DNA of 64,000 nucleotides from Gammaproteobacteria bacterium (GTDB taxonomy: Bacteria > Pseudomonadota > Gammaproteobacteria > Eutrophobiales > Eutrophobiaceae): the NCBI GenBank assembly GCA_004297165.1, contig SCUJ01000006.1, positions 1,364,464-1,428,463 on the forward strand, given 5' to 3'. A program made the position numbers and the translations under genes. This document shows positions 1-64,000 of the stretch, in pieces. Each line of letters starts with the position of its first letter. Positions within the stretch are counted from its first letter, which is position 1. The notes beneath the pieces are model-generated. The model did not search any database and was not told the DNA's origin. It saw only the letters and a list, made by a program, of their open reading frames with translations.

Positions 1-1
1 T

Positions 2-349
2 CTGCTCGCCACCACGGACCTGATCCTGATCTGTCTCGAACTGATTGCGATCTTCCTCTTCATCATGTTTGCCCATCTGACTGTGGGCAACCTCAAATAT
101 GCAATAGCCGTGATCCTGCCGGGCGGCGCCATGGCGGACACCTTCTGGATCGGGGTTATTCTTATAGGTCTGGTCCTGCCGGCGATAGTGGAGTTATATG
201 CGGTATTCCCCCGCCTGATCTACAACGTCCCCTTCGTTGCCCACCGCAGCGTCGAGTTCCTGGTCGCGCTCGCGGTCCTCATCGGCGGCTTCATGTTGCG
301 CTACGTGATCGTCATTGCGGGTCAGATCACCGGGCCGATGGGCATCTAA
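2..349 (+). CDS. NrfD/PsrC-type membrane subunit, C-terminal part
   Basis: This is the C-terminal part (about 115 residues) of a polytopic membrane protein cut off by the window edge. Three hydrophobic segments are visible, and the last one carries an LRYVIV..AGQ pattern typical of the final helix of NrfD/PsrC/DmsC-type quinone-interacting subunits. Such subunits exchange electrons between the quinone pool and an Fe-S subunit of a molybdoenzyme. The catalytic molybdoprotein starts 14 bp downstream, which supports one operon and one complex. The Fe-S subunit is presumably upstream, outside the window. The family is fairly clear; the substrate of the complex is not. Confidence 0.75.
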   Translation: MLATTDLILICLELIAIFLFIMFAHLTVGNLKYAIAVILPGGAMADTFWIGVILIGLVLPAIVELYAVFPRLIYNVPFVAHRSVEFLVALAVLIGGFMLRYVIVIAGQITGPMGI

Positions 350-363
350 GCGCGGGAGGCTCC

Positions 364-2898
364 ATGCTGAACAGACGAAAATTCCTGAAACTCGGCGGTC
401 TCGGCGCCCTCGGGGCGCAGGCCCTGCCAAGCCCCGAGGCGCGGGCGGATTCGGCGCAACTAAAATCGGGCGGAGAGGCCTATAACTATCTCAGCGGCAC
501 AGCCCTTGAAGGCGTGCCCACCGCGTGTTGCCAGTGTGCGAGCCGCTGCGCCGCCATCGCCTACCGGGACAGCGGCTTCGTGGTCAAGGTGGAGGGGCAG
601 CCGGAATCGCCCAGGACGCAGGGCAAAGTGTGCGCAAAAGGCCAGGCATCCCATACCCAGGTCTACGATCCGGATCGCATACTCAAACCGCTCAAACGCA
701 GCGGTCCGCGCGGGTCCGGACAATGGGAGCAAATCGCATGGGACAGCGCGCTTGCGGACCTGACTACACGCCTGAAGCAGTTGCGTGACGCGGGCACGCC
801 GGAAAAGTTAATGTTCCATCACGGCTGGATCTCCGCAGGCGCGGATGCCTTGATCAACAAGACCTTCCTGCCGCTCTTCGGCACAGCCACCATCGCCGAC
901 AACTCCTGTCTGGGCCAGAGCGCGCGGATCACCGCCCACGACCTGACTTGGGGTGGATTCGAGGACAGTTGGGATTTTGACAATACGCGCTATGTGCTCA
1001 ATTTCGGCAGCAATGTCATGGAGGCCCACACCAATCACGTCGCCCTCTCCCGCCGCCTGTCCTTCGCCCTGACAGACCGCAACGTGAAAATGGTGACCTT
1101 CGATGTGCGCCTGTCCAACACGGCGGCCAAGTCCAACGTCTGGTTCCAGATCCGGCCGGGCGCGGACGCGGCCGTGGTGCTGGCGATGTGTCATGTGGTC
1201 ATCGCCGAGGGACTTTACCGCGGCGCCGGCGAGGAATTTCTGGCCTATTGTCTCACCAGCCCCGATTACCGGGCGACGACGGAACAGAAGGTCGCGGACC
1301 TCACCGCGCACCTCGCGGACTTCACCCCGGAATGGGCGGAGGAGATCAGCGGGGTCGCCGCCGCCGATATCCGCAATGTCGCAATCGAATTCGCCAACGC
1401 CCGTCCCGGTTGCATCATCAGCTCGCGCGGCGCCACCGCGCACTACAACGGCGTGGACACGGAACGGGCGATCCAGATGCTGGCGGCGCTTACGGGCAAT
1501 ATCGATATACCGGGTGGACGCTGTCCGGGCGTGAAACCTGACTGGCAATTTCCGCAGCCGGAATCCGTCCCTCCCTCGGCAAAGGCTCTGAACATACTCA
1601 GTGGCGTCCCCGGTCAGGTCGCGCTTCCCATTCACGGCGTGGGGCAGCAGGTGCTGCGGATGATCCGCGAGACTGACTCGTCAGGTCGCCCGGAGATTTA
1701 TCTCTGGTACAACTACAACCCGGTCTTCTCGAACGGCAATTGCCGGGAAAACAGCGAGATCCTCAAGGATGAATCGCTCATCCCCTTCACCGTCGCCGTA
1801 ACGCCCTTCTATGACGAATCCGCGGCGCTCGCCGATCTCATCCTCCCGGATGCGACCTGGCTGGAGACCTTCGATTTCGAGACCGGCATTTCGCCGACCC
1901 AGGTCCCGGAATATTACATCCGCCAGCCGGTTGTCCCACCGCAAGGCGAGTCGCGAGACTTCAAGGATGTCTGTTGCGACCTGGCCGCGCGTCTGGATTT
2001 GCCCCTGGGTTTTGCCTCCGCCGAGGAGTTTCTCGGTAAATGTTGCGAACTGACCCCGCAGGTCCGCGACAACGGCGGATTCAATGGCATGAAGAAATGG
2101 GGCCTGTGGTACGACAAGGAGGCGCTGCCGCAATATCAGACATATCGGCAACCCGTGGATCCGGCCGTGATTGAGAAGGTAGGCGTCATTTTCGATGATA
2201 AATGTGGCGTCTATTGGGACTGGCAGGCCGCGGGCGTGGCGGACGCCCAGACGGCGAAGACTCAGGGGTACCGGGACACACCGGATGCCTGGAAGGGTTA
2301 CGTCGGCCAGCGATTCGGCGACGCAGTCCGCTCAGGTTTCCGGCCTGAGCACTTTAATAAATCCGGTTTTATGGAATTGTATTCGACGATCCTCACCGCC
2401 AAGGGCCTGCCCGGTCTGCCTGTATATACCCCCGTGCCGGAACATCAGACATTGGCGGAGGACGAGTTAATCCTGACGACCTTCCGCGTGAACGTACAGA
2501 CCCTGTCACGCACCCAGAACTGCCGGTGGCTCGATGAGATTGACGGCGACAACCCCGCGTGGATCAACCCGGAATCCGCGATGAGCCGGGGCATCAATGA
2601 CGGCGACCACATAAAGATCAAGACGGCCCTCGGCGAGGTGGAGACTGTCGCCAGAGTCACGGAGAACGTCGTACCCGGCGTGGTGGCTGTATCCAGCCAC
2701 GGCGGGCGCTGGGAATACGGCCGGTATGCATCCGGCAAGAAGGCCCCGTTCAGCCTGACCGAAGACAAGCCCGAGGAGGAACACAAGTGGTGGCGCTACG
2801 GCACCATCCATCCCAACTGGATCATCGACAACAACGTGGAACCTGTAAGCGGCCAGCAACGGTGGATGGATACCGTGGTGAAGATTTCCAAGGCGTGA
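364..2898 (+). CDS. Tat-exported molybdopterin oxidoreductase, catalytic subunit
   Basis: An 844-residue member of the DMSO reductase superfamily. The N-terminus has a twin-arginine signal (NRRKFLKLGG), so the enzyme is likely periplasmic. Cys55, Cys58, Cys62 and Cys90 form the C-x2-C-x3-C-x27-C pattern of the N-terminal 4Fe-4S cluster. A Cys in NSCLGQS (about residue 182) sits where the Mo ligand is expected in PsrA/PhsA/TtrA-like enzymes. The C-terminal part (about 690-800) looks like the molydopterin-dinucleotide-binding domain. It lies between an NrfD-like subunit and a tetraheme cytochrome, suggesting a quinone-linked respiratory reductase or oxidase. Sulfur-compound reduction (polysulfide, thiosulfate, tetrathionate type) is one possibility, but the substrate cannot be read from the sequence. 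Confidence 0.85.
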   Translation: MLNRRKFLKLGGLGALGAQALPSPEARADSAQLKSGGEAYNYLSGTALEGVPTACCQCASRCAAIAYRDSGFVVKVEGQPESPRTQGKVCAKGQASHTQVYDPDRILKPLKRSGPRGSGQWEQIAWDSALADLTTRLKQLRDAGTPEKLMFHHGWISAGADALINKTFLPLFGTATIADNSCLGQSARITAHDLTWGGFEDSWDFDNTRYVLNFGSNVMEAHTNHVALSRRLSFALTDRNVKMVTFDVRLSNTAAKSNVWFQIRPGADAAVVLAMCHVVIAEGLYRGAGEEFLAYCLTSPDYRATTEQKVADLTAHLADFTPEWAEEISGVAAADIRNVAIEFANARPGCIISSRGATAHYNGVDTERAIQMLAALTGNIDIPGGRCPGVKPDWQFPQPESVPPSAKALNILSGVPGQVALPIHGVGQQVLRMIRETDSSGRPEIYLWYNYNPVFSNGNCRENSEILKDESLIPFTVAVTPFYDESAALADLILPDATWLETFDFETGISPTQVPEYYIRQPVVPPQGESRDFKDVCCDLAARLDLPLGFASAEEFLGKCCELTPQVRDNGGFNGMKKWGLWYDKEALPQYQTYRQPVDPAVIEKVGVIFDDKCGVYWDWQAAGVADAQTAKTQGYRDTPDAWKGYVGQRFGDAVRSGFRPEHFNKSGFMELYSTILTAKGLPGLPVYTPVPEHQTLAEDELILTTFRVNVQTLSRTQNCRWLDEIDGDNPAWINPESAMSRGINDGDHIKIKTALGEVETVARVTENVVPGVVAVSSHGGRWEYGRYASGKKAPFSLTEDKPEEEHKWWRYGTIHPNWIIDNNVEPVSGQQRWMDTVVKISKA

Positions 2899-2959
2899 CA
2901 GACAAGGAGCCCGGTTACTGAATCTGGTTTAACCCCTATTACCATGGAGGCAAGCACCC

Positions 2960-3697
2960 ATGGTTGAAGATAATGCAGTTGCTGTCGAACCTGACGCAAC
3001 CGGGAGCGCTGGCCCCGGCGCGAGCCGTTTGCGAAGAATGCAGGAGTGGTGGTATCGCGAGTTTCGGCGGATCATCGGCGCCTGGGTCTTCGTGGTCGTA
3101 CTGCTTTCTCTGGGCGCCTTAAGCGTCGCGGGCATCGACTTCACGGATTATATCTTTTCCCACAACACCTTCTGCGGCAACGTCTGCCATGTCATGGAAT
3201 CGACCGTTTACCAGGAGTTGCAGCAATCCAAACATTGGAACACCCCCACCGGGGTGCGGGCCACCTGCGCGGACTGTCATGTGGATGGCCGCCTGACGCT
3301 CGCAATGATCGACCACTTCCTCGGCACCGGAGAGTTGTTTGTAAATCTAACCAACGATTTTTCCAAGCCAGGATCATTCGAAAAATTCCGGCCTGCCGCC
3401 GCTGACCGCGAACGATTCAAATTCATGGAGAATGACAGCGCGCGATGCCGTTCCTGTCATGTGATGGAGGCCATAAAACCCGAGCGCGTACGCGGCCAGA
3501 ACCAGCACAAGGAGGCTGTTGAAAAAGGCATAACCTGCATCCTGTGTCACTACAATCTCGTGCACAAGGCGGTCGACCCCTCCGAGGCCTTTCTCAATAC
3601 CATAGAGGCGGTGCTTTCCACTGGTGAAGAAACTGGCGAGGGGGAGGAAGCGCCGACACCTGGCGCGCAGGGTGAAGAAGGACAGGAGATCTTGTAA
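2960..3697 (+). CDS. NapC/NirT-type tetraheme cytochrome c
   Basis: 245 residues: a cytoplasmic N-terminus, one membrane anchor at about 40-60, then a periplasmic heme domain. Four c-type heme sites are visible: C72-GNV-C76-H77, C103-x2-C106-H107, C163-x2-C166-H167 and C193-x2-C196-H197. The first has three residues between the cysteines (CX3CH) and is followed by V-M, as in a subgroup of NapC/NirT quinol dehydrogenases. The role would be to pass electrons between membrane quinol and a periplasmic partner, here probably the preceding molybdoenzyme. The tail after residue 210 is acidic and low in complexity. The start is supported by a GGAGG 9 bases upstream. Confidence 0.85.
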   Translation: MVEDNAVAVEPDATGSAGPGASRLRRMQEWWYREFRRIIGAWVFVVVLLSLGALSVAGIDFTDYIFSHNTFCGNVCHVMESTVYQELQQSKHWNTPTGVRATCADCHVDGRLTLAMIDHFLGTGELFVNLTNDFSKPGSFEKFRPAAADRERFKFMENDSARCRSCHVMEAIKPERVRGQNQHKEAVEKGITCILCHYNLVHKAVDPSEAFLNTIEAVLSTGEETGEGEEAPTPGAQGEEGQEIL

Positions 3698-3720
3698 CCA
3701 TCGGGCAACTGGGGGTGAAC

Positions 3721-4059
3721 ATGCAAGGTTCGGATAAATTAAAGTTGATCGAGCGCTTTGGAGGCTGGGAAAGGTTGGTGGTCTTCAGCGGCGTCATCCT
3801 GACGTTGCCGTTGTTTGCCTTGCTTGCCACCGGCATTTACGCGGTTGCCGTCGATCGCCCTTCCGCCGGAGTCGGAGTGTTTCTGACCGTTATCTGCCTG
3901 TTGGTTTTATGGGCGATCATCTGGGGCCTGCTCTGGATCATCGCCGGATTCCGGGCCGGTGGCGGCGCCTTCAAAGCCGGCGAGACCAGCTATGAGGAAT
4001 TGCTGGCAGTGAATGCGCGGTTGAAGGCGGAACTGGCGGAACTGAAGCGTAAAGCCTAG
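3721..4059 (+). CDS. Small two-helix membrane protein
   Basis: About 112 residues with two hydrophobic helices (roughly residues 18-44 and 50-78) and a charged helical C-terminus ending in a Leu/Glu/Lys coiled-coil-like stretch (ELLAVNARLKAELAELKRK). It follows the tetraheme cytochrome by about 23 bp and is the last gene of the operon. The ATG at 3721 is preferred because GGGGGTG lies just upstream; a GTG at 3715 in the same frame is an alternative. No family recognised. It may be an accessory or assembly subunit of the molybdoenzyme complex, which is inference from position only. Confidence 0.6.
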   Translation: MQGSDKLKLIERFGGWERLVVFSGVILTLPLFALLATGIYAVAVDRPSAGVGVFLTVICLLVLWAIIWGLLWIIAGFRAGGGAFKAGETSYEELLAVNARLKAELAELKRKA

Positions 4060-4064
4060 AGCAA

Positions 4065-4078
4065 CTGTTTTTCAACAG
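4065..4078. terminator. Small hairpin between convergent genes
   Basis: CTGTT-TTTC-AACAG, a five-base-pair stem in the 23-bp gap between the end of the molybdoenzyme operon (plus) and the end of nrdJb (minus). It could work as a weak bidirectional terminator. The stem is short and there is no long T tract, so confidence is low. Confidence 0.3.
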
Positions 4079-4082
4079 CCTG

Positions 4083-4781
4083 CTAGCCGCACTTCGACTC
4101 GCCGCAACTCAGACAAGTAAGGCAATTGTCCATTTGCACCACCGCCTTGGTGAGGCATTTCTTGCAGAGCATGGCGCCGTCCGGAAATTCGTTCGGGGCC
4201 GCTTTCTCGAAATTTCTCAGCGAACTTTCGTACTCGGCGCGTTTCTCCGCAATGAGCTTGCGCTGATGCTGATCGGGACCGTCGTCCTTCAGCAGCCCGA
4301 TCATCCGGAGGTGGTTCTCCAGCACATCCCCGATCTCCGCGACCAGTGATGGCATGAACTTGCCGCCCTTCTTGAAGTATCCGCCCCTGGGATCGAACAC
4401 GGAATGGAGTTCCTCCACCAGGAAGGTCACGTCGCCGCCCTTGCGGAACACGGCCGACATGATCCGGGTAAGCGCCACGATCCACTGGAAATGATCCATG
4501 TTCTTCGAGTTGATGAATATCTCGAAAGGCCGGCGCAGTTCGTGCTCGGTGCCGGCGTTGAGGATGATGTCGTTGACCGTTACGTAAAGCGAATGATCGG
4601 AGAACGGCGTCTTCAGCTTGTAGGTGGACCCCACCAGCATGTCCGGACGCTCCAGACGCTCATGCATCTGGACCACGTTATTCGCGATGCGCTCCTCGGG
4701 CTTGCCAGCGCCGTTCCTGGCGGCCTCATCGTTTTTACTCACGCTGTAATCGACAATCTGCTTGTCAATCTTGATGGTCAT
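4083..4781 (-). CDS. nrdJb: Class II ribonucleotide reductase, C-terminal subunit NrdJb
   Basis: 232 residues. This matches the small second half of the split adenosylcobalamin-dependent ribonucleotide reductase known from Pseudomonas. The middle contains a TSCPD-like region (FSDHSLYVTVN..., residues about 58-130). The C-terminus is a cysteine-rich zinc-ribbon-like tail (CKKC, CLTCLSCG, final C), which in class II enzymes re-reduces the active-site disulfide. It starts 13 bp after the nrdJa stop with an AGAGGA ribosome site, so the two are co-translated. NrdJ makes deoxyribonucleotides without oxygen, consistent with the anaerobic character of the region. Confidence 0.9.
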   Translation of the reverse strand: MTIKIDKQIVDYSVSKNDEAARNGAGKPEERIANNVVQMHERLERPDMLVGSTYKLKTPFSDHSLYVTVNDIILNAGTEHELRRPFEIFINSKNMDHFQWIVALTRIMSAVFRKGGDVTFLVEELHSVFDPRGGYFKKGGKFMPSLVAEIGDVLENHLRMIGLLKDDGPDQHQRKLIAEKRAEYESSLRNFEKAAPNEFPDGAMLCKKCLTKAVVQMDNCLTCLSCGESKCG

Positions 4782-4794
4782 GACACGGTCCTCT

Positions 4795-6960
4795 TTAAAA
4801 CTTGCCGTAATAGCCTTCTTTCAAGGCATCGTAGAGATTGGCGGCTGTGTGTTTTTCGCCGTCGTATTCGATCTCCTCATCCCCTTTGACCTCCACGGCC
4901 TCGCCATTCTCCAGAACGAAGCGATAGGTGGTCCGCTTCAGATCCTCCTCCTTCACCAGCACCCCCTGGAAGGCCTCGGGGTTGAACCGGAAGGTGGTGC
5001 AACCCTTGAGCCCTTTCTCGTAGGCGTAGAGGTAGATGTCCTTGAAGTCCTTGTAGGGATAGTCGGTCGCGACGTTGGCCGTCTTGGAGATTGAGGAGTC
5101 GATCCACTTCTGCGCCGCAGCCTGGATATCGATATGCTGCCTGGGGCTGATGTCGTCCGCGGCGATGAAATAATCCGGCAGACGCTCCTCCGCCTTGTCC
5201 GAGCCCGGCGCGGCGCGGGGATTGACTAGGGTGCGGTAAGCCAGCAATTCGAACGAGAGCACGTCCACCTTCTCCTTGGACTTTTTGTCCGTGCGGATCA
5301 CGTTACGGGAGTACAGATGGGCGAAACTGGGTTCGATGCCGTTGCTGGCATTGTTGGCGAGCGACAGCGAGATGGTGCCGGTCGGCGCGATGGAACTGTG
5401 ATGGGTGAAGCGGCCGCCGGTCTCGGCCAGCTTGGCGACGAGGTCCGGAGCGATCCCGGCGAGGCGCTGCATGTAACGGCTGTACTTCGCGTGCAGGATC
5501 CGGCCCTTGACAGTATCACCTTCCTTGTAGCCGTCTGTGAGCATCTCGGGTCGCTTGCGCAACATGTCCTGATCGACGACGAAATCCTCGTCCATGATCG
5601 GCGCGGGACCTTTTTCCTGCGCCAGCGCCACCGCTTCCTGCCAGCCGACCAACGCCAGTTCACGGCTCACCCGTTCGGTGAATTCGACGGACTGCGCGCT
5701 GCCGTATTTCAAGCGCAGCATGGTCAGGGTCGAGCCCAGTCCCATGAAGCCCATGCCATGCCGGCGCTTGCGCATGATCTCCTCGCGCTGGCGCGGCAGC
5801 GGCAACCCGTTTACCTCCACCACGTTGTCCAGCATGCGGGTGAAGACACGCACCACTTCCCGGAAATTCTCCCAGTCGAAGGCGGCGTTGGGCATGAAGG
5901 GATCGATGACGAACCGGGTCAGGTCGATGGACCCCAGCAAACAGGCCCCGTAGGGTGGCAGGGGTTGCTCGCCGCAGGGATTCGTCGCCCGGATCGACTC
6001 GCAGAACCAGTTGTTGTTCATCTCGTTGACGCGGTCGATGAGAATGAAACCGGGCTCCGCGTAATCGTAGGTGGTGGCCATGATCAGGTCCCACAGACGC
6101 CTTGCTGGGATGATCCGGTGGATCTTGCAGGCGACCTTGCCTTCGTTGTTCTGGATGTAACCTTCCTTAATCGGCCAGTCCCGCCAGAGGATCTGTTCGG
6201 GATCGTCGAGCGAGAGCTTCTCATTGGCGATCTCGTTCCGGGTCACCGGGAATGACAGACGCCAGGGCGCGTCCGTCTTGACCGCCTGCATGAATTCATC
6301 CGTCAGCAGCAGCGAAAGGTTGAACTGGCGCAACCGCCCGTTCTGCCGTTTGGCCCGGACAAAATCCAGGACATCGGGATGGCCCACATCGAAGGTCGCC
6401 ATCTGCGCGCCACGGCGACCGCCCGCGGAGGATACGGTAAAACACATGCTGTCGTAGATGTCCATGAAGGAGAGCGGTCCGGAGGTGTTGGCCCCGGCGC
6501 CCGAGACATACGAACCACGGGGACGCAGGGTCGAGAATTCATAACCGATGCCGCAACCGCATTTCAGGGTCAAACCCGCCTCATGCAGGCGCATGAGGAT
6601 ATCGTTCATCGAATCGTAGATCGGTCCGCTGACCGTGCAGTTGATGGTAGAGGTCTCCGGCTTGTACTCTCCGGCCCCGGCGTTGGACACGATGCGTCCC
6701 GCCGGAATGGCCCCGTGACGCAAGGCCCAGAGGAATTTCTTATACCACTTGTCTTGCAGTTCCTGGTTCTTTTCCAGACCGGCAAGCGTGCGGGCGATGC
6801 GTTGGTAAGTATCGTCCACGGTCTTGTCGACAGGATTGCCCTCCTTGTCCTTTAGTCGGTATTTGGAATCCCAGATATCGAGCGAAGCCGCCTGATAGGG
6901 GATTTCGCTGATGGGGACACCGGCCGGTTTTATTTCTGCAATCGCCATTTCCATACCCAT
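4795..6960 (-). CDS. nrdJa: Class II ribonucleoside-diphosphate reductase NrdJa (B12-dependent)
   Basis: About 721 residues from the chosen start. Landmarks of the ribonucleotide reductase barrel are present: STINCTVSGP near the N-terminus (one of the redox cysteines), NPCGEQ on the finger loop with the thiyl-radical cysteine and catalytic glutamate, and APTGTIS near the C-terminus. It reduces ribonucleotides using adenosylcobalamin and works in the presence or absence of oxygen. The C-terminal redox tail is encoded by the following gene. The frame stays open to 7146, but the extra 62 residues do not look like protein; ATGs at 6960, 6954 and 6948 are the likely starts. NrdR-box-like and DnaA-box-like sites lie upstream. 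Confidence 0.88.
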   Translation of the reverse strand: MGMEMAIAEIKPAGVPISEIPYQAASLDIWDSKYRLKDKEGNPVDKTVDDTYQRIARTLAGLEKNQELQDKWYKKFLWALRHGAIPAGRIVSNAGAGEYKPETSTINCTVSGPIYDSMNDILMRLHEAGLTLKCGCGIGYEFSTLRPRGSYVSGAGANTSGPLSFMDIYDSMCFTVSSAGGRRGAQMATFDVGHPDVLDFVRAKRQNGRLRQFNLSLLLTDEFMQAVKTDAPWRLSFPVTRNEIANEKLSLDDPEQILWRDWPIKEGYIQNNEGKVACKIHRIIPARRLWDLIMATTYDYAEPGFILIDRVNEMNNNWFCESIRATNPCGEQPLPPYGACLLGSIDLTRFVIDPFMPNAAFDWENFREVVRVFTRMLDNVVEVNGLPLPRQREEIMRKRRHGMGFMGLGSTLTMLRLKYGSAQSVEFTERVSRELALVGWQEAVALAQEKGPAPIMDEDFVVDQDMLRKRPEMLTDGYKEGDTVKGRILHAKYSRYMQRLAGIAPDLVAKLAETGGRFTHHSSIAPTGTISLSLANNASNGIEPSFAHLYSRNVIRTDKKSKEKVDVLSFELLAYRTLVNPRAAPGSDKAEERLPDYFIAADDISPRQHIDIQAAAQKWIDSSISKTANVATDYPYKDFKDIYLYAYEKGLKGCTTFRFNPEAFQGVLVKEEDLKRTTYRFVLENGEAVEVKGDEEIEYDGEKHTAANLYDALKEGYYGKF

Positions 6961-6962
6961 AT

Positions 6963-6978
6963 ACTCTATATATATTCT
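6963..6978 (-). promoter_or_regulatory. NrdR-box-like site next to nrdJa start
   Basis: Read on the minus strand, the site is agaaTATATATAGagt, which matches 13 of 16 positions of the remembered NrdR consensus acaCwAtATaTwGtgt. It sits 3 bp before the probable start codon. NrdR boxes usually occur in pairs about three helical turns apart; the only other candidate (7169-7184) is about 206 bp away, so this is tentative. Confidence 0.35.
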
Positions 6979-7139
6979 GGCAAATAAATGATGGCGTTGC
7001 TCGATACTGCTTGCATGAGAACACCCCCCCGTATATCCGACATCTCGATCTGGTTTTGAGGGCTTTGACAGGTCGGTCAAGGCCCCGGAAATCGAGGTTT
7101 GAATCATAGTCAGATCATGTACGCCTGGCAAGTCCTTAT

Positions 7140-7158
7140 ACAACATTTAGTATGTTGT
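7140..7158. promoter_or_regulatory. Perfect inverted repeat in nrdJ upstream region
   Basis: ACAACAT-ttagt-ATGTTGT, a perfect 7-bp inverted repeat with a 5-bp spacer. Its geometry suits a dimeric repressor operator. The bound regulator is unknown. Confidence 0.35.
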
Positions 7159-7168
7159 CGGATTACAG

Positions 7169-7224
7169 ACCACTATATATACACATTTATGCACCCCTTA
7201 TCCACTAATTATCCCCCGGATAAT
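7169..7224. promoter_or_regulatory. nrdJ promoter region: NrdR-like half box, DnaA-like box, inverted repeat
   Basis: Three motifs are packed here. 7169-7184 contains CTATATATA, matching one half and the centre of an NrdR box (11 of 16 positions). 7198-7206 is TTATCCACT, one mismatch from the DnaA box TTATCCACA. 7208-7224 is ATTATCC-ccc-GGATAAT, a perfect 7-bp inverted repeat. NrdR and DnaA are established regulators of nrd genes in other bacteria. Their action here is inference. Confidence 0.35.
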
Positions 7225-7290
7225 CAACAATAAAAACAGGGTGCTGGACGTACTTGGAAGGAGATCGGGGTACTGCGGTATTCGAGGGGG

Positions 7291-7356
7291 AAAAAAAACC
7301 GCCTCACACTAGCGGGGCGATGCAGAGATGAGGATGCACGTTTCGTGTGAGGCGGT
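7291..7356 (-). terminator. Strong intrinsic terminator, minus strand
   Basis: An 11-bp perfect inverted repeat, CCGCCTCACAC (7299-7309) with GTGTGAGGCGG (7345-7355), plus a flanking A-T pair. On the minus strand it is followed directly by eight T residues (7298-7291). The loop is long (35 nt). A smaller hairpin, CGGTGT-gtt-ACACCG (7353-7367), overlaps the 5' arm and could compete with it. It would stop transcripts from the had-oah-dch operon or from the candidate small RNA before nrdJ. Confidence 0.75.
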
Positions 7357-7456
7357 GTGTTACACCGTTATGTATCAGGTTAAATTATTATGAAGTCTAT
7401 TATTCGATTTAACCGTTCGGCCGTATCGGTTAACTGCATGAACCGACAAAACGACG
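7291..7456 (-). ncRNA. Candidate FNR-driven small RNA, about 165 nt
   Basis: No protein gene lies between the dch stop and nrdJ. A perfect FNR box at 7491-7504 is followed on the minus strand by a -10-like hexamer TAGTCT (7468-7463) at the 32-bp spacing of class II FNR promoters, which puts the start near 7456. Transcription would end at the T8 terminator at 7291. The predicted RNA has a hairpin TTAACCG (7433-7427) with CGGTTAA (7415-7409), the small CGGTGT/ACACCG hairpin, and the terminator. It may instead be an untranslated attenuated leader of nrdJ. Prediction only. Confidence 0.4.
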
Positions 7457-7490
7457 GTTTGGAGACTACCGGCCTGGGTTGGCCCCCACA

Positions 7491-7504
7491 TTGATTTGGA
7501 TCAA
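7491..7504. promoter_or_regulatory. FNR/CRP-family box, perfect match
   Basis: TTGAT-TTGG-ATCAA matches the FNR/ANR/DNR consensus TTGAT-N4-ATCAA exactly. It lies 33 bp beyond the stop of dch, in a gene-free stretch, with a -10-like TAGTCT 32 bp away on the minus strand. Confidence 0.65.
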
Positions 7505-7536
7505 TAGTTGGGGGGATTAACAGGGCCTTGTCGCGT

Positions 7537-8304
7537 CTACCGATGCTGCCAGTGTGGGGTACGTTTTTCGATGAAGGCGCGCAAACCTTCAACCGGATCC
7601 TGCCCGGCCATGAGTCGGTGCAGATAGAGGTCCTCGACTTGCATGAATCGCTCCCGCATCCTGGCCGCAAAGACTGATCGCGCCGCGGTAACGGCCAGAC
7701 GCAAGGCAAAGGCGCTGCGAGGCAGCAGGTGGGTTTCGATATATTCCAGGGCCGCCGCCTCCGGGTCGTCGGCGATCCGGTGGATCAGACCGATCACGAG
7801 GGCCTCGTCAGCCTTGATGTTCCGGCCGGAGAACAGGAGATCCTCCGCCCGCGCCTGGCCGATCAGTTCCGGCAGCAGACACGACCCGGCCGGGGCGAAC
7901 ACCGCGAGCTGGATCTCAGGCTGGGCGAACACGGCGCCCGGTGAGGCGAAGATGAGATTGCCGCCGCAGGCCAGTTCCAGCCCTCCTCCCAGGCAGTAAC
8001 CCCGCACCGCAACGAGCACCGGGACGGGATATTCGAGCAAGGTCAGAACAGTCCCGTCGATCAGGCGCAGCATCCGTTCGCACTGTCCGGGGAGATGTTC
8101 CTCGACACTCGCCCCGAAACTGAAATTCGGCCCCTCGCCGCAAAGCAAAACCGCCGTCAATTCCGGTCGATCACGATGGGACTCAAGTGCTTCCCCTAGG
8201 GCCGTGAGCATGGTCGCATCGACAATATTGGCCTTGGGGCGGGACAGCGCCAGCCGCAGGATGCGGCCGGCGTGTTCAGAATGGACTTTGAGCGGCGCGG
8301 CAGA
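7537..8304 (-). CDS. dch: Cyclohexa-1,5-dienecarbonyl-CoA hydratase
   Basis: A crotonase-fold protein of about 255 residues with the family features RGYCLGGGLELA (oxyanion-hole loop) and an N-terminal RLALSRPKANIVDA stretch typical of Dch. It adds water to cyclohexa-1,5-diene-1-carbonyl-CoA, the product of benzoyl-CoA reductase, to give 6-hydroxycyclohex-1-ene-1-carbonyl-CoA. The assignment rests on the two preceding genes encoding the next two steps. GTG at 8304 is chosen as start, 5 bp after the oah stop; a longer reading to 8355 overlaps oah and its extra residues look unlike protein. Confidence 0.82.
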   Translation of the reverse strand, partial: SAAPLKVHSEHAGRILRLALSRPKANIVDATMLTALGEALESHRDRPELTAVLLCGEGPNFSFGASVEEHLPGQCERMLRLIDGTVLTLLEYPVPVLVAVRGYCLGGGLELACGGNLIFASPGAVFAQPEIQLAVFAPAGSCLLPELIGQARAEDLLFSGRNIKADEALVIGLIHRIADDPEAAALEYIETHLLPRSAFALRLAVTAARSVFAARMRERFMQVEDLYLHRLMAGQDPVEGLRAFIEKRTPHWQHR

Positions 8305-8309
8305 CACGT

Positions 8310-9443
8310 CTACTTTTTCCCCGGCAACAGACTCTCGATCAGATCCTGAGTCCATGGCGTACCGGCGGCCAATGCCTGACGGAGCTTGATGAAATCGATC
8401 TCCCGCCCTGTCTCCTTGGTGCCTTCGTTGAAGGCCCGGAATCCGAGATTGGCCTCATTCATCATGTTGAGCGCGAGCCAGGCCCGGGAATTTTCCTTGT
8501 TGAGGTTCCACGCCGCGAGCTTCGGTTTGCGCAGTTCCTCCAGGCTCTTGGTCATACATTCCGGGAAGGTTTCGAGCAGCTTGGCGCACAACGCCTCTAC
8601 TTTCGCGTCCAGCAGGCTGAGATCAACCTCGCCTTCCTTGATCAGTTTGCGGGCTGCGGCGGCCTCATCGCCGTTCTTGAATTCTCCGTGGACAATACGG
8701 CCAAACTCGTCGAGATAACGATCGGTAATCACCGCGGGGTTGGCGATGAATTTGCCGTTCACCTTGAGCGCCGGCGCGATGTCGTGACAGATACCCAACC
8801 GATACGCCTTGTGTGCGGAGAACGGTTCGCACAAAGTGGCGGAGACGAAGGCCTGCTCACAACCGATCATCAGGGGAAGGAAATCAGTCGCGCCGCCGAT
8901 GGCGGCGGAGCCGTGTTTCGGTCCGGCCTGGCCGAAATTGGCCAGATCCTGAGCCACGGTAAAATCCGTCGCCATGCCGATCTCCTGGCCACCGCCAACG
9001 CGCATGCCGTTCACCCGGCAGATGACGGGCTTGTCGCAACCCAGGATGGAAGAAACCATGTCGTTGAACAAGCGCATGTACTGTCGGTATTCCTGCGGAT
9101 TCCCCGCGTAATACTCGGCGTATTCCCTGGTATTGCCCCCGGTGCAGAAGGCCCTGTCGCCCGCGCCGGTAAAGACCACGGCGTTGACATCCCGGGCGTT
9201 GCATGCCGCGCGGAAGGCCAGGATCACGCCCTTTACCATCTCAGTCGTGTAGGAATTGTATTGGGCCGGATTATTCAGGGTGATCCAGACGTTATAAAGA
9301 CCATCCGCGACCTCGCCGGCGGCGGTCCGGGCCGGGCGCTTCTCATACAGCACCCCCTCCACCACTTGTAGGGGAACCAGGTTATGGTCATTCAGTTCTT
9401 CCGGCGCCGTCCGGCGAACGACCTGTGCAGTTGATTCAGTCAT
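8310..9443 (-). CDS. oah: 6-oxocyclohex-1-ene-1-carbonyl-CoA hydrolase (ring-opening)
   Basis: 377 residues, longer than ordinary crotonases, as expected for Oah/BamA. A crotonase core is visible (AFCTGGNTREYAEYYAGNP and RVNGMRVGGGQEIGMA), with the BamA-like FGQAGPKHGSAAIGGATDF region. The enzyme adds water and cleaves the ring hydrolytically to give 3-hydroxypimelyl-CoA. BamA is widely used as a marker gene for anaerobic aromatic degradation. It lies between had and dch on the minus strand, 45 bp after had. This is the most secure assignment of the three. Confidence 0.93.
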   Translation of the reverse strand: MTESTAQVVRRTAPEELNDHNLVPLQVVEGVLYEKRPARTAAGEVADGLYNVWITLNNPAQYNSYTTEMVKGVILAFRAACNARDVNAVVFTGAGDRAFCTGGNTREYAEYYAGNPQEYRQYMRLFNDMVSSILGCDKPVICRVNGMRVGGGQEIGMATDFTVAQDLANFGQAGPKHGSAAIGGATDFLPLMIGCEQAFVSATLCEPFSAHKAYRLGICHDIAPALKVNGKFIANPAVITDRYLDEFGRIVHGEFKNGDEAAAARKLIKEGEVDLSLLDAKVEALCAKLLETFPECMTKSLEELRKPKLAAWNLNKENSRAWLALNMMNEANLGFRAFNEGTKETGREIDFIKLRQALAAGTPWTQDLIESLLPGKK

Positions 9444-9488
9444 ACGGGTGAAAATCCTCTATGGGTAATTTATCGATGATCCTGTTTT

Positions 9489-10553
9489 TTATGGCGCCAG
9501 GATTGCCCTTTCACTCAATTGATGGGCATGGGCTGCGGCAAAGACAGCATTAATCTCCGGGAGCGGCCACAATTTTATAAAAGGTTTCATTTGCACCTTG
9601 CCGGCAAGCACCAGTTCCAGCGCAGGTTGATAAAGATCGGGCCGGCAACCCCAGTTGCCCTGCATGCGGGCGTTGAATGCCATCAGGTTGGACAGGCGCA
9701 GTTCGGTCTTCGCCATGGTAAAACCCACCACGCCGATATGCGCCCCATACGTCAACAGACCGAAGGCCGTGGTCTGCCCCGCGGCTGAGCCGGAACATTC
9801 GAAGATCTTCCATTCCGTCTGGCGCAGACCGTGATCGGCGGCGAAGGAATTGATGATTTTTTTCATGTCCCGTACCTCGTGTTCACTGGAGTTCAGGACG
9901 AGCGTCGCGCCGAATGCCTTGAGTTTGTCGAGTTTGGCCTGATCGACATCGATCGCAACCACGACTGCGCCCATCGCCCTGGCGATCTGCACTGCATATC
10001 CCCCGACGCCGCCCACGCCGATCACGATGGCGACATCACCCTGGGTAATGCCGGCAAGGACCGCGGCCTGGTATGGGGTCGTGACGGCGTCCGCGACTAC
10101 CGCAACCTCGGCGAGATCATAACCCGCCGCGTGCAGCCGTTCCGGATCCACAGCGCAAAGACCGGTCGCAGGCACGGTGATATGGCTGGCAAAGCCTCCC
10201 TGGATATCATTGCCCGGCATCCTTTGTTTACGGCAGATGTTGGCGAGACCGCGCCGGCAGAGATCGCAGGTCCCACAAGGTATCACCGCCGGGATGATGA
10301 CGCTCCTGCCTGACCACTCCTTCGCATCCGCGCCAGTCTGTACGACCCTGCCGCTGATCTCATGTCCCAGTACCAGCGGCAGGGGATGGTTGGTTTTGAC
10401 ACTGTCATAGAAAAAACCGAGATCGGTGTGACACACGCCGCAACCGGCCACAACTACGGTCACCTCGCCAGCTTTCGGCGCATCGTAGACAAACGCCTCC
10501 TCCTCCAATGGTCTGCCAGCCTCACGCATCAACCAGCGTCGGCCCGCTATCAT
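9489..10553 (-). CDS. had: 6-hydroxycyclohex-1-ene-1-carbonyl-CoA dehydrogenase
   Basis: About 354 residues, a zinc-dependent medium-chain dehydrogenase. The catalytic-zinc region CGVCHTD, the GHE motif, the structural-zinc cysteine cluster [15 protein letters not shown] and the NAD-binding GVGGVGGYA loop are all visible. It oxidises the alcohol made by Dch to the 6-oxo compound, the substrate of Oah. ATG at 10553 is preferred because AGG/GAG lies just upstream; a GTG at 10580 is an alternative. It is the first gene of the had-oah-dch operon, with a perfect FNR box about 150 bp upstream. Confidence 0.88.
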
Positions 10554-10697
10554 CGACTCGCACCTGTGGTAGAGGTCCACAAGCGGAGACCATCAAATTC
10601 GGAAGGTAATACGTCAGCGAGATTACTGCCAGGTGTTGTCATGCCACTAACCGTGTTTATCAGGTTCTTTACTTGGATATCGCTAAAGCCGGTGATA

Positions 10698-10711
10698 TTG
10701 ATGGATATCAA
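10698..10711. promoter_or_regulatory. FNR/CRP-family box upstream of had
   Basis: TTGAT-GGAT-ATCAA, a perfect consensus match in the gap between had (minus) and the MarR gene (plus). No convincing -10 hexamer lies at the class II distance. GATAAA at 10661-10656 (minus) would place the box nearer a class I position. Anaerobic activation of benzoyl-CoA genes by an FNR homologue (AcpR) is established in Azoarcus. Confidence 0.6.
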
Positions 10712-10850
10712 AACATTATACATTGAAGCCATCTGCAGTTAATCGTTAATATAGGCTGGTGTTTCTCTCGAACCGTTCTCCGAAACAATTTAATTCACAG
10801 AGCGGAATTTCCAGTTGATTCAGGATCGATCCCATGGGGTGGATTAGTCT

Positions 10851-11288
10851 TTGAAAGATAAAACCAATAATCTTGACCTGGGCATTCTTCCAGACCTGAT
10901 CGGCTACCATGTACGCCTGGCCCAGGTTGCCATTTTCCGGGATTTTGTAGCCGCGTTGCGCGATTTCGAGATGACCCCCACGCATTTCGGCACCCTTGTT
11001 ATCGTCAACAACAACCCCGGGATCAAGCAGACGGACCTCGCCTCCGCGATCCAGATTGACCGCTCCACGGTCGTACCGCTCATAGACAAGCTGGAGAGCG
11101 AAGGCCTGGTGACCAGGGAACGCCTGACCAACGACCGCAGGACCAACGCACTCAGGATCACTGACAACGGACAGCGTTTGCTTGAACGCCTTATCCCCAT
11201 GGTGCGCGCGCACGAACAGCATGTTTTCAAAAACCTTACGAAAGATGAGCAAAATAAGGTTATCCGGTTGCTGAACAAGATTTATTGA
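10851..11288 (+). CDS. MarR-family transcriptional regulator
   Basis: 145 residues with the winged-helix pattern of MarR proteins: the recognition region IKQTDLASAIQIDRSTVVPLI and the wing (TRERLTNDRRTNALRIT). It starts with TTG at 10851. It lies between the divergent ring-degradation operon and the aldehyde oxidoreductase gene, a place typical for a local regulator. MarR proteins such as BadR control anaerobic benzoate genes in Rhodopseudomonas, so sensing of an aromatic or alicyclic CoA ester is plausible. The ligand and targets are inferred. Confidence 0.82.
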   Translation: MKDKTNNLDLGILPDLIGYHVRLAQVAIFRDFVAALRDFEMTPTHFGTLVIVNNNPGIKQTDLASAIQIDRSTVVPLIDKLESEGLVTRERLTNDRRTNALRITDNGQRLLERLIPMVRAHEQHVFKNLTKDEQNKVIRLLNKIY

Positions 11289-11337
11289 TCCTTCCTCACC
11301 CGCCCGCCTGGGTAATTGGCTACTATTCAAAAACTAA

Positions 11338-11378
11338 TTGTTTTTGATCAATCTATTCCGGCCGTTCTAGAGTAAAAT
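11338..11378 (+). promoter_or_regulatory. FNR-type promoter for the aldehyde oxidoreductase gene
   Basis: The box TTGTTTTTGATCAA (11338-11351) matches nine of the ten defined FNR positions. TAAAAT (11373-11378) matches five of six bases of the -10 consensus, 31 bp centre to centre from the box. That is the spacing of class II FNR-activated promoters. The predicted start is near 11386. Confidence 0.6.
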
Positions 11379-11422
11379 CGTGCATCAGCCGTAGAAACTC
11401 CCTTATGAGGTTTTGACTCGCC

Positions 11423-13744
11423 ATGACAATCCGAGACCGTATCGCCGATCTGAGATCACGCATGTACGACAGTCCCCAATTTCCTTCCCAGGGGGCGGTC
11501 CTGTTCATCGATCTGGAAAAACGCACCACCGGAAAAGCTTATCTCCCGGCCGATATCCTGAAGAATTTCCTCGGCGGACGCGGGGCGAACATGTTCCTGC
11601 TCTATAACCTCATGGAGGATGGCAAGGAAGCCCTGGATCCGGAAATCCCCTTCATTTTCGGGTCCGGCGCCTTGACCGGTTTCATGCCTTCCTCCACCCG
11701 TGGGAATATCACCAGCCTTTCCCCCGAGAGCCGGGCATTGATGGATGCCAACGCGGGTGATTACTTCCCGACCTACATGAAGGACCATGGTTACGACCAT
11801 CTGGTGTTGTTCGGTCGCAGCGACAACTGGACGCTCATCAAGATTGAGGGCGATGACGTCAGCTTTGAGGACGCCGGTCCGTACCTGGGCCTGAACAACG
11901 ACGACACCACGGCGGCCATCGAACGGGATTTCAACTGCAAGGAACGCAAGGATATGGCGCTCGCCCGGATCGGCGTGGCCGGCGAGAACCAGGTTTTAAA
12001 TGCCGGGGTCATGGGCGGGATCAAGGCCATCTGGGCCCGCGGCGGCGGCGGCGCGAAGCTGGGTTCCCTGAAGGTCAAGGGCGTGCTGCTGAAAGGAAAA
12101 CCCGGGAAATTGCATATCCCGCGGGAGATAAAGCCCATAAATCGCGTAATCGGCGACAAGATCCTGACTACCAGCGTCATCCGCAACGCCCTGAAACAAA
12201 CCGGCACGCCATTCCTGTACAAGGCCAGCCGCACCCTGGGGGCAATGGGCGCGAAGAATCATCAGGAAACGACCTGGGTCGACACCCTGGACGCGGACAA
12301 CATCGACCCTTACCGACCAGGCATGGATGGTTGCATGCGCTGTCCGGTGAAATGCCGGCCGCTGAACGACATGACCCCCGAAGGCAAGGGGGGCTGGGGC
12401 GCCGACGCCCTCAAGGGACTCAAAGGCAACGCGAGCTACGACACGGCCCAGGTGGAACTCACCCATGAAGACCGGCGCACCTATAACGGAATCAATAACG
12501 ACGGAGTATTCGATAAATATGATAAGGGCGACGGCCCCGAATACACCACGCTCGGCAAACTGGGTCCGAATCTGGGTTTGAAGGATGTCACCCATGTCCT
12601 GCGCCTGAACAATGTATTGAATGACCTCGGCATCGATTGCGCCGGCTGGGGTGGCGCCTTGGCCTGGGCCATGGAGCTCTACCAGAGGGGCATCATCACG
12701 CAAAAGGAGACAGGCGGGCTGGACCTGACCTGGGGGAATTACCCGGTGCTGGAAAAACTTGCCTTCATGACCTCGAAGCGCGAAGGCTTTGGCGATGTGC
12801 TCGCCGATTCCAGCCGGGCGGTCGAGTTCGGAAAATATCCCGAGGAGGCATTGAAATACCGGATCGACGTGAAAGGACTGTTCCCCTCCGATCCTCACGA
12901 CGCCCGGATCCTGAAGGCCTTCGCCCTAGGTCTTTCAGTCGCCACCCGCGGCATGGATCACCTGCGCAACCGGGTCACCCTCGAGATCAACGCGCGCATC
13001 AACGATGACCCGGCCTTCAAGGAATCGCTCTACGGCGGCAAGGTCTCGGGCGAACCAAACAGCTACGAAGGCAAGGAATACGCGGTACGACGCACCGAGG
13101 ACACCTTCGCGGCCGGCGATTCTGTGGGCATGTGCCGTTTCGACACCAAACTATTCAATTCGCCGAGTCTCCCCGACACCGACGATTTCGCCACCATCCT
13201 GACTCAGGTGACCGGGCTTGAATTCACCGGCCAGCGCTTGCTCGACGTCGGCCACAACATCATGGGCCTGGAACGGATGATCAATGCCCGTCGCGGCCTC
13301 ACCGCCGCCGACGACACCCTGCCACGCCGCTGGTTCGATGAGCCGAACACCTTCGGCCCGTTCAAGGGCGAGAAGATCGACCGCGAGAAGTTCAACGACA
13401 TGAAACGCCGGTTCTACCAAGTCAGCCATATCGACGATGACGGCACGCCCGAGCCGGAGTGGAAGGCACGACTCATGCAGATGGTCACCGGTTATGCGCT
13501 TACCGTCTCCCTCCCGGAGATCCCAGGCGTCGACCGGCGCAAGATCGTCATCGACCGTCCGGTGAGCAACATCGCGGAATTGCGCAATCGTATCAAGACC
13601 CTGGTTCCCGCGACTTCGAAATATCTGGATGACGTCACCCTTGGCGTGGCGGTCAACGACGAGATGTGCATGAGCGGAGAGAACGAGGTTCCATTACGGA
13701 GCGGGGATCAGGTTCTGTTCGTGCCACAGATAGCGGGCGGCTGA
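11423..13744 (+). CDS. Aldehyde:ferredoxin oxidoreductase-family protein fused to MoaD-like domain
   Basis: 773 residues. Residues about 25-690 are an AOR-family tungsten/molybdenum enzyme: GGRGANMFLLYNL near the N-terminus, the cluster ligands in GCMRCPVKC, and a fourth cysteine in DSVGMCRFD. The last ~80 residues look like a MoaD/ThiS beta-grasp domain ending in the di-glycine expected of a sulfur carrier (VLFVPQIAGG, residues 772-773). AOR enzymes oxidise aldehydes to acids with ferredoxin; BamB, the class II benzoyl-CoA reductase subunit, is a relative. Next to benzoyl-CoA genes and ferredoxin-linked kor/rnf, either aromatic aldehyde oxidation or ring reduction is possible. No BamC-I genes are seen. 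Confidence 0.82.
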   Translation: MTIRDRIADLRSRMYDSPQFPSQGAVLFIDLEKRTTGKAYLPADILKNFLGGRGANMFLLYNLMEDGKEALDPEIPFIFGSGALTGFMPSSTRGNITSLSPESRALMDANAGDYFPTYMKDHGYDHLVLFGRSDNWTLIKIEGDDVSFEDAGPYLGLNNDDTTAAIERDFNCKERKDMALARIGVAGENQVLNAGVMGGIKAIWARGGGGAKLGSLKVKGVLLKGKPGKLHIPREIKPINRVIGDKILTTSVIRNALKQTGTPFLYKASRTLGAMGAKNHQETTWVDTLDADNIDPYRPGMDGCMRCPVKCRPLNDMTPEGKGGWGADALKGLKGNASYDTAQVELTHEDRRTYNGINNDGVFDKYDKGDGPEYTTLGKLGPNLGLKDVTHVLRLNNVLNDLGIDCAGWGGALAWAMELYQRGIITQKETGGLDLTWGNYPVLEKLAFMTSKREGFGDVLADSSRAVEFGKYPEEALKYRIDVKGLFPSDPHDARILKAFALGLSVATRGMDHLRNRVTLEINARINDDPAFKESLYGGKVSGEPNSYEGKEYAVRRTEDTFAAGDSVGMCRFDTKLFNSPSLPDTDDFATILTQVTGLEFTGQRLLDVGHNIMGLERMINARRGLTAADDTLPRRWFDEPNTFGPFKGEKIDREKFNDMKRRFYQVSHIDDDGTPEPEWKARLMQMVTGYALTVSLPEIPGVDRRKIVIDRPVSNIAELRNRIKTLVPATSKYLDDVTLGVAVNDEMCMSGENEVPLRSGDQVLFVPQIAGG

Positions 13745-13783
13745 TCGAAGCGGCAGGACGCCACGCCCGCCGATCGCCTCAGG

Positions 13784-13825
13784 TTGATCCGGATCATGGG
13801 TGAGCGTGGCCTGCCTGCGTAGTAT
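13784..13825 (+). promoter_or_regulatory. FNR-type promoter for the kor-rnf operon
   Basis: TTGATCCGGATCAT (13784-13797) matches nine of ten FNR-box positions. TAGTAT (13820-13825) is a -10-like hexamer 32 bp centre to centre away. The 258-bp gap between the AOR-family gene and korA contains no other gene, so this is the likely promoter of the long operon. Confidence 0.55.
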
Positions 13826-13999
13826 TTCCTCATTGAAAACAACCTTGTAGGTTATGTCTCCGGTATTGTAGGATTACAGTACTTTTTTTATGCTTTTTGC
13901 AGGCATTTCCAGATCATCCCCTGCCCTAGCGGAAAGATTTTCCCGTACCCACGGACGCCGGTACTTCAACCAACCTTCTATCAGGAGTGGCAACTGAAA

Positions 14000-15889
14000 A
14001 TGAAAGAGCAGACTGTGCGGGTCGCGGCCAATTCCAAGCAGATCATCCAGGCCGAGGAACACATCATCGAGATCGTTTCGGATTCGGGCGAGGGCGCGCA
14101 GACAGCGGGCCAGATGTTCGGGACCATATCCGCCAAGGCCGGAAACAGCGTCTGGACAGTGGAGATCATCCCCGCCGAGATCGAACCCCCCCCGCGCACA
14201 GCCCCCGGGGCGAGCGGCAACCGGATCCGGATCGGTTCCTTCGAGATCACCAATGCGGGGGATGACGCGAAACTGGTCGTGGCCTTCAATGAGCAGGCCC
14301 TGATGGGCGGCATGTCGGCAGGAAAATTCGAATCCGGCTGTATTGTTCTGCTCGAAAGCATGTGGGGCAAACACCCCAATCCGGCCATCGCCCGCGAATA
14401 CGCGGCGACGATGGAGAAGCTGAAACAAACCGATTACCGGATTTATGAAGTCCCCATGGAGGCCGAATGTCTCAAGGTTGTGCAGGATGCGCGCCGCGGC
14501 AAGAACATGTTCGTCGTGGGCATGCTCTGCAACATCTACTCGCGCGATCTCGCCTATGCCTACAAGGAGATCGAAAATAAATTCAAGGCAAAAAAACCCG
14601 CGATGATCAAACCCAACATCGATTTGCTGGATGCGGGTTATCGTTGGGCGGAGGAGAATCTCGATTTCCGCTTCGAGATTCCGCCCTGCCCGCAGCAAGG
14701 CGCCCAGTTGGTGGCCAACGGCAACACCTCGCTGGCGCTCGGCGTCATCGCCTCCGGCATGGAAGTGTGCGCGATGTATCCCATCACCCCGGCCACCTCC
14801 GCCTCGCATTATCTGAGCCAGGCGCTCTATGAAGCCGGCGGCGTCGTGCATCAGGCCGAGGACGAGATCGCGGCCTGCGGCTTCGCCATCGGGGCCTCCT
14901 ATGCCGGCAAGACGGCCGTCACCATCACCTCCGGCCCCGGCATGGCGCTGAAGACGGAATTGATGGCCCTCTCGGTCATGGCCGAGATACCGCTGGTCCT
15001 GGTCAATGTCCAGCGCGGCGGACCGAGCACCGGCTTGCCAACCAAGGTGGAACAGGGCGACCTGCTGTCCGCCATCTTCGGCTCGCCTGGCGACAACCCC
15101 AAGGTCGTGATGGCTCCGGCGACGATCGAGGATTGCTTTTACTGCATGATCACCGCCCGCAAGATTGCGGAGACCTTCCGGACCCTGGTGGTGGTCCTGT
15201 CCGACGCCAACCTCGCCACGGGCCAGGCCGCGTTCCCGAGACCCGTCCCGCAGAAGGAATGGGACGCCCCGCCTATTGATCAGAGCCCGGTGCCGAAGGG
15301 CGCCTTGCCCTACGATTGGGATCCGAAGACCGGCCTCTCGAAGCGTTTCATCCCCGGCCAGCCCGGCGGGATGCACACCCTCACGGGTCTGGCGCATACG
15401 CGCGCCTCGGGCGTGGCCTACGATCCGGAAGCGAATCAGGAAGGATGCGTGAACCGCAGTCTGAAGCTCGCGGCGTTTCAGAAGACGCTCAAGGCCCCCA
15501 AGGTGTTCGGGGATCCCGCGGGCGATCTGCTCATCGTCGGCTGGGGCAGCACCAAGGGCGCGATCGAAGAGGCGGTCACCAGGGCCCGCAAGGGCGGCCT
15601 CAAGGTCTCCGCGCTGCATCTGACCTACCTGCAACCGATGGCCTCCGGGATCAAGGAGATCATGCAGCAGTTCAAGCAGGTCATGACTGTGGAGATCAAT
15701 TATTCCGACGACCCGGCGCATGAACTCATCGACGAGAACAACCGCCGCTACGCCAATCTGGCGTGGCTGCTCCGCGCCCGTTACCTGATTGACATCGATT
15801 GCTGGTCCAATGTCTACGGTCAGCCGATTAAGCCCGGCGAGATCGAGCAGATGATCCGCGACCGTCTGTCCGCGCGTAAAACTCATTAG
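14000..15889 (+). CDS. korA: 2-oxoacid:ferredoxin oxidoreductase, gamma-alpha fusion subunit
   Basis: 629 residues. Residues 1-200 are the gamma domain (SDSGEGAQTAGQMFG at the start). Residues about 240-600 are the alpha (pyrimidine-binding) domain with the characteristic CAMYPITPATSASHYL and SGPGMALKTELM loops. With the next gene it should oxidise a 2-oxoacid, probably 2-oxoglutarate, with CoA and reduce ferredoxin. In Thauera, 2-oxoglutarate:ferredoxin oxidoreductase supplies electrons for the ATP-dependent benzoyl-CoA reductase, a fitting role next to had-oah-dch. The substrate is inferred from that parallel. Confidence 0.88.
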   Translation: MKEQTVRVAANSKQIIQAEEHIIEIVSDSGEGAQTAGQMFGTISAKAGNSVWTVEIIPAEIEPPPRTAPGASGNRIRIGSFEITNAGDDAKLVVAFNEQALMGGMSAGKFESGCIVLLESMWGKHPNPAIAREYAATMEKLKQTDYRIYEVPMEAECLKVVQDARRGKNMFVVGMLCNIYSRDLAYAYKEIENKFKAKKPAMIKPNIDLLDAGYRWAEENLDFRFEIPPCPQQGAQLVANGNTSLALGVIASGMEVCAMYPITPATSASHYLSQALYEAGGVVHQAEDEIAACGFAIGASYAGKTAVTITSGPGMALKTELMALSVMAEIPLVLVNVQRGGPSTGLPTKVEQGDLLSAIFGSPGDNPKVVMAPATIEDCFYCMITARKIAETFRTLVVVLSDANLATGQAAFPRPVPQKEWDAPPIDQSPVPKGALPYDWDPKTGLSKRFIPGQPGGMHTLTGLAHTRASGVAYDPEANQEGCVNRSLKLAAFQKTLKAPKVFGDPAGDLLIVGWGSTKGAIEEAVTRARKGGLKVSALHLTYLQPMASGIKEIMQQFKQVMTVEINYSDDPAHELIDENNRRYANLAWLLRARYLIDIDCWSNVYGQPIKPGEIEQMIRDRLSARKTH

Positions 15890-15900
15890 GAGACATCAGC

Positions 15901-16872
15901 ATGTTCGGCTTGAATGACAATTGCTCCATCGATCAGGACCAGGAATATCTGACCCTGGAAGACTACCAGGGCCGCGTCTCGCGCTGGTGCGCGGGTTGCG
16001 GCGACAACGGCATACTCGGCGCCACCCAGAGGCTGTGCCGGGACGAGCAGCTACCACGGGAAAAGACGGTGTTCGTCTCCGGCATCGGCTGCGCCGCGCG
16101 CTTCCCTCATTACATGAACACCTACGGATTCCATGGCCTGCACGGCCGCGCCCTGCCCATCGCGCAGGGGATCAAGATGCGGCGTCCGGACCTGCACGTC
16201 TTCGTGAACATGGGCGACGGCGACTGCTGCAGCATCGGCACCGCGCACTGGATCCATGCGCTGCGCGCGAACATGGATCTCGTGGTCATGCTGCACGACA
16301 ACGGCATCTATGGCCTGACCAAGAACCAGGCCTCGCCAACCACGCCGACCGGCCTGAAGACCAACACCACCCCGCGCGGAACAATGTTGCGGGCGCTGAA
16401 CCCGCTGACCGTGACGCTCGGCGTCACCAACGCCTCCTTCGTCGCGCAAGTTGGCGAGTGGATCCCTGACCTTCTCTTCGAAGTCCTCAAGCAGGCCTTC
16501 CATCACAAAGGGCTTTCGTTCGTCCGTATTCTGCAGCGCTGCCCGCATTTCACGCCGGAGTTGTACAATGCCCTGCTGACCAATCCGGACAACATCGTGC
16601 TGCTCACCCATGAAAAAGGCATGCAGATCGGCGAGACCACCGCGAAGATCTACAAGCGGCAGGAGCATCACGATCCGTCCGATCTCAACCGGGCCCGCGA
16701 ACTTGCCGAGATGAGCGACCGCGTCCCCATGGGCATTCTCTACCGCAACGAAGAGATAGGCAGGTACAACGAGATCTCCCGATCCGGGATCCTGCCCACC
16801 TGGGAACGGCGGGCCGAAGTCCTGGAATCCGCCTTCGATCGGTTCGGCATTCAGGCGAGTGCGGCGGAGTAA
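15901..16872 (+). CDS. korB: 2-oxoacid:ferredoxin oxidoreductase, beta (TPP-binding) subunit
   Basis: 323 residues. The TPP-binding signature is clear: GDGDCCSIG followed about 25 residues on by LHDNGIYGLTKNQ. Cysteines for the 4Fe-4S cluster are in WCAGCGDNG near the N-terminus and in SGIGCAARF. It starts 11 bp after korA with a GGAG ribosome site, forming the KorAB pair. In this operon it is the only protein with an intact TPP site, so it is the likely entry point for electrons that the downstream PFOR-like and Rnf proteins handle. Confidence 0.9.
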   Translation: MFGLNDNCSIDQDQEYLTLEDYQGRVSRWCAGCGDNGILGATQRLCRDEQLPREKTVFVSGIGCAARFPHYMNTYGFHGLHGRALPIAQGIKMRRPDLHVFVNMGDGDCCSIGTAHWIHALRANMDLVVMLHDNGIYGLTKNQASPTTPTGLKTNTTPRGTMLRALNPLTVTLGVTNASFVAQVGEWIPDLLFEVLKQAFHHKGLSFVRILQRCPHFTPELYNALLTNPDNIVLLTHEKGMQIGETTAKIYKRQEHHDPSDLNRARELAEMSDRVPMGILYRNEEIGRYNEISRSGILPTWERRAEVLESAFDRFGIQASAAE

Positions 16873-16956
16873 GACCAACTCCGGGTCGAACGGGCGCGAA
16901 GCCGCCCGAGACGCCGGGGCATTACTGACATTATTCATTGCGGGAAGGTACCAGAA

Positions 16957-19392
16957 GTGACTCTTAAACAAGCATACGATGCAACCCTCTTCAGCGGCTT
17001 GCCCTTCGAGCCCCCTCACACGGCGGTGGAGAAGGATGCCGCGAAGACGCTGCGCCAACTGCGCAATTTCCACTATTACGGGATCCTGGAGCCGGGAACG
17101 CAACCGGGGCCCGCGGGGGTTCCGGCGCTGCTGCATCCCTATCTCGACCTCGGCAGCGTGCGGCACGATTATCCCGTCTGTCTGGACGAGCAGGCCGGCG
17201 CGACCGTCCCGGTGCAATCGCTCACGCAACTCATGGATGAACTCATCAAGCACACCGCGGCTGCGGGTGACGAAGGCGAACGGCTGAAACGCCACGTCTA
17301 TCAATTGGAATCCGTGATCCGCAAACTGACCGAGACCGGCGCCGCCGCCGGGCTGCTGGGCCTCTGGGATCTCGCGGCCAAGAGCCTCACCGGCGCCGCG
17401 CAGCATGACCGCGACAAACAGGACCTGCTGCGGGAGAACCTGAGCAAGGCCCGCCGTTTGATCAAGCGCGACCTGACGGTGCTGGGCTGCGAAGGCGGCG
17501 TCGCCGAACGCATCCTGCGCGCGGAGGCCGCCGCCGACTGGCGGGTGCGTTGCGCGGACTGGCGCAAGGAACTCGCCGCGCTCATGCAACAGCTTCAGGA
17601 CATCCTCGACGCCGATTTCAATCAATCGCCGGAGGCCCGGAGCGCGAATCACCTCAGCAAGTCCAGCGGCACGACGGATCACGAGATCGACTTCGGCGAA
17701 CTCTCCTCCATCCTCGCCGCAAGCAAACAGGATTTCCGGCTGCCGGCCGAACGCAGAAGTCGCATAACGGAAACCCTGCAAACCCTCAAACGGGTCCAGC
17801 CCATCTTCGCCGAATCCAGCGCCGGACAAACCCTGCCCTTCGCCCTCCCCGCGATCTGCGCGAGCGCCGCCGAGGCCCTGCACCGCCAGCAGGAGATCAT
17901 GGGCGCGATGACGGATTTCTTCCGCGCGGTGAACATCGCCCGCCTCGAAGCGGGGAACCATTATCGCGAAACGGTGCATGATGCCTACTTCAAGGGCTAT
18001 GCGGTCAATCATCTGACCGAGAACGAATTGCGGCTGTGTCCGCAAGTCATGCTCAGCCTGCGCAGCAGCCAACTGGATAAATCGGATTGCGCGCTGCTTC
18101 TCGACATCCTCAACTCCGCCGCGGCGATCAAAACGCTCCTGCAGATCGATGATCTGACCAACGATGCGCCCGCCCTGGGAGGACTCCTCGGTTGGACCGC
18201 GCGGCTCGGCAACATGGCGCTCGCGCTGGCGAACGGTTACATACTGCAAACGTCTGTCTCCCGCCTCAACCTGCTGCAAAGCGGCATCCAGGCTGGCCTG
18301 AAATCCGACGGACCGGCCCTGTTCTGCGTCTATGCCGGCGGTAGCGAAAACCGCTCCGCACTCCCCGCCTACCTCGATGCGGCGGCAGCGACCGAGTCCA
18401 GGGTCTTACCGGCGTTCACCTATGACCCTGCCAGGGGAGACACGCTCAAGGTACGCCTCGAAATACAGGCCAATCCCCAGAACGACCAGGTATGGACCTG
18501 CGAATCCTTCGCCTTCCGGACGGCAACCGGCGACGATGCCGCCATCGAACTCGCCTTCACGCCCGCGGACTTCCTGTGCTGCGATCGGCGTCTCGCCGGT
18601 CAGTTCTGGGATGTGCCGGCGGCGCTCTGGCATGAGCAGATGATCCCCTTGCAGGATTATCTGGCGCAGGGACGCGAGGCCGCCAGGTCCGGCATTCCCT
18701 ATCTTCGCACCGTCGATGAGGAAGGGCTTATCCACCGGGTCGCAGTGACGCGCGCCGTGGTCGCGACCGTGCTGCAATGCCTCTCCGCCTGGAGACACAT
18801 GCAGGAGGTCGGCGGCATCAACAATTCCTACACGGCACATCAGGTGGCGCAGGAAAAGGCGCGCCTGGAGGCGGAACAACAGGCGGCGATCAAGGCCCTC
18901 GAAGAGCAGTACAGCCGGCAGCTCGATCAGGATCTGGGTCAATTGACCGAGGAGATCGTTCAGCGCATCGCCTCGCAACTGGTCCAGGGCGCGACTGGCG
19001 TGGTCCAGGCCGCGGCTGGCGTTACCGCGCGGATCGCACGGCCGGCGGTAAAGGAAGCCGCCCCGGCGGTGGAAGCCGCCGAGCCGGCGGCGCCCGACAA
19101 GGCCCCGGCGGCGGACGAGGACGAAGAAGGCGAGGCGGTATCGTTGGATGCCGCATACATCGAGACACCGCGCTGCACCACCTGCGATGAGTGCACCAAA
19201 CTCAATCCGCTGATCTTCGCCTACGATTCCAACAAGCAGGCATTCATCAAGGACGCCGCCGCGGGACCGTACAAGGATCTCGTCAAGGCGGCGGAGAAAT
19301 GCCCGGTGAAGATCATTCATCCCGGCAAACCGCTGAATCCCGCCGAGCCGCATCTGGACGATCTCATCAAGCGCGCCGAGCCGTTCATGTAA
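16957..19392 (+). CDS. Large PFOR-related protein with C-terminal ferredoxin domain
   Basis: 811 residues, GTG start. Residues 1-420 are mostly helical and not recognised. Residues about 428-625 resemble the C-terminal part of the second large protein of this operon (ILQTSVSRLNLLQSGI...GPALFCVYAG, and PADFLCCDRRL to WRHMQEVGG). That part is reminiscent of the end of the pyruvate:ferredoxin oxidoreductase beta domain, but no GDG TPP motif is present. A charged coiled-coil-like stretch (about 628-670) and an Ala/Pro/Glu linker follow. Cys740, Cys743, Cys746 and Cys782-Pro form one ferredoxin-type 4Fe-4S site. It lies directly before rnfB. I propose an electron-transfer subunit between KorAB and Rnf; the function is unproven. 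Confidence 0.6.
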   Translation: MTLKQAYDATLFSGLPFEPPHTAVEKDAAKTLRQLRNFHYYGILEPGTQPGPAGVPALLHPYLDLGSVRHDYPVCLDEQAGATVPVQSLTQLMDELIKHTAAAGDEGERLKRHVYQLESVIRKLTETGAAAGLLGLWDLAAKSLTGAAQHDRDKQDLLRENLSKARRLIKRDLTVLGCEGGVAERILRAEAAADWRVRCADWRKELAALMQQLQDILDADFNQSPEARSANHLSKSSGTTDHEIDFGELSSILAASKQDFRLPAERRSRITETLQTLKRVQPIFAESSAGQTLPFALPAICASAAEALHRQQEIMGAMTDFFRAVNIARLEAGNHYRETVHDAYFKGYAVNHLTENELRLCPQVMLSLRSSQLDKSDCALLLDILNSAAAIKTLLQIDDLTNDAPALGGLLGWTARLGNMALALANGYILQTSVSRLNLLQSGIQAGLKSDGPALFCVYAGGSENRSALPAYLDAAAATESRVLPAFTYDPARGDTLKVRLEIQANPQNDQVWTCESFAFRTATGDDAAIELAFTPADFLCCDRRLAGQFWDVPAALWHEQMIPLQDYLAQGREAARSGIPYLRTVDEEGLIHRVAVTRAVVATVLQCLSAWRHMQEVGGINNSYTAHQVAQEKARLEAEQQAAIKALEEQYSRQLDQDLGQLTEEIVQRIASQLVQGATGVVQAAAGVTARIARPAVKEAAPAVEAAEPAAPDKAPAADEDEEGEAVSLDAAYIETPRCTTCDECTKLNPLIFAYDSNKQAFIKDAAAGPYKDLVKAAEKCPVKIIHPGKPLNPAEPHLDDLIKRAEPFM

Positions 19393-19405
19393 GCAGGTAT
19401 CGCCC

Positions 19406-20248
19406 TTGATCGAAGGAATCACCGCCATCGGATTCCTGGTCGTCCTGGCCAGCCTCCTCGGCGTTATTCTCGCGGTGGCGAACGCGCGACTGAAGATCTT
19501 CGAAGATCCCCGGATCGACAAGGTCCAGGAGATGCTGCCCGGCACCAACTGCGGGGCCTGCGGCATGCCGGGCTGCCGGGTGTTTGCCGAGCAGGCCGTG
19601 GCCGGCGCCATCCAGCCGAGCCAGTGCCGCGTGGGCGGACCGGAGACTGCGGCGATCGTCGCCGGTTACCTCGGCGTGGACGCGGGCGATGTCGAGAAGG
19701 AAGTCGCGCGGCTCATGTGCGCCGGCGGGACCAACGTCGCCATCCAGATGGCAGAATACGTCGGCTATCCCACCTGCCAGTCCGCCACCGCGGTGGCGGG
19801 CGGCGGCAAGGGTTGCCGTTATGGCTGTCTCGGTTTCGGCGATTGCAAGGCCGTATGCGATTTTGACGCCATCGTCATGAGCCCTACGGGCCTGCCGGTG
19901 ATCGATCCGGACAAATGCACGGCCTGCGGGGCCTGCGTGGAGATCTGTCCCAAGAAACTGATCGAGCTGCGCCCGTTGAAACAGCGTCTGCTGGTGCAGT
20001 GCAAATCGGAACTGGCCGGCGACGGGATCCTCGCCTTGTGCAAGGTCGCCTGCACGGCCTGCGGCAAGTGCGTGGCGGACGCCCCGCCGGGTCTGCTCAA
20101 GATGAAGAAGAACCTGCCGGTCATCACCGACGAATTGATACATCTGCAAGCCCGTGATGCCACGTTGCGCTGCCCCACCGGGGCCATCACCTGGCTGAAC
20201 GACCAGACTTCCGCCGTTGCCAAGAAGGAGCCGGATCATGTGGTTTAA
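19406..20248 (+). CDS. rnfB: Rnf complex subunit B
   Basis: 280 residues, TTG start. An N-terminal membrane helix is followed by the RnfB Fe-S motif GTNCGACGMPGCRVFA (residues about 48-64), further cysteines (CRYGCLGFGDCKAVC), a ferredoxin motif CTACGACVEICPKK, and a last cluster region (CKVACTACGKCVAD and CPTGAI). RnfB accepts electrons from ferredoxin and passes them into the Rnf membrane complex, which couples ferredoxin:NAD oxidoreduction to an ion gradient. Unusually, it is separated from rnfC-A by a 4.6-kb PFOR-like gene whose start overlaps its last codons. Confidence 0.92.
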   Translation: MIEGITAIGFLVVLASLLGVILAVANARLKIFEDPRIDKVQEMLPGTNCGACGMPGCRVFAEQAVAGAIQPSQCRVGGPETAAIVAGYLGVDAGDVEKEVARLMCAGGTNVAIQMAEYVGYPTCQSATAVAGGGKGCRYGCLGFGDCKAVCDFDAIVMSPTGLPVIDPDKCTACGACVEICPKKLIELRPLKQRLLVQCKSELAGDGILALCKVACTACGKCVADAPPGLLKMKKNLPVITDELIHLQARDATLRCPTGAITWLNDQTSAVAKKEPDHVV

Positions 20249-23200
20249 GCGATCGTCCCCCGGAAAGAACGAGACCTATCCGATGGCCGGAATGAATCAC
20301 TATCTGGATGGACAGACGGCCGCCGCCACGGCGGCCAGCCAGGCAGGCGCCGTCCTGCTGGTGCGCGAAACGGCTGAATTCAATCACGTCAGAAATCGCC
20401 TGCAACACCCGCCGGCAGGCGGGAAACAGACCTTTCCCGACTATTTGCGGCAGGCGGAAGCGCCCGCCACCTTGCTCAACCGCGCCGCGGGTCTTGCCGC
20501 CACCGGGCAGCGCTGCACGGTATTGACGGACAGCCTGTCCGGACTGCGGGATGCCTTGCCCGCCATTGCTGGTCGCCGCCTCCCTCTGGTCGCCCATCTG
20601 GCAGCCAGGGCAACGAATCGCCAGGCCCAGTCCCGGCAGGGCGGGCACGATGAATATCACGCCGTGGCGTCCGCCGGGTGGTTTCAGTTTTTTGCGGCCT
20701 CGCCGCAGGAGGTCGTGGATCTGGGGTTCATCGCCCAGCGCCTCGCGGAGGCTGCGCTGACCCCCGGACTGGTGGCGCAGGACTGTTTCGTCACCAGTCA
20801 CGGGATCCGGCTGCTGCAGATGCCCGGCATGGAATGCATCGAGGCCTTCCTGGGGCGCGCGGATGATTTGATTCCCGCGCCGACGCCCGCCCAGGCCATG
20901 CTGTTCGGCGATCAGCGCAGGCGCGTGCCGGTGTTGATCAACCTGGACGCCCCGGCGGGTCTGGGTCTCTCCCAGGATCAGGAAAGTTTCTTCGCTGCCG
21001 CCGCCGCGCAACGGCCATTCTTCGCCGAGCATATCGAAGGACTCGCCGCACAGGCGATGCATGCCTATGGGGAATTGACCGGCAGATTCCATGCCCCCCT
21101 CTCCGGGTACCGCGCGGAAGACGCCGAATATCTGGTGCTGGCGCAGGGGGCGATCACGCTGGAACTGCGGGGCCTGGTGGACTGGCTCCGCGCCGAGGTC
21201 GGGATCAAGGCAGGCGTCGTGGGCCTGACCATGCTCCGGCCCTTCCCCGGTGGGAAGCTCTCGCAGATCCTCAAAGGCAAAAAGGCCCTGACCGTCCTGG
21301 AGCGCATCGATCAACCGCTGGCCGAGGACCTGCCCTTGCTCGCCGAGGTGCGATCCGCCCTGGACAAGGCCCACGAGAATGCCAAGGTCCAGGGGGCAAC
21401 GCGCCCTTACCCCGATTATGCCGCATACGACCGTCCCGCCGATCGCCCGACCCTGTATTCCGGGATCTATAGCCTCGGCGCGGAACTGCCGACCACAGCC
21501 CTGCTGCATGCCGTTTTCACGAGCATGACGCAACCCGGCGGCAGCCAGAGATTTTATCTCGGTAATTTCTTCACCACGCCCGACCGGCGTTTTCCCCATC
21601 TCCAGGCGACCGGTCAGCGGATCCTGCGGGACTATCCGGGGATCCAGCAGAACTCGCTCGCGCCCGTTGCTGTTCCGGTCACGTCCACCTCCGGGACACG
21701 CACCATCCGGCTCCTCTCGGATAGCGCCCAGCGCGGGCTTGCCGCGGTCAATACGCTCGCCCGGGGACTCGCCTACATCCACAACTGGAAGGTCAGCACC
21801 TTCCCGGACCACGGGTATGACGAGACGCTCGGGGAAGGCGCGATTGCCTGGCAATATTCCATGGATGCAACGCTCGCTGGTCCTGGACCCGATCATTGCG
21901 ACATCCTGCTGGCCTGTACCCCGGATCGACTCAACCAGCCGTCGACATACGCATCCGTGGCGGAAAAAGGCGTCATCATCGTGCAGACGGAAGGCGCGCC
22001 TCAGGACCTCTGGAACCGCTTCAGCCCGGACCTCAAGGAATGGATCCGCAAACGGCAATTGAGTTTAAAAACCATCGCTCCGGCGCTTCGCCATCACTCG
22101 GCGGTGACCGATGACCTGACGGCCTGGCGACTGCTCGGCGCGGGACTCGAAGGCGTACGGGAACTCGGCGCCGAAGGCCCCGGCACGCTCGGCGAATTCA
22201 TCGACAATCAGTTGCAGGTGGATCACGGTCAGAGCGCCGAGACCGCCTCCGCCTGTCTCAAGGCCCTCCGAGAGGCCGGCAACCAGCTTGTCACCCTCAA
22301 CTGGCAACGGCTCGAGGACAACCGCGAGCCGATCGCGGAGGCGGCAAGCCCCTGGAATCTCGCCGTCAGCGGCGATACTCAGGGCGATCTTTTTAATGCC
22401 CGCAGATTCTGGCACTCGGTGGGTTATCTCTACCGCACCGGAAGGATGGATCAATTGCCGGCGGACCCCATGCTGGCCACGGGGATCGTCCCTGCCGGCA
22501 GCGGCGCCGGCCGGGACCTGTCCGCGCAACATTATCGTCTGCCCGAATGGCAGCCGGAAAAATGCACCGGCTGCGGCGCTTGCTGGGGCCTGTGTCCCGA
22601 ATCCGCCCTGCCGTCCGCGTTGTACACCCCGCAAGCGCTGGTGGGTCACGCGCTGAAATCCCTGGAAGGCGAAGGCAAGACGCTGATTCAGATCAAGCGC
22701 ATTCAGGAGGCGCTCGGGAAGCAGGCATATCTGATCGCGCAACGGGATGGCCTCCATCAATTCACGCACCTCGACCAGCTCCTCGCGGAGGCCTTCCGCC
22801 AGTTGCTCGAGAAACTGTCCCTCGACGCCAAACAACAGGCGGCCTTGCGCGAGGAATTCAAGCTGTTGGAAGGCTATTTCGCCGGGTTCCGCGCCGCGCG
22901 AACGGAGACGTTCTTCGATGGCCTCCACGCAAAATCCAAGGGCAATGGCGCGCTGCTCGCCATCAGCCTGAATCCCGCCGCCTGCACCGCCTGCGGGCTG
23001 TGCGCGGCGGTATGTCCCGAGCAGGCCTTCGTCTGGATGAAGACATCGCCGGAGCGGCTCTCCTCCCTGCGGCAGAATTTCAGCTTGCAGATGCAGTTGC
23101 CGGAGACCGCCCCGGATCTGCTGGAGGCGGTATGCGAGGGCGGTTCGGAAAACACCACCTGCAACCGGCTCCTGCGCAAATCCGCCTATCTCGCGATGAG

Positions 23201-24836
23201 CGGGGGCGACGGTTCCGTACCGGGCAACCTCGCCAAGAGCGCCGCGCATAATATCGTCGCCGCCGTCGAGTCCGTGATGCAGCCGCGTTTCGCCCGCCAT
23301 AGCGAGGCACTCGGCAAGCTCAGCAAGGCCTTGATGGATGCGATCCAGGGCAAGCTGACGGAGGCGGTGAAGATCAACGATTTCGATGACTTCGCGCACA
23401 AACTGAGCCGCCTCGGCACAGGCGGCTTGACCACCGACAGACTCGTGAGCCTGGTCTCCGGGGACAGCGCCACGGGTCCGGAACACCAGGCGCGGATCCA
23501 GCGCATGACGGCATTGCTGGAACAGATCAGCGCCCTGCGTGAACGCTACGAGATCGGGGCCGGCCGGGAGCGGGCGCGGATGATCCTCGTCCTCGATCCC
23601 GAGGCGGGGCATTTGTGGAACGGGATCTATCCCTATAACCCCCACACCAATCCCTGGATCAGCCTGCAACCGGAAGAAACCGCCGGTCTCGCCGAAGGCC
23701 TGTACGAAGGGACCTGCAATACGCTGATCGGCGAACTCGCGCTCTGCCGCAGCGCCGCGGCGGAACTCCAGGAGGCCAATTTCAGCGCGGCGACACAGCC
23801 GATCGTCACGCCACTCTGCATGACAGAACTCACGCCTGAAGAACGCGGGCTACTGCCCCCCGTTTTAATACTCTGCCGCAGCAGGAGCCTCAACCACACC
23901 GGGCTGAGTCGGCTGCTCTCCGGCGCCGCTCCGATCCTGGTCGCCATGATCGAGGGCGATCCGCTGCCGCTCGTCCCCGGCAGCCGGACCTTCCACGGCG
24001 GGACGCAACCGGGTCTCCACGCCCTGCTCCATGCGGATGCATTTGTCGTACAGGCTTCAGCCGCGGATCCGGGGCGCCTCATCCAGGGGTGTGTGGCCGC
24101 CCTGGAACAAAATGAACCGGCGTTGTTCCATGTCCTCGCCCCGGAACATGCCGTGAATCCGGCCATCGCGGACCGGACCCTGGCCAATCTCAAACTCGCC
24201 GGGAAGAGCAGACTCTTCCCGGCCTTCACCGGACGCCGGGAGCAGGAAACCGCCTCGCTCCATCTCACGCTGCACAACCAGGAGGCCACGCACGCCGACT
24301 GGGCCGAAGATACGATCGTCTATCAGACCCCGGCCGGGACCGCGGGGTCGCTCGCGCGCCGGGTCACCCCGGCGGACTGGGCCTTGCAGACCGGTTCCCA
24401 TCCGGGGCATTTCCAAATCCTCGGCCTTGGTCACCTGAATGCGCAGATGCTGCCGCTCACGGATTATATCGAGCTGCCGCCTGAGCAACGCGAGGGCAAG
24501 GAGCCCTATATCCTTTTCGCCGACAGCACCCGGCAGGAGAAGGTCGCCGTCGTCTCCGCGGCCCTGGTGCAGGCGGTGTGTTACGCCCGCGACCGCTGGC
24601 GTCACCTGCAAGGCATTGCCGAACCATTACCGCGAGTCATGGCGACCGACTCGGAAGCGAAACCGACTGAGACTGTCGCGCCGCCTTCCACGCCTGATGC
24701 CGGGCAATCCGTGCAAACCCTGACGGAAAACCTGCTTGCCATGTGCGGCTACAGCGGCGACCCGGTTTACTTCAAGCGATCGCTCCGGGAGTTCCTCGGC
24801 CGGGGTCCCGGCGGATCGGGAGATGCGACCGGATGA
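20238..24836 (+). CDS. Giant PFOR-like protein with two 4Fe-4S motifs and no TPP signature
   Basis: 1532 residues, ATG at 20238 (AAGGAG upstream), overlapping the end of rnfB by 11 bp. The layout follows NifJ-type pyruvate:ferredoxin oxidoreductase: residues about 15-370 resemble domains I-II (HLAARATNRQAQ, VGLTMLRPFPGGKL), about 485-640 the gamma domain, then ferredoxin clusters at Cys776/779/782/786 and Cys916/919/922/926. The YPITP loop of domain I is missing. A lone GDG near residue 990 lacks the rest of the TPP motif. The last part (about 1269-1465) resembles the preceding 811-residue protein. It is probably an electron-transfer or scaffold subunit that lost decarboxylase chemistry. Confidence 0.65.
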   Translation: MWFKRSSPGKNETYPMAGMNHYLDGQTAAATAASQAGAVLLVRETAEFNHVRNRLQHPPAGGKQTFPDYLRQAEAPATLLNRAAGLAATGQRCTVLTDSLSGLRDALPAIAGRRLPLVAHLAARATNRQAQSRQGGHDEYHAVASAGWFQFFAASPQEVVDLGFIAQRLAEAALTPGLVAQDCFVTSHGIRLLQMPGMECIEAFLGRADDLIPAPTPAQAMLFGDQRRRVPVLINLDAPAGLGLSQDQESFFAAAAAQRPFFAEHIEGLAAQAMHAYGELTGRFHAPLSGYRAEDAEYLVLAQGAITLELRGLVDWLRAEVGIKAGVVGLTMLRPFPGGKLSQILKGKKALTVLERIDQPLAEDLPLLAEVRSALDKAHENAKVQGATRPYPDYAAYDRPADRPTLYSGIYSLGAELPTTALLHAVFTSMTQPGGSQRFYLGNFFTTPDRRFPHLQATGQRILRDYPGIQQNSLAPVAVPVTSTSGTRTIRLLSDSAQRGLAAVNTLARGLAYIHNWKVSTFPDHGYDETLGEGAIAWQYSMDATLAGPGPDHCDILLACTPDRLNQPSTYASVAEKGVIIVQTEGAPQDLWNRFSPDLKEWIRKRQLSLKTIAPALRHHSAVTDDLTAWRLLGAGLEGVRELGAEGPGTLGEFIDNQLQVDHGQSAETASACLKALREAGNQLVTLNWQRLEDNREPIAEAASPWNLAVSGDTQGDLFNARRFWHSVGYLYRTGRMDQLPADPMLATGIVPAGSGAGRDLSAQHYRLPEWQPEKCTGCGACWGLCPESALPSALYTPQALVGHALKSLEGEGKTLIQIKRIQEALGKQAYLIAQRDGLHQFTHLDQLLAEAFRQLLEKLSLDAKQQAALREEFKLLEGYFAGFRAARTETFFDGLHAKSKGNGALLAISLNPAACTACGLCAAVCPEQAFVWMKTSPERLSSLRQNFSLQMQLPETAPDLLEAVCEGGSENTTCNRLLRKSAYLAMSGGDGSVPGNLAKSAAHNIVAAVESVMQPRFARHSEALGKLSKALMDAIQGKLTEAVKINDFDDFAHKLSRLGTGGLTTDRLVSLVSGDSATGPEHQARIQRMTALLEQISALRERYEIGAGRERARMILVLDPEAGHLWNGIYPYNPHTNPWISLQPEETAGLAEGLYEGTCNTLIGELALCRSAAAELQEANFSAATQPIVTPLCMTELTPEERGLLPPVLILCRSRSLNHTGLSRLLSGAAPILVAMIEGDPLPLVPGSRTFHGGTQPGLHALLHADAFVVQASAADPGRLIQGCVAALEQNEPALFHVLAPEHAVNPAIADRTLANLKLAGKSRLFPAFTGRREQETASLHLTLHNQEATHADWAEDTIVYQTPAGTAGSLARRVTPADWALQTGSHPGHFQILGLGHLNAQMLPLTDYIELPPEQREGKEPYILFADSTRQEKVAVVSAALVQAVCYARDRWRHLQGIAEPLPRVMATDSEAKPTETVAPPSTPDAGQSVQTLTENLLAMCGYSGDPVYFKRSLREFLGRGPGGSGDATG

Positions 24837-26182
24837 CGGCCACTGCCGCAGCGCAGACCTTCCGCCACGGGATTCACCCCGGCGAAAACAAGGAACTCAC
24901 CGCGGGTCGCTTGATCGAACGGATGCCGTTCCCCGAAGAGGTGGTGCTGCCCCTGTCCCAGCATCTCGGCGCGCCGTCCCGGCCGATCGTCGAGGTGGGC
25001 GAGAAGGTCTACCGCGGGCAGATAATCGCCCTCGCCGACGGGTATGTCTCCGTCCCGCTCCATGCCTCGGCAACCGGCCGCGTCACCGCCATCGCCAAAC
25101 GTCCCCATCCGGGCGGCAAGCCGCAGGAGGCGATCGTCATCGCCTGCGACCCGACCTCGCCCCAGACCCTCTACAACGAAGGGGCGCTGTCCTGGGAACA
25201 CCTGAACAAGAACGAGGTCCTGACGGCGATCCAGAACGGCGGTTTTGTGGGTCTCGGCGGCGCCGCCTTTCCCACCCATGTCAAATTCTCAATCCCGCGT
25301 GGGAAGCGCGTACAATTTTTTCTGGTGAACGGTTGCGAGTGCGAGCCTTACCTCACCACCGATCACCGCATCATGCTGGAATTCGGCGATTCCATCCTGC
25401 TCGGGATCCGCATCCTGCAAAAGATGCTCGGCGCGGAGAAGACCATCTTCGGCGTGGAGGACAACAAGTGGGACGCCATCCGCTCGCTGCGGGAGAAGAT
25501 CCCGTCCGATCTGCCCTGCGACATCATCTCCCTGGAGTCCAAATACCCGCAGGGCGCGGAAAAGATGCTGATCACCGCGATGCTGCAACGCGAGGTTCCG
25601 AGCGGACGGCTGCCCATCGATGTGCAGGTGGTGGTCAGCAATGTGGGCACGGTGGCCGGGATCGGCGACATGTTCGCCTACGGCCAGCCGCTGATCGAGC
25701 GGATCGTCACTGTGACCGGTCCGGGGATCCGCAAACCCGCCACCCTCATGATCCCGCTCGGGACCCGGTTGCGCGATGTCATCGATCACTGCGGCGGACT
25801 CACCGACGACATCCGCCAGGTCCTGCTCGGCGGCCCGATGATGGGCACGCCCCAGTTCGATCTCGAAGTGCCGGTCATGAAAGGCACTTCAGGAATACTT
25901 TGTCTGACCCAATCCCAGGCCCCTTCCCGCCGGGAGTATCCCTGCATCCGCTGCTCGGCCTGTCTGGACGCGTGCCCCGTCTTCCTCAACCCCAGCGCGC
26001 TGGGGTCGCTGGCCCGCTCCGCCAAATATGAGCAAATGCTCGCCTATCACATCATGGACTGCATCGAGTGCGGATCCTGCTCGTATGTCTGCCCGTCGAA
26101 CATCCCGCTGGTCCAGCGCTTTCGGGTCAGCAAGGGTCTGTTGCGGATGAAGCAGGCCAAAGAGAAAGCGAGGACCAATTGA
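24833..26182 (+). CDS. rnfC: Rnf complex subunit C
   Basis: About 449 residues. The start overlaps the stop of the PFOR-like gene (ATGA). It carries the NADH/FMN-binding region shared with NuoF (GLGGAAFPTHVK and FLVNGCECEPYLTTD) and two ferredoxin motifs (CIRCSACLDACPVFLNP and CIECGSCSYVCPSNIPLV). RnfC is the peripheral subunit that reacts with NAD(H). Translational coupling to the upstream gene argues that the PFOR-like protein and Rnf work together. Confidence 0.93.
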   Translation: MTATAAAQTFRHGIHPGENKELTAGRLIERMPFPEEVVLPLSQHLGAPSRPIVEVGEKVYRGQIIALADGYVSVPLHASATGRVTAIAKRPHPGGKPQEAIVIACDPTSPQTLYNEGALSWEHLNKNEVLTAIQNGGFVGLGGAAFPTHVKFSIPRGKRVQFFLVNGCECEPYLTTDHRIMLEFGDSILLGIRILQKMLGAEKTIFGVEDNKWDAIRSLREKIPSDLPCDIISLESKYPQGAEKMLITAMLQREVPSGRLPIDVQVVVSNVGTVAGIGDMFAYGQPLIERIVTVTGPGIRKPATLMIPLGTRLRDVIDHCGGLTDDIRQVLLGGPMMGTPQFDLEVPVMKGTSGILCLTQSQAPSRREYPCIRCSACLDACPVFLNPSALGSLARSAKYEQMLAYHIMDCIECGSCSYVCPSNIPLVQRFRVSKGLLRMKQAKEKARTN

Positions 26183-27222
26183 ATTCCAACCCGCATAATC
26201 TGGTCCTCTCCACCTCGCCGTTTCTGAAACGCCCGGTGGATACGCCGCTCATCATGCGGCACGTGATCTATAGCCTCGCGCCCGTGGCGCTCGCGGCGAT
26301 CTGGTTCTTCGGCGTGAGCGCCCTCCTGCTGATCCTGACCTGCATCGGCGGCTGCATGGCGAGCGAGATGCTCTTCGAGGGCAAGGTTCCGTTCCGGCAG
26401 CGCACGGTGACGGACGGCAGCGCGGCGCTCACGGGCCTCCTGCTGGCGCTCACCCTCCCGCCGGGATTGCCGTTATGGATGGCCCTCGTCGGTTCGCTGG
26501 CCGCGATCGTCGTCGGCAAGATCATCTTCGGCGGACTGGGTCAGAACGTCTTCAACCCCTCGCTCACCGGCCGCGCCTTCCTGCAGGGCTGTTTCCCGGT
26601 GCCGCTGACGACCTGGGCTGCGCCTGGCGGCCTTACGGATTTCTTCACCCTGCGTGGGGACACCTTCGCCCTGCCCTTCACCAATCCGGAGTTCGATGCC
26701 CTGAGCGCCGCGACCCCGCTCGCGAAAATGAAATTCGATGCCGCGGGCACGCCGCTCGCCGACCTGTTCTTCGGCAACGTCTCCGGATCGCTCGGCGAGA
26801 CCTCCGCGCTGCTCATCCTCCTCGGCGGCGCCTATCTGGCCTGGTGTCGCTTTCTGAATTGGCGCATCCCCGCGGGCATCTTCATAACGATCTTTGCCTT
26901 CGCCACCATCCTGCATCTCGCGAATCCGGAGCGGTTTCCCGATGGCTTCTTTCATCTGTTATCCGGCGGGCTGATGCTGGGCGCGGTGTATATGGCCACC
27001 GACCCGGTCACCTCGCCGGTCACGCCGAGGGGTTCCTGGATCTTCGCCTCGGGTCTCGGCATCCTGGTGGTCTCAATCCGCGAGTTCGGCGGCCTCGCCG
27101 AAGGCGTGATGTATTCCATCCTCTTCATGAACGCCTGCACCCCGCTCATCGATCGCTTCACCCAGCCCCGCACCTACGGCGAGCTGAACACGGAAAACGA
27201 ACCGGGAGAGAGCCGTGGGTAG
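26179..27222 (+). CDS. rnfD: Rnf complex subunit D
   Basis: About 348 residues from a TTG start at 26179 that overlaps the rnfC stop. It is a multi-helix membrane protein with the covalent-FMN threonine motif in LSAATPL (about residue 175-182), equivalent to the SGAT site of RnfD/NqrB. An in-frame reading further upstream gives a sequence unlike RnfD, so the TTG is preferred. Membrane core of the ion-translocating complex. Confidence 0.92.
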   Translation: MNSNPHNLVLSTSPFLKRPVDTPLIMRHVIYSLAPVALAAIWFFGVSALLLILTCIGGCMASEMLFEGKVPFRQRTVTDGSAALTGLLLALTLPPGLPLWMALVGSLAAIVVGKIIFGGLGQNVFNPSLTGRAFLQGCFPVPLTTWAAPGGLTDFFTLRGDTFALPFTNPEFDALSAATPLAKMKFDAAGTPLADLFFGNVSGSLGETSALLILLGGAYLAWCRFLNWRIPAGIFITIFAFATILHLANPERFPDGFFHLLSGGLMLGAVYMATDPVTSPVTPRGSWIFASGLGILVVSIREFGGLAEGVMYSILFMNACTPLIDRFTQPRTYGELNTENEPGESRG

Positions 27223-27925
27223 TCCGCTGGTTGAGCCAAGAGCGCCCGATGACACGAGTCCCGAGACCTCCGGTCTCGTCATGATCGTGACCATGGGCGT
27301 CATCGGCCTGATCAGCGCCGTGCTGATAGTCGGCGCCTACCGAAGCACCCTGGAAACCATCAAGGAGAACAAGGCCGCGTTTCTGGAAAAGTCAGTCTTC
27401 GAGGTCCTCCCCGGCACCGCGCGCAAGATCACCTTCGGCGCGAACGGCGAGGAATTGCGGGAGATGGGCGAGGATGAGCCGCGGGAATTCAGCTATCACG
27501 CCGGTTACAACGCAAGCGGCGAACTGACCGGGATCGCCATTGTGACGGAAGGCCAGGGATTCGCCGACACCCTGCGCATCCTCTACGGTTACTCGCTGGA
27601 ATGTCACTGCATCGTCGGCATGAAGGTCCTGGACAGCCGGGAGACGCCGGGTCTCGGGGACAAGATCATGACCGACCCCGCGTTTCGCGCCAATTTCGAT
27701 GCCTTGGATGTCAGCCTCAATGATGAAGGGAAGGAGATCCGCAACCCGATCGTGCTGGTGAAGCCCCGCCAGAAGACCGATCCCTGGCAGATCGAGGCCA
27801 TCAGCGGGGCCACGATATCCTCGCGCGCGATCGCCGACATGCTGACGGCGAGCACCGCGCGGAGCATACCTTTCGTGGAACAACACCTCGCGATCTTTAA
27901 GGCAGGAGGTAAACATGGCGAATGA
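27215..27925 (+). CDS. rnfG: Rnf complex subunit G
   Basis: 236 residues with one N-terminal membrane helix (about 20-42) and a periplasmic FMN domain. The FMN-attachment motif ISGATISSRAI, with its threonine near residue 205, and the ETPGLGDKI motif are clear. The start overlaps rnfD by 8 bp. It carries covalent FMN on the outer face of the complex. Confidence 0.93.
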   Translation: MGSPLVEPRAPDDTSPETSGLVMIVTMGVIGLISAVLIVGAYRSTLETIKENKAAFLEKSVFEVLPGTARKITFGANGEELREMGEDEPREFSYHAGYNASGELTGIAIVTEGQGFADTLRILYGYSLECHCIVGMKVLDSRETPGLGDKIMTDPAFRANFDALDVSLNDEGKEIRNPIVLVKPRQKTDPWQIEAISGATISSRAIADMLTASTARSIPFVEQHLAIFKAGGKHGE

Positions 27926-28580
27926 CACCGCAACTGCAACCCCCGATATCGCCATTGCGGCAACGTCCGCGCGCGATGAAAACCTGGAAGCCCTGACCCG
28001 CGGTATCTGGCGGGAAAACCCGGTCTTTGTCATGTTGCTCGGGAACTGCCCGACGCTCGCCGTCACCAATTCCGTCATCAACTCGCTGGCCATGGGTCTG
28101 GCGACCACCTTCGTCCTGGTAATGTCGTGCATGATCGTCGCCATGATCCGCGACTTCGTGCCAAAAGAAGTCCGCATCGCCTGTTATATCCTGGTCATCG
28201 CCACCTTCGTCACGATCGTCGATTACCTCCTGCAGGCGATCAGCTTTGATGTGCACCGCGCCCTCGGGGCCTTCATCTCCCTCATCGTGGTCAACTGCAT
28301 CATTCTCGGCCGGGCCGAGGCCTTCGCCTCGAAGAACAGCGTCCTCAAATCCTCGCTGGATGCGCTGGGCTTCGGGATCGGCTTCACCCTGGCCTGCCTG
28401 TTCATGGGCGTGGTGCGGGAGGTGATCGGCGCCGGCAGTTTTGCCGGGATACCGTTGTTCGGCCCCGATTTCGCCGGCTGGTCCATCATGATCCTGCCGG
28501 GCGGGGCCTTTTTCGTCCTCGGCTCCTGGCTGCTGTTGTTCAACTGGCTGGCGGCGCGCCGCAAAAGGAGACCCGCATGA
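27915..28580 (+). CDS. rnfE: Rnf complex subunit E
   Basis: 221 residues, six predicted helices, RnfE/NqrD family (ENPVFVMLLGNCPTLAVTNS near the N-terminus, with the conserved membrane cysteine). The start overlaps rnfG by 11 bp, with AGGAGG just upstream. Together with RnfA it forms the membrane channel that holds an Fe centre at the symmetry axis. Confidence 0.93.
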   Translation: MANDTATATPDIAIAATSARDENLEALTRGIWRENPVFVMLLGNCPTLAVTNSVINSLAMGLATTFVLVMSCMIVAMIRDFVPKEVRIACYILVIATFVTIVDYLLQAISFDVHRALGAFISLIVVNCIILGRAEAFASKNSVLKSSLDALGFGIGFTLACLFMGVVREVIGAGSFAGIPLFGPDFAGWSIMILPGGAFFVLGSWLLLFNWLAARRKRRPA

Positions 28581-29155
28581 ACACCCCCTCGCTCATGATT
28601 TTCATTGACGCGTGTCTCATCAACAACTTCGTGCTGGCGCTGTTTCTCGGCCTGTGCCCCTTTCTCGGCGTCTCCACGCGCACCGAGACCGCGTTCAACA
28701 TGGGGCTCGCCGTCACCTTTGTGATGCTGCTGACCTCGGTCAGCGCCTACCTGATCAACCTGCTTCTGAATGCGATCGGCGCTCCCTATCTGAGTCTCAT
28801 CTGTTATATCGTGGTCATCGCTTCTTCCGTGCAATTCGTCGAGATGGTCATCAAGAAATACAGCCCGGCGCTGTTCCGCGCGCTCGGCATCTATCTCCCG
28901 CTCATCACCACGAACTGCGCCATCACCGCACTGGCCCTCTTCCAGACCAGCCGCGGGTACGATTTCATCCAGTGCCTCGCCTTCGCGCTGGGCTCCGGCG
29001 CCGGTTTCATCCTGGCCTTGATGCTGATGTCCGGGATCCGCGAGCGCCTGGAGCTGTCCGACGTCAATCCCATCCTGCAAGGCACCGCGATCGCCCTCAT
29101 GATCTCCGGCGTCCTCTCCATGGCCTTTATGGGATTTGCGGGGATGGGGCGGTGA
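28577..29155 (+). CDS. rnfA: Rnf complex subunit A
   Basis: 192 residues, six helices, RnfA/NqrE family (FLGLCPFLGVST near the N-terminus and TTNCAITALALF further on). The start overlaps the rnfE stop (ATGA). It is the last gene of the operon. No clear terminator follows; the hipA remnant on the other strand begins within 5 bp, which suggests that an insertion or deletion removed the normal downstream sequence. Confidence 0.93.
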   Translation: MNTPSLMIFIDACLINNFVLALFLGLCPFLGVSTRTETAFNMGLAVTFVMLLTSVSAYLINLLLNAIGAPYLSLICYIVVIASSVQFVEMVIKKYSPALFRALGIYLPLITTNCAITALALFQTSRGYDFIQCLAFALGSGAGFILALMLMSGIRERLELSDVNPILQGTAIALMISGVLSMAFMGFAGMGR

Positions 29156-29159
29156 GGCG

Positions 29160-29800
29160 CTAAATCTTCAACCTCAGGGCGCGTTGAATCTGATCCCGCT
29201 GTTTGGGATCGACGCCGGCATCCTCAGCATACTTTTTCCATCCGGAGACTGCTTGTTTGACTTCCGCGGCGATTCTTTCGGCGCGCCCGCGTTTCAGCGA
29301 AGCCGTTTTCGCGCACGCCTTGAAATCATCCGGCGTGAAGTTAATGAAACCTTCAGATCGTTTCGCTGGGTAAGTATCCTGGAAGCCAGTTCCACCAACT
29401 GATCGACCTGGAGCCGGTTTGACTCGGATCGTTTAGGCCCCGTGGCGGGCAGATATTCCAAAGCCCCCATCCCCCGGTCGCCGGTATAACACAAGCGCTC
29501 GATGGCATTGAACGATTCTGGCGTCCGCCCTTGGCGCGCCAGCCAGGCGTCAATCAATGCATTTCCGAACTTGTCCGGCAGCGAATCGGCGAGCAAGCCC
29601 GGCAGCCCGTGAAAAGTTTTTCCGGATAATTCCGGGAATGAGTAGATACGGCCGGTAAGCGGCATGGCGATGGGCGCGACTTCGATGCCGCTTAGCGCAA
29701 ACTCCGGGGCGAATTCGAAAGCGGCAACCTTTTCGCCATCCGCCAGCGAGACGGCGCCAATCCTGCGCCCCCAGAGCCTGACCTCCGCCACAGTGCTCAA
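29160..29800 (-). pseudogene. hipA remnant, kinase core deleted
   Basis: The first ~145 codons from 29800 encode a HipA N-terminal domain (EVRLWGRRIGAVSLADGEKV to YTGDRGMGALEYLPA). That frame runs out of HipA similarity near 29345 and stops at 29294. From about 29350 another frame reads GFINFTPDDFKACAKTASLK and continues to a stop at 29162-29160; this is a typical HipA C-terminus. The central kinase domain, with the P-loop and catalytic Asp, is missing. A full HipA is about 430 residues. The locus is therefore an internally deleted, frame-shifted toxin gene. It overlaps hipB by 4 bp as in intact hipBA operons. Confidence 0.75.
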
Positions 29801-30147
29801 GTCTTGTCATCCCAGGTCCAGGCTTTCCCGGAACCCTGCTTGTTGCGGCTTTTTGCGGCTCTCTGTCTTACCTTGCCCTTGTGTTTCAGCAATTCCATTG
29901 GCCCAGGCACCGCTTCCGGAATCATGCGATCCAGGTTCGGCAATAGGTCCAGCACCCGGAAGATCCGGATGAGGCTCAACATCTGCGCCGAGGCCCCGGC
30001 TTCAATACGTTCAAGCGTCCGCTTGGCCACGCCGGATCGCTCCGCGAGTTCCGCCTGCGTCAATTGCAGAGCTATCCGACGGCGGACAACACGCTCTCCG
30101 AGCTCGGAGAGGATTGTCAGATCGGCGAGAGTTTTCTCAATCTTCAT
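29797..30147 (-). CDS. hipB: HipB-like XRE-family antitoxin/regulator
   Basis: About 116 residues with a helix-turn-helix of the Xre/HipB type (ALQLTQAELAERSGVAKRTLERIEAG) and a basic C-terminal tail. ATG at 30147 is chosen; ATG at 30153 is equally possible. It normally neutralises HipA and represses its own promoter. Here the partner toxin has lost its kinase core, so the protein may persist as an orphan DNA-binding protein. Palindromic sites upstream could be its operators. Confidence 0.75.
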   Translation of the reverse strand: MKIEKTLADLTILSELGERVVRRRIALQLTQAELAERSGVAKRTLERIEAGASAQMLSLIRIFRVLDLLPNLDRMIPEAVPGPMELLKHKGKVRQRAAKSRNKQGSGKAWTWDDKT

Positions 30148-30182
30148 AGGCATTACTCTTAACGATATATATCCGATATTCA

Positions 30183-30279
30183 CATATATCGTAATATATG
30201 GCGACTTATATAATATACTATATTCGCCTATTATGACGATATGTAATTATTATATAAATTTATTCGCCATTAATGACGA
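30183..30279. promoter_or_regulatory. AT-rich operator cluster upstream of hipB
   Basis: 30183-30200 is an 18-bp perfect palindrome, CATATAT-CGTA-ATATATG. GGCGA (30200-30204) and TCGCC (30224-30228) form an inverted repeat around an AT-rich core. ATTCGCC-N5-TGACGA occurs twice as a direct repeat (30222-30239 and 30262-30279). Such repeated palindromic elements in front of hipBA are typical of HipB operators. Binding is inferred. Confidence 0.45.
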
Positions 30280-30379
30280 GTTTATTATTTATTCTGCAAA
30301 TGTGCTGAATCACGTTCAAGTCACAGAAACGTCCTCCATGTAAAGGACGTTAAGACGAACGTGTCAGACGAGTGAAGGG

Positions 30380-30814
30380 TTAATCCCGATCCGGCCCGGA
30401 ATCACTGCCGCGTTGGGTCGCCTTCCTGTCCTTTGTCAGGCGCTGGATCTCCTCTTTGGTGGCAGGCTGGAATTTTCCGAGGCCACAGGAATCCAGGGGT
30501 TGAAAACCGCCGGCAAGATTTTCCAGAACAGTGATGATGTCCATGCTGCAAAGGCTGTTGAGCGGGGTTCGATACATAATCGCCCGCGTGCGATTCAAAG
30601 TGGGACAGACTCGCGGCAACTGGTTCAGATAGTAATCCCCGTTTTTCATGCGAAAGGCGAGATTCTGGTTATCCAGGATATCCAGGTCATCGATCATCCA
30701 TAGTGAGAGACAGGATTTGGCAGGTTCCGCAGCCTGGGGTTCAGCAGCGGCGCCGGCGATCGACCCTACGGAAAGCAATATCGCCAATGCCAATGAATAC
30801 ATTTTAGTTTGCAT
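30380..30814 (-). CDS. Small secreted cysteine-containing protein (DUF6491-like)
   Basis: About 144 residues with a signal peptide (SLALAILLSVGSIAGAAA) and four cysteines in the mature part, which suits disulfide bonds in the periplasm. The pattern C...IDDLDILDNQNLAFRM...LNQLPRVC...SLC..DI...DSCGLG resembles small exported proteins that I associate with DUF6491. ATG at 30814 has a GAGGAG site upstream. Function unknown; no operon partner on either side. Confidence 0.55.
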   Translation of the reverse strand: MQTKMYSLALAILLSVGSIAGAAAEPQAAEPAKSCLSLWMIDDLDILDNQNLAFRMKNGDYYLNQLPRVCPTLNRTRAIMYRTPLNSLCSMDIITVLENLAGGFQPLDSCGLGKFQPATKEEIQRLTKDRKATQRGSDSGPDRD

Positions 30815-30993
30815 AAACCGACTCCTCTCATAACCATCACAACTGTAGATTCCCGCATTACAGGTTTCGTTCCCTGTGGGGTCTGGCAAGTTATAACGAT
30901 TGTTTGCCTAACTCCGGCGCTTGTCTTATCTTGCCGATACACTTATAAAAACACTAAAAACCTTATCATTGTTTCTAATCTGAGGGGAATTTT

Positions 30994-31983
30994 ATGGCGA
31001 AGGTAGTCATGCTGCGCCGGCTCGGCGGGCCGGAGGTGCTCCAGTTTGAAGATGTCAGGATTGAGGATCCCAGGGAAGGCGAGGTCCGGATCCGCGTGCA
31101 AGCCATCGGCCTGAACCGGTCGGAGGCGATGTTTCGCGCCGGACGGTATCCGGTGCAACCGCAGTTACCCACGCGAATCGGCTATGAGGCATCCGGGGTG
31201 ATCGAGGCCGTCGGTCCGGGCGTTGCCGTCTGGAAAGCGGGCGATGCCGTGTGCGTGATCCCGAATTACCGGCTGGGGACCTACGGGGTGTGGGCCGAAC
31301 AGGCCATCGTCCCTGCTGCCAGCCTGGTCGCGGCGCCGCCCGGTTTATCCATGATTGAGGCGGCGTCGATCTGGATGCAATATTTCACGGCGCTCGCGAT
31401 CATCGAAGGCGCGCAGGCGACGCTTGACGATTATGTTGTGATCCGAGCAGCATCAAGCAGCGTCGGCCTCGCGGCGATCCAGCTCGCCAACTGGGCGGGC
31501 GCGGTGTCGATCGCCGCCACCCGCACCAGCGCCAAACGCGAGGCATTGCAGAAGCTCGGCGCCCAGCACGTCGTCGCCACGGAGGAGGTCGATTACGTCG
31601 CCGAGATCCAGCGCATCACCAACGGCAAGGGCGCGCGCATCGTCTTCGATCCGGTCGGCGGTCCCTTCGTCGAAAAACTCGCGGAATCGATGAGCCCCCG
31701 CGGGATCCTGTTCATCTACGGCGGACTCAGCGAACAGGCCACGCCCTACCCGCATTGGCAGTCGGCGTTCAAGGGGCTCAGCATCCGTGGCTGGGTGGCC
31801 TCCGAGATCTGGAACCACCCGCAGCGCTTCGAGCGGCACAAGACCATCATCCTGCAGGGTCTCGCGCGCGGCAAACTCAAGCCGGTGATCGCCAGGACCT
31901 TCCCGCTCGATGAGATTGTCGAGGCGAACCGTTACCTCGAATCGAATCAGCAGGTGGGGAAGATTGTGGTGACGGTGCAATAA
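30994..31983 (+). CDS. Medium-chain dehydrogenase/quinone oxidoreductase-like protein
   Basis: 329 residues of the zinc-independent quinone-oxidoreductase branch of the MDR superfamily. Visible features are the GroES-like N-terminal half (RIGYEASGVIEAVGPGV), a nucleotide-binding stretch (VIRAASSSVGLAAIQLANW) and IVFDPVGGPF. The zinc-binding cysteine cluster is absent. It likely uses NADPH to reduce quinones or enones. The start has a GAGGGG site. A secreted NTF2-like protein follows 33 bp downstream, perhaps in the same operon. Confidence 0.8.
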   Translation: MAKVVMLRRLGGPEVLQFEDVRIEDPREGEVRIRVQAIGLNRSEAMFRAGRYPVQPQLPTRIGYEASGVIEAVGPGVAVWKAGDAVCVIPNYRLGTYGVWAEQAIVPAASLVAAPPGLSMIEAASIWMQYFTALAIIEGAQATLDDYVVIRAASSSVGLAAIQLANWAGAVSIAATRTSAKREALQKLGAQHVVATEEVDYVAEIQRITNGKGARIVFDPVGGPFVEKLAESMSPRGILFIYGGLSEQATPYPHWQSAFKGLSIRGWVASEIWNHPQRFERHKTIILQGLARGKLKPVIARTFPLDEIVEANRYLESNQQVGKIVVTVQ

Positions 31984-32016
31984 ACAGCGAAAGCTACTCC
32001 TGAGGAGCATCAGGTT

Positions 32017-32721
32017 ATGAATAAAACGATTTTGGCCATCCTTGTGATCGCGATCGCCGCCATCGGCGCGGTCTGGTTCATTTCATCCGGCGACGAGACG
32101 GCCGAAGAGGTCGCCGCGCTGAGAAGCCAGGTCGATACGCTGCAACAACAGGCCCAGGCCGCGAACGATTATGTCGCGATCGCGAACCTTCAAGCTATTT
32201 ATGGTTTTTATGTGGACAAGGCGCGGTGGGACGATGCCGCCGATCTTTTCGCCGACGATGCGACGTTAGAGATCGCGGGGCGCGGGCTGTTCGCCGGGCA
32301 GGATCGGATCCGCGAGTATCTGCACGCGCTCGGCGATCTGTCCTACGGCACCCTGTTCAATCACATGCAGTTGCAACCGGTGATCCACGTCGCGCCGGAC
32401 GGTCAAAGCGCGAAGGCGCGCTGGCGCTCGTTCATGCAGGTCGGTCATCTGGGCGAGGAGGCGCGCTGGGGCGAGGCGACCTACGAGAACGAATACGTCA
32501 ATGAGGCCGGTCTCTGGAAGATCAAGAAGCTGCACAGCTTCATAACCTTCTACGTTGAGTTTGATCAGGGCTGGAACAAGGGTGCGGTGGCCCTGCCGAA
32601 ACACCTCGACAATCTCGAACCGGATGCCGAGGCGACGGTCAAGTACGGCGCGTTTCCGGACGTTTTCGTCCCACCGTATCACTACCCGAATCCGGTCTCG
32701 GGCCGCAAATACGCGAAGTAA
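32017..32721 (+). CDS. Membrane-anchored SnoaL/NTF2-like protein
   Basis: 234 residues: an N-terminal hydrophobic anchor (residues 4-22), a short helical stretch (VAALRSQVDTLQQQAQAAND), then a SnoaL-like cone domain (YGFYVDKARWDDAADLFADD, ending in a Trp/Lys-Ile strand region). SnoaL-like_4 proteins are dehydratases, isomerases or binding domains, often in aromatic or polyketide metabolism. The anchor would put the domain outside the inner membrane. Its specific role is unknown. Confidence 0.6.
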   Translation: MNKTILAILVIAIAAIGAVWFISSGDETAEEVAALRSQVDTLQQQAQAANDYVAIANLQAIYGFYVDKARWDDAADLFADDATLEIAGRGLFAGQDRIREYLHALGDLSYGTLFNHMQLQPVIHVAPDGQSAKARWRSFMQVGHLGEEARWGEATYENEYVNEAGLWKIKKLHSFITFYVEFDQGWNKGAVALPKHLDNLEPDAEATVKYGAFPDVFVPPYHYPNPVSGRKYAK

Positions 32722-32733
32722 CGCCTGCGCCCG

Positions 32734-33669
32734 CTAATTCACCCAGGGCGATGGCATGTTATACGGCACGGTAATAAACACCGCCTCGACCTGCTCGATC
32801 TTCCCCTGCTTGATCTTGAATGCCTCGAGCAGCACGAAGGAATGCGGCCGGCGGAACATCGAGGTCTTCTTCGTGCCGTCGGTCAGTTGGAAATCGCCGA
32901 CCCTTCCTGCGTGGTCGATGAATCCGGCGGCGAGCACAATACCGCGTTCCTCGTCCGCCATCAGGAATCGGCGATCTCGCAACCGGTCGTCATAACGATA
33001 TTGGCCCAGCCGGAACTGATCCGCGCAGCCGTACTTCGAGATGGGATCCAGGATCTCCTGCGGATTGTTGGTCGATTGCATCCCGTCCTCGCGCCGGTTG
33101 CAGTCGTCGGTGAATTCGACGTGCAACGTGCCGTCATTGAGTTGCAGGGTGTCGAAATAGCCGTTCGCGGCTGCGACCATTTGCGCGCGCGGCGTCCGTT
33201 GTGATTCCGGCAGCATCTCCTCCCACACGGGCAGGGGTTTGATGTCGGCGTTGACGAACGGGATGCCGGCATCCTGCGGCCGTACGACGATTGTCTCCAC
33301 CTCCGCGATCGTACCGTTCACAACCTTGAGGCGCGTCGCGTAGGGCGACTTCGTAGTGGTTTCCTCGACCACGCCGAAGATCGCGACCTGGCCCTCCTCC
33401 GGATCGGCGAAGCGCATCTCGTAGGCATCCAGCGCCGTGATCGTCCCCCACAGCCCGTCACCCAACAGGAGTTCCACGTTGTTCTCCGTATTTTTCACCC
33501 GCGCCGCCCAGCGCAATCGGGCGGGGTCACGCGCCTTCAAGGCCGCGAGATATTCGTCCAGCACCGAGTACAGGCATTGGCGATTGCAGGTCGCCGGGGC
33601 GCGCAGCGGTTGCGCGATTACGAGCGCGGGAAGGATGATGCTCGTAAGTAGCATGATCGAACGACGCAT
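32734..33669 (-). CDS. Secreted protein of unknown function
   Basis: 311 residues with a signal peptide (MLLTSIILPALVIAQPLRA). The N-terminal third has an NTF2-like look (VLDEYLAALKARDPARLRWA and ADPEEGQVAIFGVVEE), and a second NTF2-like half may follow (MVAAANGYFDTLQLNDG). Tandem folds of this kind occur in uncharacterised exported proteins of aromatic and steroid degraders. It converges with the SnoaL-like gene on the other strand and lies 37 bp after ligB on the same strand. Not confidently assigned. Confidence 0.5.
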   Translation of the reverse strand: MRRSIMLLTSIILPALVIAQPLRAPATCNRQCLYSVLDEYLAALKARDPARLRWAARVKNTENNVELLLGDGLWGTITALDAYEMRFADPEEGQVAIFGVVEETTTKSPYATRLKVVNGTIAEVETIVVRPQDAGIPFVNADIKPLPVWEEMLPESQRTPRAQMVAAANGYFDTLQLNDGTLHVEFTDDCNRREDGMQSTNNPQEILDPISKYGCADQFRLGQYRYDDRLRDRRFLMADEERGIVLAAGFIDHAGRVGDFQLTDGTKKTSMFRRPHSFVLLEAFKIKQGKIEQVEAVFITVPYNMPSPWVN

Positions 33670-33706
33670 GAATCAGCCCCCCGGTAAACGGCCCTAAATA
33701 AGAGTT

Positions 33707-34543
33707 TTAATTCTCCAGCACCAGCACGCCGGCGCCAGTGTTCGAGATGGGCGCGTGATAGTGCTTGTGGATGACCTTGGCGTCATCCCGCAGCGCACCG
33801 CGCATCACCAGCCACATGATGGTCTCGATGCCCTCGGTCCCGGCGCGCGCCATGATCTCGCTGTTGCTGAAGCGGGTCATCCATTCGGGTTCGGCAGCGA
33901 TCTTCTCGATGCATTCGAGGTCGAAATCCACGTCGATGAGCCCGGCCCGCTCGCCCTGCAATTGATGCGACAAGCCGCCGGTGCCGAAGATGACCACTTT
34001 GATATCCTCAGGATAGGAGGCGATCGCCTTGCCGAGCGCGCGGCCGAGTTTCAGGCAGCGGGCGGCGGTGGGGACCGGATGCTGCACGGTGTTCACCGCG
34101 AGCGGAATCGCCTTCACCGGCCATTTCTCCAGGGTCCCGTACAGGGCGCGGATCGGATTGACGAAACCGTGATCAACCTTCATCTCCTGGCAGGTGCAGA
34201 TGTCGAACTCCTGTTCCACCAGCGATTCGGCGAGATGCCACGAGAATTCTGCATCGCCCTGGAAGGGGGAGACCGGCTTGAGACCCCAGCCCTCGTCGGC
34301 GTTTTCGTAGATGTCGGCGCAACCGAGGGCGAAGGTCGGGACCTTGTCCAGGAAGAAGTTGAGCCCATGATCGTTGTAGACCACGATGATGACATCGGGC
34401 GCGGCCTTTTTCAGCCAGGCCTTGGCCGGCTCGTAGCCGTCGAAGAAGCGTTTCCAGTAAGGAGTCTGCGTCTGGCCGTTGGCGATGGCATTGCCGACCG
34501 CGGGGATATGCGAAGAGGTGACGCCGCCGAGTAATCTAGCCAT
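33707..34543 (-). CDS. ligB: Extradiol dioxygenase catalytic subunit (LigB-type)
   Basis: 278 residues of the class III extradiol dioxygenase family (protocatechuate 4,5-dioxygenase beta subunit). Iron-ligand and active-site features are visible: an N-terminal SSHIPA with histidine, VYNDHG, and GTGGLSHQLQG. It cleaves a dihydroxylated aromatic ring next to the hydroxyls using oxygen. The alpha subunit gene overlaps its start by 8 bp, giving an alpha2beta2-type LigAB. Protocatechuate, gallate or a related acid are possible substrates. The neighbouring decarboxylase-like gene suggests hydroxybenzoate chemistry. Confidence 0.85.
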   Translation of the reverse strand: MARLLGGVTSSHIPAVGNAIANGQTQTPYWKRFFDGYEPAKAWLKKAAPDVIIVVYNDHGLNFFLDKVPTFALGCADIYENADEGWGLKPVSPFQGDAEFSWHLAESLVEQEFDICTCQEMKVDHGFVNPIRALYGTLEKWPVKAIPLAVNTVQHPVPTAARCLKLGRALGKAIASYPEDIKVVIFGTGGLSHQLQGERAGLIDVDFDLECIEKIAAEPEWMTRFSNSEIMARAGTEGIETIMWLVMRGALRDDAKVIHKHYHAPISNTGAGVLVLEN

Positions 34544-34937
34544 TCCAGTATCCTCCGATTTTTTCCATTTTCCCGATCATGCCCTCGGCGCGCTGGAACA
34601 GTTTGTCCTGGAATTCCTTGGTGGTAATCCCCTGGAACGCGGCGCCTGCGTCCTGCACGGAGGTGCCGCGCGGGATGGCCATCTTCGCCATGAAATAGAT
34701 GTTGCAGCCCAGCCGCAGCATGCCGAGGAAGTCCTTCTTGAGGACCGTCTCCTTCAGCTTCCCCGTGACGCCGAACTTGTCGCAGTAGGCGGCTGGGTCC
34801 GCCTGAAACTCGTCGCGGCATTTTTCGTCGTTGAAGGTATACAACATCTTGTTGATGGCGTAGGACGCGTGCGCGGTCCTGCCGTCGAACACGTAAGTGC
34901 CTGGGATGTCTTCGTAAGCGTGTTTTTTCCAGACCAT
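34536..34937 (-). CDS. ligA: Extradiol dioxygenase small subunit (LigA-type)
   Basis: About 133 residues from ATG at 34937 (MVWKKHAYEDIPGTYVFDG). It matches the all-helical LigA alpha subunit that caps the LigB active site (AINKMLYTFND, and FLGMLRLGCNIYFMAKMA). It ends inside the start of ligB. A longer reading upstream is unlikely, since the added residues do not resemble LigA. Confidence 0.82.
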   Translation of the reverse strand: MVWKKHAYEDIPGTYVFDGRTAHASYAINKMLYTFNDEKCRDEFQADPAAYCDKFGVTGKLKETVLKKDFLGMLRLGCNIYFMAKMAIPRGTSVQDAGAAFQGITTKEFQDKLFQRAEGMIGKMEKIGGYWNG

Positions 34938-35033
34938 GGGTTTCACCTCAATGGCTGCGAACCGGGATTGTAAGGACCATTCTGGGAAAGCGCGGCGCGG
35001 AATGCAAGTCACGCAGGATGGTTACTCCCGCAG

Positions 35034-36017
35034 TCAATCCAAATTCAGCTTGAACAGCCGGATGGCGTTCTCGCGGCCGATCTTGCGGCGGTCGGCCTCG
35101 GAGATTACCGACGTCGCATCGTACCAGTCGGCGGCATCCTCCATCCGCTCGAAGGGGTAATCCGCCGAGAAAAATACCTTGTCCGCGCCCATTACCTCCA
35201 GGGTGCAACGAAAGGCCGGGTCATTGAAATTGCCGCTGGTGGTCACCACAAAATTATCCAGGAAATATTCGCCGAGCGGACGCTTGCCCCGGTAGCCGCG
35301 CCTGGAGAAACGCATGCGGGCGTCGATGCGCCACAGTCCGAAGGGGATGTTCTCGCCCAGGTGCCCGATGACGATCTTGAGTTTCGGATAATCGTCGAAG
35401 ACGCCGCAGCCGCACAGGCGCAGGGCATGGATCGAGGTCTCGACCGCGAAGCCCCAGGGCGCGCTCATGAGCCAGGGATGCCCGGCGTAGTTGCGGGCCT
35501 GCGCGGGGATCTGCATCCGGGGATGGAGATAGAAGGGCACATCCAGTTCCGCGACCGTCGCCCAGAAGGGGCGGTATTCCGGGATATCGTAATAGATGGC
35601 CGAGTCGGGGACGTCCTTCTGGGTGAAACCGTTCACGAGGGCGCCCTTGAACCCGAGTTCCTTCACGCAGCGGGTCAGTTCCGCCGCCGCGGCCTCCGGG
35701 TCCTGCATCGGCAAGGCCGCGAAGGCGCCGAAGCGTCTGGGATGCCGGATCGTCGCCTCTGCAAGTTTGTCGTTCGCCTTGCGGGCGACGCGGATGGCCT
35801 CACGGGTATCGAGGATGCCCTGCACTCCGGGGGCATTGAGCGACTGGATGGCGTATTCGATCCCGGTGCGGTCCATGGTCTCCAGGCGTTCGCTGCCCAC
35901 ATCCAGGATTTGCCGGACATAATCGTCCCAGCGGCCGGAATCGCCCGCGAAACTGCGGGTGTCCTCCAGCGTTTCCGCGATGGCCATATGTTCTTCGAAT
36001 GCGATCTTGCCTTTCAT
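35034..36017 (-). CDS. Gamma-resorcylate/2,3-dihydroxybenzoate decarboxylase-like amidohydrolase
   Basis: About 327 residues of the amidohydrolase-2 family, very similar in layout to gamma-resorcylate (2,6-dihydroxybenzoate) decarboxylase: KIAFEEHMAI with the metal ligands at the N-terminus, DVPFYLHPR, GHPWLMSAPW, KIVIGHLGE, and FSADYPFE with the catalytic Asp. Such enzymes carry out reversible, metal-dependent, non-oxidative decarboxylation of hydroxybenzoates. ATG at 36017 has GAGG upstream. It is followed by ligAB about 100 bp on, suggesting a shared pathway, though no ring hydroxylase is nearby. 5-carboxyvanillate or a related acid are alternative substrates. Confidence 0.8.
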   Translation of the reverse strand: MKGKIAFEEHMAIAETLEDTRSFAGDSGRWDDYVRQILDVGSERLETMDRTGIEYAIQSLNAPGVQGILDTREAIRVARKANDKLAEATIRHPRRFGAFAALPMQDPEAAAAELTRCVKELGFKGALVNGFTQKDVPDSAIYYDIPEYRPFWATVAELDVPFYLHPRMQIPAQARNYAGHPWLMSAPWGFAVETSIHALRLCGCGVFDDYPKLKIVIGHLGENIPFGLWRIDARMRFSRRGYRGKRPLGEYFLDNFVVTTSGNFNDPAFRCTLEVMGADKVFFSADYPFERMEDAADWYDATSVISEADRRKIGRENAIRLFKLNLD

Positions 36018-36144
36018 CGTGCGACCTCGGTTTGCTATCGTTAGCTCATAATAATGAATGCGATATGCCCTTACCATCCCGCCGGATGCAATTCCGCCCC
36101 GCCTGGCAGTATACTGGGTTGAACGATGAGGACGGGAGGCAGTT

Positions 36145-36903
36145 ATGCAACTTAATTCAAGCCGCGCGAGTCTTGCGCATTTCTTCACCGCTTTATTGAT
36201 CGTTATCTCATTGGTCGCGCTGTCCATGCAACCCGCGCAGGCACAGAATGCCCAGCAGAAGTACAAGATCGGGATCATCGGCACGGGCAAGATCGGCGGT
36301 GCGCTCGCCCGGCACTGGGTCAAGGCCGGACATGAGGTCTTGATCTCCTCCCGGCATTCGGAACAACTTCAGGACCTGGCCAATGAACTGGGACCGCGCG
36401 CCAAGGCCGGCACGCCGCGCGAGGCCGCCGCCTTCGGCGAGGTCATCCTGGTCTCCGTGCCCTATGCCGCCATGCCCCAGATCGGCAAGGACTATGCCGC
36501 GGAACTGGCTGGCAAGGTGGTCCTCGATACGGGCAATCCCTTCGAAGGGAGGGATGGACCCATGGCGGTCGAGGCCCTCAAGAAGGGCACCGGCATCGCT
36601 TCGCAGGAGTTTCTCGCGGGCACACGTCTGGTGCGGGCCTTCAACTGCATCCCCGCCGCCTCGCTCGCCAATGACGCCAACCGGGCGCCGCGCCGCATCG
36701 CCATCCCCCTTGCCGGGGATGATGCGCAAGCCCTCGAAGTCGCGCAACAACTCGTGCAGGACGCAGGTTTTTCCCCGGTCGTGGTCGGGCCACTCGCCGC
36801 AGCCGTCCGTTTCGAACTGGGCAAGGAACTCGCCTCGAAGCAATACACCGCCATGGAGATGGAGGCGATCCTCTCGCGACCGGAGACGGCGCCGGCAAGA
36901 TAA
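36145..36903 (+). CDS. Exported F420-dependent NADP reductase-like Rossmann protein
   Basis: 252 residues. After an apparent signal peptide (FTALLIVISLVALSMQPAQA), residues about 35-240 form the NADP-binding oxidoreductase fold of the F420-dependent NADPH reductase family (IGIIGTGKIGGALARHWVK, and VRAFNCIPAASLA). Family members are usually cytoplasmic; an export signal is odd because NADP is scarce in the periplasm. Possibly the hydrophobic segment anchors the protein. GGGAGG precedes the ATG. Function not known. Confidence 0.65.
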   Translation: MQLNSSRASLAHFFTALLIVISLVALSMQPAQAQNAQQKYKIGIIGTGKIGGALARHWVKAGHEVLISSRHSEQLQDLANELGPRAKAGTPREAAAFGEVILVSVPYAAMPQIGKDYAAELAGKVVLDTGNPFEGRDGPMAVEALKKGTGIASQEFLAGTRLVRAFNCIPAASLANDANRAPRRIAIPLAGDDAQALEVAQQLVQDAGFSPVVVGPLAAAVRFELGKELASKQYTAMEMEAILSRPETAPAR

Positions 36904-36942
36904 TCCGACCTGCGTCTCTCACGTCCGCTGCGTTTAACCGGG

Positions 36943-37860
36943 GTGCGCAAACCGGCAACCAACCATGCCTCCACGCTGAGGCCGGAGACGGCCCTGCCCG
37001 TATCGCTGCTTTATCTGCCGCGCGCCACGGTGCGCGGACTGTTATCCCTGTACGATTGCCCCGATCCCGCACGACCCGTCCGCGTCATTCGCGGATACGA
37101 CCGCCCGCACGCCCTCCGTACGGCAAAGATGTGCGCGGCGCTGGCCCATGCCCTAGGGTATTCCGAGGAATTACTGCGGCGTTACCAGGCGGCCTGTCTG
37201 CTGCACGACCTCGGCCGCGCCGGTCTCGACCGCCGGCTCTTCGGCCGGATCTGGACCTGGGCGCGGATCCACGGCATCCCGACCCGGCCCGCCGAGTGGC
37301 GCGCGGTGCATCCGGACACGCCCGATGGCATGGAGACTGAGGCCTTTTTGAAGACCCATGCCGCCGGACTCCGCGCCGAGGGTGTGACGCTGGACCGCAC
37401 GGCGAAGGCGCAGATCGAGATGCGGCTGGGTTACGCGCGGCGGCTGCGCCGGAGGATCCGCGCGGTCAAGCCCAGGCTGCGGCAACTCGGATTCGTCTGG
37501 GAAGACTGGATGGAAAAGGTTTGCCTCTATTACTATTACCCGGAAGCGATGCGCCTTGAGGCGGACTGGGTGCGGGAACTGGGCGAGGTGCTCGTCGCCT
37601 GCGAACAGCTCGAGGCGTATAGCAATCGCCGGCGCGGGGGCGATTATTATCACCGTGACCGTGAGGATCTCCGCGCGGCGTTTGCCTATCTGGAGGGCCT
37701 GCGGGTGCAAGGTCGGTTACGCCTGCGGGTCGTCGCCACCCTGCGCGCCCTGACCTTGAAAGGAACCTTTAATACCCTGTTGGCTGAGTCCCGCGGTCAG
37801 GCCATTGCCAAAACGGAATTCATGGCCTTGCGAAAATTAACAACGAAGAAAATGAGATGA
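36943..37860 (+). CDS. HD-domain phosphohydrolase-like protein
   Basis: 305 residues, GTG start with no clear ribosome site. HALRTAKMCAALAHALGYSEEL followed by AACLLHDLGRAGLDRR gives the H...HD pattern of HD metal-dependent phosphohydrolases, with a possible HD-GYP link to cyclic-di-GMP. The C-terminal half is very rich in arginine and not recognised. Its stop overlaps the start of the YjbQ-family gene (ATGA), so it leads a three-gene unit with YjbQ and an AEC transporter. Confidence 0.6.
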   Translation: MRKPATNHASTLRPETALPVSLLYLPRATVRGLLSLYDCPDPARPVRVIRGYDRPHALRTAKMCAALAHALGYSEELLRRYQAACLLHDLGRAGLDRRLFGRIWTWARIHGIPTRPAEWRAVHPDTPDGMETEAFLKTHAAGLRAEGVTLDRTAKAQIEMRLGYARRLRRRIRAVKPRLRQLGFVWEDWMEKVCLYYYYPEAMRLEADWVRELGEVLVACEQLEAYSNRRRGGDYYHRDREDLRAAFAYLEGLRVQGRLRLRVVATLRALTLKGTFNTLLAESRGQAIAKTEFMALRKLTTKKMR

Positions 37861-38279
37861 CGGTTATCACGCAGGAATTCACCTACACCATGCACGGCCA
37901 GGGCCGCATGGAGGATATCACCGGGGAGATCGAGGCGCGGTTGCGTGACAGCAAACTCCGCGAAGGCGCCGTGACGATCTTTGTCCGGCACACCACCGCC
38001 TCGGTGTTGATCATTGAGAATGAGCCGGGGCTGCATGAGGATACGCGGAAGATCTGGGACGAACTGATCCCGGCGCGGGACTCCTGGCAGCACAACACGC
38101 GCAACCCCGGCGAGGACAACGCCCACAGCCACCTGCGCGGCCAGATCCAGGGACAATCCCTGACCATCCCATTCGCAGCCGGCGAACTCCTGCTCGGGAC
38201 CTGGCAGCGGATCGCGCTCATCGATTTCGACACCCGCGCGCGTCCGCGACAGATCGTGGCGCAGTTTCAGGGCGAATAA
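37857..38279 (+). CDS. YjbQ/UPF0047 family protein
   Basis: 140 residues matching the YjbQ family (FVRHTTASVLIIENEPG, WQHNTRNPGEDNAHSHLRGQI, LGTWQRIALIDFD). These small trimeric proteins have conserved His residues and can show secondary thiamine-phosphate-synthase activity; the true role is unclear. It is translationally coupled to the HD gene upstream and to the transporter downstream (TAATG). Confidence 0.88.
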   Translation: MTVITQEFTYTMHGQGRMEDITGEIEARLRDSKLREGAVTIFVRHTTASVLIIENEPGLHEDTRKIWDELIPARDSWQHNTRNPGEDNAHSHLRGQIQGQSLTIPFAAGELLLGTWQRIALIDFDTRARPRQIVAQFQGE

Positions 38280-39181
38280 TGCAGGAGATCCTCGCCAATC
38301 TCCTGCCGGTGTTCGGCTATTTTGCCCTGGGCTTGTTGCTGCGCGCCGTCGGATTCGCGGATGCCGGCCACGCCCGCTTTCTCCTCAAGTTCGTATTCTT
38401 CGTCACCCTGCCCTGCATGGTGCTGGTCAAGATTGCCGCTGTCACGCTGAGCGGTGACAAGGTCCTGCTGCCGCTCATCAACATCGGCGTCAATCTGGCG
38501 TGCATGGCCTTGGTCCTCTTGCTCGCGAGGGTCCGGAACATCGAACGCCCGGAGCTGGGTTCCATGCTGATCAGCGCCATGATCGTCAACAACGCCTTCA
38601 TGTTTCCCTTCATCCTCGCGGGCTTCGGCGACGCCGGCTTCGCCGACGCGGTCCTGTTCGATTTCGGCAACGCCATCCTGACCGCGACCTTGACCTACGG
38701 CCTGGCGTTTCGCTATGGGCCTGACAATCACGGGGCCGGGACTTTACTCATAAAAACGCTGCAATCGCCGCTGATCTGGTCCCTGCTGCTCGCGGTCCTG
38801 CTGAGTCTCGGACATATCCCGCTCCCCCGGCTCGCGCTTGGTTTCCTCGCGCCGCTCGGCGACATGACGAGTCCCTTGATCCTGATCGCGCTAGGGGTCT
38901 TCTTTTCTCCGCGCTTTGGCCGGCTCGGCCTCATCGGTCTGACGCTCGCGGTGCGGATGCTGGCGGGTCTCGCGGTCGGCTGGGGCCTGGGGCGGCTATT
39001 GGGGCTGGAGGGATCGACGCTGGCGGTGGTCGCGCTCTGTTCCGCCGCCCCGGTCGGATTCAATGCCCTGACCTTCGCATCGCTCTCGAAACTGGATACG
39101 GAACTCGCTGCCGAGATCCTCTCGCTCTCGATCTTCCTCGGGGTGATTTACATCCCGGTGCTGATGTTTCTGTTTCAGTAG
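38279..39181 (+). CDS. AEC-family membrane transporter
   Basis: 300 residues with about ten hydrophobic helices in two five-helix halves, as in the auxin-efflux-carrier (AEC) family. Bacterial members export or import malonate, malate or other organic acids. The start overlaps the stop of the preceding gene. Substrate unknown. Confidence 0.82.
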   Translation: MQEILANLLPVFGYFALGLLLRAVGFADAGHARFLLKFVFFVTLPCMVLVKIAAVTLSGDKVLLPLINIGVNLACMALVLLLARVRNIERPELGSMLISAMIVNNAFMFPFILAGFGDAGFADAVLFDFGNAILTATLTYGLAFRYGPDNHGAGTLLIKTLQSPLIWSLLLAVLLSLGHIPLPRLALGFLAPLGDMTSPLILIALGVFFSPRFGRLGLIGLTLAVRMLAGLAVGWGLGRLLGLEGSTLAVVALCSAAPVGFNALTFASLSKLDTELAAEILSLSIFLGVIYIPVLMFLFQ

Positions 39182-39188
39182 CCGTGCT

Positions 39189-39205
39189 CCCATCATGACG
39201 ATGGG
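39189..39205. terminator. Hairpin between convergent genes
   Basis: CCCATC-atgac-GATGGG, a 6-bp stem between the AEC transporter (plus) and the alpha/beta hydrolase (minus). No strong T tract follows on either strand, so it is at best a weak terminator. Confidence 0.35.
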
Positions 39206-39225
39206 TTGCGCTGCGCTTCAACCAT

Positions 39226-39960
39226 CTACCGGGGATGAGTCAGTCTGCCTATTTCACCCAGTGTCTCCGCGAGTTCTCCGGGCGCCGAGAAGAACGGCGA
39301 GTGACTCGTTTTCAGGGTGAAGACCTTTGCGCACGGCGTGGCCTCGCGCATCTTCCGCTGCTGTTCGATAACGATGGCCTCATCCTCGAAGCACTCGATG
39401 TAATAGCGCGGCACCGTACCGAAATTCTCCGCCGTGATCGCGACGGGATCGGCGAGCGGCGGGAGCGGCTCTGGAACCAATCGCTCCATCGCAAAGCGGA
39501 CATCTTCCTCACTGCAATCGCGATAGAACAAGCGGGGTACCTGCGAAGGCCGGATCCTGCCTGTGAGTCCCGCCGCATCGGGGACCAGGTTCTGCGGTAC
39601 GCTGGACCACTTGTTGGAGTTCTCGATGGCGAGGAGGGATTCGCCGTTCAGGGGCAGGAAGGCGGCGAGATATACCAAAGCCTTGATCCGATCCGGCCGC
39701 AGTTCCGCGGCCTGGGTGATCACCATACCGCCCATGGAATGGCCCGCGAGGATCACGGGCTCGGCGCATTCATCCAGCAGTCCCGCGACGTGTTCTGCGT
39801 AAGTAGATAGATGGATCGCGGCGGGATCCACTACCGCGTCATCGTGCCCAGGAAGATTCGTGACCTTGACCCGATGGCCCGCGCGTTCGAGTTCCGGGAC
39901 AAGTTTCACCCAGCACCAGGCCCCGTGCCAGGCGCCGTGGATCAGGAGAAAGTCCGACAT
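39226..39960 (-). CDS. Alpha/beta hydrolase (esterase-like)
   Basis: About 244 residues of the small alpha/beta-hydrolase group related to plant methylesterases/hydroxynitrile lyases: LLIHGAWHGAWCW oxyanion loop, nucleophile elbow GHSMGG, and a late HSPFF histidine. The catalytic Asp is probably near the CFEDEAIV region. A GGGGGAGG ribosome site precedes the ATG at 39960. It lies 31 bp downstream of the selenoprotein gene on the same strand, so the two are likely co-transcribed. Substrate unknown. Confidence 0.82.
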   Translation of the reverse strand: MSDFLLIHGAWHGAWCWVKLVPELERAGHRVKVTNLPGHDDAVVDPAAIHLSTYAEHVAGLLDECAEPVILAGHSMGGMVITQAAELRPDRIKALVYLAAFLPLNGESLLAIENSNKWSSVPQNLVPDAAGLTGRIRPSQVPRLFYRDCSEEDVRFAMERLVPEPLPPLADPVAITAENFGTVPRYYIECFEDEAIVIEQQRKMREATPCAKVFTLKTSHSPFFSAPGELAETLGEIGRLTHPR

Positions 39961-39991
39961 TAACCTCCCCCGTCGCCCGCCGGGGAGAAAG

Positions 39992-41623
39992 CTACCGCCA
40001 TTTGTCCACCGAGATGCTGTTGCCGTAGCGCATCCCGCCGTAGTCGTAGTAGAGATTGTTATAGCCGCCCGTGACCAGCACATTGATCGAACCCTTGCCC
40101 CGGAAATGAGGTTGCGCCTCGCCGGGACTCTGATAAAGCCAATCGATCAGCTTGTCGATATCCGTATGCCCGGCCTCTTTCAGGTAATTGGCCACCGTGG
40201 GACTCAGCACGGCGACGGCGCCGAACATCTGATCCTGGGTGCTGAAGATGTTCTTCAATTGACCGGCGAAGTCCATCTCCTTCACCCAGAGTCCATGCAC
40301 GGAATTCTTGGCGGAGATGACGCCCCAGCCGGTGAAGGTGCTGATGACGCTTTCTCCGGGTTTGAAACCCTTCTGCACATGGAAGGGTTTCCAGGGCGAG
40401 GCCCCCTCGTTTTCCGCGATCACGATGTTGGTCCAGTTGGTGGGATTGCCCACCACGCCCATGTACGTCGTCCCGACCTTGCCGGCGTTGCCGCCGTTCA
40501 GAGAGATAAGGGTCCAGGCCCGCCCGATGGTGGAGTTGGCGTGACTGAACGGCCCCATCGCCCCGTTCTCGTAGTTCAGGCCGATCTCGTCGCGGATCGG
40601 GCCGTTGATCACGACGGCCCGGGCGAAGGAATTGTCCGAGGACGAGATCGATTCGGTGCCGCTCTCGGCGATCGCGAGGATCACCGGGAGATATTCGGGC
40701 TTCGCGCCCGCCATCACCGCGTTGATCGCGACCGTGCGGACATCGTAGGTCCAGTTCTCGAAGACCAGCGGGGTGGAGGCCATCTTGCCCACGATCTCGT
40801 CCGGGGCATGGCTCGTGCCCTTCAGCATCTCGGCCACCCGTTCCTTCGTCGGCAGAACGATGGGCAGGTAGTCGGTCATGCGTTTGTCGATGAAGAGCTG
40901 CTGCAATTCGTCCTCGCCCGCCGGGCCGAATTCCGCAGGGCCCGCGGACTGTTCGATGCTGGCGTTGCTGCTGTCCTCCTTGTTCAGGGGCTTGGTGAGA
41001 TGGGCGATGATCTCCGGCATGATCAGCTCGCCGGTGATCGGGCTCTTGCCTTCAAGATCGGCCCGCAGCCGGTCGGCGGTCTTGCCCCAGACCGGCGAGG
41101 GCACGTAGGTCACGCGCAGATTCGGCATGCCCTTCTTCGCGGTGTTCTCCTTCACCAGCTTGATGAAGTGTTCGGTGATAAGGGCTACGGCGGGGATCCC
41201 CAGACGGGATTCCATATCGATGCAGTGGCCGACGACCGCCGGCGTGCACAGGCTTCAATGCCCCATCCCCATGATCATGGCATCCCCTTCCGCCTTGATC
41301 TCCTCCCACAGCTTCGGGTCCTCGTCGGTGAAGCCTCCGGCCTTGCGCCGGTACACCGCCTTCGTCTCCGGCATGTTGCGCTCGAACCAGGTCACGACCT
41401 CATTCAACAGCACATCCCCGCCGACGTAACCGTCATCCACGACATAGATCGTCTTGCCCTTGAGGGTGTCCAGCCGCGGCGCCATCGCCAGCATCTGGAT
41501 GGCAGGCGGCTTGCCCATGGGGCTCATTACGGTAATCTGTTGATCGGTCGGTGCCGCCCCCGCCGTTTGCATGAGAATGAGCGCGAGCAATGCCGCCGCC
41601 GCGCGAATGAGACTGGATTTCAT
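39992..41623 (-). CDS. Exported UGSC-like selenoprotein, paralog 1 (Sec at residue 123)
   Basis: 543 residues if UGA at 41257-41255 is read as selenocysteine. A signal peptide (AAAALLALILMQTAGAA) leads a domain ending GMGH-U-SLCTPAVVGH, then an unrecognised C-terminal part to residue 543. The frame is open on both sides of the UGA. The U-x-x-C pattern and the following CTPAVVGH...GIPAVALITEHF match the UGSC-type selenoprotein family known from metagenome surveys. A paralog at 56327-58090 has UGA at the same residue. A SECIS-like hairpin begins 11 nt after the UGA. The protein is likely a periplasmic thiol/selenol redox enzyme; its substrate is unknown. GGGGG lies upstream of the ATG. Confidence 0.85.
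41228..41257 (-). promoter_or_regulatory. SECIS-like element with UGA Sec codon, paralog 1
   Basis: UGA occupies 41257-41255. After 11 nt comes a 6-bp stem GCCGGC (41243-41238), a GGTC loop (41237-41234) and GTCGGC (41233-41228), with one G-U pair. The E. coli fdhF SECIS also has 11 nt between UGA and stem and, as I recall it, a GGUC loop. The hairpin is identical in the second selenoprotein gene. Confidence 0.75.
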
Positions 41624-41806
41624 GACGCTACCCCCTTGTGAATAAACCGGACATGACAAGCCAATGGTAGCCCTCTTCCGGGGCAGGGGCAACGCTAAGG
41701 AAGCTCTGATCACATGCCATTTTCCATTGGTCGTTTTTCCGGCGCAAGCGACCCACAGGAAGTGGGAAATGTCGCAAGAGGACAGGAAGTCCGGAGCGAC
41801 CGGAAT

Positions 41807-41829
41807 CCAGTAAACAACTGTTTTACTGG
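41807..41829. repeat. Perfect 8-bp inverted repeat downstream of brnA
   Basis: CCAGTAAA-caactgt-TTTACTGG lies 18 bp beyond the stop of the minus-strand brnA gene. It could form a terminator-like stem, but there is no T tract. It may also be a scar of a mobile element. Confidence 0.35.
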
Positions 41830-41846
41830 CTTCTGATTGGTGAAGG

Positions 41847-42101
41847 TCAACCGCTGTGCCGCAATTCCTCACGCACAACCCGGCGCAGGGTTTCCTCCAG
41901 GGGTTCCCGCCGTTGCGTGATGTATTCGCGCAAGGCACGATTCATAAGCGTCTGATAATTACCACCCCCGGCCTTATCGACCTGGTTTTTGAACCACTCG
42001 ATGACTTCATCATCCAGGCGGATGGTGATGCGGGTCTTCCCGCCCGCTGGCACCACCACCGGCCCACGTTTGCCTTTACTGAAATCGTATGCTTTCCTCA
42101 T
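41847..42101 (-). CDS. brnA: BrnA-type antitoxin, solitary
   Basis: About 84 residues. RITIRLDDEVIEWFKNQVDKAG followed by YQTLMNRALREYI is the ribbon-helix-helix DNA-binding pattern of BrnA antitoxins. BrnA normally follows the toxin gene brnT in one operon and represses it. Here only the first codons of a BrnT-like gene remain upstream, so the antitoxin appears orphaned. Confidence 0.8.
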   Translation of the reverse strand: MRKAYDFSKGKRGPVVVPAGGKTRITIRLDDEVIEWFKNQVDKAGGGNYQTLMNRALREYITQRREPLEETLRRVVREELRHSG

Positions 42102-42155
42102 CGTTGCCCCTTGTATCTCTCTACTGGCCTTAATCGAGTCCCATAGATATTCCAT
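42102..42155 (-). pseudogene. brnT toxin remnant (N-terminal fragment)
   Basis: In frame with brnA and directly before it, ATG at 42155 encodes MEYLWDSIKAS, which resembles the start of BrnT toxins (M-x-[FY]-x-WD-x-x-KA). The remaining ~80 residues of a BrnT are missing and the frame runs into the brnA start. This suggests an internal deletion that removed the toxin. Confidence 0.45.
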
Positions 42156-42410
42156 GTAGGAAGTGTATGCACAAATATGCACCAATACAAGTTGGCCGAA
42201 TTCATGATGGCTCTGGGTAAGATCTGAATATGGAAAACGGGCTGCGCCCGCTACTGGACACTCTGGATAGCCACTGCCTATACTTGGCCAAAACCCTTCC
42301 TATTGAATCATAAGGAGGTTTCCCGCATGTTCAGTTGTACTTATACATATTGTAATCTGACAACTTGTCCGATATACCTTTGTTAGACATAAGAGAAAGA
42401 GAATAACCAC
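42156..42410. other. Gene-free stretch between brnA remnant and AlbA-type gene
   Basis: No gene is seen. The last 100 bp are AT-rich (ACTTATACATATTGTAATC and GATATACC) and presumably contain the promoter of the following regulator, though no clear -35/-10 pair could be chosen. AAGGAGG at about 42312 is not followed by a usable reading frame. Confidence 0.4.
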
Positions 42411-43793
42411 GTGCGTGTACCAATATCTCAAAGGGAAAGAGACATAATCCTGACTATTGAAGAAGGACATTTCCAAGATGTTAAAGCCAAAGAGATAAAG
42501 CCATCAAAGCTGAGCGAATCTGTGGCGGCATTTTCTAATGCCGCTGGGGGAGAGATATTCATTGGCATTCATGAGGACAAAACAGGACCAACAAAAACTC
42601 GTCGCTGGGATGGCTTTAATGATATAGAAGAAGCCAACGCGGTGCTTCAAATGCTAAATCAAATTGCGCCACTAGCGGACTTCATTTTGACAACATTCCT
42701 TGAGTGCGCAGGTGAGCCTGGAGTTATCTTAAAAATAGAGATTCTTAGAAATGGATCGATCATAAAGGCAACAGACGGCATACCATATGTCCGAAAAGGC
42801 GCACAGAAGCTTCCTGTTGATACCGACGAGGCAATGGAACGTCTCCGATTGGACAAAGGTATTTCCTCATATGAAGACTATAAAGTGAACTCACCTATCG
42901 AGACGATTGAAAATTCCGTAGTAATGATCGAGTTCCTTCTTGGGGTAGTGCCAACGGCAGAGCCGGAATCGTGGCTTAGAAAGCAGATGTTGATAGTTGA
43001 TCAAAGTCCGACAGTCTCAGGTACGCTTTTATTCGCTGAGGAACCGCAGGCAATTCTTCCAAAACGTACAGCAATAAAGCTATTTCGATATAAAACTACT
43101 GCTCTCGAACCAGGGCGTGAACATCTTGTATTTGATCCGCTGACTGTTGAAGGGTGTGCCTATAAGTTAATTTACGATGCTGTTGGTAAGACACAGGAGA
43201 TTGTTGGGGAACTGAAGCGGCTGGGTGAACGCGGACTAATGGATGTCCAATACCCTCCTGAGACGTTGCATGAAATTATAACGAACGCAGTTCTGCATCG
43301 GGATTACAGTATTGCCGCCGATATCCAGATTAGAATATTTGATAATCGAATAGAAGTGGAAAGCCCCGGACGTCTAGTAGGTCATGTAACAACGGACAAC
43401 ATGCTTCATACTCAATATGCCAGAAACCAACGTTTGGTACGTCTAATAAACAAGTTTCCAAACCCGCCAAACAAAGATGTCGGTGAGGGTTTAAATACCG
43501 CATTTGACGCAATGCGAAAACTACGCCTTCGCGCCCCTGTAATCACCGAGACCGCCTCATCAGTCTTAGTTACAATCCCACACCAAAAGCTGGCTTCACC
43601 TGAAGATTTGGTGATGGAATATCTTCGTTCGCACGATGAAATTACAAACAGGGATGCCCGAGAGCTATGCGGTGTCCGTTCAGAGAATTCAATGAAGGGA
43701 ATATTCAAGCGACTCGAAGCTCGTGGACTAATCGAGCAGGTCCCAGGCCGGTCACAATTTAAAGCGGCTTGGCGTGTGAAAGATGATGGCTAA
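42411..43793 (+). CDS. AlbA/Schlafen-type (AAA_4) putative DNA-binding regulator
   Basis: 460 residues, GTG start. An N-terminal AlbA_2/Schlafen domain (FQDVKAKEI, FSNAAGGEIFIGI, DGIPYVRKGAQ) is followed by a GHKL-like ATPase C-terminal domain (ETLHEIITNAVLHRDYS, NRIEVESPGRL) and a winged-helix end (ITNRDARELCGVRSENSMKG). These proteins are annotated as ATP-dependent transcriptional regulators and occur in mobile and defence-rich DNA. The gene is visibly more AT-rich than its surroundings and uses A/T-ending codons, suggesting horizontal acquisition. No partner gene is evident. Confidence 0.8.
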   Translation: MRVPISQRERDIILTIEEGHFQDVKAKEIKPSKLSESVAAFSNAAGGEIFIGIHEDKTGPTKTRRWDGFNDIEEANAVLQMLNQIAPLADFILTTFLECAGEPGVILKIEILRNGSIIKATDGIPYVRKGAQKLPVDTDEAMERLRLDKGISSYEDYKVNSPIETIENSVVMIEFLLGVVPTAEPESWLRKQMLIVDQSPTVSGTLLFAEEPQAILPKRTAIKLFRYKTTALEPGREHLVFDPLTVEGCAYKLIYDAVGKTQEIVGELKRLGERGLMDVQYPPETLHEIITNAVLHRDYSIAADIQIRIFDNRIEVESPGRLVGHVTTDNMLHTQYARNQRLVRLINKFPNPPNKDVGEGLNTAFDAMRKLRLRAPVITETASSVLVTIPHQKLASPEDLVMEYLRSHDEITNRDARELCGVRSENSMKGIFKRLEARGLIEQVPGRSQFKAAWRVKDDG

Positions 43794-43876
43794 CAACCCC
43801 TTAAAGCTGACGTCGGCGCTGCCAGCCTCATCTGAAGAGACGTGATCACACCTCCAATCTTCAAGATTTGAGATAG

Positions 43877-43954
43877 GGATTGGAATTCTTCACCGCCTGC
43901 CGCCCGGACCCCAAGCGGTGGGATCGAACGTATCGCAAGAGGTTGAAGCCATAA
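43877..43954 (+). pseudogene. C-terminal remnant of a small gene
   Basis: The frame 43877-43954 reads GLEFFTACRPDPKRWDRTYRKRLKP and a stop. This basic, Trp/Arg-rich end looks like a true protein C-terminus, but a stop codon lies just before it. It overlaps the start of the next small gene in another frame, as in a toxin-antitoxin-like pair that has lost its first member. Confidence 0.3.
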
Positions 43955-44172
43955 GCGCACGTCGAAAGATCAAATATATTCATGAAGGTCACTATGTTGC
44001 CGAAATTGCCATAGCGGTTACCGAGTCCGAGCAGGGCTGGTCTCCGACTATCAGCCTGGAAGATGCCTATAAGCTGGATGATGCGAGGGAAGCCTTGAAG
44101 GCAGGGAATTTGAAAGCAGCCGCACAATACGGACGTGTTTATGAGTTCAGGCCGGTCGTCAGCGTACAGTAA
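43918..44172 (+). CDS. Small conserved hypothetical protein
   Basis: 84 residues from a GTG at 43918, the only in-frame start. The pattern IKYIHEGHYVAEIAIAV, GWSPTISLEDAYKLDDAREAL and AAQYGRVYEFRPV resembles small conserved proteins often found in gene pairs in accessory DNA. No function is known to me. The first ten residues are probably not native, since they overlap a remnant of the upstream gene. Confidence 0.55.
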   Translation: MGSNVSQEVEAISARRKIKYIHEGHYVAEIAIAVTESEQGWSPTISLEDAYKLDDAREALKAGNLKAAAQYGRVYEFRPVVSVQ

Positions 44173-44207
44173 AAATACAAAACATTATGTTTGCACGGTG
44201 ACGCTGG

Positions 44208-44227
44208 ATGCCGGCCTGCGCCGGCAT
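44208..44227. repeat. REP-like hairpin
   Basis: ATGCCGGC-ctgc-GCCGGCAT, an 8-bp perfect stem with a 4-nt loop within a 'ctggatgccggcctgcgccg'-type sequence. Such units are commonly dispersed between genes in proteobacteria. Only one copy is in the window. Confidence 0.5.
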
Positions 44228-44263
44228 GACGTTAATCAGAAATCCAGATCTCCTCACAAAACC

Positions 44264-45013
44264 TTACTTCTTCTTCTCCTCCTCCTCCAGCGCATCGAGC
44301 CAGAGTTCGACCGGGCAGTCGTACTCGAGGGTGTTGTCGTCCGAGACCTTCTGATAGTACATCGTGATCTTCGCCGGCTCGACGTAGATTTCAGGATCGG
44401 TCAGGGTCAGATCCACGACCAGGACTTGATCATCCAGGGGCTCGATGGTGATGAACGGCGCCGGTTGCGCCTTGATCTGGTCGCGGGTGGTGAGATGAAG
44501 CCGTTCCTCGATCCTGGCGTTCTCGGTGTGCGGCCAGTTGCGGGTCTCCCAGCCCGTCAGCAGGGCGGTGTCGATGACCAGGGTCTCCCCTTCCCAGTGG
44601 CCGATGGAATGGCCGATGCGGGTCGTGGGGTAATCGCCCGGATGGCCGCGACCGTCCAGAAAGATCCGCCGCACCTGCATCTCCATCTCAGCAAGCATGG
44701 TGATGCGCTTGGGATGCTGGATGATTTCGACCGGGTAGGTCACCATCGAGAGCATGACGCTCGGCATGCCCTGCGGTACGCAGAAGGCGCCCGGATCGGG
44801 ATAATCCTGACCGTAGGTCTCCTCGAAGCGCGCCACCAGCGCCTCGCCCGCCGGCGTCAGCTTGGCTTGTGCCGGACCGAGCCGCACCGCCTGGGGATCC
44901 GAGGCGAAGGCCATCCAAACCGCCGAAATGTCCGGTTCCGCTGAGGCGAGGCGCAGAGAGAAGGTTATAAACAAGAGACTGAGTAACGCGGTTCGGACTG
45001 ATAGTTTTCGCAT
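44264..45013 (-). CDS. Secreted protein of unknown function
   Basis: About 249 residues with a signal peptide (ALLSLLFITFSLRLASA). Conserved-looking blocks include FCVPQGMPSVMLSMV, EIIQHPKRITMLAEME, RRIFLDGRGHP and GHSIGHWEGETLVIDT. I have seen this pattern in uncharacterised exported proteins that often sit beside DUF6152 genes, as here (next gene upstream). ATG at 45013 is chosen for the signal peptide; its ribosome site is weak. Confidence 0.6.
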   Translation of the reverse strand: MRKLSVRTALLSLLFITFSLRLASAEPDISAVWMAFASDPQAVRLGPAQAKLTPAGEALVARFEETYGQDYPDPGAFCVPQGMPSVMLSMVTYPVEIIQHPKRITMLAEMEMQVRRIFLDGRGHPGDYPTTRIGHSIGHWEGETLVIDTALLTGWETRNWPHTENARIEERLHLTTRDQIKAQPAPFITIEPLDDQVLVVDLTLTDPEIYVEPAKITMYYQKVSDDNTLEYDCPVELWLDALEEEEKKK

Positions 45014-45068
45014 GTAAATACCAATTCTTAACGGGCTTGAGCCTTCGCAGCAGTTTATCGTCGGCTTG

Positions 45069-45428
45069 TTAAAACTGCGTGCCATCCTGTGCGGTGATCG
45101 CAGCCACGTACCCGCCATCACTGCCGTCCTTGGGGGTGGCAAAGTTGATGGTGATCTTGTCGCCGACATTCAGCTTGCCGGGTCGCCAGCCGCGGCGGTA
45201 AAGGTTGTTCCGGCTATGCCCTTCGTAAGTGATGTCGCGGGTGCCTTTCTCGTCCGTAACTTCCAGGACCAGGTGCAGATGCGGATTGTTGACCTTCACC
45301 TCCTTGATGACCCCGGTTGCGGTACCGACTTTCTGGAAATCGTATAGGGCGGCGGAATGGTGGGCCAGCACGGCAGCGGACAAAAACAGACCGCACAACA
45401 AAATGGAGTAGCGCAGATTCTTGATCAT
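45069..45428 (-). CDS. Small exported DUF6152-like protein
   Basis: 119 residues with a signal peptide (YSILLCGLFLSAAVLA) and the mature start HHSAALYDFQK typical of DUF6152 proteins, followed by VNNPHLHLVLEV and GDKITINFATPKDGS. The fold is probably a beta barrel. It is likely in an operon with the next secreted protein (44264-45013), 55 bp away. The role is unknown; such pairs are frequent in aromatic and steroid degraders, which is an impression from memory. Confidence 0.65.
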   Translation of the reverse strand: MIKNLRYSILLCGLFLSAAVLAHHSAALYDFQKVGTATGVIKEVKVNNPHLHLVLEVTDEKGTRDITYEGHSRNNLYRRGWRPGKLNVGDKITINFATPKDGSDGGYVAAITAQDGTQF

Positions 45429-45540
45429 CTTTATCTCCCCGTTTGATTATTTTCCCAGAGCGGCCCTTTCCGGCAGTAACTGGATAGCCAGGCATTATTA
45501 ATGCCTTGCGGCCATTATAGACCAGGTTTATATCGGTAAA

Positions 45541-46173
45541 TCAAGCCGGGAACAATCCGCTCGCGGCCAGGCCGTCGAACATGAATTGCACCGCGAGCGC
45601 GGAGAGCAGCACCCCGAAGACCCGGCTCACTACATTGAGCGCTGTGACCCCGAGCACCCGGTGCACCGCCGTGGACAGCAGCAACAGCAGCAGGGTGATC
45701 AGCAGCACCGCGAGCAGCGCGGCGACAACCATGACCTGGGCCCCCATATCGTCCCTGGAATTGGCCATCAGTAGGATCGTCGCGCCCATCGTGCCCGGTC
45801 CCGCGATCAAGGGTGTTGCCAGCGGAAACACCGAGATATCCTGTTTGCCGGCGGCCTCGCTGGTCTCCGCCTCCGTCGTGGTTGTGCCACCGGTGTTCAA
45901 TGCGAATACCATGTCGATCCCGATCAGCAACAGCAGGATCCCGCCCGCAACCCGCAAGGCCGCGAGAGATATGCCGAGATTGTGCAGGATGAGATCGCCG
46001 ATCAGGGCGAAGGTGATGAGAATGCCGGCGCTGATCAGGACGCCGCGCAGGGCCATGGAACGGCGCGCCTCTACACTCGCGTTGGGCGTCAGTACGGCGA
46101 ACATCGCCGCCACATCCAGGGGGCCGACGGTGGCGAAGAAGGTGGTGAAGGCGATGATGGCGGTTTCGAACAT
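45541..46173 (-). CDS. MarC-family inner membrane protein
   Basis: 210 residues with six hydrophobic helices and MarC-family motifs (FFATVGPLDVAAMFAVLTP at the N-terminus, PLATPLIAGPGTMGA in the middle). Function unproven despite the historical name. It follows the FieF-like gene by 9 bp on the same strand and is probably co-transcribed. Confidence 0.85.
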   Translation of the reverse strand: MFETAIIAFTTFFATVGPLDVAAMFAVLTPNASVEARRSMALRGVLISAGILITFALIGDLILHNLGISLAALRVAGGILLLLIGIDMVFALNTGGTTTTEAETSEAAGKQDISVFPLATPLIAGPGTMGATILLMANSRDDMGAQVMVVAALLAVLLITLLLLLLSTAVHRVLGVTALNVVSRVFGVLLSALAVQFMFDGLAASGLFPA

Positions 46174-46182
46174 ACGTTTCGT

Positions 46183-47082
46183 CTAATTGAACTCCCGCGG
46201 CGTTTCCAACCCTTCCGGATCCTGATGAATGAGAATATCCGCGTTGGGGAAGGCGCGGCGCAGTTCCATCTCCACCTCGTCCGCGATGCGATGGGCATCG
46301 AAGAGGGAGATCCCCCGGTCCAGCACCAGATGCAACTGGATGAAAAGGTCCTGCCCGGCCATGCGGGTCCGCAGTTCATGCAGGTCGCGGACCTCGCGGT
46401 GGCCGATGGCGAGCTGGATGATCCGTTGCCGATCGGCCTCGGGCAACTCGCGATCCATGAGCTGGTCGAAGGCGTGTTTCACAATGGTCCAGGCGGAATG
46501 GATGATGTATACGGCGATCCCGAGGGCGAAGATTGGATCGGCCTGGGCCAGGCCAAAATACGTGGAGAGCAGCAAGGCCGCGAATACGCTCAGGTTAAGA
46601 ACGATATCGCTGAGATAATGGATGGAATCGGCCTTGATGGCGAGGGACCCGGTGCGCGCAATCACTTGCCGTTGAAAGAGCAGGAGCCCGATGGTCATCA
46701 CCAGGGATACGGCAGTCACCACGAGGCCGATAAATCCGTTTTCGACCGGTCGTGGATTGATCAGATGGTTCAACGCCTCCACCACGAGAAAAACTGAAGA
46801 ACCGGTGATAAAGGCCGCCTGGCCCAGTCCCGCGAGCGGCTCCGCCTTGCCATGTCCGAAGCGATGCTCTTGATCGGCCGGGGTGAGCGAGTGGCGCACT
46901 GCGAGCAGGATGAGGATGGAAGATACGGCGTCCAGGAGCGAATCGATCAGACTGGACAACAAGGCCACGGAGCCGGTCACGAAGTAGGCAAATCCCTTGA
47001 TTCCAATCAGGGTACAAGCGACGCAGACCGAGGCCCAGGTGGCTGCGCGCAGGAGCGAGTCTTTGGAGTGGTCATTGGTCAT
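46183..47082 (-). CDS. fieF: FieF-like cation diffusion facilitator
   Basis: 299 residues. Six N-terminal helices carry the metal-site pattern DSLLDAVSS and, after HRFGHGKAEPL, the second site region (HYLSDIVLN). The C-terminal ferredoxin-like domain has the expected histidines (QLHLVLDRG, DAHRIADEVE). It exports Fe2+, Zn2+ or Cd2+ by proton exchange. The first codons lie inside a heptamer repeat (ATGACCA), so the N-terminus MTNDHS is encoded by repeat sequence. Confidence 0.88.
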   Translation of the reverse strand: MTNDHSKDSLLRAATWASVCVACTLIGIKGFAYFVTGSVALLSSLIDSLLDAVSSILILLAVRHSLTPADQEHRFGHGKAEPLAGLGQAAFITGSSVFLVVEALNHLINPRPVENGFIGLVVTAVSLVMTIGLLLFQRQVIARTGSLAIKADSIHYLSDIVLNLSVFAALLLSTYFGLAQADPIFALGIAVYIIHSAWTIVKHAFDQLMDRELPEADRQRIIQLAIGHREVRDLHELRTRMAGQDLFIQLHLVLDRGISLFDAHRIADEVEMELRRAFPNADILIHQDPEGLETPREFN

Positions 47083-47111
47083 TGGTCATTGGTCACTTGT
47101 TATTGGTCATT
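47070..47111. repeat. Heptamer tandem repeat (GGTCATT) at fieF start
   Basis: GGTCATT is repeated three times in a row (47070-47090), followed by GGTCACT and, after a variant unit, another GGTCATT (47105-47111). The fieF start codon lies within the array. A related run (TGACCAA, TGACCAC, TGACAAC) ends modA at about 49375-49398. Confidence 0.6.
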
Positions 47112-47239
47112 TGTTATCGACCATCTGCCAGCAACTGGTACAGCGCCCGGCTCACATTGCATTACCGTAATTTGCGATAGGTTCAATTGGCATTATATGT
47201 GAAAATTCGCGTCAGTTTCCTTTCCTGGCAAGGTTCTCG

Positions 47240-48604
47240 ATGAAATACGATTATGACCTCTTCACCATCGGCGCAGGGTCAGGCGGGGTGCGCGCCTCGC
47301 GGTTCGCTGCCGGCTTCGGGGCCCGCGTCGGGATCGCCGAATTAGGTCCGCTGGGCGGCACCTGCGTCAACGTCGGCTGCGTGCCCAAGAAACTCCTGGT
47401 CTACGCCGCGCATTACCACGACGACTTCGCGGAATCCCGCGGCTTCGGCTGGACGCACTCGGGCGCGAGCTTCACCTGGCGGGAGTTCGTCGCGCGCAAG
47501 GACGCGGAGATTGCTCGTCTCAATCGCATCTACGGGGAATTGCTCGACAACTCCGGCGTGACGCGCCATGCCGGACGCGCCGTCCTGCAGGATGCCCATA
47601 CCGTCAAGGTCGGCGATCGCATCTTCACATCTGAACGGATCCTCATCGCGACCGGCGGCGTTCCGGACCTCCCGGAGATCCCCGGCGCGGAGCATGTCAT
47701 CTCCTCCAACGAGGCCTTTCATCTGGAGGCGTTGCCCCGGCGGATCGTCATCGTGGGCGGCGGTTATATTGCAGTGGAATTTGCCGGGATCTTCCAGGGT
47801 CTCGGGGTGGAGACCACCCTGGTTTATCGCGGCCCCCTCTTTCTGCGCGGTTTCGATACGGATTGTCGCAAACTGCTCACCGCAGAGATGACGCGCCGCG
47901 GCATCCGGCTCTTGTTCGATACCCGGATCGCGCAAATCAAGGTTGCCGGCAAAGGGTACCGCGCCGGGCTCGCGGATGGCGGTCACATTGAAGCGGATCT
48001 ATTCATGTACGCCACGGGGCGCAGGCCGAATACGCAGGGACTCGGCCTGGAGGCAGCCGGCGTCAAGCTCAACGACAAGGGCGCCGTATTGATTAATGAC
48101 GAGTATCAAAGCTCGGCGCACTCCATTTATGCGATCGGCGATGTCACCGACCGGCACAATCTCACGCCGGTGGCGACCGCGGAAGGCATGGCGCTGACGC
48201 GGCGACTGTATGGCGGGATGAACGCCAGGGTCGATTACAGCAACATCCCCACCTGCATCTTCAGCCAGCCGAACCTGGGCGCGGTGGGACTGACTGAGGA
48301 AGAGGCCCGGCGGCAGGGCCGGCGTATTGCAGTATATAAATCCGATTTCACGCCGCTGAAGCACACCCTGACGGAGAGCGGCGAGGAGGCCCTGTTGAAA
48401 CTCATCGTCGACCGCGACAACGACCGGGTGATCGGCGCGCACATGCTGGGCGCCGAGGCCGGCGAGATCATCCAGGGCATCGCTGTAGCCATGAAGGCCG
48501 GGGCCACCAAGCGGCACTTCGATGAGACCATCGGCATCCATCCCACCACCGCGGAGGAATTCGTCACCATGCGGGAACCGGAGCCGGAGGAGACCGCGCA
48601 GTGA
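47240..48604 (+). CDS. gor: Glutathione-disulfide reductase
   Basis: 454 residues. It has the FAD-binding N-terminus ([19 protein letters not shown]), the redox-active disulfide [13 protein letters not shown], the NADP-binding loop [13 protein letters not shown], and the C-terminal catalytic HPTTAEEFV. It keeps glutathione reduced with NADPH in the cytoplasm. Its stop overlaps the modA start (GTGA), an unusual operon partner for gor. Confidence 0.92.
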
Positions 48605-49392
48605 ATCAAGGCATCCGTGGATGCATCGCCGTACTATTTATTCTGTACTGCATCACCTGGATCGGCCCACCCGTCAGGGCGGAAGAGACAGTGCTTGTCG
48701 CCGCGGCCGCGAACCTGTCGCATACCCTGGAGGAAATCATCGCCCGTTATGAAGATCACACAGGGAACAAGGTGCGCGCGAGTTACGGGGCTTCCGGGAA
48801 TCTGACACAGCAGGTCCTGCAAGGCGCTCCCTTTCAGGTCTTTCTCCCCGCAGATCGTAAATCCCTCGACCGACTGCAAATGAAGAACCATTCGATTGTC
48901 GCCAGCAATGTCCTGGCGCGCGGCCGGATCGGGTTTTTCGTCCCCAGGGATTCCAGCCTTGCCGGACAGGACCTCAAGTCCCTATTGCATGCCCTCCAGA
49001 ACGGCAAGTACCGGCGACTCGCGCTCGCCAATCCCGAGACAGCCCCGTATGGCGTCGCGGCGATGGAGGCCCTGCAAAAGGCCGGCGTGTGGGTCCTGGA
49101 GGAGGACAAACTCCTGCTGGGCGAGAGCGTCGCGCAGGCGATGCAGTTTGCGCTGAGCGGCGGCGTCGACCTCGGTGTAGTGCCCCTCTCTTATGCGAGC
49201 CTGCCCGAGGTCGCGGGCAAGGGCGAGTTCCTGGAGATCCCCGAGAACTGGCACCAACCCCTGCTCCAGTACCGGGTGTTGCTCGTCGATACCGCACCGG
49301 CCCGGGGCTTCTATGAATTCCTGAGTTCCCCCACGGCCAAAGAGATCTTGAAGTATCACGGTTATGAAACACAACTGACCAATGACCACTGA
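48601..49392 (+). CDS. modA: Molybdate/tungstate ABC transporter, periplasmic binding protein
   Basis: 263 residues with a signal peptide ending before [19 protein letters not shown], the ModA start motif. [25 protein letters not shown] and [16 protein letters not shown] are ModA oxyanion-binding blocks. It binds molybdate or tungstate for ModBC. The cofactor demand is clear from the molybdopterin enzyme at 0.4 kb and the AOR-family enzyme at 11.4 kb. The last residues (TNDH) are encoded by a heptamer repeat. Confidence 0.92.
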
Positions 49393-49402
49393 CAACTGAC
49401 CC

Positions 49403-50077
49403 ATGATGGACTGGCAGGCATTGCAATTATCGCTGTTATTGGGCTGTTCCACCGCCGCCCTGCTCCTGCCTTGCGCCATCATCATCGCCCGCTGGCTGGC
49501 CTGGCGGCGTTTCCGCGGCCGGAATCTCGCGCAGGCCGCCATTGCCCTGCCGCTCATCCTGCCGCCCACCGTGCTCGGCTATTACCTGCTGACCGTCTTA
49601 GGCAATCAATCGCCCGTGGGCGAGGCCTTCAACGCCCTGTTCGATGAGAGTCTGGTGTTCTCCTTTCAGGGTCTGCTGCTGGCCTCGTTCATCTTCAACA
49701 TCCCCTTTGCCGTGCAACCCATGCAGAACGCCTTCCGGACCATCCCTGACGACCTGCGCGAGGCCGCCTGGTGTTGCGGCTTGAGCGGCTGGCGCACCTT
49801 CTGGAAGATCGAACTGCCGCTGGCCTGGCCCGGCGTTCTATCCGCGCTGGTCCTGACCTTCGCGCACACCCTTGGGGAATTCGGCGTTGTGTTGATGGTG
49901 GGAGGGAATATTCCCGGCGAAACCCGCACGATTGCCATCGCCATCTACGATCGCGTGCAGGCCTTCGACAACCGGAGCGCCGGTCTCATGTCCGCGACCC
50001 TGTTGCTCATCTCCATGGCGGCGATCACCCTGATGTACGCCTTCAACGATCGCCTGGATCGGCGCCGTGGCGGATAA
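49403..50077 (+). CDS. modB: Molybdate ABC transporter permease
   Basis: 224 residues with about five helices and the ModB EAA-type coupling loop (FNIPFAVQPMQNAFRTIPDD, LREAAWCCGLSGWRTF, HTLGEFGVVLMVGG). It follows modA by 10 bp and overlaps modC. Confidence 0.92.
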   Translation: MMDWQALQLSLLLGCSTAALLLPCAIIIARWLAWRRFRGRNLAQAAIALPLILPPTVLGYYLLTVLGNQSPVGEAFNALFDESLVFSFQGLLLASFIFNIPFAVQPMQNAFRTIPDDLREAAWCCGLSGWRTFWKIELPLAWPGVLSALVLTFAHTLGEFGVVLMVGGNIPGETRTIAIAIYDRVQAFDNRSAGLMSATLLLISMAAITLMYAFNDRLDRRRGG

Positions 50078-51170
50078 CGCGATTCATATCAGTCTGCGGC
50101 AGGACGCGCCCATTCCGCTTGCCGTGGATCTCGGTTGCGCCGGCGGGGAGATCCTGGTGCTGGTGGGTCCTTCAGGCAGCGGCAAGACCACCCTGCTCCG
50201 GGCCATCGCCGGACTCCTGACCCCGGCGCAGGGCCGTATAGAGTGCAATGGCGAGACCTGGCTCGACACCTCTGCGGGGACTTGCATCCCCTTGCAGCAA
50301 CGCCGCGTGGGCATGGTGTTTCAGCATTACGCCCTGTTTCCCCACCTCACGGCGCAGGAGAACATCGCCATCGCGCTGGGTCATCTCGACCCCGCGCAAC
50401 GCGAGCCGCGCACGCGCGAATTGCTCGAACTCGTGCATCTGAAAAATCTGGATCGGCGACTGCCCGCACAGTTGTCCGGCGGACAACAACAACGGGTCGC
50501 CGTGGCCAGGGCGCTGGCGCGCGACCCCAGGGTGTTGCTGCTTGATGAACCTTTTTCGGCGGTCGACCAGCAGACCCGCAGGAAGCTCGTGCGGGAACTT
50601 GCGCAATTGCGCGGCCGGCTCAACATCCCGATCCTGCACGTCACCCATGACCTCAACGAGGCCCGCCAGATCGCCGATCGGATCTGCATCATCCATCACG
50701 GGGCCGCCCTGCAAATCGATGCCCCGGATGAGATCATGGCGCGACCGAAAAACTCGCACGTCGCCTCGCTCATCGGTCATTACAACATCTACGAGGGGAC
50801 CATTGCGGACCATGACGCCGCGAAGGGCGAAACCCGCCTGCTCTGGGAAGGTCTGGAATTGCAGGCGCCGCACCGGCCCGAGTTCGCGGTTGGACAAAAG
50901 GTGGAGTGGGTGATCCCGGAGGATCAGATGGTTCTTCACCAGCGGCGCCGTCCGTCCGCGGGCGAACGGGAGAATCCGGTCATTGGCGTCATCGAGGAAT
51001 GCACTCAATTAGGACATCACACGAACATCAGTTTGAAGCCGCGGCATTGCGAGGCCCTGCTGAACTTCACGGTCCCCGCGCATGTGGCGCGGCGCAATGA
51101 CCTGCGGGAGGGAGAGGGGATCGGCGTTTCCCTCTTGCAGCAGGGGATTCATTTGATGGGAAAATCCTGA
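50067..51170 (+). CDS. modC: Molybdate ABC transporter ATPase
   Basis: 367 residues, GTG start overlapping modB. It has Walker A GPSGSGKTTLL, signature LSGGQQQRVAVARAL, Walker B LLLDEPFSAVD and the switch histidine in VTHDLNE. The C-terminal half is a TOBE/Mop-type regulatory domain (NPVIGVIEECTQLGHHTNISL), which may sense molybdate. Confidence 0.92.
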   Translation: MADNAIHISLRQDAPIPLAVDLGCAGGEILVLVGPSGSGKTTLLRAIAGLLTPAQGRIECNGETWLDTSAGTCIPLQQRRVGMVFQHYALFPHLTAQENIAIALGHLDPAQREPRTRELLELVHLKNLDRRLPAQLSGGQQQRVAVARALARDPRVLLLDEPFSAVDQQTRRKLVRELAQLRGRLNIPILHVTHDLNEARQIADRICIIHHGAALQIDAPDEIMARPKNSHVASLIGHYNIYEGTIADHDAAKGETRLLWEGLELQAPHRPEFAVGQKVEWVIPEDQMVLHQRRRPSAGERENPVIGVIEECTQLGHHTNISLKPRHCEALLNFTVPAHVARRNDLREGEGIGVSLLQQGIHLMGKS

Positions 51171-51473
51171 TGATCGGATATTTATCGCATCTGCCACCCT
51201 CTCCCCAGCCCTCCCCCGTCAAGGGGTAGGGGGTAAGCGGTTCCATCAAGGAAAATTGGGAATGGATTTAATTCCCCCCACCTTAAAGAACTCGATGGTT
51301 ATTCTGGCGAAACTGATTAAATAGAGGGAAGAACGAATTTATATCCCCCTCTCCCCTCGCGGGAGAGGGACAGGGAGAGGGGGAAAAACGCCTGAGCCAG
51401 AGTGGATTATACTCGTCAACAATTGCTGCTATGCTGTCAGCCGGTAAATTAGATACAAGCCCCTGGAGGTTCC
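51171..51473. repeat. Intergenic repeat region with inverted repeats
   Basis: The gap after modC holds no gene but contains dispersed-repeat-type sequence: CCCTCTCCCC and CCCCTTGACGGGGG-like runs near 51195-51230, and CCCTCTCCC-ctcgc-GGGAGAGGG at 51347-51369. The 51347 hairpin could act as a terminator for the mod operon, but no T tract follows. The last ~80 bp should contain the promoter of the lipoprotein gene. Confidence 0.5.
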
Positions 51474-52064
51474 ATGCACAACGACAGAGTGATGCGCAGC
51501 CTGATTTCCCTTGCCCTGCTACTGGTTTGCGGCGCCTGCGCCCTGAGCCCGCAATCAATCAAGATCATCCCCTTGGTCGAGGTGCAACGCTCCACGGCGG
51601 GCAACAACACCTGGCTCGCCATCGAGGTGAAGGACAACCGGGAGAGCAATGTCATCGGTGCCCGCGGCGGGATTTATGAAACGGCCACGATCACGACGGA
51701 CGACAATATCGCGGCCGCGCTGCAAAGCGAGATTACGCGGGTTTACCGCGAACTCGGTTACCAGATCGCGGAGCCCGGCGCCGCCACCGATGCCCGTCTG
51801 ACCCTTGGCGTACAGGACATCGCCTACGCCGCGCGGCAGAACAACCTGCTCTGGAACGTCGAGGTAACCGTCACCATCCGCGCCGATGTCGAGACCGGCG
51901 GCCGGGTCACGAGCAACACGATCGAGGATCGCTTGAGCAAGGATTTCCCCAACCCGCCCACGCCGGCGCAGAACGGGAATCTCGTGAACGATGTCATCAA
52001 CCGCGTCCTGCAACGCATCGTGGAGGATGAAACACTGCGGGGCGCGCTGCGGCGCAACCAATAA
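51474..52064 (+). CDS. YajG-like lipoprotein
   Basis: 196 residues with an N-terminal lipoprotein-like signal (SLALLLVCGACALSP) and a body resembling the YajG family of outer-membrane lipoproteins (VKDNRESNVIGARGGIYETA, LGVQDIAYAARQNNLLWNVEVTV). GGAGG precedes the ATG. The lipobox is not perfect. Cellular role unknown. Confidence 0.65.
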   Translation: MHNDRVMRSLISLALLLVCGACALSPQSIKIIPLVEVQRSTAGNNTWLAIEVKDNRESNVIGARGGIYETATITTDDNIAAALQSEITRVYRELGYQIAEPGAATDARLTLGVQDIAYAARQNNLLWNVEVTVTIRADVETGGRVTSNTIEDRLSKDFPNPPTPAQNGNLVNDVINRVLQRIVEDETLRGALRRNQ

Positions 52065-52088
52065 GAAACATACATCCGGGGAGGATTC

Positions 52089-53942
52089 ATGTCATTCACG
52101 CGCTCGCTGTTCGCCGGCCTGACAGTGCTTCTGCTGGCCCAACTGTTACCGGCCCAGACCCCGCCGCCCAATGGCGAACTCCTCTTCATGCAGAACTGCG
52201 CCCTCTGTCACCTCGGCGCGGTCGCCGAAGGCGTGCCGAACCGGGATAAATTGGCCATTTATGAAACCAGCGCGATCATGACCGCACTGGATCAGGAGGT
52301 GATGCGCCTGCAAGGGGCCAACCTGACGCCCGCTGAGCGCAAGGCCATCGCCGAATATCTCACCGGGACCGACTTCTCGCCGCAGGCCACGGATTACACG
52401 AGCGGGATGTGTCCCAACCCTCCGGCGCTCGCCGCCATGGCCGATGATCCCGGCTGGCGCGGCTGGGGCCCGGACGTGAGCAATGCGCGCTTTCAGACTC
52501 ACGGCGGCCTCAGCGCCGCGGATGTGCCGAGGCTCGAACTCAAATGGGCCTTCGGCGTTCCCGGAGCGCTCCAGTCGCGCTCCCAGCCCACGGTCGCGGG
52601 CGGCCTCCTCTTCATGGGCAGCCAGTCGGGACTCGTGGTGGCGCTGGATGCGAAGACCGGCTGCACGCATTGGAAATACAAGGCGGGCGCCGGGGTCCGG
52701 ACTGCGATCGTGATCGGCCCGCAGGACGCATCTGAAGACAAGTCCGATTACGCCGTTTATTTCGCCGACGGCAGGGCCACGATGTATGCCCTCGACGCCG
52801 CGACCGGCAAGGAACTCTGGACCCTTAAGGTCGAGGATCATCCGGCAGCGAAGATCACCGGCTCGCCCACCCTGCACGCCGGCCGCCTGTACGTGGGGAC
52901 CGCCGGCGTGGCCGAAGAATCCACCGCCGTGAAACCGGACTACGGATGTTGCACCTTCCGCGGCAGCCTTACCAAGCTGGACGCCGCCACCGGCGAGGTC
53001 ATCTGGAAGACCTATACCGTGCCGGAGCCTAAACCGCGCGGCAAAAACCGGAATGGCGTAGAGCTGCGCGGGCCGGCCGGCGTCTCCATCTGGAGCGCGC
53101 CGACGGTGGACGGGAAACGCGGACTCGTGTACGCCGCCACCGGCAATGCCTTCGCGGACCCGCCGCAAAAAACCAGCGACGCCATCGTCGCCTTCGATCT
53201 GCAAAGCGGCACCATCCGCTGGGCGAGCCAACCGCACTCTGGCGACACCTGGATCCTCGGTTGCGAAGGCCCGAAGGGCGAGAAACTCCCTGAGAATCCC
53301 AACTGCCCGAAAGATTTGGGCCCGGACTTCGATTTCGCCGCCTCGCCCGCCCTCGTCACGCTCGCAGGCGGCCGGGAGGTCATCATCGCGACCCAGAAAT
53401 CGGGACTTGGTTATGCCTTCGATCCCGCCGCGGAAGGCAAGCTCCTGTGGGAATACCGCTGGGGTCAGGGCAGCGCCCTGGGCGGAGTCTGGGGCGCGGC
53501 AACGGACGGCAAGCTGGCCTATTTCGCCACCGCCGACATACTCGCGGATCGCCACGGCGGCCTGCATGCCGTGGATCTCGAATCCGGACGGCAAGTCTGG
53601 CATTACCCGCCGCCCCGACCGGACTGCGTGCAGACCGTTGGTTGCAGCGAGGCCCAGTCCGCGGCCCTCTCGGCCATCCCTGGCGTGGTCTTCACGGGCG
53701 CGGCGGATGGGAGCATCCGGGCGCATGCGAGCGCGGATGGGAAACTGCTCTGGAGTCACGCCAGCAATCGCGAATATCAGACTGTGAATGACGTGGTGGC
53801 CCGCGGCGGCTCCATCGACGGGGCGGGCCCCGTGATCGCCGGTGGCATGCTCTACGTCGCCTCCGGCAACGGCGGCATGGTGGGCATGCGCGGGAATGTC
53901 CTGCTTGCCTTCGGGATCAGGGAAGATACGGATTCCGAATGA
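52089..53942 (+). CDS. PQQ-dependent dehydrogenase with N-terminal cytochrome c domain
   Basis: 617 residues with a signal peptide (LFAGLTVLLLAQLLPAQ). Residues about 25-105 are a small cytochrome c domain with one heme site, CALCH. Residues about 120-610 are a PQQ beta-propeller (repeated G.....D..TG...W strands; YGCCTFRGS with the adjacent Cys pair that forms the disulfide ring near PQQ). The arrangement is that of polyvinyl-alcohol dehydrogenase-type enzymes with heme. It would oxidise an alcohol in the periplasm and pass electrons to cytochromes. Substrate unknown. Confidence 0.85.
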   Translation: MSFTRSLFAGLTVLLLAQLLPAQTPPPNGELLFMQNCALCHLGAVAEGVPNRDKLAIYETSAIMTALDQEVMRLQGANLTPAERKAIAEYLTGTDFSPQATDYTSGMCPNPPALAAMADDPGWRGWGPDVSNARFQTHGGLSAADVPRLELKWAFGVPGALQSRSQPTVAGGLLFMGSQSGLVVALDAKTGCTHWKYKAGAGVRTAIVIGPQDASEDKSDYAVYFADGRATMYALDAATGKELWTLKVEDHPAAKITGSPTLHAGRLYVGTAGVAEESTAVKPDYGCCTFRGSLTKLDAATGEVIWKTYTVPEPKPRGKNRNGVELRGPAGVSIWSAPTVDGKRGLVYAATGNAFADPPQKTSDAIVAFDLQSGTIRWASQPHSGDTWILGCEGPKGEKLPENPNCPKDLGPDFDFAASPALVTLAGGREVIIATQKSGLGYAFDPAAEGKLLWEYRWGQGSALGGVWGAATDGKLAYFATADILADRHGGLHAVDLESGRQVWHYPPPRPDCVQTVGCSEAQSAALSAIPGVVFTGAADGSIRAHASADGKLLWSHASNREYQTVNDVVARGGSIDGAGPVIAGGMLYVASGNGGMVGMRGNVLLAFGIREDTDSE

Positions 53943-54009
53943 GCATACTTGACCTCTCCCACCGGGAGGCGCTGTCGCGAAGGTTTTATCGCTGGTTGCG
54001 GATTCCGTA

Positions 54010-54031
54010 GGGGCGAAAAATCTTTCGCCCC
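54010..54031. repeat. Perfect 9-bp hairpin in intergenic repeat
   Basis: GGGGCGAAA-aatc-TTTCGCCCC, a perfect stem between the PQQ dehydrogenase and the Kef-type gene. The surrounding 'gtaggggcgaaaaatctttc' sequence looks like a dispersed intergenic repeat. It could act as a terminator, but no T run follows. Confidence 0.5.
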
Positions 54032-54071
54032 TGCAATCAGGGTAATTTACTAAATCAAAGGCGCACAACCG

Positions 54072-55772
54072 ATGCCGCATAGCGTTCCCCTGATCACTAC
54101 GATCGCCGCCGCCCTGGGATTGGCCCTGGCGCTGGGCTTCATCGCGGTTCGCCTGCGGCTACCCGCGCTCGTCGGTTATTTGATCGCCGGCATCATCATC
54201 GGCCCGGCCACGCCGGGTTTCGTCGCCGATCTCGAACTCGCCCAACAACTCGCCGAGATCGGCGTCATGCTGCTCATGTTCGGCGTCGGCCTGCATTTTT
54301 CCTTCGATGACCTCCTCGCGGTGCGCAAAACCGCCCTGCCGGGCGCCCTCGTCCGGATCGTCGCGGCGACCCTGATGGGACTGCTGGCGGCGACGCTCTG
54401 GGGCTGGGACATTGGCGCGGGCCTCGTGTTTGGCCTCGCCCTCTCGGTCGCCAGCACGGTGGTCCTGCTCCGGGCGCTGGAAGGCCGGGGACTGCTCGTG
54501 TCCATCAACGGCCATATCGCCATTGGCTGGCTGGTGGTCGAAGACCTCGTGATGGTGCTTGCGCTCGTCTTGCTACCGCCGCTGGCCGATTGGCTCGGCG
54601 AACCGGGTCACAGCCTGTCGGGGACCGCGACCGTTCTCGACTTGCTCGTTACTTTCGGCATCACCCTCGGCAAGATCGCCCTGTTCGCCGCGCTGATGCT
54701 CGTCGGCGGCGGACGCTTCTTTCCCTGGCTGCTCTGGCAGGTGGCCCGGACCGGCTCGCGCGAACTGTTCACGCTCTGCGTCATCTCGGCCGCTGTCGGC
54801 ATCGCCTATCTGGCCGCGGCGATCTTCGGGGCCTCATTCGCGTTGGGCGCGTTCCTCGCCGGGATGGTCCTCAACAAATCGGCGCTGAGCCATCGGGCCG
54901 CCGAAGAATCCCTGCCGTTGCGGGAGGCGTTTTCCGTTCTGTTTTTCGTTTCGGTAGGGATGTTGTTCGATCCGGCGATACTGTTGCAGGAACCGTTGCG
55001 CGTGCTCGCCGTCGTCGCCATCATCGTGCTGGGCAAGACGCTGATCACATTCATGCTGCTGCTGGGCTTCCGCTACCCGCTGAACACCGCGCTGACCGTA
55101 TCGGCGGGACTCGCTCAGATCGGGGAGTTCTCGTTCATCCTTGCCAGCCTCGGGGTCACGCTGGGGATCCTCCCCACTGAGGGCCAGCATCTCATCCTCG
55201 CCGGAGCGATTATTTCAATCGCCCTCAATCCGCTGCTGTTTCATGCCGTCGAACCCTTGCGAACGTGGATCCGATCCCGCTCGAGCATTGCCCGCGCCAT
55301 GGAAAGATCCGACGATCCGCTGGCCGAACTGCCCATGACCGTAGACCTGAATAAATTGACCGGACATGTCCTGCTCGTAGGCTATGGACGGGTTGGCAGC
55401 CGCCTTGGGGATGCCTTGACGGCAAAGGGTATACCGATCGTCGTAACCGAGCAGAACCGCGACCTGGTGGCGAAATTGCGCGCGCAAGGCACCCCGGCTG
55501 TTTCCGGTGACGCGTCCGAACCCGCGGTGCTGATCCAGGCGCACGTCGCCCGCGCGGGGATATTGGCGATTACCGTCCCGGATACGTTACGATCACGCAA
55601 GATGGTCGAGATCGCGCGGGCGCTCAAACCCGATATTGAGATCCTTGCCAGGGCGCATTCCGACGAAGAGGTTGATCTGCTGAAGAAGGACGGGATCGGC
55701 AACGTGTTCATGGGGGAACATGAGCTGGCTCGCTCGATGATAAGGCATGTGTTTGAGCGGCTTGCGCCTTAA
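54072..55772 (+). CDS. CPA2-family K+/H+ antiporter with TrkA-N domain (Kef/YbaL type)
   Basis: 566 residues. About 12 helices form the cation/proton antiporter core (LRLPALVGYLIAGIIIGP; GLALSVASTVVLLRALE; FGASFALGAFLAGMVL). From about 425 a Rossmann RCK/TrkA-N domain follows (VLLVGYGRVGSRLGDALTAK, VSGDASEPAVL). The protein likely exports potassium in response to NAD(H) or glutathione adducts, in the manner of KefB/KefC; a glutathione reductase gene is nearby but not adjacent. Confidence 0.88.
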   Translation: MPHSVPLITTIAAALGLALALGFIAVRLRLPALVGYLIAGIIIGPATPGFVADLELAQQLAEIGVMLLMFGVGLHFSFDDLLAVRKTALPGALVRIVAATLMGLLAATLWGWDIGAGLVFGLALSVASTVVLLRALEGRGLLVSINGHIAIGWLVVEDLVMVLALVLLPPLADWLGEPGHSLSGTATVLDLLVTFGITLGKIALFAALMLVGGGRFFPWLLWQVARTGSRELFTLCVISAAVGIAYLAAAIFGASFALGAFLAGMVLNKSALSHRAAEESLPLREAFSVLFFVSVGMLFDPAILLQEPLRVLAVVAIIVLGKTLITFMLLLGFRYPLNTALTVSAGLAQIGEFSFILASLGVTLGILPTEGQHLILAGAIISIALNPLLFHAVEPLRTWIRSRSSIARAMERSDDPLAELPMTVDLNKLTGHVLLVGYGRVGSRLGDALTAKGIPIVVTEQNRDLVAKLRAQGTPAVSGDASEPAVLIQAHVARAGILAITVPDTLRSRKMVEIARALKPDIEILARAHSDEEVDLLKKDGIGNVFMGEHELARSMIRHVFERLAP

Positions 55773-55797
55773 AAATCTCCCTTCGCCCTCCGGGAGA

Positions 55798-55933
55798 CGA
55801 CTACATGGATGTAGTCGGTTGGCCGCGCCGGGAGCATGGCGGCCCAAGGGCCGGGGATGAGGGAAATGCGATCCCTGATAAACCGCATTCCCTCACCCGC
55901 CGCTATGCGGCGGCCTCTCCCGGTGGGAGAGGC
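55798..55933. repeat. Array of four hairpins between convergent genes
   Basis: Four perfect or near-perfect inverted repeats in a row: CGACTACAT-gg-ATGTAGTCG (55798-55817); GAGGGAAATGCG with CGCATTCCCTC (55859-55870 and 55884-55894); CCGCCGC-tat-GCGGCGG (55897-55913); GCCTCTCCC-ggt-GGGAGAGGC (55913-55933). It fills the gap between the Kef-type gene and the rhodanese gene and looks like a BIME/MITE-type element rather than a simple terminator. Confidence 0.6.
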
Positions 55934-55943
55934 TTAATATGGC

Positions 55944-56312
55944 TCATTTCTCCGCGGCAGCTTGCAAATCCTTATACCCCCCCTCATTGGTCACCCGCGT
56001 GTAGCCCATCTCGACCAGAATATCCTTGGCAATACCCGCGCGATGTCCGCTGGCGCAATATAGGCGGATATCCGCGCCTTTGTCCTGCGTCACCGCCGCG
56101 ATCTTGTCGCCGATCTCGGCGTACCGTATGTTGACGGCCTGTTCCAGATGCCCGGTCTTGAACTCGTCTTCCGAACGCACATCGATCCAGATCGCCCCGT
56201 CGCCGGGTTTATCCTGCGCCATGCCGCAGAGCGCCGTAAAAAATAAAACCATCCCGATGCACCCGCGCTTCACATTGGGCAACGCGGGAATAAATTGCCG
56301 AAGGATGCACAT
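55944..56312 (-). CDS. Exported rhodanese-domain protein
   Basis: About 122 residues from ATG at 56312 (GGAG seven bases upstream); ATGs at 56318 and 56336 are alternatives, the last overlapping the selenoprotein gene. A signal-peptide-like stretch (IGMVLFFTALCGMAQ) precedes a single rhodanese domain (IWIDVRSEDEFKTGHLEQAVNI) with the active-site loop CASGHRAG. It resembles periplasmic PspE-type sulfurtransferases. It lies directly downstream of the second selenoprotein gene on the same strand, suggesting a joint role in periplasmic sulfur or selenium chemistry. Confidence 0.8.
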   Translation of the reverse strand: MCILRQFIPALPNVKRGCIGMVLFFTALCGMAQDKPGDGAIWIDVRSEDEFKTGHLEQAVNIRYAEIGDKIAAVTQDKGADIRLYCASGHRAGIAKDILVEMGYTRVTNEGGYKDLQAAAEK

Positions 56313-56326
56313 ATCCATACTCCAGG

Positions 56327-58090
56327 TTATTTCCATTTGTCGACCGAGGCGCTGGCCACGTAGCTGAAATCGCCGCCGGACCAGAAGGTGTTGGTGCCGC
56401 CGCCCACCGTCACGATCTCGATTGGGCTCGCGTTCACGGGCGCCGCGGTCAGGCCGCCGCCCCGGGGGGCGTCGGCAAAGCGCGATACCGGGACCTCATC
56501 GCTCTCCCCGAGTTTCAGATAGGAGGCGTAGGGTTCCTCGCCGGCCTTGGCCTTTACCAGTTCCTCCTGGTGGGTCGACCAGTACAACCAGCCCGGGGTC
56601 TTCGAATTCTCCGCCAGCCACTTGCTGAACTCCTCCTTGGTCTTGAAACCCTTGTCCTTGAGGTCGGTCGAGACGACCGGATCGAGCAGGAGAGTGGCGC
56701 GATTCGTGCCGAAGGAGAAGAAATGCGTCAGCCAGTTCTTGATCACCTCCTGCTGCGGCAGCGGGCTGTACCAGGCGATGTCGTTCAGGCTCCAGCCGCT
56801 GAAGACGCTGACCACGCTCTCGCCCGGTTTGAAGCCCTTCTGCACGTGCAGCGGCTGCCAGCCCTCCGGCAGTCCCTCCTCCGTCTCGGGGAAGCAGAGA
56901 TTGTTGTAGGTCAGGGCGTTGCCCTGGCTGCCGAGAAAGGTCTCGCCCGGTTTGCCGGAACCGCCCAGGTTCTTCGAGATGAGAGTCCAGGCCCGGCCGA
57001 TGGTGGAATTGGCGTGATTGAAGGGACCGAGCGCGCCGATGCCGGTGTTCATGCCGATCTCGTTGCGCACGGGTCCGTTCACCACGACCATGCGGGCAAA
57101 GGATGAGGTGGAACTGAACAGCGAGGTCACGCCCGTGGAGGCGATGGCGAGGATCGTGGGCAGGTATTCCGGCCGGGCGCCCGCCATCACGGCGTTCGCG
57201 GCAACCATCTCGACCGTGTACTGCCAGGCCTCGTGGGGCGGCGAGGGACGCATCACGCCGACCACCTCGTCCGGCTTGTGGCTCGTGCCCTTCAGCATGG
57301 CCGCGACCCGTTCCTCCGTGGGCATGACGATGGGCAGCCCATCGGTCCAGCCGTTGTCATGAAACATCCGCTCCAGATCGGCTGGTTTGCCGGGCTTGAG
57401 CAGACGCGGCCGCGGTTCCCGCTCCAGGAATCCGGATTTCATATCCTCGGCCGAGAGTTTTTGCGCGAGGCCGTCCGCGATCTCCTTGACGAGGGGCTTG
57501 CCGGAGACGGGATTGTTCCCTTGCAGATACTTGTCGCACAACTCCGCCGGGCGATCGGTGATGGGATGCGGGGTGTAGCTGACCTTCAGGTTCGGGATGC
57601 CTTTCTTGAAGGCCGTGGTTTGGGCGAGTTCTTCAAAACGCTTGGTGACGATGGATACGGTGGGGATGCCCATGCGCTCCAGGGTGACGCTGTGGCCGAC
57701 GACCGCCGGCGTACAGGAGCTTCAATGCCCGATGAGAACGATCGCGCCCTGGGCCTTTTCCTTGATCTCCGCCCAGAGCTTCGGGTCGTCGTCCATGTAA
57801 TTGCCGACCTTGTCCTTCACCAGCCAGGTGGTCTTTGGATAATCCTTCGCGAGGTGTTTCTGCAGCTCGTTCACGAAGGGCTTGGTGTTCGGGTATTTGG
57901 TATCGACGATGTAGATGGTCTTGCCATCCAGCGTGCCGGTGCGCTCCGCCATGGGGATGAGTCGGATCGCGGGCTGGATCCCGCGCGGGTTCAGGACGGT
58001 GATCTCGGCCTCTTCGGCCCCGGCGGGACCGGACAGCCAGGCGGCCAACATAACAGCGGCCCCGAACAGCCAGGTGTGTTTGATTTTCAT
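56327..58090 (-). CDS. Exported UGSC-like selenoprotein, paralog 2 (Sec at residue 123)
   Basis: 587 residues if UGA at 57724-57722 is read as selenocysteine. A signal peptide (LFGAAVMLAAWLSGPAGA) leads a domain ending LIGH-U-SSCTPAVVGH. The C-terminal part is clearly related to paralog 1: NHANSTIGRAWTLIS / SHANSTIGRAWTLIS, HVQKGFKPGESV in both, and an identical ending SVDKW. Sec is at residue 123 in both, and the SECIS-like hairpin after it is identical. This excludes a chance nonsense mutation in one copy. Overlap or near overlap with the rhodanese gene and a 39-bp gap to a secreted protein upstream suggest a three-gene operon. The substrate is unknown. Confidence 0.85.
57695..57724 (-). 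promoter_or_regulatory. SECIS-like element with UGA Sec codon, paralog 2
   Basis: UGA at 57724-57722, then 11 nt, then GCCGGC-GGTC-GTCGGC (57710-57695). Stem, loop and distance are the same as in paralog 1 although the 11-nt linker differs (AGCTCCTGTAC against AGCCTGTGCAC). Confidence 0.75.
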
Positions 58091-58129
58091 GGATGATCCT
58101 CCAAAAGTCGGAATGTCTTGAGTCTACTG

Positions 58130-58702
58130 CTAATACAGTTTGAAAAACAGGATGTTCCCTCGCCCCGTGGCGCCGCCAGCGGCGGGATCGAAGGTCAGCA
58201 CGGGGTTGGTTTCCTGCTTTTCGACGGCGAACGCGGCCCAGCCTTCCTTTGTCTCTCCGGCCTTGACCGGTCCCTGCAAGGCGGGTTCGGGCGGAGTGAC
58301 TGCGATGCTTTCATACGCCCTGAGGTCCGCGGCATTCGCGACCCATTGAAAGGGCGATCCGGCGAGATCGAAAACCCCTTTGTCGGAGACCGCGCGTGGA
58401 CGCAACTCGAAACGCACGCGGGCGAGCAGATATTCATATCCCTCTTTCGCGGGCGCGAGCGCGGGGTTTGCCGCCTTGAGCTTGTCCAGGGCGGCAGCGC
58501 CGCGCAGCGTCTCCAGCACGGTAATCGTCACGTCGTAATTGCTCGCGGCAACGACGCCGATCTCCACGACCGAAACGACGGACTCGCCGAGCGCCGCCGG
58601 ACTCGATGGAGAAATCCCTTGCGCGATAACGCCGCAGGGCAGGAGCAATAATGAGGCCAGTAACAGGATGGGAAAGGATGGACGGCGGGATGTGGCGTTC
58701 AT
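58130..58702 (-). CDS. Secreted protein of unknown function
   Basis: About 190 residues with a signal peptide (FPILLLASLLLLPCGVIAQ). The mature part looks like an all-beta domain (ESVVSVVEIGVVAASNYDVTI, YEYLLARVRFELRP, GWAAFAVEKQETNPVLTFD), similar in feel to exported DUF4352/telluride-protection-like domains but not assigned. ATG at 58702 has GGAG upstream; ATG at 58708 is possible. It lies 39 bp before the second selenoprotein gene on the same strand, so it may be a functional partner. Confidence 0.6.
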   Translation of the reverse strand: MNATSRRPSFPILLLASLLLLPCGVIAQGISPSSPAALGESVVSVVEIGVVAASNYDVTITVLETLRGAAALDKLKAANPALAPAKEGYEYLLARVRFELRPRAVSDKGVFDLAGSPFQWVANAADLRAYESIAVTPPEPALQGPVKAGETKEGWAAFAVEKQETNPVLTFDPAAGGATGRGNILFFKLY

Positions 58703-58935
58703 GTTCATCTCCATGCGGGCTATGCCCGGCAGTGGTACATGTATGGTTATTGTGAATTCAGGATAGGGGGAAGAATTGGAAATGTCCATCCCTCGCCTCC
58801 GCCCTGCCCTTCCCCTTATATTTGCCTGTAAGTTCTTTGACCCCTTGATTCTGTTTGTCTCGACGTCCTCGCTCCAAACGCCTATAGTACGCCCCCTCTC
58901 CAGCCCCCCAATCGTACTGACGCAGGAATTGCCCC

Positions 58936-60549
58936 TTGATCTCGACAGCAAACATCACCATGCAGTTTGGCGCGAAGCCGTTATTTGAAAATATCTCGGT
59001 GAAATTCACCGATGGCAATCGTTATGGCCTCATCGGCGCCAATGGCTGCGGTAAATCCACCTTCATGAAGATCCTGGACGGCAGCCTTACGCCAACGGCC
59101 GGCAATGTGTCTATCACCCCTGGCGAGCGTCTGGGCAAACTGCACCAGGACCAGTTTGCCTTTGAAAACCACACGGTGATCGATACCGTGATCATGGGGC
59201 ACCCGGAGTTATGGGCGGTCAAACAGGAGCGGGATCGCATTTATGCCCTGCCGGAGATGACCGAAGACGATGGCATGCGAGCGGCGGAGCTCGAAAACAG
59301 GTTCGGCGAGATGGATGGCTACAGCGCGGAAAGCCGGGCGGGTGAGTTATTGCTGAGCGCGGGTATCGCCGAGGCATTGCATGAAAGCCTCATGCGCGAG
59401 GTGGCGCCGGGCTGGAAACTGCGGGTGTTGCTGGCCCAGGCCCTGTTCTCGGATCCGGACATCCTGCTGCTGGATGAGCCCACCAACAACCTGGACATCC
59501 ACACCATCCGCTGGCTGGAAACCGTGCTGATCGGGCGCAAGAGCACCATGCTGATCATTTCTCATGACCGGCACTTTCTCAATACCGTCTGTACGCATAT
59601 TGCCGATATCGATTACAGTGAATTGCGCGTCTACCCCGGCAACTACGATGCTTTCATGACCGCCGCCACCCAGGCGCGCGAACGCCTGTATTCCGAAAAT
59701 GCGAAGAAGACGGCGCAGATCGCCGACCTGCAGCAGTTTGTCAGCCGCTTCTCCGCCAATGCCTCCAAAGCCAAACAAGCCACCTCACGCGCCCGGCAGA
59801 TCGAAAAGATCAAGCTGGATGAGATCAAGGCTTCCAGTCGTGTCAGCCCGTTCATCCGCTTTACCCAGGAAAAAAAGCTGCACCGTCAGGCGCTCATCCT
59901 GGACAAACTGGGACATGGCTACGACGCCGGTATGCTGTTCAAGAACAGCAATCTGATCCTGGAGGCCGGGACCCGCCTGGCCGTGATCGGCGAAAACGGC
60001 GTGGGCAAAACCACCCTGCTCCGCTGTCTCATGGCTGAATTGAGCCCCAGAAATGGCACAGTGAAATGGGCGGAAAGCGCCAGCGTTGGCTTCTGCCCAC
60101 AGGACAGCACCGCCGAGTTTGATTCCGAGCTGAACGTGTTTGACTGGATGAGTCAGTGGCGCAAACCCCGCCATAACGATCAAATCGTGCGCGCCACCCT
60201 TGGGCAGTTGTTGTTTTCCACCGACGATTTCAATAAGAAGGTCAGGGTCTGCTCCGGCGGCGAGAAAAACCGCCTGTTATTCGGCAAGTTGATGATGCAG
60301 GAAAATAACGTCTTAGTCCTGGATGAACCCACCAACCATCTGGACATGGAGGCGATCGAGGCCTTGAACCTGGCCCTCGATCATTATCCCGGCACGCTGA
60401 TCTTCGTCAGTCACGACCGTGAGTTCGTATCCTCCCTGGCCACTCGCATCGTTGAAATCAAGGACCAGCAACTGGTGGATTTTCATGGGACCTATGAGGA
60501 ATACATCACGAGCCCGCAGGACTCCAGAAAAGTGGCGAATTCCCGGTAA
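58936..60549 (+). CDS. ybiT: ABC-F family ATPase (YbiT-like)
   Basis: 537 residues, TTG start with AGGA upstream. It has two ABC domains: Walker [11 protein letters not shown] and [10 protein letters not shown], Walker [12 protein letters not shown] and [11 protein letters not shown], and signature [10 protein letters not shown] in the second half. There are no membrane helices. The start [20 protein letters not shown] is characteristic of YbiT. ABC-F proteins act on the ribosome as translation factors. Confidence 0.9.
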
Positions 60550-60584
60550 TGATAAGCACCTGGATTTTTCAATGGAACAGCTTC

Positions 60585-61034
60585 CTATCGTTCCCGCGCG
60601 CTTTCATCCTTGTTTCTCAACAACGGGCTCGTTAAATACTCAATCAATCTCCGTTTCCCCATATTCACCTCGACCGTTACCGCCATCCCCGGCGATAAAT
60701 TCACGGTCTTTTCCTCCACCCGCATCATGGTCCGGTCCATCCTGACCTTTATTGCGTATACCAGCCCGAGATTTTCGTCCGGCGTAACATCGTTCGAGAC
60801 CATAGTTAATTCGCCCTCTATCGTGCCGTATTTCGTGAAGGGGAAAGTCTCGATTTTTATTACTGCCTTCTGACCTTCGTGGACGCTGTAGCCTGGATGG
60901 AGTGCAACGGAATCCGGGAGATCGAAGGAACCCTGGATTCCACTACGTTGTATCCAGGCTACTCTTTTTAGAAAGACAAGGAACCGGCGGGGTGTGCGGT
61001 TTATCGGCATGATGATGTCTCCCTTAAAATCCAT
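60585..61034 (-). pseudogene. HlyD-type membrane fusion protein remnant
   Basis: From about residue 45 the frame matches the C-terminus of type I secretion membrane fusion proteins: GYSVHEGQKAVIKIETFPF, KYGTIEGELTMVSND, NLSPGMAVTVEVNMGKRRL and IEYLTSPLL. A full protein has about 400 residues with an N-terminal membrane helix. Here only ~105 residues are left, and the first ~45 residues of the frame do not match. No transporter gene is nearby. It is therefore a decayed fragment. Confidence 0.6.
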
Positions 61035-61338
61035 GTGATTCCAGATGGCGGCGAGGTTGGAGTCTACGCCTCAGACCGTGATCGCCAAATACACTACAAA
61101 GGTTAGAGGCTGGCCTGAGCGGTGGGCGGGGACGCCCGATCCACATGGACCCCGAAATCCCTGTCCTGAAAATCCGCAATCGTGAAAAAAACCCGATGAC
61201 CTGCAGCATCCGTAGGGCAGCAGTTTGAACCGCCCCCGTCTTGCCCTTCCTTCTACAATTGACTATCTTTCAGGCTCACACCTATCACAATTATTCGTCG
61301 GACTTGACCTGCGGAATAAGAAAAAAGGGAGGGGGACC
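61035..61338. other. Gene-free stretch before the TPR genes
   Basis: No convincing gene or remnant of the HlyD coding region was recognised in either strand. The last 20 bp hold the GGGAGGGGG ribosome site of the TPR gene. A promoter pair could be TTGACT (about 61259) with a -10 in TCACAATTATT, but this is weak. Confidence 0.35.
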
Positions 61339-62718
61339 ATGGAATACAAACATCAAAGTCTGTTCATCGCCCTGCTGGTACTGAGCGTCTCCTGCCTGTC
61401 CGCGGAACCGCCGGGGCCGGATCCCGCCAAGCTGCAAGCCTTCAACACAATCTATGCGGAGTATAAGCAATTAATCCAGGAGAAAAAGTTCGAAGAAGCG
61501 CTGGGTAAAAGCCATGTTGCATTCGAACTTGGCAAAGAGATCTTCGGGGATGCCGATCAGAATACCGCTGCGCTTGCCTTCAACCACGGTCGACTGTTGA
61601 GCCAGTTGGGAGATTATGCAAAGGCGGCGTATATTCTGACTGAAGCGACCGCCATATTCGAGCGCGTCTACGGCGTCGAGGCCCCTGAATTAATACCCGT
61701 CCTCGAGGCCTACGGGAAAAACGCATCTTTAATGGGCCTGCGAATGCCAGACGTGCAAAAGGAGCATTATGGCATCGTGCGCCGAGCCCTGGACATCCAG
61801 CGACGTAATCAACCGGAAGACAGGATCGCCCATGCCGCGCTCTTAGTGAGGATCGCCCCATACCTCTACAAGATCCAGCCTGGAAATACCGAGACGGCGG
61901 AGCTCTTGCGCGAAACGCTCAAGAACGAGGAAGCGGCGTATGGCAAGGATGCCCTGGAACTCATCCCCGTCTTGATGGCGTTGGGAAATGTCAGCGGCAT
62001 GCCCTTTAAACCAACCCAACAAGAAATGTATTACGACCGCGCCTTAAAGATCGCGCAAGTACAATCACCCGAGGATAAGATCAAGTATGCCGATCTGTCC
62101 CTGGAGGCCGGACGTAACGTCTTGCAATTCTCCAAGAGCAAGAAGGCAAGACCTTTTCTGGAGACGGCTTACCAACATTATATGGATCAATTCGGGGCCG
62201 GCCATTTGAGTACTGCCCTTGCCTGTCTGGCGCTTGGAGAATTCCATTCCGCAAAAAGAGACTACGAAAAAGCGGAGGAATATTTACTCGGGTCACTCGA
62301 AACCTTCACCTCGGACCCTGCATATCGGACCCCCGAAATACGCGCTCGCACCGTGCTCACCGGGATGTATGAATACTGGAACAAACGAGAGATGGCGACG
62401 GAACAAATACTGGCCATCAGCAAGATATCTTCAGGGACATCAACTCAAGAAATGATCCCTGTGTACAGAGTGAACCCGGATTACCCAACTGAAGCCTTGT
62501 CCAAAGGAAGTGACGGGTGGGTAATGTTGGATTTTACAGTCGACGAAACAGGCCAGGTTTGTGATGTCGTTGTGGAAGATTCCGAAGGGCATCCATTATT
62601 CAAAGATGCGGCAACTGCCGCAATTAATAAATGGCGATACGTGCCTCGTTTCGAAAATGGGAAACCTGTCGCCACCCCGCATTTGAAAGCAAAGCTTACT
62701 TTTGATGTGGAAGGATGA
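61339..62718 (+). CDS. Exported TPR-repeat protein with TonB C-terminal domain
   Basis: About 459 residues from ATG at 61339. Signal peptide ALLVLSVSCLSAE may be lipoprotein-like (cysteine before LSA). Several TPR-like helical repeats follow (ALAFNHGRLLSQLGDYAKAA, ALACLALGEFHSAKRDYEKA). Residues about 375-459 form a TonB_C domain (YPTEALSKGSDGWVMLDFTV, AINKWRYVPRF). Proteins with this domain order are found in the periplasm, but whether they energise transport is unknown. A tandem paralog follows. Confidence 0.78.
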   Translation: MEYKHQSLFIALLVLSVSCLSAEPPGPDPAKLQAFNTIYAEYKQLIQEKKFEEALGKSHVAFELGKEIFGDADQNTAALAFNHGRLLSQLGDYAKAAYILTEATAIFERVYGVEAPELIPVLEAYGKNASLMGLRMPDVQKEHYGIVRRALDIQRRNQPEDRIAHAALLVRIAPYLYKIQPGNTETAELLRETLKNEEAAYGKDALELIPVLMALGNVSGMPFKPTQQEMYYDRALKIAQVQSPEDKIKYADLSLEAGRNVLQFSKSKKARPFLETAYQHYMDQFGAGHLSTALACLALGEFHSAKRDYEKAEEYLLGSLETFTSDPAYRTPEIRARTVLTGMYEYWNKREMATEQILAISKISSGTSTQEMIPVYRVNPDYPTEALSKGSDGWVMLDFTVDETGQVCDVVVEDSEGHPLFKDAATAAINKWRYVPRFENGKPVATPHLKAKLTFDVEG

Positions 62719-62815
62719 CCCAAGACGATTTATAACCTGATTCGCGTAATAACTCACGATCACTTGCCGTACAGCGTCGGATCGACTCGTTGAATTAAAG
62801 CAAAAGGAGGGAAAC

Positions 62816-64000
62816 ATGGAATACAAAAATCAATGCCTGTGCATCGCCCTGCTGATACTGAGTGTCGCCTGCTTGTCAGCGGAATCTCCACAGGCGCCGG
62901 ACCCCGCCAAGTTGCAGGCATTTAATGTCGCGCAAAAAGAATTGGAAGAATATTTGAAAGAAGGTCAGATAGATAAGGCCCTGAATAAGGCCGAGAAAGC
63001 GTTGGCCTTGAGCCGTGAACTTTATGGCGATAGCCACAAGACCACGGCTGGCGCGGCGTACAACTACGGATACCTGCTGTATAAGGTGGGAAACTACAAG
63101 TTGGCAACGGAGATGCTGACAGATGCCATATCGATGCATGAAACAGCGTACGGAGCGGAGGCGCCTGAGTTAATCACTGTCCTGGCGGCATACGGTGAAC
63201 TCTTATCCATCACGGATAATTCGAGATTCGGGACCACCGAACAGCAATCTATCGCATTACACCGCGCCTTGAGCATTAAAAAACGGCACTCACCCGATGA
63301 TCGTGTGGGGTATGCGGATCTGGTAACGAGGGTGGCGCCCTATCTTTATAAGAAACAACCTGACAAGGATGAAGCGCTGCAAATGATGCAGGATGCCTTG
63401 GCTATATATGAGGATGAATTGGAGGAGAATGACCCTCAGCTAATTCCGTTATTGATGGCGCTGGGCGACGCCAACGCCAAATTCTTCGATTCCAGAAAAC
63501 AGAGGCCTTACTACAACCGTGCGTTAAAACTCACCAAGATAAATTTTCCTGATGACCCGATGCGTTACACGGACCTTACGCTGGAAATCGGACAACATAT
63601 CATGCGTCTATCCCAAAGCCCTGATTCGAAAAATTATATTGAAAGGGCATATTGGTATTACAAGAAAGAACTGGGCAAGGACAATGTCAAGACGGCGATC
63701 GCAGCGCTTGCACTGGGTGAGTATCACTTCTCCATGAAGGATTACAAGTCAGTAATAAAAAACCTCCCTCCTGTTATAGATGTCTTATCCAAAGACTCGA
63801 CATACCGGAACTATGAACAACACGCTCACGGTATGCTCGCGATTTGCTATGAAAATTTAGGCCGGAGCGAAATGGCGACGGAACACCTTCTGGCGATAGG
63901 CAGGGTATCGCCCTGGATCCCTGATCAGGATTACCGGCCCGTCTTCAGAGTTATACCAAATTATCCTGTAGAGGCTTGTTCGACTAAAAGCGAGGGATGG
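62816..64000 (+). CDS. TPR-repeat paralog of the preceding gene, cut by the window end
   Basis: 395 codons are visible without a stop. The start MEYKNQCLCIALLILSVACL is nearly the same as that of the preceding protein, and AGGAGG precedes the ATG. TPR-like repeats follow (AAYNYGYLLYKVGNYKLATE, AIAALALGEYHFSMKDYKS). The sequence ends at the start of what should be the TonB_C domain (IPNYPVEACSTKSEGW). The two genes clearly arose by tandem duplication, with substantial divergence in the repeats. Confidence 0.78.
   Translation, partial: MEYKNQCLCIALLILSVACLSAESPQAPDPAKLQAFNVAQKELEEYLKEGQIDKALNKAEKALALSRELYGDSHKTTAGAAYNYGYLLYKVGNYKLATEMLTDAISMHETAYGAEAPELITVLAAYGELLSITDNSRFGTTEQQSIALHRALSIKKRHSPDDRVGYADLVTRVAPYLYKKQPDKDEALQMMQDALAIYEDELEENDPQLIPLLMALGDANAKFFDSRKQRPYYNRALKLTKINFPDDPMRYTDLTLEIGQHIMRLSQSPDSKNYIERAYWYYKKELGKDNVKTAIAALALGEYHFSMKDYKSVIKNLPPVIDVLSKDSTYRNYEQHAHGMLAICYENLGRSEMATEHLLAIGRVSPWIPDQDYRPVFRVIPNYPVEACSTKSEGW

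Follow-up and report, generated by a model that had tools for sequence, protein, structure and literature searches.

A single run of forward-strand genes, korA-korB-X-rnfB-Y-rnfCDGEA, occupies positions 14000-29155 of the window (the whole 64,000-nucleotide stretch of DNA that was analysed) and places a 2-oxoacid oxidoreductase, an Rnf complex and two large PFOR relatives, X (811 aa) and Y (1532 aa), in one operon. Rnf is described as drawing its electrons from soluble ferredoxin. We propose, with moderate confidence, that this operon encodes a fixed, membrane-bound and ion-coupled 2-oxoacid:NAD+ oxidoreductase, most likely acting on 2-oxoglutarate, in which subunits replace the diffusing ferredoxin. 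If this is true, an ion gradient would be tied directly to a central carbon step of the TCA cycle, reversibly between energy saving and CO2 fixation. The electrons concerned have a potential near -500 mV, and the coupling would explain how bacteria other than strict anaerobes handle them without loss. It would also offer a testable route by which anaerobic degraders of aromatic compounds could gain additional energy, or by which autotrophs could fix CO2 reductively.

Layout of the operon

The gene order, with neighbouring genes overlapping by 4-11 bp from rnfB to rnfA, had been read from the letters and open reading frames, and is borne out by gene calls and family matches. Curated NCBIfam and Pfam cut-offs were used throughout, and the starts given are likely starts. 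The first gene, korA (14000-15889), scores 504.9 bits with TIGR03710 (OAFO_sf; cut-off 482.75) and carries the Pfam families POR, POR_N and PFOR_II; its product is a 2-oxoacid:acceptor oxidoreductase with a fused gamma-alpha subunit, probably acting on 2-oxoglutarate. The beta-subunit gene korB (15901-16872) follows after 11 bp, with TPP_enzyme_C and PFO_beta_C above the Pfam cut-offs and TIGR02177 below its own (241.7 versus 261.9 bits); a thiamine motif (GDG) and a CxxC/GC cluster motif were read in KorB by eye. The pair is of the two-subunit KorAB type, with an alpha/gamma fusion and a beta subunit bearing the thiamine motif and one [4Fe-4S] motif.

Next comes X (16957-19392, GTG start, gap 84 bp), with a pseudo-PFOR beta domain and a C-terminal ferredoxin domain, and then a long form of rnfB (19406-20248, TTG start, gap 13 bp; TIGR01944, 84.8 bits against a cut-off of 68.7; FeS and Fer4_9), whose product has the FeS domain and several [4Fe-4S] motifs. 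Y (20238-24836, ATG start, overlap 11 bp) matches POR_N and PFOR_II and has two Fer4 stretches. The run is completed by rnfC (24833-26182, overlap 4 bp; TIGR01945, 521.9 against 245.95), encoding the NADH/FMN and 2x[4Fe-4S] subunit and retaining the FMN/NADH-type Pfam domain Complex1_51K; rnfD (26179-27222, TTG start, overlap 4 bp; TIGR01946, 324.8 against 207.05); rnfG for the covalent-FMN subunit (27215-27925, overlap 8 bp; FMN_bind above the Pfam cut-off, TIGR01947 at 78.7 below its cut-off of 102); rnfE (27915-28580, overlap 11 bp; TIGR01948, 229.6 against 213.4); and rnfA (28577-29155, overlap 4 bp; TIGR01943, 230.1, narrowly above 229.3). All six Rnf subunits (A, B, C, D, E and G) are present, A to E passing the NCBIfam cut-off and RnfG being recognised by Pfam alone. 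As the largest gap between korA and rnfA is 84 bp, a gene for free ferredoxin would not fit within the operon. An Rfam scan of the window gave no family at threshold, and scans for consensus promoters (2 versus 4.4 expected) and terminators (19 versus 13.8, sd 3.8) gave little above chance.

The PFOR relatives X and Y

Both large proteins had been called PFOR-like, and this stands, for Y through its Pfam families and for X through its overlap with Y and its predicted fold. That they are PFOR pseudoenzymes is new, and had gone unseen in the sequence-only reading. Y matches PFOR 6cin with a phmmer E-value of 2e-31. The motif alignment comprises eight Y proteins, one of which lacks its start at a contig end (G030), and leaves aside that of G017, whose gene is spread over several frames. 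None of the eight has a cysteine in the four proximal-cluster columns. YPITPS is likewise absent from all of them, the stretch being missing or cut in three, and the GDG...TGGQ thiamine/Mg motif is lost in seven and persists as a remnant in the Gemmatimonadota Y. All eight domain-V cysteines, corresponding to two [4Fe-4S] clusters, are kept in seven of the eight proteins. Y of the window is among these seven, having the two-cluster domain V and neither the proximal four-cysteine cluster nor the thiamine/Mg and pyrimidine-domain motifs. Loss of the cysteine and thiamine motifs together with retention of the domain-V cysteines suggests that catalysis was lost and the wire kept: as read from these alignments, Y is a full-length PFOR relative whose active site is lost and whose domain-V wire is mostly retained. 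The lost proximal cluster and thiamine motif speak against Y as a second active PFOR. In the Planctomycetota Y both domain-V clusters are partly lost, so either the wire is not universal or this Y serves as a scaffold only. A structure prediction for the C-terminal part of Y (920 residues, five sequences) was poor (pLDDT 53, pTM 0.44) and was set aside.

In X, Pfam recognises a ferredoxin domain alone and NCBIfam nothing; its kinship with PFOR is visible in the sequence overlap with Y and in the predicted structure. The AF2 model (pLDDT 84.1, pTM 0.72), taken with the alignment, places a PFOR beta-like domain at about residues 72-620 and a one-cluster [4Fe-4S] ferredoxin domain at 730-811. A fold search aligned 265 residues with PFOR 6cin_A 695-1170 (Z 22.6, rmsd 4.9) and 63 with ferredoxin I 1fxr (Z 9.1, rmsd 2.8); the 50 matches listed comprised PFOR-like and ferredoxin chains, beta subunits of other oxoacid oxidoreductases (Z ~10-18) and thiamine enzymes in general (Z ~8-9). 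X proteins from the window and 27 of 31 loci were aligned, leaving out L074, L077, L081 and L088 (over-long, near-duplicate or cut ORFs) and retaining the cut L089. The ferredoxin-domain cysteines C740, C743, C746 and C782 are invariant in all 28 rows. The thiamine motif GGDG is missing at its expected place in every row and NTGGQ occurs in none; one X protein has GGDG away from that place (L064, residue 299), and another a lone GDG near it (L075). With the beta-domain fold and without the GGDG...NTGGQ thiamine/Mg motif, X is modelled as a PFOR beta domain that lacks an active site and bears a one-cluster ferredoxin tail.

Recurrence across phyla

The sequence-only reading had staked its proposal on finding this gene order in some other genome. 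The order recurs: korA-korB-X-rnfB-Y-rnfCDGEA is present in nine genomes from Pseudomonadota, Calditrichota, Gemmatimonadota and Planctomycetota, and is therefore not due to chance. It lies on one contig in seven of the nine, with extra genes within it in two of the seven; other genes interrupt the Gemmatimonadota operon. The context would fit 2-oxoglutarate as substrate, with sucCD inside one operon and malate-dehydrogenase-like genes beside two. In G470, where sucC and sucD lie within the operon and the malate-dehydrogenase-like gene (recognised by eye) follows rnfA, the cluster kor-X-rnfB-Y-sucCD-rnf adjoins fumarate-reductase-like and NuoF-like genes, both below cut-offs; in G756 the gene after rnfA is a partial ORF with a family match below cut-off.

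Among 31 korA-korB-X loci, NfnAB-like genes precede korA in 16 (family models were checked in four of these), and no locus has both NfnAB and Rnf plus Y. The NfnAB-like genes thus appear to stand in place of Rnf plus Y, and X would serve the hand-over to a pyridine-nucleotide module. Since the NfnAB-type loci have no Y, X should be able to work without it. L090, an Opitutales locus whose flanks are long, has neither partner. Contig ends truncate nine loci (L073, L077, L078, L080, L084, L085, L088, L089 and L091), which were assigned no partner type; eight of them extend at least 1.7 kb after X, with no rnfB there. Together with L090, these make the Rnf type a minority form of KorABX. The KorA tree leaves out L062 (same genome as L030) and matches shorter than 300 aa.

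The slot between rnfB and rnfC can also hold an intact PFOR. Among 369 genomes sampled from the class, 20 encode an intact-looking PFOR of 1635-1697 aa, with rnfB and/or rnfC beside it in 19: both genes flank it in one locus in 12, they lie on separate contig pieces in three, one of the two is present in four, and neither in one. Every one of 16 complete PFORs (14 from these genomes, plus those of G418 and G324) keeps the proximal, domain-V and X-like ferredoxin-tail cysteines and the thiamine motifs. A tree of hand-chosen RnfC rows (9 Y-linked, 15 PFOR-linked and 7 ordinary, placement being relative to these rows only) splits OFOR-linked from ordinary RnfC by a 100/100 branch, with Y-linked and PFOR-linked groups within the former. 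The ordinary rows, six from operon-bearing or PFOR-Rnf genomes and one from Photobacterium, come from loci with no oxoacid oxidoreductase match (0/7), in six of which rnfB directly precedes rnfC, the seventh being cut there. The genetic link between oxoacid oxidoreductase and Rnf is thus conserved across four phyla, with an RnfC lineage apart from the ordinary rows compared. The Kor-X-Y arrangement probably derives from the simpler layout with an active PFOR between rnfB and rnfC.

Proposed function, alternatives and known systems

As we infer the complex and its electron path, KorAB would perform the thiamine chemistry (2-oxoglutarate + CoA <-> succinyl-CoA + CO2 + 2 e-) and the ferredoxin domain of X would take up the electrons. 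Y would dock X and/or KorAB on RnfB/RnfC and hand the electrons onward via its two-cluster domain V, and RnfBCDGEA would pass them to or from NAD(H), coupled to movement of Na+ or H+. The chemistry is reversible; in this anaerobic aromatic degrader, with its weak RuBisCO-like match, the oxidative, ion-pumping direction is favoured, in which the complex would save energy while serving as a 2-oxoglutarate dehydrogenase in the absence of oxygen. Where relatives have RuBisCO and reductive-TCA-like neighbours, it may run in reverse as a 2-oxoglutarate synthase. The same genome also encodes a 2-oxoglutarate dehydrogenase E1 and a second, ordinary Rnf. Tentatively, and at somewhat less than an even chance, there may be a family of ion-pumping oxoacid:NAD+ oxidoreductases with the oxoacid enzyme built into Rnf. 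X and Y, possibly paired in a heterodimer that mimics the PFOR dimer, would act as a fixed wire, so that ferredoxin is bypassed, and the module would be swappable (active PFOR, KorABX plus Y, or KorABX with NfnAB).

Upstream of the operon lie the benzoyl-CoA pathway genes dch, oah and had, divergent on the reverse strand (7537-10580), an assignment confirmed by equivalog models above cut-offs (TIGR03189, TIGR03200 and TIGR03201). Between them and korA, a forward-strand gene (11423-13744) encodes a protein of the aldehyde:ferredoxin-oxidoreductase (AOR) family (AFOR_N, AFOR_C) with a C-terminal ThiS/MoaD domain (ThiS). It was rejected as a class II benzoyl-CoA reductase (BamB): its best match among solved structures is 1aor (E 8e-60), versus 4e-22 for BamB 4z3w, which matches in one stretch at the N-terminal domain. 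The AOR-like protein is probably not part of the complex, and the other Rnf-type loci compared have no AOR match. FNR-type boxes were also found. With at most one mismatch, the box TTGATNNNNATCAA has six matches against 1.61 expected, a number reached by 2 of 100 shuffles. Perfect boxes lie at 10698 (118 bp before had) and 7491 (~345 bp before nrdJ), and one-mismatch boxes at 11338 (before the AOR gene) and 13784-13797 (forward strand, ~200 bp before korA); the remaining two matches are at 22683, inside Y, and at 46997, far away.

From this neighbourhood it had been proposed that benzoyl-CoA reductase is provided with reduced ferredoxin by a reverse-running Rnf, with KorAB helping. The divergent had-oah-dch genes with their perfect FNR box fit such a role, as does the presence of oah in all three operon genomes of the window's family. 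However, a class I benzoyl-CoA reductase (bcr) cluster ~300 kb away comes with a ferredoxin and a korAB of its own, and KorAB alone would already yield electrons of low potential, which makes Rnf dispensable for the supply. In the suggested search of gene order against oah, the order is conserved, but oah fails to reach the family cut-off in six of the nine genomes with the operon, and in the two remaining genomes of the window's family it lies on a contig different from the operon's. Two further operons have a TCA-gene context. These findings argue against a benzoyl-CoA-specific role, which we consider quite improbable.

A mainly reductive machine, in which Rnf, driven by NADH and the ion gradient, runs backwards to bring CO2 into 2-oxoglutarate (and, with the PFOR version, into pyruvate) as part of a reductive or horseshoe TCA cycle, would suit the neighbours in G470 and G756, the PEP synthase gene downstream of the PFOR-Rnf operons of G418 and G769, and the strong RuBisCO matches in six of eight genomes examined, including G030 of the window's family. 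We consider it rather unlikely: RuBisCO-like matches are weak in the window genome (39.6 bits) and G017 (88.9 bits; cut-off 30.1), and the window genome has had-oah-dch beside the operon as well as bcr. A search for ATP-citrate lyase was uninformative, with no match in the eight genomes or in the controls. We regard as unlikely a purely functional link, in which KorAB and Rnf are co-regulated by the operon and share a soluble ferredoxin pool, with X and Y as loosely bound accessory or regulatory proteins. The YfhL-type ferredoxin encoded beside bcr means that free ferredoxin exists, and X is found also without Rnf or Y; against this, a fixed electron path is suggested by the intact PFOR that can occupy the slot between rnfB and rnfC, by the separate group of OFOR-linked RnfC, and by the retention of dead PFORs with their cluster domains. 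Finally, X and Y might be alive, binding another cofactor and catalysing a second oxoacid reaction: each is a long protein whose outline is conserved, and the Gemmatimonadota Y keeps its motif remnant. The proximal cluster and, save for that remnant, the thiamine motifs are lost across lineages, which makes this extremely improbable.

With the PFOR enzymes known from Moorella and Desulfovibrio africanus (6cin, 1b0p and 7plm), Y aligns over domains I, II and V, and X shares the fold of their C-terminal region. Unlike these enzymes, Y and X have neither the thiamine site nor the proximal cluster, and X has a ferredoxin I-like tail. NfnAB, the NADH-dependent ferredoxin:NADP+ oxidoreductase whose like adjoins KorABX elsewhere and is absent from the window operon, is soluble and does not pump ions. 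Azoarcus evansii has a 2-oxoglutarate:NADP+ oxidoreductase. In the benzoyl-CoA pathway of Thauera, a KorAB works with ferredoxin (PMC9973337); like that of the window, it hands on electrons in an anaerobic aromatic degrader, whereas the window operon has X, Y and Rnf and no free ferredoxin gene.

The claim that no complex of this composition has been described holds for the Kor-X-Y form: korAB-X-rnfB-Y-rnfCDGEA was not described among the literature matches listed, mainly open-access main texts. Nor did the passages retrieved from PMC6315080, PMC4914600, PMC9973337, PMC10734462, PMC3534657, PMC4268860, PMC11636981, PMC3368242, PMC4014512 and PMC11269200 place an oxoacid oxidoreductase in the rnfB-rnfC slot. 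For the three rnf clusters of Allochromatium vinosum, an exchanger is the only other gene product named in the passages seen (PMC3368242). In tubeworm symbionts and Thioflavicoccus, an rTCA cluster (korABCD, flx-hdr, pntAB and rnf; PMC6315080; PMC11636981) likewise sets a 2-oxoglutarate oxidoreductase near electron-transfer complexes including Rnf, but with a four-subunit Kor amid flx-hdr, and the order X-rnfB-Y-rnfC is not among the passages available. One tubeworm-symbiont study reports that expression of a 'PFOR-like' gene and of a dimeric korAB drops together (PMC11636981). Large 'PFOR-like' genes would gain a suggested function from our proposal, for example this one, whose role that study leaves open; our guess is that it is an X or a Y.

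The claim does not extend to the PFOR-Rnf layout, in print since 2014: in the Solemya velum symbiont, the Rnf2 operon has PFOR genes between rnfB2 and rnfC2, and the authors of that study suggest pyruvate as electron donor for this Rnf (PMC4287430). Like the window operon, Rnf2 encodes an oxoacid:ferredoxin oxidoreductase between rnfB and rnfC. The enzyme in that slot is described as PFOR itself, whereas in the window the slot holds a PFOR that lacks an active site, with catalysis assigned to KorAB plus X.

The operon and its distribution

Ten genes lie on the forward strand of the window at 14000-29155, in the order korA, korB, X, rnfB, Y, rnfC, rnfD, rnfG, rnfE and rnfA, where X and Y encode large PFOR-related proteins of 811 and 1532 aa. 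All junctions from rnfB to rnfA are overlaps of 4-11 bp, and the gaps ahead of this stretch measure only 11, 84 and 13 bp (korA/korB, korB/X and X/rnfB, respectively), so that a free ferredoxin gene has no space. Scores exceed the curated family cut-offs for KorA and five of the Rnf subunits; those of KorB and RnfG lie above the Pfam and below the NCBIfam cut-offs.

Upstream of the operon is a gene of the AOR family with a fused ThiS domain; had, oah and dch of the benzoyl-CoA pathway also lie there, in divergent orientation. The AOR-family protein (11423-13744), which carries a C-terminal ThiS/MoaD-like domain with a GG end, may be a tungsten/molybdenum enzyme that brings its own sulfur carrier as a fused domain. 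Six FNR-like boxes were observed in the window against 1.61 expected, a number reached in 2 of 100 shuffles. They precede had, the AOR gene, korA and nrdJ, with one further box within Y and one distant. The adenosylcobalamin-dependent ribonucleotide reductase NrdJ is encoded at 4795-7146, and a perfect box occupies 7491-7504 in the preceding intergenic space.

The gene order of KorAB, PFOR-like and Rnf genes, to which a sequence-only reading had drawn attention, is conserved well beyond the window. It was found in nine genomes: the window's own, five others from its class, the Gammaproteobacteria (G030, G017, G470, G756 and G769), and one each from Calditrichota, Gemmatimonadota and Planctomycetota. 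The full order is present on one contig in seven of the nine, two of these with inserted genes. Within the Gemmatimonadota operon are a further korAB and a stretch that includes a DNA-methylase-like gene (by eye); a DASS-like symporter gene separates Y from rnfC, and a small ORF separates rnfD from rnfG. In G470, sucC-sucD is inserted between Y and rnfC. Another korAB stands ahead of the Planctomycetota operon. Contig ends interrupt the operons of G030 and G017; rnfC and rnfD of G017 are on a separate contig. The Gemmatimonadota symporter (genome G453, locus L127, 13019-14809) resembles sodium-coupled carriers and falls below its family cut-off.

PFOR relatives without an active site

Y aligns with PFOR across domains I, II and V. 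Five related PFORs, aligned with eight Y proteins, retain the thiamine and Mg motifs and the complete set of four cysteines of the proximal cluster; at these four positions every Y protein lacks cysteine. YPITPS is likewise found in none of the eight, the stretch being missing or cut in three, and GDG...TGGQ is absent from seven, with a remnant left in the Gemmatimonadota protein. All eight cysteines of the two domain-V clusters are present in seven of the eight, the Planctomycetota Y having lost part of both clusters. The Y gene of G017 (loci L031/L063) is spread over several reading frames, reflecting either a broken gene or assembly errors.

In its predicted structure (pLDDT 84.1, pTM 0.72; 28 sequences in the alignment), X resembles the C-terminal region of PFOR over residues 72-620 (6cin_A 695-1170; Z 22.6, rmsd 4.9, 265 aligned) and ferredoxin I of Desulfovibrio africanus over residues 730-792 (1fxr; Z 9.1, rmsd 2.8, 63 aligned). 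All 28 X proteins share the four cysteines of the ferredoxin domain. NTGGQ occurs in none of the 28, nor does GGDG at the thiamine place, L064 having GGDG elsewhere and L075 a lone GDG nearby. Apart from the ferredoxin tail, the window's X has no Pfam match, and NCBIfam gave no match for it or for the Photobacterium X. The loss of catalytic motifs and retention of cluster cysteines indicate, from sequence and predicted structure, that X and Y are PFOR pseudoenzymes which, except in one Y protein, keep their electron-carrying parts.

Partners, lineages and a simpler form

A scan with the X alignment, one genome per species, yielded 31 loci, with korA and/or korB directly upstream of X in 29; the other two (L088, L089) end at a contig edge. 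Five of the 31 are linked to Rnf, 16 carry NfnAB-like genes ahead of korA (identified by family models in four loci and otherwise by identity to those of Photobacterium), one has neither (L090) and nine run off a contig end; Rnf and NfnAB-like genes occur together in none. Eight of the nine cut loci extend at least 1.7 kb downstream of X without rnfB, which rules out the Rnf type for that stretch. The five-gene unit NfnAB-like-korA-korB-X is widespread (L072, L074, L070, L079 and others), and is present in Photobacterium lipolyticum DSM 16190 and Ramlibacter lithotrophicus RBP-1.

In a tree of KorA, the NfnAB-type sequences cluster with three unassigned sequences, with support (97/99), in the midst of those of the Rnf type. 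Since the outgroup is long-branched and the root unsure, the tree is taken as no more than consistent with a single swap of partner. Among 31 chosen RnfC sequences, a 100/100 branch separates those linked to 2-oxoacid oxidoreductases from seven ordinary ones, and the former comprise a Y-linked (94/88) and a PFOR-linked group (100/99). Rnf and its oxoacid partners thus seem to have been inherited together.

In the simpler form, the place of Y is taken by an intact PFOR. Searching 369 sampled genomes of the window's class with the PFOR of G418 (E <= 1e-150) gave 24 matching genomes, and 20 of these encode such a PFOR, complete versions being 1635-1697 aa long. In 12 of the 20, a single locus has rnfB on one side of the PFOR gene and rnfC on the other; in three, the flanking genes are on separate contig pieces; one of the two is visible in four (three contig-cut; G674 shows rnfC and no rnfB near its PFOR), and neither in one (G472). 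The remaining four genomes comprise the window's own, G470 and G756, which are of the Y type, and G542, which has a different PFOR. G769 has both kinds of operon, and G324 and G418, from an earlier phylum sample, share the rnfB-PFOR-rnfC layout. Proximal, domain-V and tail cysteines and thiamine motifs are retained in all 16 complete PFORs examined. In G203 (L095, 6742-14689), the gene after that of a related PFOR of 1680 aa encodes a 956 aa protein, apparently an NAD(P)H module of the glutamate-synthase-like kind (by eye), which would be another soluble partner.

Genome context and proposed function

The proposal that the operon supplies electrons for benzoyl-CoA ring reduction, with Rnf running backwards, fits the window's neighbourhood and did not extend to a general pattern. 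Oah scores above its cut-off in only three of the nine operon-bearing genomes (the window's, G030 and G017). About 300 kb from the operon, a class I benzoyl-CoA reductase cluster (L100, G000:C13:1066000-1085900; bcrC, bcrB and bcrA by equivalog models) has its own YfhL-type ferredoxin and divergent korAB pair, as in Thauera-type clusters. The window's genome also encodes a second, ordinary rnf locus and E1 of 2-oxoglutarate dehydrogenase. TCA genes form the context in G470 and G756: sucCD lies inside the G470 operon, and a malate-dehydrogenase-like gene is found 3' of rnfA in G756 (family match, partial ORF) and G470 (by eye). Fumarate-reductase-like and NuoF-like genes, both below cut-offs, adjoin the G470 operon. 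This cluster (L158, L161, L162), made up of the fumarate-reductase-like flavoprotein and NuoF-like genes, kor-X-rnfB-Y-sucCD-rnf and the gene resembling mdh, has the look of an island for half of a reductive TCA cycle, which may include an NADH-linked fumarate reductase. A PEP synthase gene lies downstream of the PFOR-Rnf operon in G418 and G769. Of eight genomes tested for RuBisCO, six gave strong matches; the window's genome and G017 gave only weak ones.

Taken together, the giant proteins, their conservation, the simpler PFOR form, the lineages and the genome context lead us to favour an oxoacid oxidoreductase fixed to Rnf. The slot between rnfB and rnfC would seat the electron donor/acceptor module; Y would have inherited this slot and the domain-V clusters, KorAB would have taken over catalysis, and X would supply the ferredoxin domain that active PFOR has at its own C-terminus. 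Oxidation of 2-oxoglutarate lies about 0.18 V below NAD, which is sufficient for ion pumping, and the reverse requires a gradient. By stoichiometry, an aromatic degrader produces more electrons from 2-oxoglutarate than ring reduction consumes, and an energy-saving route from Kor to NAD is therefore plausible there. A single complex, its order of electron transfer, substrate, ion and direction are what we infer; the korAB-X-rnfB-Y-rnfCDGEA arrangement itself is real and conserved.

No description of this arrangement was found in the literature searched. According to the Solemya velum genome paper (2014; PMC4287430), PFOR genes lie between rnfB2 and rnfC2, and its authors proposed pyruvate as donor for Rnf2. 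Whereas that slot holds PFOR genes, the slot in the window holds Y, a PFOR relative without an active site. The window's arrangement is a variant on this known layout of PFOR within Rnf, and it puts pseudoenzymes to unusual use.
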